This document shows, one piece after another, positions 1 through 28,547 of a stretch of 28,547 nt of DNA; the first letter of the stretch is position 1, and the number at the start of each line of letters is the position of its first letter. The notes under the pieces were generated by a model. The model ran no database searches. It was not told the DNA's origin and saw only the letters and a list, made by a program, of their open reading frames with translations. A program made the translations under genes and the position numbers. The stretch is from Farysia itapuensis (Eukaryota; Basidiomycota; Ustilaginomycetes; Ustilaginales; Ustilaginaceae): NCBI GenBank assembly GCA_023212645.1, contig JALBYC010000048.1:1-28547 (forward strand), given 5' to 3'.

Positions 1-77
1 AAAAAAAAAAAATAACTATAATTAAATTCCCTTGTATTAATGATTATAAAAGCTAGTATAGTTTAATTGGTAAAACT
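1..77. repeat. Terminal redundancy, first copy
   Basis: These 77 bases, an A12 run through the first part of tRNA-Gly, are identical to the last 77 bases of the window. The exact match shows that the contig closes on itself as a circle of 28,470 bp. A length of 77 is what a de Bruijn assembler with k=77 leaves at the ends of a circular contig (inference). It is not a biological repeat, and the genes in it should be counted once. Confidence 0.95.
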
Positions 78-123
78 TAGGACTTCCACTCTTATGTTTT
101 CGGTTCGAGTCCGAATACTAGTA
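52..123 (+). tRNA. trnG: tRNA-Gly (UCC)
   Basis: Full cloverleaf: acceptor GCTAGTA/TACTAGT, D-stem GTTT/AAAC, anticodon stem TAGGA/TCTTA around loop CTTCCAC (anticodon TCC), T-stem TTCGG/CCGAA. It should read all GGN codons. That includes the GGA reached after the three proposed +1 frameshifts, and the GGT that precedes AGG in nad2 and nad5. Confidence 0.93.
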
Positions 124-170
124 TAAATATGCTAAATGAAAAATTTAAGCCCTGTATTTTAATAAAAGTA

Positions 171-1671
171 ATGCTATCTATTGGAATTTTCACAATACTA
201 GTAGCTATTCCTATTTTTTCCTCTAAAATTAATGCTAATATATGAAATCGTATTACTACTATAATTCTTTTTTACTCTGCTCTAATTTCTCTTAATGGTC
301 TACATATAGAGTCTATAGCTTCCGGAGTTGGAATTTTTAGTGGACTATTTACTGTTAATATTATTAATATATCAACTGAAATTTTCATACTATTTATTGG
401 TTGTATAATTCTTCTTGGTTGAGCTCCAATAAATAATCGAAATATAATGTCGAATATTAGTAATGTTCCTACTATTTCTGAATATTCTATTATAATTATA
501 TTCACTTGTATGGGTGCTACTATACTAATTAGTAGTTCTGATATAATTAGTATATATCTAAGCCTAGAACTACAAAGTTTTGCAGTTTATATTATAGCAA
601 CAATATATCGTAATTCAGAATCAGCTACAAGTGCTGGACTAAAATATTTTCTACTTGGTAGGACTATCATCAGCTTTTATTCTACTTGGTACTGCTATTA
701 TTTATTCTTATACAGGTATAACTCAATTTGAAAATATTTATAGTCTAATTCAAGTAAATCTATTTAATATAAATGATGGTATTACTTGAGGAATGCTATT
801 TATTGGTGTTGGTTTTCTATTTAAAGTAGCAGCTGCACCACTTCATAATTGAGCTCCTGATGTTTATGATGGTGTACCTACTATTATTACTATATGGCTA
901 ACTACAATACCTAAAATTTCTCTTCTTATTTTTCTTCTAGAAATTCAATCAGGAATGCAAGGTAATTATAATAGTCTAAGTATAATAATTAATTCTGTTG
1001 ATTTTGATATTTGAAAAAATCTTCTACTAATTTGTAGTATAATTAGTCTAATTATTGGTACTATTGTTGGACTTAGCCAATATCGAATTAAACGACTTTT
1101 TGCTTATAGTACAATTAGTCATATTGGATTTATACTACTAGCACTATCAATAAATACTGAACAATCAGTAGAATCATTTATTTTCTATATTGCTCAATAT
1201 TCAATTACAAATATTAATCTATTTCTAATTCTACTAGCTTTTGGATATATTAATAAAATTAAAGATATTGAATTTATTCATGAACTTCAAGGTCAATTTA
1301 AAATTAATCCACTACTAGCAATTAGTATAAGTATTTGTCTATTTTCAATAGCAGGAATTCCACCAATAATAGGATTTTTTGCAAAACAAATGGTACTTTA
1401 TTCAAGTATACAAAATGGATATTATTTTATATCTATTATTGCTATTATTGTAAGTGTTATTAGTGCTTCTTACTATCTAAAAATTATTCGAATTATATTC
1501 TTTGATAATCCTATTAGTAATGATAATGATTATACTATTACTACTCAGATGAGTAATATTCATAGTTTCATAATTACTATTATTACTTTTGTAATTACTA
1601 TATTTGTAATTCAACCTAATATTATACTAAATAGCGTAACTCTACTAGCTCTTAATCTATTTACTAATTTA
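171..1671 (+). CDS. nad2: NADH dehydrogenase subunit 2, needs one +1 frameshift and ends at TTA
   Basis: Proton-pumping membrane subunit of complex I, about 499 residues. The reading frame from ATG 171 runs to an in-frame AGG at 660-662. Skipping A660 and reading GGA continues the protein as [15 protein letters not shown], the conserved fungal Nad2 text, and the frame then stays open with [18 protein letters not shown] and [10 protein letters not shown]. The next candidate stop is TTA at 1669-1671, which shares one base with the nad3 ATG at 1671. Reading TTA as Leu would add about 13 residues across nad3 before a TAA. An in-frame ATG at 129 is cut off by TTA 159-161, so 171 is preferred. All Leu codons are CTN; TGA is Trp. 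What is seen: frame and sequence match. Inferred: programmed frameshift and TTA termination. Confidence 0.93.
654..668 (+). other. Proposed +1 frameshift site in nad2 (CTT GGT AGG ACT)
   Basis: In frame the codons are CTT GGT AGG ACT; A660 must be skipped so that GGA CTA follows GGT. AGG is the hungry codon: no tRNA with anticodon UCU is found in the genome. The same 12 bases occur at the nad5 shift site on the other strand. Confidence 0.82.
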
Positions 1672-2054
1672 TGAATACAATTACTCTCTATTTCTTTCTT
1701 ATTCCTATTCTAACTCTTATTCTACTATTTGCTAATCTACTTCTTGCTGTACATCGACCTGATTCTGAAAAAGTTACTCCTTATGAATGTGGTTTTAGTG
1801 TTGTATATGGTCAAACACGTAATCCTTTCCAAGTATCATTCTATCTTGTTGGTATTCTATTTCTAGTTTTTGATCTTGAACTTCTTATAACTGTACCATT
1901 TTGTGTTAATATATATAAAACTGGTGCTTATGGATTTTGAATTTTTATTATTTTCTTTATAGTACTAACAATTGGTTTTGTATATGAAATTGGAACAGGT
2001 GCACTATATTTCACTGATCAACGAAGTTCTATTAATAAATCAACTGTTAAATTA
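1671..2054 (+). CDS. nad3: NADH dehydrogenase subunit 3
   Basis: Small membrane subunit of complex I, 127 residues if TTA 2052-2054 is the stop, or two codons more to TAA 2058-2060. The conserved core is present: TPYECGF, then the [16 protein letters not shown] helix. TGA at 1938 is read as Trp in GAYGFW. The ATG at 1671 overlaps the last base of nad2, the tight nad2-nad3 coupling seen in many fungi, where the junction is usually TAATG; here it reads TTATG. The tail is Asn/Ser/Lys-rich and ends with TVK before TTA. Confidence 0.95.
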
Positions 2055-2060
2055 ATTTAA

Positions 2061-2079
2061 TCCCCATTTTTTCTATTTA
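2061..2079 (+). terminator. C-run 3' motif after nad3
   Basis: TCCCCATTTTTTCTATTTA lies directly after the nad3 stop, between nad3 and the oppositely oriented tRNA-Lys. It is one of a set of sense-strand CCCC motifs found downstream of genes here. A role in RNA 3'-end formation is inferred only. Confidence 0.35.
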
Positions 2080-2151
2080 TAAGGATAGCTGGAATTGAAC
2101 CAACACGATTGTATTAAAAGTACAACACTCTACCGATTAAGTTATACCCTC
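2080..2151 (-). tRNA. trnK: tRNA-Lys (UUU)
   Basis: On the minus strand: acceptor GAGGGTA/TATCCTT, anticodon stem TTGTA/TACAA with loop CTTTTAA (anticodon TTT). It lies antisense inside an otherwise plus-strand block between nad3 and cox1. Confidence 0.9.
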
Positions 2152-2230
2152 TAATATAAATATAAATAGTAATTGTTTATAGGTATTATAAAAATTTTTA
2201 AATATTAATTACCTATAATTAAAAAAATAT

Positions 2231-2314
2231 GGACAAACTGCTATTGGAGAAGCTACGCGTTTGCTAATCGCTAGGAAATAAACATCCTTGGGAGTTCGAA
2301 TCTTCTTTTGTCCG
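2231..2314 (+). tRNA. trnS: tRNA-Ser (GCU)
   Basis: Acceptor GGACAAA/TTTGTCC, T-loop TTCGAAT and a long variable arm typical of tRNA-Ser. Anticodon GCT is set in a loop closed by GCG/CGC. It reads AGT and AGC, both used as Ser here; with G34 it does not read AGA or AGG, which fits the absence of those codons. Confidence 0.87.
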
Positions 2315-2472
2315 AATATATTAAAAAGTAAAAATTTATATAGTCAAAATAGATACAATAAATATAGGTATATTCTCAAACTCGTGTACGGGATCTTAAA
2401 TACTATATGAATATTTTTTAAGTAACTACCGACAATGAGCTTTGATACGGTACCTTTTTGTGTAGGTTAAGT

Positions 2473-5334
<2,862 letters not shown>

Positions 5335-5525
5335 GTTGAAAAATAAAAAAAAAAGAATATATAGTATTATTAAATCTAATAAAATAAATATTTTGTTAAG
5401 ATTTATAAAAAAGAAAGATTATGTTATTATCTAATCAAGAATACAAATCAAAATATATATTTTGAATTAATCCTTATTTGAGAAAATTTTAAGAATAATA
5501 CTGAAATTAATTATATTAAAAATTA

Positions 5526-5672
5526 ATGCCTCAAATACTACCTTTTTATTTTGTAAATCAAATTTGTTTTACATTTTTTGCTCTTTCTATTCTAATTTAT
5601 CTATTCTCTAAATATATTCTACCTGCTTTTCTAGAACTATTTATATCACGAATGTATATTACAACTCTTTAA
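5526..5672 (+). CDS. atp8: ATP synthase subunit 8
   Basis: 48-residue subunit of the Fo stator, starting MPQ and with the PFYFVNQ block, one membrane helix, and a C-terminal [14 protein letters not shown] segment with a basic MSRMYITTL end (ATA read as Met). The fourth residue is ATA, giving MPQML. Stop TAA. It precedes atp6, the common fungal order. The 191-nt spacer after cox1 is AT-rich with no gene recognised. Confidence 0.93.
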
Positions 5673-5720
5673 TCCATATTAACTTTTTTATCTTTATAAT
5701 ATTTTTATATTATACAATAT

Positions 5721-5735
5721 ATCCCCATTTAAAAA
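5721..5735 (+). terminator. C-run 3' motif after atp8
   Basis: ATCCCCATTTAAAAA in the atp8-atp6 spacer matches the C-run motif found downstream of other genes. The role as RNA processing signal is inferred. Confidence 0.35.
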
Positions 5736-5798
5736 TCCTTATAAAAAAATTTATTGCTATATAAAATTAATATCCAATCTTTACAAAAAATTTTCTTT

Positions 5799-6566
5799 AT
5801 GAACTTTCTAATTTTCTCTCCTCTTGAACAATTTGAAGTATTTAGTCTTATTTCTATTAATATACCTCTATTTGGTTATATTAATCTAAGTCTAACAAAT
5901 CTTGGTCTTTATAGTCTTCTAACAGTATTTCTAGTAATTGCACTACATATTTATGGTTCAAATAATTTTAATCTAATTCCTAGTCGATGGAGTATTTCAC
6001 TAGAAAGTAGTTTTGCGTCAGTACTAAATCTTGTTAAATCACAAATTGGTGCTAAAAATGAAATCTATTTTCCAGCAATTTATTCACTATTTTTCTTTAT
6101 TCTAATTGCTAATCTTAGTGGTAATATTCCTTATGGATTTACTATTGGTACTTCTATTATTGTAAGTATTGGACTAAGTATAACTATTTTTGTTGGTGTA
6201 ACGATTCTAGGACTACGACTACATAAAGAACATTTCTTCTCATTCTTTGTACCTGCTGGAACACCTCTAGGACTAGTACCTCTACTAGTACCAATTGAAC
6301 TAATTTCATATCTAGCACGAGCATTCTCACTTGGAGTTCGACTTTTTGCTAATGTAACTGCTGGTCATGTACTTATGAAAATTCTAGCTGGTTTCCTAAG
6401 TCCTATGTTTACTTCAAGTGTTCTAGTTTCAATCCTAACTATTATTCCTTTTGTAATTTTCACAGGTATTATTGGACTAGAAATTGCAGTATCATTTATT
6501 CAATCTTATGTATTCTGTGTTCTAACTTGTTCATATATTAAAGATGCTACAATTCTTCATTCTTAA
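5799..6566 (+). CDS. atp6: ATP synthase subunit 6
   Basis: Proton-channel subunit a of Fo, 255 residues. Start ATG 5799 gives MNFLIFSPLEQFEVF, the fungal Atp6 beginning; upstream in-frame codons include TTG and TTA, so the start is not further up. The essential Arg lies in SLGVRLFANVTAGH, next to PIELISYLARAF. Ends AGLEIAVSFIQSYVF-like (here GLEIAVSFIQSYVF) then a short tail, TAA at 6564. All Leu codons read are CTN, unusual at this base composition. Confidence 0.96.
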   Translation: MNFLIFSPLEQFEVFSLISINIPLFGYINLSLTNLGLYSLLTVFLVIALHIYGSNNFNLIPSRWSISLESSFASVLNLVKSQIGAKNEIYFPAIYSLFFFILIANLSGNIPYGFTIGTSIIVSIGLSITIFVGVTILGLRLHKEHFFSFFVPAGTPLGLVPLLVPIELISYLARAFSLGVRLFANVTAGHVLMKILAGFLSPMFTSSVLVSILTIIPFVIFTGIIGLEIAVSFIQSYVFCVLTCSYIKDATILHS

Positions 6567-6724
6567 ATATACTTTTTTTATCCCTTTTATTCATTTTCTA
6601 ATTACTATTAAAGGTATCTAATATTAATATAAATAATCGTATTTATATTTCTTTAATAATATTTAAAAATTTTTAGATTATAATTGTTAACTAACTAATA
6701 ATATTTTAATAATAAATATAATAA

Positions 6725-6973
<249 letters not shown>

Positions 6974-7002
6974 TAATTGAAATCAATTATATTGTTTTAT
7001 TA

Positions 7003-7020
7003 TTCCCCATCTTTATATAG
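7003..7020 (+). terminator. C-run 3' motif after atp9
   Basis: TTCCCCATCTTTATATAG, 30 bases after the atp9 stop and 24 before tRNA-Leu. Close to the consensus TTCCCCATNTATAG seen after other genes. Confidence 0.38.
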
Positions 7021-7044
7021 GTAACTTTATTATTTTTAAATTAA

Positions 7045-7127
7045 GTGAACATGTTGAAATTGGTAGCCAAGTCGATTTTAGGAATCGGTAGTCTTAGACT
7101 GTGTAGGTTCAAATCCTATTGTTCACA
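7045..7127 (+). tRNA. trnL: tRNA-Leu (UAG), the only Leu tRNA
   Basis: Acceptor GTGAACA/TGTTCAC, anticodon stem TCGAT/ATCGG with loop TTTAGGA (anticodon TAG), long variable arm and T-arm with TTCAAAT. It reads CTN, which is every Leu codon in this genome. No tRNA-Leu(UAA) was found anywhere. Confidence 0.93.
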
Positions 7128-7158
7128 AAAATAAATAAAAAATAAAAATAATAATTCT

Positions 7159-7232
7159 GCATACTTAGCTAAATTGGTAAAGCGTCTAACTTCGGATTAG
7201 AAGATTTAAAGGTTCGAATCCTCTAGTGTGCT
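7159..7232 (+). tRNA. trnR: tRNA-Arg (UCG), the only Arg tRNA
   Basis: Acceptor GCATACT/AGTGTGC, anticodon stem TCTAA/TTAGA with loop CTTCGGA (anticodon TCG). It reads CGN. No tRNA-Arg(UCU) was found, matching the lack of AGA and AGG inside genes. Confidence 0.93.
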
Positions 7233-7400
7233 ATATAAAATATAAATACTTTAATAATATATATATATTAACTATTATTAATCAAAAAGAAAATAAAATA
7301 AAAACGAAGATAATCAAATGAAATTAGACTTTTATTAGGTATAATAATTTAAATAAAAAAAAAAAATAAAATAAATAAAAAGGGGAAAAATAAAAATTGT

Positions 7401-7474
7401 AGTCGGTAGAGGGACTCGAACCCTATCAATAATCCAGTATGAATGGAGTGGTTTACCAATTAGCCTATACCAAC
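7401..7474 (-). tRNA. trnM: tRNA-Met (CAU), copy 1
   Basis: On the minus strand: acceptor GTTGGTA/TACCGAC, loop TTCATAC (anticodon CAT), T-loop TTCGAGT. Its acceptor is fully paired, unlike the other CAU tRNA at 16643, so this is the better candidate for the elongator that would also have to read ATA. It ends the long minus-strand unit next to a CCCC run (7382-7385 on the complement). Confidence 0.88.
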
Positions 7475-7484
7475 TTAAAAGCAA

Positions 7485-7720
7485 TGGGACTTTTTAACTA
7501 AGCCGGAATTTTGTTTATAAAAAATAATAAAACTATAATAATACTGAAATATATTCTGCGTAAGCATTCAATATTTGGAGTAAATTAAGTAAAGAGATAG
7601 TTTTCAATAAATAATTTTCTGTAATTTTTCTCTATACATTTAGTATTTAAACATTACTTTAACTAATTTCGGACCTTTCTTAATTAACTAAAATCAATAT
7701 TTTCATTAATAAAGTCTTAC
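7485..7720 (-). ncRNA. rnpB: Probable mitochondrial RNase P RNA
   Basis: The gap between tRNA-His and tRNA-Met on the minus strand holds RNase P conserved words in the right order. They are AGAAAGGTCC (7680-7671, like CR-I), ACAGAAA (7622-7616, like CR-II) and ATTCCGGCTTA (7509-7499, like CR-V). AAG and CCG of the first can pair with CGGCTT of the last to form the universal P4 helix with a bulge, and GACTTT (7716-7711) pairs with AAAGTC (7493-7488) as a closing P1. The RNA would cut tRNA 5' leaders with nuclear-encoded protein. The ends are approximate. Mitochondrial rnpB is known from many ascomycete yeasts and few other fungi. Confidence 0.72.
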
Positions 7721-7728
7721 CTTTAATG

Positions 7729-7803
7729 GGGTGATACCTAGGATTTGAACCTAGACTTACGCTATTCCACAAATAGGTGCTTTACCATTAAGCTAGTACC
7801 ACC
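7729..7803 (-). tRNA. trnH: tRNA-His (GUG)
   Basis: On the minus strand: acceptor GGTGGTA/TATCACC, T-stem CTAGG/CCTAG, anticodon loop TTGTGGA (GTG) closed by CTAT/ATAG. It sits just upstream of the RNase P RNA and just downstream of nad5. Confidence 0.88.
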
Positions 7804-7804
7804 T

Positions 7805-7818
7805 CCTATAATGGGGAA
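7805..7818 (-). terminator. C-run 3' motif after nad5
   Basis: On the minus strand TTCCCCATTATAGG, about 50 bases after the nad5 TTA and against the 5' end of tRNA-His. It is nearly identical to the motif after nad1 on the same strand. Confidence 0.38.
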
Positions 7819-7867
7819 TAAAAATAAATTAGTAAATAAAAAAAAAATACATAGAAAATTAACTAAT

Positions 7868-9836
7868 TAATTTATTAATAAATACAAATGCAATTATAAT
7901 AACAAAAATTAGACGTACATCAATTGGAATTATTATAAATGGTATAAATAGAATTATAAAGATAACAATAATTGATACTGCTATATAAACAGCATAACTT
8001 GTAACTATTCCAGTATCAAGAGTAGAAATATTAAAACTAGTTTTATTAAGACTATTAGTGAAACCATATGGTCCAATTATTTCAATAATACCACGATCAA
8101 TAACTTTAGAAAGAATATAACCAAGTTTAAGACTAGAATTAATAATATAATGATTTACAATAACATCAACAAAATATTTTTGATTAAAGAATCGATATAC
8201 TGCAATACCAATTTTATTATCAGTAAGACTACTTATAAAATAAGATTGATTATTATAAAGATAAATAGAAAGACTAGCACCAATAATAGTAATAATTATT
8301 GGGAATAGTTTCATAATAATAGGAGAACCAAATTCAGCTTCAACTATATAAATATTATTAGGATGAGTAAATAGACTATTACCAAAAAAATCACTACCAA
8401 TACCAACGAAAAGATCTTTAGCAATATAACCAAAGAAAATAGCTAGGATAGATAGAATAGTTAGAGGAATTATAACAGTAATTGAAGCATCATGAACATT
8501 AGAATAAGTATTTTTATTAGCATTAGGATAAGTAAGGAATGTTAGACTAATAAGACGGAAACTATAAAATGCAGTAAGTCCAGCACTAATAGTACCAAAC
8601 CAATAAGCAATATAACCATGGAATAGGTATTGACCATAAGCAATTTCAAGAATAAGATCTTTAGAATAAAAACCAGTTAGTCAAGGAAGAGCTATTAGAC
8701 TTAGACTACCAATTATAATGGCAGTATAAGTGAAAGGTAGGAAACCAATAAGTCCTACCAAGTCGTCGTTGATCTTGTTGATCATAAGTAGCATGAAGAA
8801 CAGCACCAGCAGCTAGGAAAAGTAGAGCTTTAAAAAATGCATGATTTACAAGATGAAATAGTGCAGTATTATAAGAACTTAGACCACATGCTATAAATAG
8901 ATAACCTATTTGAGAACAAGTACTATAAGCAATAACTCGTTTAAGATCATTTTGTATTAGTCCAGTTGATGCAGCAAAAAAAGCTGTAATAGCACCAACT
9001 CAAGTAATAGCAATAAGTGCAGTAGGACCATACTCAATAAGAGGAGAAGATCGTAGTAGTAGATAAACACCAGCAGTAACTAGTGTAGCTGCATGAATAA
9101 GAGCACTAACAGGAGTAGGACCCTCTATCGCATCAGCTAGCCAAATATGTAGACCAAATTGAGCACTTTTACCCATAGCAGCAAATAGTAGTAGTAGTCC
9201 AATAACAGTAATAAGAGTTTCATTAATTATTGGAGCAATACTAAATACTGTAGAATAATCAAGATTACCAAAAATATAAAATATAGCAAAAAATCCAATA
9301 GATAGTGATATATCACCAACACGATTTACAATTAGTGCTTTTATAGCACTTTTATTAGCTTGAATTCGTGTAAATCAGAAATTAATTAGAAGATAAGAAG
9401 AAATTCCAATACCTTCTCAACCTACAAATATAATAAGATAATTATCACCAGCAACAAGAATAAGTATAAAAAATGTAAATATACTTAGATATGAGAAAAA
9501 TCGTTGATTATGTGGATCATTACTTATATAATCAATTGAGAAAATATGTACTAGACTTGAAACAATTAGTACTGGTATAAGTATTGAAACAGTAAGACTA
9601 TCAAATATGAAACCTCAAGAAATTTCTATAAGTTCAGAATCAATTCAACTTATTATATTAATTGAAACAGGACTATTACAGATACCAACTTCAAAGAAAG
9701 CAATAAGAGCTATAATAGTAGAAAGAATAATACAACTACAAGTAATTCAATAAGAACCGGTAACACCGATTTTACGTCCAAGTAGTCCAGAAACAATAGA
9801 ACCAAGTATTGGAATTATAATTATACAAAGATACAT
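7868..9836 (-). CDS. nad5: NADH dehydrogenase subunit 5, needs one +1 frameshift and ends at TTA
   Basis: Proton-pumping antiporter-like subunit of complex I, about 655 residues. ATG 9836 starts MYLCMIMIPILGS. The core is clear: [48 protein letters not shown]. At 8756-8754 an in-frame AGG follows CTT GGT; skipping its A and reading GGA gives [17 protein letters not shown], the conserved text, then [15 protein letters not shown]. The frame ends at TTA 7870-7868 (FVFINK), three codons before TAA. Several conserved Met positions are ATA (VGD-M, CSQ-M-GY, SL-M-ALP). No TTA, TTG, AGA or other AGG was met in the parts translated. It starts two bases after the nad4L stop. Confidence 0.93.
8748..8762 (-). 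other. Proposed +1 frameshift site in nad5 (CTT GGT AGG ACT)
   Basis: On the minus strand the in-frame codons CTT GGT AGG ACT must be read CTT GGT (A) GGA CTT to keep the conserved RRLGGLIGF. The 12 bases equal those at the nad2 site. The skipped base is the complement of T8756. Confidence 0.82.
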
Positions 9837-9837
9837 T

Positions 9838-10110
9838 TAATTCTTCAAGACTAATGTTTCCTCGTAGACGATAATAAGCAACTAGAATACCTAGTCCAAT
9901 AGCTGATTCAGCACCAGCAATAGTAATAATATAAAGACTATAAGTTTGTCCCAGAATATCATCAAAATTATAACTACTTACTAGAACAAGTATTGTAACA
10001 GATAGTAGTATAATTTCAATAGAAATAAGCATAAGAATAATATTTTTACGATTAAGAACAAAACCTAGTAGCCCAATTAGAAATAGAATTATAGATAGAT
10101 TAATAACTAT
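9838..10110 (-). CDS. nad4L: NADH dehydrogenase subunit 4L, ATA start and TTA stop
   Basis: 90-residue membrane subunit of complex I. Seen: GLLGFVLNRKNIILMLISIE, VSSYNFDDILGQ, and IAGAESAIGLGILVAYYRLRG, all typical. The frame upstream is bounded by TTA at 10113-10111, and the first possible initiator after it is ATA at 10110, so translation probably starts at ATA (read as Met). The protein ends NISLEE at TTA 9840-9838; one base later the nad5 ATG begins. If TTA were Leu, the frame would run 21 more codons inside nad5, using a TTG, before TAA. This mirrors the usual nad4L-nad5 junction in fungi. Confidence 0.92.
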
Positions 10111-10249
10111 TAAATTATTCCAGTTATGGATTATCCTTAAGGACTTTAAGATAAATTTTTAAATAACTATAAACTAGTTTAAAAGGTAATAAATAATTAA
10201 CTTTTATATAATAAGTAATCTTATTATTGGATTTTTTACTTTTATTTTT

Positions 10250-10322
10250 CGGGGATCACCTGATTCGAACAGGCATAGGCTAAATAGACAATTTAGTGCA
10301 TTACCAATTATGCTAGATCCTC
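10250..10322 (-). tRNA. trnD: tRNA-Asp (GUC)
   Basis: On the minus strand: D-stem GCAT/ATGC, anticodon stem CTAAA/TTTAG with loop TTGTCTA (GTC), T-stem CCTG/CAGG. The acceptor GAGGATC/GATCCCC has one mismatch. Discriminator G fits tRNA-Asp. A G6 run (C6 on the coding strand, 10326-10331) separates it from the rns 3' end. Confidence 0.87.
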
Positions 10323-10339
10323 TAAGGGGGGTAAAAATG

Positions 10340-11825
10340 TATGAAATCAATCAGCCGCAAGCTCACTTACGGCTACCATGCTATAACTTAGCGTTGGAAA
10401 TTATAAGACACTCCAAAAGAAGATAAATTAAATTAGTCATAATAATCATATTAATATATCTAAAAATTGAGAAATTTATAAAAAGTTATTAATATTGAGA
10501 ATTATTTTAGATTAGTAATTTATAACGCGAGTTCATGTCTTGATTTAATGGCCAACACTTGATAGACAGTTAGTATCTCCTGAGTTTATACTTCACCGTA
10601 GCGTAATTATCTACGATTACTTGGAATTCCTTATTCATGCAATCGAATTTCAGATTACAATCCTTATATTATCAATTTTATATGATTAGCTAAATATTTT
10701 ATTTTGCATCAATTTGTATGATTAGAGTAGCACGTCTATAGCCCATATTTCATAAGGGTCATAAAGGCTTATCTTAATCCCATTAATTAAATCTTTTTGA
10801 TTATAAATAATAATATAATATATTTTTAATATATATTAATTTATTATAGGGTTTGCGTTCGTTAACGGACTTAACCTAACATTTTACAACACGAACTTAA
10901 GATAGCCATGCAACACCTGTTAATTAAATAAATAATTAATTCAAGAAAAGGTAAGATTTTACGCGTGTTATCGTATTAAATAACGTGCTCCACTCCAGTT
11001 CCTCAAGACGGTCTAATCTTTTTGCTTTCTGTCTTGAAACAGTACTAACAAGGTGTTACATTTATAGCAGTTAGCTAACAAACTGATTTTTTATTAACCA
11101 ATTTGTAATGTAAATAGTTCACGGTTTAGACTACACAAGTATCTAATTTGTTTTGCTCCCTAAACTTTAATTTCTCAACGTCAATCTTTAATTGGATAGT
11201 TGCTTTCGCCATTAGTGTTCCAAATTATATAGTTAGATTTCACTCTTACTTAAAACATTCCACGATATCCTCTATTAGATTCTAGTTATTTATTTATAAC
11301 CGTCTACAAATCCTTGACACCTATTGAATTATTAAACGTTCGCCCAGTTCGTTTAACCGCGTCTGCTGGCACGATACTTAGATTGGACTTATAGTAAGGT
11401 AATGTCATTATCTTCCCTTATTACACTCTATTTAAAGAGTTCTGGTTAGCTGGGTCATTCTTTCGAACATTGCCCAATATTCTCCTCTGCTGCATGTTTT
11501 AATTAAATAAAACATTCTCGGTTATTCTCAAACCTATTGCGGACATTTTAACTTTCGTTATTATCTATCTGTCATTGGCTAGGTAAGACTATTAATACTT
11601 CCTACTACCTGCTAGATATTAAAGCTTATCTATAGTAAAGTTTTATTACTTTTTCTTTATATTATTATTATTTTATAATATACTAATAGGTTAATTACTT
11701 TAATTTTACTCGCCTGTACGCCAATAAATTCTTATTTTTTAATTTATTTAGACTTGCATGAGTTATACTACCAGAAAACGTTTTAACTTTGCCACGATTA
11801 AACAATTAATTCTTTATTATTATTC
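10340..11825 (-). rRNA. rns: Small subunit ribosomal RNA
   Basis: On the minus strand. The 3' end is seen at 10391-10341 as ATGGTAGCCGTA followed by GCGGCTGATT, the decoding-region end of 16S rRNA, without an anti-Shine-Dalgarno tail. The 5' part has TTTAATCGTGGC and TCATGCAAGTC (about 11760), matching the 16S start. Further conserved blocks lie between. The 5' end is estimated to within about 15 bases. No intron was recognised. AT-rich insertions such as 10800-10850 are expansion segments. Confidence 0.92.
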
Positions 11826-11916
11826 ATAATATAATATCTCATATATTACTTATTGGATCTAATGATCTATCATTTCTAATTACCTATATTTTTTATATAT
11901 TATTTATTAATTTCTA

Positions 11917-11988
11917 TTTGTTCTAGAGGAATTGAACCTCTGTAACATTTTTATCGGAAATGCATTCTAACCATTGAATTAAGAACAA
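11917..11988 (-). tRNA. trnI: tRNA-Ile (GAU)
   Basis: On the minus strand: acceptor TTGTTCT/AGAACAA, D-stem ATTC/GAAT, anticodon stem CATTT/AAATG with loop CCGATAA (GAT). It reads ATT and ATC only. No third CAU tRNA that could be a lysidine-modified tRNA-Ile was found, consistent with ATA being Met. Confidence 0.92.
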
Positions 11989-12016
11989 TTAAGGATATTT
12001 TAAAAAATTGTAATTA

Positions 12017-12101
12017 TTACAGATGTGAGATTCGAACTCACTATGGTTTTAAACCAACGCTTTTACAGAGCGCCACCTTGAACCAAGAAGGTATATCTGC
12101 A
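12017..12101 (-). tRNA. trnY: tRNA-Tyr (GUA)
   Basis: On the minus strand: acceptor TGCAGAT/ATCTGTA, anticodon GTA in loop CTGTAAA closed by CGCT/AGCG, a long variable arm (GGTTT/AAACC), T-stem GTGAG/CTCAC. The class II variable arm is usual for fungal mitochondrial tRNA-Tyr. Confidence 0.9.
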
Positions 12102-12120
12102 TTAATACCTATAAATAAAT

Positions 12121-12192
12121 TGCCTCAAACTGGAATCGAACCAATCCGCTAGAAGCTTCAATTCTATGCTCTACCATCTAAGCTATTGAGGC
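12121..12192 (-). tRNA. trnF: tRNA-Phe (GAA)
   Basis: On the minus strand: acceptor GCCTCAA/TTTGAGGC, D-stem GCTT/GAGC, anticodon stem TAGAA/TTCTA with loop TTGAAGC (GAA). With TTA and TTG out of use, it serves the only sense half of the TTN box. Confidence 0.93.
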
Positions 12193-12199
12193 TTAATTT

Positions 12200-12272
12200 T
12201 GGAGAGAACAGGATTCGAACCTGCATCTGCCTCCTTGCAAAGAAGGTGTACTACCTATTATACTATCGCCCC
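12200..12272 (-). tRNA. trnA: tRNA-Ala (UGC)
   Basis: On the minus strand: anticodon stem CCTTC/GGAGG with loop TTTGCAA (TGC), T-stem GCAGG/CCTGT. The acceptor GGGGCGA/TCTCTCC has one C-T mismatch. It is the first of four tRNAs between nad1 and rns. Confidence 0.9.
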
Positions 12273-12299
12273 GTTAAAAAATATTAATTACCTATAGTA

Positions 12300-12313
12300 C
12301 ATATAATGGGGAA
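12300..12313 (-). terminator. C-run 3' motif after nad1
   Basis: On the minus strand TTCCCCATTATATG begins eight bases after the nad1 TTA. It matches the motif after nad5 almost base for base. Confidence 0.38.
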
Positions 12314-12320
12314 AAATAGA

Positions 12321-13316
12321 TAAGTTAGGACTAATATCAAATGCAATTAGAATACTTGGAACTAGAATTAGTATAGCAATTGCTATTGGTAGTATACCTG
12401 TTCAACAAAATACTATTAGTTGATCATATCGAATTCGTGGTAGTGTAGCTCGAATTCATACAAATAGGAATATAATTATAACAGCTTTAACACCAAGAAC
12501 AATACTTTGAGTATTAAAATAATAATCTTCAGCAAATAGAAAATTAGGAATTATATTATAACCACCAAGAAATAGAATAGCAGTAAATGTAGATATAAGA
12601 ACAATACTTCCATATTCAGCAAGGAAGAAGAAAACGAAAATTATACCAGAATGTTCAGTTATGAAACCAGCAACTAGTTCTGATTCACTTTCACTAAGAT
12701 CGAAAGGAGTACGATTAGTTTCAGCAAGAGCAGAAATAAAGAACATAATAAAAATAGGAAATAGAGGTATAATATATCAAATACTTTGTTGTGATTCAAT
12801 AATTTTTGTAATATTAAAAGTACCACAAAGTAGAATAACAGATAGAACTGCTGCACTATAAATTAGTTCATAACTAATTATTTGTGCTGTTGAACGTAGA
12901 GAACCTAGAAATGCATATTTAGAATTAGCAGACCATCCAGCAAATAGAATACCATATACACCAATACTTGAAAGAGCAAGAGAATAAAGAATTCCAAGAG
13001 AAAAATCTGAAAGAGCTAGTCCAGGTCCAAAAGGTACAACTGCTCAACCAAGTAGACTAAAAATAAGTGTAAGCATAGGAGCAAGAAAGAAAAGAACTTT
13101 ATTTGCTTGAGCAGGAATAACTTGTTCTTTAATAACAAGTTTTAGTGCATCCGCAAACGGTTGTAGAAGTGCGTAATAACCAACAACATTAGGTCCAATA
13201 CGTCGTTGCATAGAACCTATAACTTTACGTTCAATTACAGTTATAAAAGCAACACTAAGTAGAATAGGTACAAGTATAACTATAATTTCAAGTAGATTAT
13301 AAAAAAATTGTGCCAT
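12321..13316 (-). CDS. nad1: NADH dehydrogenase subunit 1, ends at TTA
   Basis: Quinone-site membrane subunit of complex I, 331 residues from ATG 13316. Seen: [71 protein letters not shown]. The Met in ERKVM and STAQM are ATA codons. The end is [14 protein letters not shown] and then LIAFDISPN before TTA 12323-12321. If TTA were Leu, 11 more residues, one from AGG, would follow before TAA, through the C-run motif. TGA is Trp. All Leu codons are CTN throughout. Confidence 0.95.
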
Positions 13317-13486
13317 ATTAAAAAAAAAAGAAATTTATTAGAATAATGTTATTAACCATTATATGTATAAATAATTATATAATTATATCAATATATTTAA
13401 GAATTGTATAATTATTATAAAAGAGGGTTTAAAGCAATAAAATTGTAATTTTTGTATTAAATAAAAAAATTGTAAGAAAAAAAAAA

Positions 13487-14236
13487 TAAAGATTGACTAT
13501 CAATTCATGTTAGATATTTTTCAGGACTAACACTTTCAATAACAACTGGTATAAATCCATGGTAAATTCCACAAATTTCTGAACATTGTCCATAAAATAC
13601 ACCTTCACGTTCAATTAGTACTGATGTTTGATTTAGACGTCCAGGCACTGCATCAATTTTTAGTCCTAGAGAAGGTACTGCAAAATCATGAATTACATCA
13701 CTTGATGTTACAATAAATCGAATATGTGTATCTATTGGTACTACAATACGATTATCAACTTCAAGTAGTCGTAGTTGACCTTCTTCTAGATCTGTTTCAG
13801 GTACTATATATGAATCAAATTCAATACTTTCACCATCTTCATTAATAAAATCAGAATATTCAGCACTCCAATACCATTGATGTCCAGCTACTTTAACTGT
13901 TATAGACGGACTAATAACTTCATCCATTAGATAAAGTAGTTTAAAACTAGGGAAAGCAATAGCAATTAGTACAAAAGCTGGTGTAATAGTTCAAATAAGT
14001 TCAATAAGTGTACCATGATTAGCATATTTATAAACAAGTTGAGATTTACTACTATGAAAATTTATAGTTACAGAGCCAAGAATTCAAAGAACACCAAAAC
14101 AAATAATAACTAGATAAAAGAAAATAGAATCATGTAGTTCAGTAATACCTTCGTGAGTAGGAGAAGCACTATCTTGGAATCCAATTTGCCAAGCTTCAGG
14201 TGCATCATTAAAAATAGGAAAAAATATACTAAACAT
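13487..14236 (-). CDS. cox2: Cytochrome c oxidase subunit 2, ends at TTA
   Basis: CuA subunit of complex IV, 249 residues from ATG 14236 (MFSMFFPMFN-like start, then [16 protein letters not shown]). Two N-terminal membrane helices, the GHQWYW aromatic motif, and the CuA site [16 protein letters not shown] are seen. The CuA Met ligand is encoded by ATA at 13552-13550, strong evidence that ATA is Met. The protein ends EKYLTWIDSQS at TTA 13489-13487, the usual Cox2 end; reading TTA as Leu would add a Phe-rich tail of about ten residues before TAA. TGA codes the Trp of KYLTW. Confidence 0.96.
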
Positions 14237-14365
14237 AAAATAATTACTATTATTGCTCAAGAAATAAATTATATATATATAAATAAATATATATAAAGAA
14301 AATATAGAAACTCTAATAATACATATTAATATTCATTTCTTATTTTTATTTAAGCAGCATTTAAA

Positions 14366-14436
14366 TAAGAATTAGAGGAATCGAACCTCTGTCATCGACG
14401 TGTAAAGTCGGTACTAAACCACTCAGCTAAATTCTT
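14366..14436 (-). tRNA. trnV: tRNA-Val (UAC)
   Basis: On the minus strand: acceptor AAGAATT/AATTCTT, anticodon loop TTTACAC (TAC) closed by CGAC/GTCG, T-stem AGAGG/CCTCT. Confidence 0.9.
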
Positions 14437-14540
14437 TAATATAATGTTTTTATATACTTAATTTTCACTATTTTTATTATTATTTTAATAGATTTCAATA
14501 TTTAAACATTATACTACCTTTAGCTTTAAAAATTTAATAT

Positions 14541-14619
14541 ATATAACCTTATAAATTAATTAAGTTAAGTTAAATTTTATTATCTTCTAATAAAATGGGA
14601 TATAACCTTATAAATTAAT
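14541..14619. repeat. Short direct repeat in the trnV-trnS spacer
   Basis: ATATAACCTTATAAATTAAT occurs at 14541-14560 and again at 14600-14619, with a degenerate third copy (TATATAACCTATTAAAATA) near 14658. The 254-nt spacer 14437-14690 holds no gene that I recognise. Confidence 0.6.
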
Positions 14620-14690
14620 AATTAAATTGAGGTAATCTATAGATTAAAAAATTAATGTATATAACCTATTAAAATAATAATAAAAACGTA

Positions 14691-14778
14691 CGGACGGGGA
14701 GAGATTCGAACTCTCGGTATTAAATAAAAATACTTCTAGATTCAAGCCAGACACATTAAACCACTCTGTCACGCGTCC
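14691..14778 (-). tRNA. trnS: tRNA-Ser (UGA)
   Basis: On the minus strand: anticodon stem TCTGG/CTAGA with loop CTTGAAT (TGA), a long variable arm, T-loop TTCGAAT, acceptor GGACGCG/CCCGTCC with one mismatch, discriminator G. It reads TCN. It is the first gene of the long minus-strand unit. Confidence 0.9.
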
Positions 14779-14998
14779 ATTGTATAATATTAAATATCTT
14801 ATACCTATATAAATAATTATAAATATTCAATGTATAAAATAAAATAAATAACATTTATTAAAAATATATTCGTATTTAGACAGTATTATCTCAGAAATTA
14901 TATAAGAGAAATTAACAGTATATATAATCTTATTTATAATATATATATATATATATCAATATACAAAATATAGGATGAGAATGAACTATTATTAATAT
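14779..14998. other. Divergent intergenic region with an (AT)n tract
   Basis: This 220-nt gap separates tRNA-Ser(UGA) on the minus strand from tRNA-Trp on the plus strand, so both long units diverge from here. It contains a TA dinucleotide run near 14938-14957. A promoter or origin is likely by position, but no known promoter motif was recognised. Confidence 0.4.
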
Positions 14999-15070
14999 AA
15001 GAATATCGTATAATGGTTAATACAGTGATCTCCAAAATCATTTATGTTGGTTCGATTCCGGCTATTCTTG
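14999..15070 (+). tRNA. trnW: tRNA-Trp with anticodon CCA
   Basis: Acceptor AAGAATA/TATTCTT, D-stem GTAT/ATAC, anticodon stem GTGAT/ATCAT (first pair G-T), loop CTCCAAA with T33 and anticodon CCA, T-stem GTTGG/CCGGC, discriminator G. Fungal mitochondria that read UGA as Trp normally carry UCA here. No second Trp tRNA was found, so this one must read UGA as well as UGG, perhaps after C34 modification or editing, or helped by the weak 27-43 pair (inference). Confidence 0.85.
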
Positions 15071-15133
15071 AAATATTCTATTATATTAAAGGTATGAATG
15101 GTGCAGGTAAAAAAAAATAAAATAATTATAAAA

Positions 15134-16576
15134 ATGCTTATAACTATTGTAATAATTCCTCTTGTAGGAATACTATATCTAACAGGTATGTCAAATAAAA
15201 ACTCAATTAATAAAATAAAACGCGTAGCACTGATAACTACAATTATTAATTTTCTAGTTAGTATTGTAATATGAAGTCAATTTGATTCAAATATATCAGA
15301 TTATCAATTTACTATAGAATTTAATACTGTAGATTTTTGTCATTTTAATATTGGTATTGATGGGATCTCACTTTATTTTGTTATACTAACAACTTTTATT
15401 ATACCAATTTGTATTATAAGTAATTGAGATAATATTAAATATAATATAAAATATTTTCTTATAAGTTTTCTGCTACTTGAAACACTTCTAATTAGTGTAT
15501 TTATTGTACTAGATATTCTACTTTTCTATATTTTCTTTGAAAGTGTACTAATTCCTCTATTCCTAATTGTAGGTATTTGAGGTGGTAGTGATTCACGAGT
15601 ACGAGCATCATTTCTACTATTTCTTTATACACTATTTGGTTCTCTATTTATGCTACTAGCATTTATAATAATTTATAAAAATGTCGGTTCTACAGATTAT
15701 AAAATAATTAATATAATAGATATTAGTATAGAAGCTCAGAAAATACTTTGAATTCCTATTTTCATTAGTATAGCAATTAAAACTCCTATAATACCTTTCC
15801 ATATTTGGCTATATCGTGCTCATGCTGAAGCTCCTCTTGCTGGTAGTGTTATTCTAGCTGGTCTTATTCTAAAACTAGCTACTTATGGTTATATACGAAT
15901 TATACTACAATTTCTACCAGATGCTTGTAATTATTTTGCTCCTTTTGTACAAACTATTGCTGTTATTACTATTATTTATTCTTCTCTTGTTACTATACGA
16001 CAAACGGATTTTAAAGCTCTTGTTGCTTATTCTAGTATTTCTCATGTTAGTATTGTTGTACTTGGACTATTTTCTAATACTATTCAAGGTATTGAAGGTG
16101 GTATTATTCTATCTATTGCTCATGGTCTAGTTAGTCCTGCTCTATTTATTCTAGTAGGAGGTGTACTATATGATCGATTCCATACACGTACAATTCGTTA
16201 TTATCGAGGTATAGTAGTATTTATACCTATTTTTAGTATACTATTCTTTATTTTCACAATTTTCAATGCAGCAGTACCTCTTAGTGCTAATTGAATTGGT
16301 GAATTTATATCACTAACAGGTATCTTCCAAACTAATCCTATTGTTGGTATTATAGCAAGTAGTAGTATTGTACTTAGTGCTGGTTATAGTATTTGGCTAT
16401 TTAATCGTATTAGTTTCGGTAGTTATTCAAAATATCTTAATTATACTACTGATATTAATCGACGAGAATTCTCAGTTATTATACCACTACTAATTATAAG
16501 TATTATCCTAGGTATTTATCCAAATGTAGTACTAAATGATATTCATATATCTGTATCTAATCTAATTTATGCATAA
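15134..16576 (+). CDS. nad4: NADH dehydrogenase subunit 4
   Basis: Antiporter-like subunit of complex I, 480 residues from ATG 15134 to TAA 16576. Seen: FNIGIDGISLYFV, the membrane Glu in FFESVLIPLFLIVGIWG, KTPMMPFHIWLYRAHAEAPLAGSV (both Met are ATA), TDFKALVAYSSISH, SIAHGLVSPALFILVGG and RYYRGM. TGA is Trp in GIWGG. The frame is continuous with no AGG, TTA or TTG. It stops at TAA, so TAA and TTA are both in use in neighbouring genes of one subunit family. Confidence 0.96.
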
Positions 16577-16596
16577 TAATATTTATATTGTATTGT

Positions 16597-16610
16597 ATCC
16601 CCCATATAGG
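16597..16610 (+). terminator. C-run 3' motif after nad4
   Basis: ATCCCCCATATAGG, 20 bases after the nad4 TAA, before the tRNA cluster. Variant with five C of the motif found after other genes. Confidence 0.35.
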
Positions 16611-16642
16611 AAATTGATTATATAAATAGTAAAATAAAATAA

Positions 16643-16712
16643 GATATTCTAGTGTATTGGTAGCACGGCAAACTCATGATTTGCAAGATTAGGTTCGAAT
16701 CCTAGGATATAT
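16643..16712 (+). tRNA. trnM: tRNA-Met (CAU), copy 2, likely initiator
   Basis: Anticodon stem GCAAA/TTTGC with loop CTCATGA (CAT), D-stem GTGT/GCAC, T-loop TTCGAAT. The acceptor GATATTC/GGATATA pairs except at the first position (G-A), and an unpaired 1-72 is a hallmark of bacterial-type initiators. The T-stem is short in this fold, so the exact ends are less certain. Confidence 0.8.
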
Positions 16713-16717
16713 CCTTT

Positions 16718-16789
16718 GGTCTCTTAGTTTAAAAGGAAAAACAATAGATCTTCATTTTATTAATAGGAGTTCGATTCTCCTAGAGATCC
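16718..16789 (+). tRNA. trnE: tRNA-Glu (UUC)
   Basis: Acceptor GGTCTCT/AGAGATC, D-stem GTTT/AAAC, anticodon stem ATAGA/TTTAT with loop TCTTCAT (TTC), T-stem AGGAG/CTCCT. Confidence 0.9.
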
Positions 16790-16805
16790 AAAAATAATAT
16801 TATAA

Positions 16806-16876
16806 GTCGATTTAGTTTAGTGGTAGAATGAATAACTTGTAATTATTAGACACTAGTTCAATTCTAGTAATCGACA
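16806..16876 (+). tRNA. trnT: tRNA-Thr (UGU)
   Basis: Acceptor GTCGATT/AATCGAC, anticodon stem AATAA/TTATT with loop CTTGTAA (TGT), T-stem CTAG/CTAG. It reads ACN. No Thr tRNA with a UAG anticodon exists here, so the Saccharomyces reassignment of CTN to Thr does not apply. Confidence 0.92.
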
Positions 16877-16953
16877 ATAAATAATAATAATTATAATAGA
16901 AAATTATATAAATAGTAATAGTTATAATTATATAAATAGTAATATAAATATAA

Positions 16954-17024
16954 TGGGATGTCGTCTAACGGAAGGACATCGTTTTTTGGAAGCGGTAATA
17001 GTTGTTCGATTCAACTCATCCTAG
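16954..17024 (+). tRNA. trnQ: tRNA-Gln (UUG)
   Basis: Acceptor TGGGATG/CATCCTA, D-stem GTC/GAC, anticodon stem TCGTT/AGCGG with loop TTTTGGA (TTG), T-stem AGTTG/CAACT. A shifted loop would read Pro (TGG), but the stem then fails, and tRNA-Pro is present at 27541. Confidence 0.85.
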
Positions 17025-17340
17025 TAATAATAAAAACAAATTAGAATAATTGAAATAATAATGATGAAATAAAAATTCTTAAAAAAGTATTATAGGTATT
17101 GATAAATTTAGTCAATAATTATGGATTATTTATAATAATATAAATAAATAAAAAGTAGAATTATAAATAAAAAGTAATTTAATAATAATAATATAAGAGA
17201 ATAGTTAATAAAAAGAAAAATATTAATCTACATGAATAAACAAAAAAAAAAATTAAATAGTATACTGAAGTATCTTACTATACAACTTAATTATAAGAAT
17301 AAAAATAATTAAGTATATTTAAAAATAAATTAAATATTAA
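17025..17340. other. AT-rich leader region upstream of cob
   Basis: A 316-nt stretch without a recognised gene. A perfect 10-bp inverted repeat, ACTTAATTAT (17285-17294) and ATAATTAAGT (17305-17314), ends 26 bases before the cob ATG. It is probably the cob 5' leader; a binding site for a nuclear translational activator is possible but not shown. Confidence 0.45.
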
Positions 17341-20300
17341 ATGCGACTCCTAAAAACACATCCTATTCTAGGTCTAGCTAATAGTTATCTAATTGATAGT
17401 CCGCAACCATCGAATATTTCATATATATGGAATTTTGGTTCACTTCTGGGGACTTGTCTAGTAATTCAAATTCTAACAGGAGTATTTCTAGCAATGCATT
17501 ATACACCTTCTGTTGATATAGCATTTGTTAGTGTAGAACATATAACAAAAATTTTCGTATAATGTGTTCAAATGGTAAACTTCACTATATGCTGGAAAAT
17601 TTCAATAAATAAATTATATTACTAATATTAATAAAAAAAATTTATTAGAATAATCAGCAAGAAACTATATTAAATATGATAATAATAGTAAAACTTTTAT
17701 AGTTATTATAAAATAAAGAATTTAATAAAGGATCTTCAGAGACTACACGTGAAGCTTAAAATTTACTAATATTTTAAGGTAATATAGTCCAAAATTTAAT
17801 TTAAATAATAAAAATAAGTTTGATAGCTAATACGATTTTTAATATAAATCCAGATCAAAAGAAAAAAGACGATTTTGGGCAATGACTATCAGGATTCATT
17901 GATGGAGAAGGATGTTTTCAGATTCTGGTATCTAAATCAAATCGAATTGGTCTACGATTCCAAATTGCACTTCATATTGATGATATTCAAGTTCTTTATA
18001 AGATTCAAAATTTTCTAAAAACAGGAAATATTTATATTAGTGTGAAAGAGGTAGGTACTTATTGTATCTATAATATTAGTAATGTAGAAAGTATTATAAC
18101 TAAACTTGTACCTGTACTAGATACTAATAAACTGCGTACTACAAAATATCTTGATTATATAGACTTTCGTACAGTGTGCTTTATACTTCATGAAAAACTT
18201 TCTAATATAGATGTAGAACTAGTTCGAAAAATAAAAAGTGGTATAAATACGGGACGTGTAAATCCTGATATCTCTAATATTCCAAAAACAATTATAAATA
18301 TTAATTGGCTAATCGGATTTATTGAGGGTGAAGGTACATTCGGATTTAAGCATCTACGACCTTATTTTCAACTAGGTCAGCACAAACGAAATAAACATGT
18401 ACTAGATAATATTGTAGAATATCTAGAATCACTACCTAGTCTATATAATTATTCTACTAATTATGTACCTCTAAAAATGAGTATTTCTCTGAATAAACGT
18501 ACAAATGTTTATATTATTAGTAATGTCAATTGTGATAGTCTTTATGATATTATAGCACATCATTTTCTACAATGTACTTTCCACTCTCGTAAAAATATTG
18601 ATTTTTTCTTTTGGTGTATTGCACTATATATAAAAAAACATGGATATTTTTACATAAAACAAGGTCGAATAATTGCGATTACTATTGCTAAGTATGTTAA
18701 TATTTCACGATATACTACCTCAGGAATTAATCCTATTTTTCCTATTATTGACATAAAATTTCTAACTTCAACTCTACCTGTGAAACTAACACCAACTATA
18801 TCTCACCTTGAACTTAGTCATGCATTCGCAAAACTAAATAACAAAGATCGTGCTATTTGAGTTTATGATAACAATGTTCTTGTTAACGGCAGCCCTTTTA
18901 ATAAAATTGCAGATGCATCGGTAAGTATTGGAATTGACCGAAAATCTATTACAATTTCACGTTATATTGATACTGGAAAACTATATAAAAATCGTTATAG
19001 TTTCTATTCCAAACCTATTTTAAATTATTACACCCTACTCGAAGATTATGCGAGACGTTAACTACGGTTGGCTAATTCGTTATCTACATGCTAATACTGC
19101 ATCATTCTTTTTTATTTTTGTTTACCTTCATATTGGTCGAGGACTATATTATGGATCATATAAATCACCTCGAGTTCTACTATGGTCAATTGGAGTTATT
19201 ATTCTAATTCTAATGATAGCAATTGCATTTCTAGGTTATGTACTACCTTATGGTCAAATAAGTCTATGGGGTGCAACAGTAATTACTAATCTACTAAGTG
19301 CTATTCCTTGAATTGGTCAAGATTTTGTAGAATTTGTATGAGGAGGTTTCTCTGTAAGTAATGCTACACTTAACCGATTTTTCTCTCTACATTACCTACT
19401 ACCATTCGTTCTAAGTGCACTAGTTGCTATGCATCTACTAACACTACATGAACACGGAAGTAGTAATCCACTAGGTGTATCAGGTAATACTGATCGTCTA
19501 CCATTTCATCCATATTTCACATTCAAAGATCTAGTAACAATTTTTGTATTTATTCTTGTTCTATCTATCTTTGTATTTTATATACCGAATGTTCTAGGTC
19601 ATTCAGATAACTATATTCCCGCAAATCCTATGATAACACCTCCTTCGATGTATTGTGTATTACAATATTAAAAATGAAAAATCACTAAAAAGCTTAAAAA
19701 ATGGCTATATTAAATAAAAATCAAATCTATTATTATGAAGACAACACTAAAAAAGAAATTCAATGACAAGTTTATATAATTAATTATTATTACTATTATA
19801 GTAGTTATATAAATCGGAAGATTCTAAACAATAAAAATATTTATATTGAGAACACTGATAAATATTTTGATAATCTACTAACTATTTCTTTTATTTCTCT
19901 TATTTATAAAAAGAATATTCCTGATGATTATCGTGTTACTCTTCTTAAATTTATAAATTTTTCTGCTAGCTCTATCAATTTTAATCTGAAAATTTATGAT
20001 ACTATAAATAATTGTCTTAAATCCGCTATAGCATATCGTGATAATGTTCTTAATAATACTCTTACTATTATTAAAGATAAACTAATTATAACAATGATTT
20101 GATTTCATTTTTTCTCATTTTCATTTACATTTCATTTCATTTATTCGTCGCTTAATATTTCTCTCTTTTTTATATATTTTTTAATATTAAGTCAATATGG
20201 TTAATTGCATTAAATATTTTCATTGAATAGATTTGCAGCTAAAATTAATTTATAAATTAATGATATGATTTATAAATTAATTAAGTTCAACGACTAAAAA

Positions 20301-20811
20301 GTGAGTATAATAATATTTTTACAATAATCTTTACAAGAACACCATATAATAAATATAATAATATTTTCTATTATATTTTATTAAATACATAGTCTAGACA
20401 ATAATAAAAATTATTGATTTAAGTTTAAATACTTATTAAAAATTATAACGTGTACCTGAATGGTATCTACTACCATATTATGCTATTCTTCGTTCTATTA
20501 GTTCTAAAATTCTAGGAGTTATTGCTATATTTATAAGTCTACTTATTCTACTAGCTATACCAATTGTAGATACTAGTCGAGTACGAGGAAATCAATTCCG
20601 ACCACTATCACGACTATCATTCTGAGTATTTGTAGTTAATTTCTTTATCCTTATATTCGTTGGTAGTCAACATGTTGAAAGTCCTTATACTGAAATTGGT
20701 TCTTTCGCTACTGTATTTTATTTCAGTTGGTTCCTAATTGTAGTACCTGTTATTGGTATTATTGAAAATACACTTATAGATATTGCAACTATAGAAAAAA
20801 ATACTAACTAA
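17341..20811 (+). CDS. cob: Apocytochrome b, three exons
   Basis: Heme-carrying core subunit of complex III, 388 residues from exons 17341-17541, 19045-19649 and 20451-20811 (1,167 nt in all). Junctions read [13 protein letters not shown] and [19 protein letters not shown], both restoring conserved text. Seen: [61 protein letters not shown] segments, and PANPM. ATA fills normally invariant Met positions at 19216 (LM-M-A) and 19258 (GQ-M-SLW). TGA is Trp. Stop TAA at 20809, followed at once by TAG. Confidence 0.96.
17542..19044 (+). other. cob intron 1, group I with LAGLIDADG ORF
   Basis: The 5' exon ends in T (GAACAT) and the intron ends in G. Core words TCAGAGACTACACGTG (near 17737) and AATATAGTCCAA (near 17783) can form P7, so the ORF lies 3' of the core. 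It sits after codon 67 of cob. Exon 1 stays in frame for only six codons of the intron. Confidence 0.88.
17823..19022 (+). CDS. LAGLIDADG endonuclease/maturase in cob intron 1, TTA stop
   Basis: About 399 residues. Two LAGLIDADG motifs are seen: [12 protein letters not shown] near residue 30 and [12 protein letters not shown] near residue 165, both with acidic residues kept. A C-terminal NUMOD1-like DNA-binding segment follows: [20 protein letters not shown], then [19 protein letters not shown]. No ATG exists upstream of the first motif; the frame is bounded by TTG (17820), so the start is probably ATA 17823 (MANTIFNMN). The frame reaches TTA at 19020-19022 directly after the NUMOD1-like end (FYSKPI), inside the intron. 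Read as Leu it would continue into exon 2 and need AGA. Leu is CTN and Arg CGN throughout, as in host genes. Confidence 0.87.
19650..20450 (+). other. cob intron 2, group I
   Basis: Exon 2 ends TCGAT, the intron ends in G and exon 3 starts TGTACCTGAATGG, giving Ile as AT|T and the conserved SIVPEW. Core words are TTAATTGCA (P), GATTTGCAGC (Q), GTTCAACGACTA (R) and ACATAGTCTAGACAAT (S) between 20195 and 20405. The same R and S words occur in the small rnl group I intron, so the two are probably of one subgroup. An ORF of unknown type occupies the 5' part. Confidence 0.87.
19713..20183 (+). CDS. Uncharacterised ORF in cob intron 2
   Basis: Open frame of 156 codons between TTA 19710-19712 and TTA 20181-20183, with TGA as Trp and no TAA or TAG. 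Leu is always CTN and Arg CGN, as in real genes of this genome, which argues that it is or was translated. I recognise no LAGLIDADG, GIY-YIG or HNH motif. The protein would be Tyr/Asn/Ile-rich with a Phe-rich end ([12 protein letters not shown]). There is no ATG near the 5' end: ATG 19701 is followed three codons later by TTA, so an ATA start (first at 19776) is needed if TTA is a stop. It may be a decayed endonuclease. Confidence 0.45.
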
Positions 20812-21067
20812 TAGTTTAATTCATTCTTTACCCCCTCTAAAATCTTTATATATATTAATAATACATATTATTATTAATTATATTCTATTTAATACTCTAT
20901 AATTTAGAGTTAATCAGATTATATCTATAGAATTCTATTTATTTTATTCTTTTTTTATATAATCTAATTCAAGATGTTTTTATATATTATGAATTATCTA
21001 CTATTTTATTTTTTATTTTAATTAGTAGATATCTACATCAATCTATTTTTTTACAATTATTTATTAT

Positions 21068-21893
21068 ATGAATATTAATAAACCTACTATATTTCAATTT
21101 CAACCTTTTCATCTTGTTACTCCTAGTCCTTGACCTCTATTTACTTCTTTTACTCTACTTATTTTTACTACTGGTTCTGTTATATATTTTAATGGTTATG
21201 CTAATCCACTTGGTGGTTCTGGTATTGTACTTGTTATAATTGGTCTATTCACTACTATTAGTGCTATAGTACTATGGTTCCGAGATGTAGTAACTGAAGG
21301 TACATATCTAGGAGATCATACATTTGTAGTACAAAAAGGTATTACAATAGGAGTTGCACTATTTATTATTAGTGAAATCTTCTTCTTTGTTTCTATTTTC
21401 TGAGCTTTCTTTCATTCTAGTCTTGCTCCTACTATTGAACTTGGATCTCAATGGCCACCTGTTGGTATTGCTACTATTAATGCTTTTGAACTTCCTCTAC
21501 TTAATACACTACTACTACTATCTTCAGGTGCTTCTGTAACATATGCACATCACGCACTTATTAAAGGGAATCGTCAAGATGTTATTCTTAGGAATGCTTC
21601 TTACACTTAGTTTTGCTATTCTATTTACCTTTTGTCAAGGTCTAGAATATTATAATGCTCCTTTCACTATTGCTGATGGAGTATACGGAAGTACATTCTT
21701 CTTTAGTACTGGTGGTCATGGTCTACATGTTATTATTGGTACACTATTTCTAGGAGTAGGTTTCGTACGAATTCTTAATTACCATGTTACTGATCATCAT
21801 CATCTAGGATTTGAATCATCTATTCTATACTGGCACTTTGTTGATGTAGTATGGCTATTCCTATTTATTACTGTATATTGGTGAGGTTCATTA
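21068..21893 (+). CDS. cox3: Cytochrome c oxidase subunit 3, needs one +1 frameshift and ends at TTA
   Basis: Subunit 3 of complex IV, 274 residues from ATG 21068. The first part has [31 protein letters not shown] (Met is ATA), [11 protein letters not shown] and WPPVGI. After KGNRQDVIL (CTT at 21587) comes in-frame AGG 21590-21592; skipping A21590 and reading GGA gives [17 protein letters not shown], the conserved continuation; without it TAG follows six codons on. The rest has the fully typical [11 protein letters not shown] and [18 protein letters not shown]. It ends WGS at TTA 21891-21893, the usual Cox3 C-terminus. Reading TTA as Leu would add about 18 odd residues with another TTA. Confidence 0.94.
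21584..21598 (+). other. Proposed +1 frameshift site in cox3 (ATT CTT AGG AAT)
   Basis: The codons CTT AGG A match the core of the yeast Ty1 +1 site, CUU AGG C, in which tRNA-Leu(UAG) slips from CUU to UUA while AGG waits for a rare tRNA. Here tRNA-Leu has anticodon UAG and no AGG tRNA is encoded. The mechanism is inferred; the frame break is seen directly. Confidence 0.85.
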
Positions 21894-22270
21894 TTTATTC
21901 CCCCTTATCTAATCTTAGTTATTTATATCCTATTCCCCATTTATAGATATACATAATACTATGCTATATCTATACTTATTTATTATAGTATTAATTAATC
22001 ACAATTATATTGATCTTATATATACTAAATATACCTTTTCTTATATATTTATAAGACTACTTAAATTAGTATATACTATCTAAACTAAATTTAGGTTCAA
22101 TACCATATCTTATACCTTTTTATATCTTCTTATTATTATTTTTGATCTTATACTATCCCTTGTACTTACTATTTTATTTATATTATAATTCTATTTACAT
22201 TTATTTACTAATTTATTATATTTATTATATATAAAATAGTACCATTATTACTATAGATATTTATTAAAAC
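21894..22270. other. Convergent AT-rich spacer cox3/trnC
   Basis: A 377-nt spacer between cox3 (+) and tRNA-Cys (-). It holds two C runs on the plus strand (21900-21904 and 21935-21938, the second in TTCCCCATTTATAG); otherwise no gene or tRNA was recognised. Confidence 0.5.
21933..21946 (+). terminator. C-run 3' motif after cox3
   Basis: TTCCCCATTTATAG, 40 bases after the cox3 TTA. This is the best-formed copy of the motif on the plus strand. Confidence 0.4.
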
Positions 22271-22342
22271 AGAACACAGAGGGAATCGAACCCTAATGGT
22301 AGAATTTGCAATTCTCCAATAGAAACCATCTATACTATGTTC
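22271..22342 (-). tRNA. trnC: tRNA-Cys (GCA)
   Basis: On the minus strand: acceptor GAACATA/TGTGTTC, anticodon loop TTGCAAA (GCA) closed by AGAA/TTCT, T-loop TTCGATT, discriminator T. It follows nad6 on the same strand. Confidence 0.9.
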
Positions 22343-22400
22343 ATATTAGATTAAAAATAGTTATTATTATTAGGGATCATTCTTTTTTTATTTAAGGGGA

Positions 22401-23006
22401 TTATGTCATTTCAGAATTTCGAGTATTTAGTGATAGAATAATAGGTCCTACTAGTGCTAGAAGTAGAATTATACTTGCTATAATTAGTCAAATTGCACTT
22501 ACTGTGTAAAGATTAAATCCTACACTTTGAATTTGAATAAAATTATTAAATTGGCTATCTGCACCTATATTATTATATACTGAATATACTTCATTAAATT
22601 CTTTATTATTATTAAATAGTATTATATTAATAGTATTTATTATACTTTGTCCTACTATATTATTTTTTATTGGTAGAATTATTACTAGTTCATATAGAAA
22701 TAGACTTCCAATTAGTGTTCCTAGTGGTAGATTTTTAGTATAATTATTTCCAATACTATTTAGTTCTGTTAGTTGTAGATTTAGTATTATAATTACAAAT
22801 AGAAATAGTACTGTTACTGCTCCAATATATACAATCAGATAAGAAATTCCAATAAAACCAATTCCTAGTAGAATTAGATAACCTGCTGCATTAACAAATA
22901 CTGAAATTAGAAATAGTACCGAAATTACTGGATTTTTTGATGTAATTACTAGAATTGAAGATACAATAGCTCCAATTGATAGTATATCAAATAGAAAATT
23001 ATTCAT
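22401..23006 (-). CDS. nad6: NADH dehydrogenase subunit 6
   Basis: Membrane subunit of complex I, 201 residues from ATG 23006 to TAA 22403-22401. Seen: SKNPVISVLFLI, the hallmark GISYLIVYIGAVTVLFLFVI followed by two ATA codons and LNLQLTEL, which in other fungi is VIMMLN. TGA is Trp near the C-terminus (AIWLI). A C4 run on the coding strand (22399-22396) touches the stop. The middle region (residues 90-160) is Asn/Ile-rich and variable. It stands alone with tRNA-Cys on the minus strand. Confidence 0.94.
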
Positions 23007-23539
23007 TATATTTTTACATTTTTATTACCTTATTTAAAATAGTAAATAATTTCTTTTTATTTTTCTTATTTTCTATTTCATTTTAACGGTATAATTATTA
23101 TTATCATTACTTAATAATTATTATTTACTTTTATTTTACTTTATTTAATTTCATCTTTTATAATACAATATAATATGATATAATACTATACTATAACTAT
23201 ATAATATAATATAATTCTTTTAAATATAATTAACATTTCATTACATTATAATATATTACCAATATAATACAATATTACATATTTCTTTTATTATAGTTTA
23301 TTACAATACAAATTTTCTTTTTTAATTTTTCTTGAGAAAAGAATAGAAAAAATATACAAATGTATCACAATTAATTACTATTAAAATGTCTCTATAAGAT
23401 CTACCTATAATAAAAATAAAAAATAATAGAATATGTATATATATATATATATATATTAAATAATATAGTATATAATTATTATAAAGATAGATTAGATTAT
23501 AAATAAGAAAATATAGGTAGCGATAAATAATATTGAATG
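23007..23539. other. Divergent AT-rich region nad6/rnl
   Basis: About 530 nt between nad6 (-) and rnl (+), extremely AT-rich, with a TA run near 23436-23455 and many TAATATAATA-like repeats around 23160-23290. No tRNA, ORF or known promoter motif was recognised. As one of two divergent gaps in the circle, it is a candidate for transcription start and replication origin (inference from position). Confidence 0.45.
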
Positions 23540-25537
23540 TACGATTAAGTAATTAAAGAAATTAGTAAGGATGTCTAGCTATTATATTTAAAAGGAAGTA
23601 TAAACTAAAAGAATTATTAAATTGAAAAAATAATATCAATCCTAAGGAAAACCATATATAAATAACGTTGGGAAGTGAAACATCTTATTACCAATAGGAA
23701 AGGAAATCAAAAGAGAACTCTATGAGTAATGGCGAGTGAAAATAGATTAAGCTAGTAAATTATTTCTTTAAATATATCATTTTAATAATATAAAAATACT
23801 TTGGAATAAGTAGAAATTAATAATATAAAAATTATTAACACAAAATAAGGTAATAGTCCTGTAAATTATTAAAAGTAAGTATATATTAAAAAATAGAGAA
23901 ATAATATAAATAATTATTATGAGGACGTCAGCCTTGTAAGAATAATGGGATACCATTCTCAAAAAGCTAAGTATAATATAATAAGCGATAGTGAAGAGTA
24001 TCGTGAGAGAAAGATGAAAAGTAAGTAGATGACTATTGAAAAGAACCTGAAATACTAATTTTATAAGCAATTGAAGTTAATAAAATAATTAATAACAATG
24101 TACCTTTTGCATAATGGGTCAGCAAGTTAATAAATAGAGCAAGATAATAAATCTAAGCGAAAGCGATTATTAAAAAGGTAATATAAATTTTATATTATAT
24201 TAGTGAATCAATAATTAGTTTTATTTATTAGACCCGAAGCTTAATGATCTTACCTTGATCAGGATAATATAATGGTCCGAACAATTGAGTGTTGCAAAAC
24301 TCTTTGATGAATTGAGGTAAGCAGTGAAAGACAAATCTAATTAAGATGATAGCTGGTATTCTACGAAACCTATTTAAGTAGGATTTCTTTATAATAAATT
24401 AATATATGTACAGCACTGATCATCATTATAAATTATAATAAAATAATTATAAGAATTGGGGTGTCATCAAAACTACTCCTGTGATGCGTTAACCTCGGAA
24501 TGATATTAATTAAAATAAAGAAGTACAGTTTATTCATGATAAGGTGGATAAACAAAAGGGAAACAGCCCAGAACATCAGTTAATGTCCCTAATATATTAT
24601 CAAGTGAATTTAAGAAAGTTTAAATCTTTAGACAATCATGAAATGAGACTAGTAGTATCTATTTTTTAATAAAAGTGTAAAAACTTAGTGATCAATTTTG
24701 GATTTAAGCATCATAAATTAACGGGTCTTAAATAATAAACTAAAACGATGTCTATAATAATAATAATAATTCTAATTTTATTTAATTATAAATAGGAATT
24801 TTTTTTTTTATTTATTATTATAAGGGTAGTAGAATATTCAGTAACTAGTTGAAAATAATATTTTCTAATTTATTTGATAGTACTGAAGTAATAATGCTGA
24901 CATGAGTAACGTAGAAAATAGTAATAATACTATTCACCGAATACGAAAGGGTTTTATGTAAAATTTAATATAACATAAGTTAAACAAATTCTAAGGATTA
25001 TTGTTGAAAAATAATATCTGATGAAATAATATTGAATAGTGATAGAATAAAATCATCTAGAAAACTAAATAATATATTATAATAATATAAAATTGTACCC
25101 TAAACCGACACTGGTTCGTATGTAGAGAATACTAAGGTGTAGAGATAATACTTGTGAAGGAACTCGGCAAAATGTTTCCGTAAGTTAGACGATAAGGAAA
25201 ACCAATTTATTATGAAAATATAAATTGAGTGACACATAATCGGGGACTACGACTGTTTACCAAAAACACAGCAATTTGCTAAGACTAATTAAGTACTTGT
25301 ATAAATTGTGAACTCTGCCCAATGCCATATCGGGTTAAAAAGATAATTATAAAAAAGTTATTAATTGATACTATGGTGAATGGCGGTCTTAACTATAAGG
25401 ATCTGAAAGTAGCAAAATTCATTGTCCACTAATTATGGTCCTGCATGAATGAGGTAACGTGGTCCTGCTGTCTCCACAAGTATCTCAGTGAAATTGAATT
25501 AGTCGTGCAGATGCGATTTACCTTCAGTTAGACGAAA

Positions 25538-26193
25538 GTGCGACAAGATTAATTATATTATAATAATAAGGTGTGAATCCTTCTTATAAATCCATTATTT
25601 GAGTTCAAATGGCATGCTATATAATAGTAATATTTTAGTATGAAGCCCATTGAAATCCATTATTAATTATTTCTTTATTTTAATAATATGAAAATTTTTC
25701 TATTTAATAATTAATAATGGTGAACTAATTATCTATGAACAATTTTAATGAATCCATGTTTAAAGCGTAAAACTGACTAATATTTTTTAATATTAGATTG
25801 TTGATTGTAATAAAGTGTTTTCGTACTTTATTTTATGGATCTATATATCAACTTACGTATAGTGGAGTTCTAAGGATAATAATAAAGTATTATAATATAA
25901 ACTTGGTAAGCCCAATAGTATCTATAAAATTAACTATTTTATAGAGGTTTTTATTGTAAAATAATAATATCTACTAGTGGGTAAAGGATGTTCTAAAAAG
26001 CGAATGATTTATTGTAATGATAAATATAAGTTAATAAATATAACTAATCTGAAAGGATGCTGACTTAGAACTGACATATTAATAGAAATTTAATTGATTA
26101 TTAATTTTTAATATGTTTGAGCTGTATGCGATGAAAGTTGCACGTACAGTTCTATTTGGGGGAAAGTTTCGTGAGGAACCTACCTATCAAGAC
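25538..26193 (+). other. Group II intron in rnl, no ORF
   Basis: Starts GTGCGAC (group II consensus GUGYG) and ends CTATCAAGAC. Domain V is seen at 26119-26152 as GAGCTGTATGCGATGAAAG followed by its pairing arm TTGCACGTACAGTTC; a branch-type A lies in CCTATCAAGAC. Removal gives TTAGACGAAA|AGACCCTATG, the conserved 23S text, so the site is at about E. coli A2059/A2060. At 656 nt it has no reverse transcriptase and must rely on factors in trans. Confidence 0.9.
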
Positions 26194-26643
26194 AGACCCT
26201 ATGCAGCTTTACTGTAGCTTTATATTGTTTTAATGGAGATTAAGGTGTAGTAATACAAGGGATGTGAATTATAATGATTCACGACAATTGAAAAACCTTG
26301 ACAATAATTGATATTAAGACTAATTAAAACAGTGATATAATTTAATTAATTTGAGAGTTACGACTTTTTATATATTTAATTTCTAATTATGAGTTTTAAA
26401 ACAGTATATTGTGGTCAGTTTTACTGGGACGGTAGCTTCTAAAAAATTATCAGAAGCCACTAAAGATATGTAATAATTTAGTCAGAAACTAATTAACTAT
26501 GTAAGGTTTAATAAAGTATAATAGCTTAAACATTATCTAACTGAAAGACCTATAAGTCAATCAGATATTCAAGTAGAGTATAGTGATCCGGTGATTCTTT
26601 ATGGAAAGGTCATCGCTCAAGAAATAAAAGTTACGCTAGGGAT

Positions 26644-26902
26644 AAATGTTGTCCTTTTTATTAATAATAATTCTTTTATTTAATTTATTAATAATTATAA
26701 TCGGGTCAATTGCAAAAAATACTTTTTAATAAGAATATTTGCAGCGAAGCATTTTTTTGAACGTTCAACGACTAATGATAAATTTATTATCATGAATAAT
26801 GCCCGACATTTATATTAAATATGAGTTTCATTTTTTTCTCTTTTTTAATATAAATGATGACATAGTCTAAACAATATAAAAATATATTGAATAATTTATA
26901 TG
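26644..26902 (+). other. Small group I intron at the omega site of rnl
   Basis: The 5' exon ends GCTAGGGAT and the 3' exon starts AACAGGTTAAT, the position of the yeast omega intron (about E. coli 2449). Core words TCAATTGCA (P), ATTTGCAGC (Q), GTTCAACGACTA (R) and ACATAGTCTAAACAAT (S) are present. It is only 259 nt and has no endonuclease ORF, unlike omega. The core resembles cob intron 2. Confidence 0.9.
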
Positions 26903-27540
26903 AACAGGTTAATTATTTGCGAGAGTTCACATTGTCCAAATAGTTTGACACCTCGATGTCGACTCATCTCATCCTCCAGGAGCAATCACTTGGAAGGGTT
27001 CAGCTGTTCGCTGATTAAAGAGGTACGTGAGTTGGGTTCAATACGACGTGAGTCAGTATGGTTTTGTCTCTTCTGAAGGGAAAAGTAGTATAGTTAAGAA
27101 TTCAGTTCAGTACGAAAGGACCAACTTGGAGTAATCCTCTGGTAAACCTATTGTATCATTAAAAGATTGCACCGTAGGGTAGCTACGATTATGACAGATA
27201 AGTGCTGAAAGCATCTAAAGCACGAAGCACACTTAATTTATACTACAAGAAATAAGAAAAAGAATATTTCTTAAAATTAGTTATTTAACTAATATATTAG
27301 GATATAAATGTAAGCAATAGTAATATGTTGAGTTTAATATTTCTAATTAATTATTATTCTTAATTGTATAATATTATCTATCGCTAATTTCAAACAATAT
27401 TAATATAATAAGGTAATATAATTTAAATTAACTAAACTAATAAAAAATAGAATTAATTTCAATTTTCTATTTATTGTGATAATAACAGTAACAAAAATTT
27501 CTTTTGTTACATTTCACTATAAATAGAAATTACTTTCCTA

Positions 27541-27614
27541 CAGATTGATGGCCTAATGGTTCAGGGTGATCACTTTGGGAGTGATAGTACAGAGTTCGAG
27601 TCTCTACAATCTGA
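27541..27614 (+). tRNA. trnP: tRNA-Pro (UGG)
   Basis: Acceptor CAGATTG/CAATCTG, anticodon stem ATCAC/GTGAT with loop TTTGGGA (TGG), T-stem AGAG/CTCT. Confidence 0.9.
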
Positions 27615-27619
27615 ATTGT

Positions 27620-27692
27620 GGTATTATAGCAAAGTGGTTAATGCGACGTACTGTTAATACGTTTATCGAAAGTTCAAATCTTTCTAATACCT
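27620..27692 (+). tRNA. trnN: tRNA-Asn (GUU)
   Basis: Acceptor GGTATTA/TAATACC, anticodon stem ACGTA/TACGT with loop CTGTTAA (GTT), T-stem GAAAG/CTTTC. It lies five bases after tRNA-Pro. Confidence 0.92.
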
Positions 27693-27843
27693 ATTATACC
27701 TATTATAAATTATAAAAATAAAATTAAATAGGTATTAAATACTTAAAAAATTGTACTTAAATAAAAAAAGAAAATATTTAAGGCTTATATAATAGAAATT
27801 TATATATATATAAACATTACTAAAAATCTAAATATAATATAAT

Positions 27844-28470
27844 ATGATAAATATAAATAATAAAATTAACTATAATCAAGTTAAATCATTTAATTCAATT
27901 AATAAAAATTATGATAATGTAATGAATAAAATTACTAGTTATTTTGAGATACTTAATAATAATAATGAACAAAAAATTCTAATTAATACACCGACATATA
28001 AGATAACAAATGATAAAATAAATATTGAGATTATATATTATTCAACATCTAAAACAGTAATAAATAAACAAAATTTTCTAGATCTAAATAAGATTATTTC
28101 TAAAGAAGTTGATAAAGAGATTAATATTATTATAAATCGTATTCATTATCCTTATATAAATAGTCTAATTTTTGCTAAATATCTTAGTCATAATTCAAAT
28201 TATTGTAATTATACTAAATATCAAGATTATATTAATTCTAATATTAAAATTGTTAAAAATTCTCTGCCCGCATCTATTCTAGGTATTAAAGTTACTATTT
28301 CAGGACGTATTCCTACACAACGTGTTATTCCACGTAAAACAATAAAAACTATTATATATGGAACATTTAAAGGTAATCATAATATAATAATTGATTATAA
28401 TAAATTTACAACATCAAATCATCTTGGTACATTTACTTTTAAAGTTTGAATTTGTCAACATATAAAATTA
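27844..28470 (+). CDS. rps3: Ribosomal protein S3 (Var1/Rps3 type), ends at TTA
   Basis: Small-subunit ribosomal protein, 208 residues. The N-terminal two thirds is Asn/Ile/Lys-rich and not conserved, as in yeast Rps3/Var1. The C-terminus is recognisable: LPASILGIKVTISGRIPTQR, then IDYNKFTTSNHLGTFTFKVWI, like the S3 end GxKVxxSGR and GxxGVKVWI. TGA codes the Trp of KVWI. It ends ICQHMK at TTA 28468-28470, directly before an A12 run; read as Leu, the frame would continue through poly-Lys into the tRNA-Gly leader to TAA 28493 (across the circle junction). No TTR or AGR codon occurs inside. Confidence 0.85.
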
Positions 28471-28547
28471 AAAAAAAAAAAATAACTATAATTAAATTCC
28501 CTTGTATTAATGATTATAAAAGCTAGTATAGTTTAATTGGTAAAACT
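28471..28547. repeat. Terminal redundancy, second copy
   Basis: Exact copy of positions 1-77 (A12 run, tRNA-Gly leader and first 26 bases of tRNA-Gly). It is the closing overlap of a circular contig and should be removed before counting genes. Confidence 0.95.

Follow-up and report, generated by a model that had tools for sequence, protein, structure and literature searches.

In the mitochondrion of the stramenopile Thraustochytrium (NCBI genetic code 23), TTA serves as a stop codon beside TAA, TGA also is a stop, and TTG encodes leucine. The mitochondrial code of the green alga Pycnococcus provasolii has TGA as tryptophan and both UUA and UUG as stops. In human mitochondria, the former sense codons AGA and AGG are read by mtRF1 (PDB 8oin), a dedicated paralogue with an altered codon-recognition loop that exists beside mtRF1a. 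Sense-to-stop reassignments that place a U in the middle of a stop codon are very rare, and to our knowledge no UUA-reading release factor has been identified so far.

Contig JALBYC010000048.1 of Farysia itapuensis, analysed here over its whole length of 28,547 nucleotides (the window), carries the complete mitochondrial genome of this fungus. Its end exactly repeats its beginning, so that the molecule closes into a circle of 28,470 bp:

28471..28547, no strand assigned: end repeat, exact copy of window positions 1-77 (77 nt)

The code of this genome is that of mould mitochondria (NCBI genetic code 4) with UUA added as a stop: TGA is tryptophan, CTN is leucine and TAA is a stop, as in code 4, but TTA is a stop instead of leucine, and no use is made of TTG, AGA or AGG as sense codons. 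The parallel with code 23 drawn in the first-pass annotation holds for TTA as a stop beside TAA and breaks down at TGA, which is tryptophan here, and at TTG, which is unused; moreover, the host is a fungus and not a stramenopile. P. provasolii shares the tryptophan TGA and the UUA stop, although TTG ends no F. itapuensis gene and the lineages are unrelated. The likeness to human mtRF1 would be that a former sense codon is read by a mitochondrial release factor whose loop is altered; unlike the human paralogue, however, the one Mrf1 found in F. itapuensis would need to handle UAA as well as UUA. A scan of viral contigs with Cox1 gave three pattern matches, with no relative among them.

TTA within and at the ends of genes

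Codons were counted in the 15 core mitochondrial genes after splicing (4408 sense codons). As the first-pass annotation had noted for the frames that it read, TTA is absent in frame (0/4408, with about 136 expected from position composition alone); off frame, the same spliced sequences hold 384 TTA in 4393 triplets of the +1 frame and 128 in 4393 of the +2 frame. All 530 leucine codons are CTN and none is the TTA of table 4, while TTG, leucine in table 23, is likewise missing (0/4408), as are AGA and AGG as sense codons. A lone TTG in the frame of cob intron 1 is codon 6, and the LAGLIDADG match begins later, at residue 28. TGA occurs in frame 39 times in the core genes, several times where Cox1 has a tryptophan in a conserved context (FLVWSHH, FYFWAPK, FAGWNII), and thus is tryptophan as in table 4 and not the stop of table 23.

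Of the 15 core genes, nine terminate at TTA, as does one of two intron ORFs counted. These ends are given here with the number of codons to the next in-frame TAA or TAG:

1669..1671, + strand: TTA end of nad2 (13 codons); its A doubles as the A of the nad3 start codon ATG (TTATG)
2052..2054, + strand: TTA end of nad3 (1 codon)
6971..6973, + strand: TTA end of atp9 (0 codons; TAA follows directly, so that atp9 alone is non-discriminating)
7868..7870, - strand: TTA end of nad5 (2 codons)
9838..9840, - strand: TTA end of nad4L (21 codons; read-through enters nad5)
12321..12323, - strand: TTA end of nad1 (10 codons)
13487..13489, - strand: TTA end of cox2 (9 codons)
19020..19022, + strand: TTA end of the LAGLIDADG ORF of cob intron 1 (12 codons)
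21891..21893, + strand: TTA end of cox3 (20 codons), directly after ...YWWGS
28468..28470, + strand: TTA end of rps3, VAR1 family (4 codons)

TAA closes the other six core genes as well as the ORF of the cox1 intron:

4022-4024, + strand: TAA end of the cox1 intron ORF
5332..5334, + strand: TAA end of cox1
5670-5672, + strand: TAA end of atp8
6564-6566, + strand: TAA end of atp6
16574-16576, + strand: TAA end of nad4
20809-20811, + strand: TAA end of cob
22401-22403, - strand: TAA end of nad6

All ten TTA-terminated frames named in the first-pass annotation proved to be real, its list of genes ending in TAA was borne out, and TAG terminates none of the 17 frames (15 core genes and two intron ORFs). 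Its further claim, that TTA falls at the expected C-termini, held for Cox3, Cox2, Nad1 and Nad4L, the four proteins whose frames were read through TTA and queried against solved structures. Beyond TTA, none of 32 solved chains matches the Cox3 query, and the furthest matches extend 2 residues for Cox2, 1 for Nad1 and 2 for Nad4L; a C-terminal extension through TTA was rejected on these grounds. The rps3 family profile is full (194/195) 3 residues before TTA; the Nad5 C-terminus is too poorly conserved for its homologous end to be placed.

Codons without a credible tRNA gene

Four tRNA genes, or candidates, are listed here:

2231..2317 (ends approximate), + strand: probable trnS(GCU), recognized by eye
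7045..7127, + strand: trnL(UAG), the only credible leucine tRNA gene found, reading CUN
7159..7232, + strand: trnR(UCG), the only credible arginine tRNA gene found, reading CGN
22271..22342, - strand: trnC(GCA)

ARAGORN, run in standard, intron and mitochondrial modes, called neither trnL(UAA) nor trnL(CAA); the Rfam tRNA model yielded neither of them to an E value of 10, and neither rose above noise in a scan for arm geometry; ARAGORN at its most relaxed setting listed several candidates with UAA or CAA anticodons within 338 matches that were nearly all plain noise. The probable trnS(GCU), called by neither ARAGORN nor Rfam, has a clear 7-bp acceptor stem and T arm, an imperfect anticodon stem and a fold z-score of only -0.82. 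There is a slight chance that an aberrant trnL escaped these searches as trnS(GCU) did; such a tRNA would find nothing to read, because no TTA sense codon exists. Since TTA is absent within genes, stands at homologous C-termini, lacks a credible cognate tRNA gene and overlaps the start of nad3 in TTATG, UUA almost certainly acts as a true stop codon here, beside UAA.

No credible trnR(UCU) was found in the mitochondrial genome, and AGG is present only at four +1 frameshift sites, in the context T-AGG-A:

660..662, + strand: AGG +1 site in nad2 (GGT AGG ACT)
3064..3066, + strand: AGG +1 site in the cox1 intron ORF (ACT AGG AAA)
8754..8756, - strand: AGG +1 site in nad5 (GGT AGG ACT)
21590..21592, + strand: AGG +1 site in cox3 (CTT AGG AAT)

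Each of these four genes requires one +1 frameshift, which we infer to take place at AGG. The first-pass annotation mentions neither these frameshifts nor the lack of TTG, AGA and AGG. Mitochondrial +1 frameshifting is known from glass sponge, turtle and Kazachstania, where likewise the ribosome passes over one base inside core genes at a codon that is rare or unread. In F. itapuensis, by contrast, the shift would always occur at AGG followed by A, with glycine (GGA) in the new frame, and would be tied to the lack of trnR(UCU). One genome thus holds two orphaned codons with different fates, UUA as a stop and AGG as a +1 shift.

The 13.7-Mb nuclear assembly of the same fungus was searched for aminoacyl-tRNA synthetases and release factors. 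The best match to the model of bacterial-type LeuRS (NAM2 type, TIGR00396) reaches 73.5 bits against a cut-off of 548.4, possibly owing to an assembly gap, whereas the bacterial-type AspRS, taken as control, was found at 483.8 bits (cut-off 373.85). The sole LeuRS found is of the eukaryotic type (1027.5 bits); comparison of it with solved structures gave no placement of the fungus in a phylum. Two other nuclear ORFs that match the LeuRS model (C5 and C12) were rejected as duplicated LeuRS; their translations, as we read them, resemble ValRS and mitochondrial IleRS. Upstream of the LeuRS ATG lie 91 in-frame codons without a stop or ATG that resemble a mitochondrial presequence; 252 of 5000 shuffles were equally open, and 415 of 1018 open shuffles had equally few acidic residues. 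Dual targeting of the single LeuRS is a guess.

Proposed reading of UUA by a release factor, and its rivals

Three nuclear genes encode release-factor domains: an RF1-like protein (Mrf1), an ArfB-like protein and a short GGQ protein. Mrf1, the only codon-reading mitochondrial release factor found, combines PCRF and RF-1 domains with GGQ and scores 300.9 and 308.8 bits with the NCBIfam RF1 models, under their bacterial cut-offs of 423.25 and 400. It keeps the PxT codon-recognition motif (PST, residues 285-287) as well as Q181, R182, P184, T186 and T194 (T. thermophilus numbering). The first-pass annotation had pointed to the nuclear mtRF1 codon-recognition loops, and in this single Mrf1 the loop is indeed altered: it reads QNTDKLQT versus ETQGRIHT in the RF1 chain of 4v4r, which we take to be that of T. 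thermophilus, i.e. E187Q, T188N, Q189T, G190D, R191K, I192L and H193Q. The last change places Gln294 of Mrf1 at the position of His193, the residue that stacks on the second codon base. Histidine occupies this position in 16 of 17 aligned bacterial sequences (9 RF1, 8 RF2), the 17th being unreadable there, and in 12 of 12 rows of another, partly overlapping set. As the comparison set consisted of bacterial RF1 and RF2, the altered loop might simply be typical of the lineage and have no bearing on UUA. An AlphaFold model of Mrf1, based on no more than 9 sequences, has a mean pLDDT of 69.7 (below 50 for residues 1-80) and places the loop between strands 277-283 and 294-305; it was not used for the claim on codon reading.

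On this basis, it is moderately likely that Mrf1 is the factor that reads UUA. A wider history, in which trnL(UAA) was lost, UUA was captured as a stop and an altered Mrf1 reads both UUA and UAA, appears quite probable to us, and its order of events may be pictured as follows. Loss of trnL(UAA), the tRNA for UUR, would have been accompanied by a shift of all leucine sites to CUN, so that neither UUA nor UUG had a tRNA any longer. Changes in the codon-recognition loop of Mrf1, the sole mitochondrial class-I release factor, at His193 (to Gln) and adjacent residues would have allowed it to accept U besides A as the second base, and stops would then have drifted from UAA to UUA. Loss of the tRNA does not by itself explain the choice of UUA, as UUG is equally without a tRNA yet never is a terminator.

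The first-pass annotation had offered two mechanisms, reading of UUA by a release factor and termination triggered at an unread UUA, and the altered loop of the single Mrf1 favours the former. A ribosome stalled at a hungry UUA, with its peptide freed by a nuclear-encoded ArfB/ICT1-like or short C12orf65/Rso55-like factor, would agree with the lack of a credible UUR tRNA gene, with the rescue-type RF-1 proteins of the nuclear assembly, and with the perturbed decoding (+1 shifts) at AGG, another unread codon. Yet UUG ends nothing and AGG leads to a frameshift and not to release, and an unread codon alone therefore does not amount to termination; rescue at nine of 15 genes probably would be slow, and it does not require an altered Mrf1 loop. 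We consider this explanation rather unlikely.

More improbable by far is a frameshift at an unread UUA with termination at a stop in the new frame, as has been proposed for human COX1 and ND6 at AGA/AGG. Five of the ten ends read TTAA (nad3, nad5, nad4L, the cob intron-1 ORF and rps3), where a +1 slip would bring UAA into the A site, and +1 shifting at AGG appears to operate in this very genome. In the other five, however, the +1 frame continues, for 6 codons in cox3, 12 in nad1, 19 in cox2 and 21 in nad2, and without a stop in the approximately 22 codons examined in atp9; the -1 frame offers no general solution, and TTA itself fits 10 of 10 ends. Slippage by +1 or -1 onto a stop close by was rejected as a general explanation, given that it fits only five. 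It is scarcely credible, finally, that mRNA 3' ends arise by cleavage inside TTA or immediately behind it, or that TTA is edited, with UAA completed post-transcriptionally. Animal mitochondria commonly complete truncated stops with poly(A), which supplies an analogy, but polyadenylation is not general in fungal mitochondrial mRNAs, no tRNA separates nad2 from nad3 or nad4L from nad5, pairs that overlap or abut, and neither the absence of TTA within genes nor its presence at 10 of 10 ends would be explained.

Release-factor reading of UUA may be joined with the other features of this system. One omnipotent release factor, re-tuned through His193-to-Gln and adjacent changes so that either U or A is accepted as the second base, would recognize both UUA and UAA, the mitochondrial LeuRS would have been lost together with trnL(UAA), and the tRNA-less AGG would act as a programmed +1 signal; we judge the case for this combined scheme to be evenly balanced. 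Since the mitochondrial genome, the synthetases and the one Mrf1 identified are all known from one organism, the learning of a second base by a release factor is directly testable. Annotation of the mitochondrial genome with table 4 yields extended C-termini in nine genes and three apparently broken genes.

Codon usage and gene ends

The exact 77-nt terminal repeat of the contig (C43, one of 53 in the 13.7 Mb assembly), with positions 1-77 identical to 28471-28547, indicates a closed, complete circle of 28,470 bp. This circle encodes rnl, rns, tRNAs and 15 proteins (atp6, 8 and 9; cob; cox1-3; nad1-6 and 4L; and rps3, which matches the VAR1 family in a family profile search). Among solved structures, Nad1, Nad4L and Nad5 each find their top match in a chain of 7zm7, a Chaetomium complex, and in such a search the nuclear leucyl-tRNA synthetase (LeuRS) matches cytoplasmic LeuRS; on these matches, the source organism is taken to be a fungus. 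No ATG lies near the conserved start of nad4L (10107, minus strand), where the initiation codon would need to be ATA, GTT or ATT. Other features are as follows:

14998-15071, plus strand: trnW, anticodon CCA
26117-26193, plus strand: domain V of a group II intron, within rnl
19713-20183, plus strand: open frame in cob intron 2, with an in-frame TTA at both limits and one CGG

With each gene rebuilt, exons joined and one base omitted per AGG frameshift site, the 15 core genes comprise 4408 sense codons, among which TTA, TTG, AGA and AGG are all absent, and Leu is encoded 530 times, always by CTN (348 CTA, 172 CTT, 8 CTG, 2 CTC). The same spliced sequences hold 384 TTA in the +1 frame and 128 in the +2 frame, a further 810 occur on the plus strand outside these genes, and about 136 are expected in frame from position-specific composition; the absence is therefore not compositional, and the count bears out the first-pass annotation, which had met no TTA inside the frames it read. 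Trp is encoded by 39 TGA and 27 TGG, and TGG exceeds its expectation from composition about sevenfold; reading of UGA by trnW(CCA) would need C34 editing or modification. Four nuclear genes use TTA (7 of 3743 codons counted), and the change thus looks confined to the mitochondrion.

TTA ends nine of the 15 core genes (nad1, nad2, nad3, nad4L, nad5, cox2, cox3, atp9, rps3) and the ORF of cob intron 1; TAA ends the other six and the cox1 intron ORF. TAG ends none of these 15 genes and two intron ORFs, as had also been noted at first reading. The next TAA or TAG lies 0 to 21 codons beyond TTA, and four frames were extended past it and searched against solved structures. For Cox3, 32 chains matched and not one continues beyond TTA, the best two stopping at YWWGS, directly before it, and a whole-protein search likewise does not pass it. 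The top Cox2 chain, 6giq, finishes one residue short of the last Cox2 residue before TTA, and the furthest match reaches 2 residues beyond TTA. The Nad4L query carried 21 codons past TTA; the alignment with its top chain stops two codons ahead of TTA, where 2 residues of that chain remain, and its furthest matches reach 2 residues beyond. For Nad1 the furthest match extends 1 residue. The rps3 family profile is already complete three residues before TTA. The Nad5 C-terminus is uninformative because its best relative extends beyond the region that can be aligned, and the atp9 end (TTATAA) is uninformative on its own. At the nad2/nad3 junction, TTATG, stop and next start share one base, an overlap that TAATG provides in many fungi.

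Together, the 0 of 4408 in-frame count, the ten TTA ends and the fit of the tested C-termini to homologues make it very highly likely that UUA is a stop codon in this mitochondrion, as first proposed. The analogy then drawn with NCBI table 23 holds for the TTA stop and fails for the code as a whole. The code here is table 4 with TTA turned into a stop; UUG and AGA have no assignment, and AGG serves in +1 shifting.

Leucine tRNAs and leucyl-tRNA synthetase

No credible gene for a UUR tRNA was found by ARAGORN (standard, intron and mitochondrial modes), Rfam (to E 10) or a scan of the circularised sequence for tRNA arm geometry. In these searches trnL(UAG) and trnR(UCG) are the only credible Leu and Arg tRNA genes, and the absence of AGA and AGG fits the missing trnR(UCU). 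ARAGORN at its most relaxed setting gave 338 matches; UAA, CAA and UCU anticodons among the matches listed were taken as noise. The arm-geometry scan recovered 18 known tRNA genes and missed trnD, trnI, trnE and trnS(GCU), which other searches or inspection by eye show. Its best UAA-anticodon candidate (26474-26559, minus strand) lies inside rnl and scored 40, against at least 48 for the recovered genes.

A single LeuRS was found in the assembly, scoring 1027.5 bits as a eukaryotic-type enzyme:

L020:244-3858 (G000:C1:594744-598358), minus strand: eukaryotic-type LeuRS

No match came near the cut-off for a bacterial-type LeuRS (73.5 against 548.4 bits), and the two weak editing-domain matches (33.1 and 32.1 bits; cut-off 25) are located in ValRS-like and mitochondrial IleRS-like genes. 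As a positive control, an AspRS of bacterial type was found (483.8 bits), presumably the mitochondrial enzyme. The mitochondrial LeuRS thus seems to have been lost, unless the assembly has a gap there, and the cytosolic enzyme may act in the mitochondrion as well; the 91 in-frame, presequence-like codons without ATG that precede its ATG are no more than suggestive of dual use. A switch of synthetase could plausibly have prompted the loss of one of two mitochondrial Leu tRNAs.

Release factors and AGG frameshift sites

Three RF-1-domain genes were found in the assembly, and only the first below has a codon-recognition domain:

L002, 1330-2763, minus strand: RF1-like mitochondrial release factor Mrf1, 477 aa, PCRF and RF-1 domains
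L003: short GGQ protein
L004: ArfB-like protein

Compared with the RF1 chain of 4v4r, presumably from T. thermophilus, L002 retains Q181, R182, T194, GGQ and the PxT residues P184 and T186. Its recognition loop, a region that the first-pass annotation had named as a check, is altered from E-T-Q-G-R-I-H-T to Q-N-T-D-K-L-Q-T, including G190D, R191K, I192L and H193Q. In RF1 crystal structures, Thr186 contacts stop-codon bases 1 and 2 and His193 stacks on the second. Among nine RF1 and eight RF2 sequences from nine bacterial genomes, position 193 is His in 16 of 17, the other having an unreadable base, and in a partly overlapping bacterial set it is His in 12 of 12.

Three core genes and the cox1 intron ORF each shift frame by +1, in every case where an in-frame AGG stands between T and A (T-AGG-A):

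660-662, plus strand: nad2, GGT AGG ACT
8754-8756, minus strand: nad5, GGT AGG ACT
21590-21592, plus strand: cox3, CTT AGG AAT
3064-3066, plus strand: cox1 intron ORF, ACT AGG AAA

No further AGG codon was counted in the 15 genes or the two intron ORFs, and sequencing error would hardly pick the same codon four times. With the A omitted and GGA (Gly) read, the two proteins tested, Nad5 (RRLGGLIGFLP with FRKFGGLISYLP) and Cox3, align across the site without a gap. Probably AGG occupies the A site as a hungry codon and tRNA-Gly(UCC) pairs one base downstream.

These sites bear on the main rival to reading of UUA by a release factor, namely that ribosomes stall at UUA and are then rescued. In the same organelle, however, an unread codon, AGG, leads to +1 shifting instead of release, and this speaks against UUA being simply unread. 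The best-supported hypothesis is that an altered Mrf1 would read UUA as well as UAA; H193Q, at the residue that contacts base 2, may be the change to look for in a factor accepting either U or A at that base.
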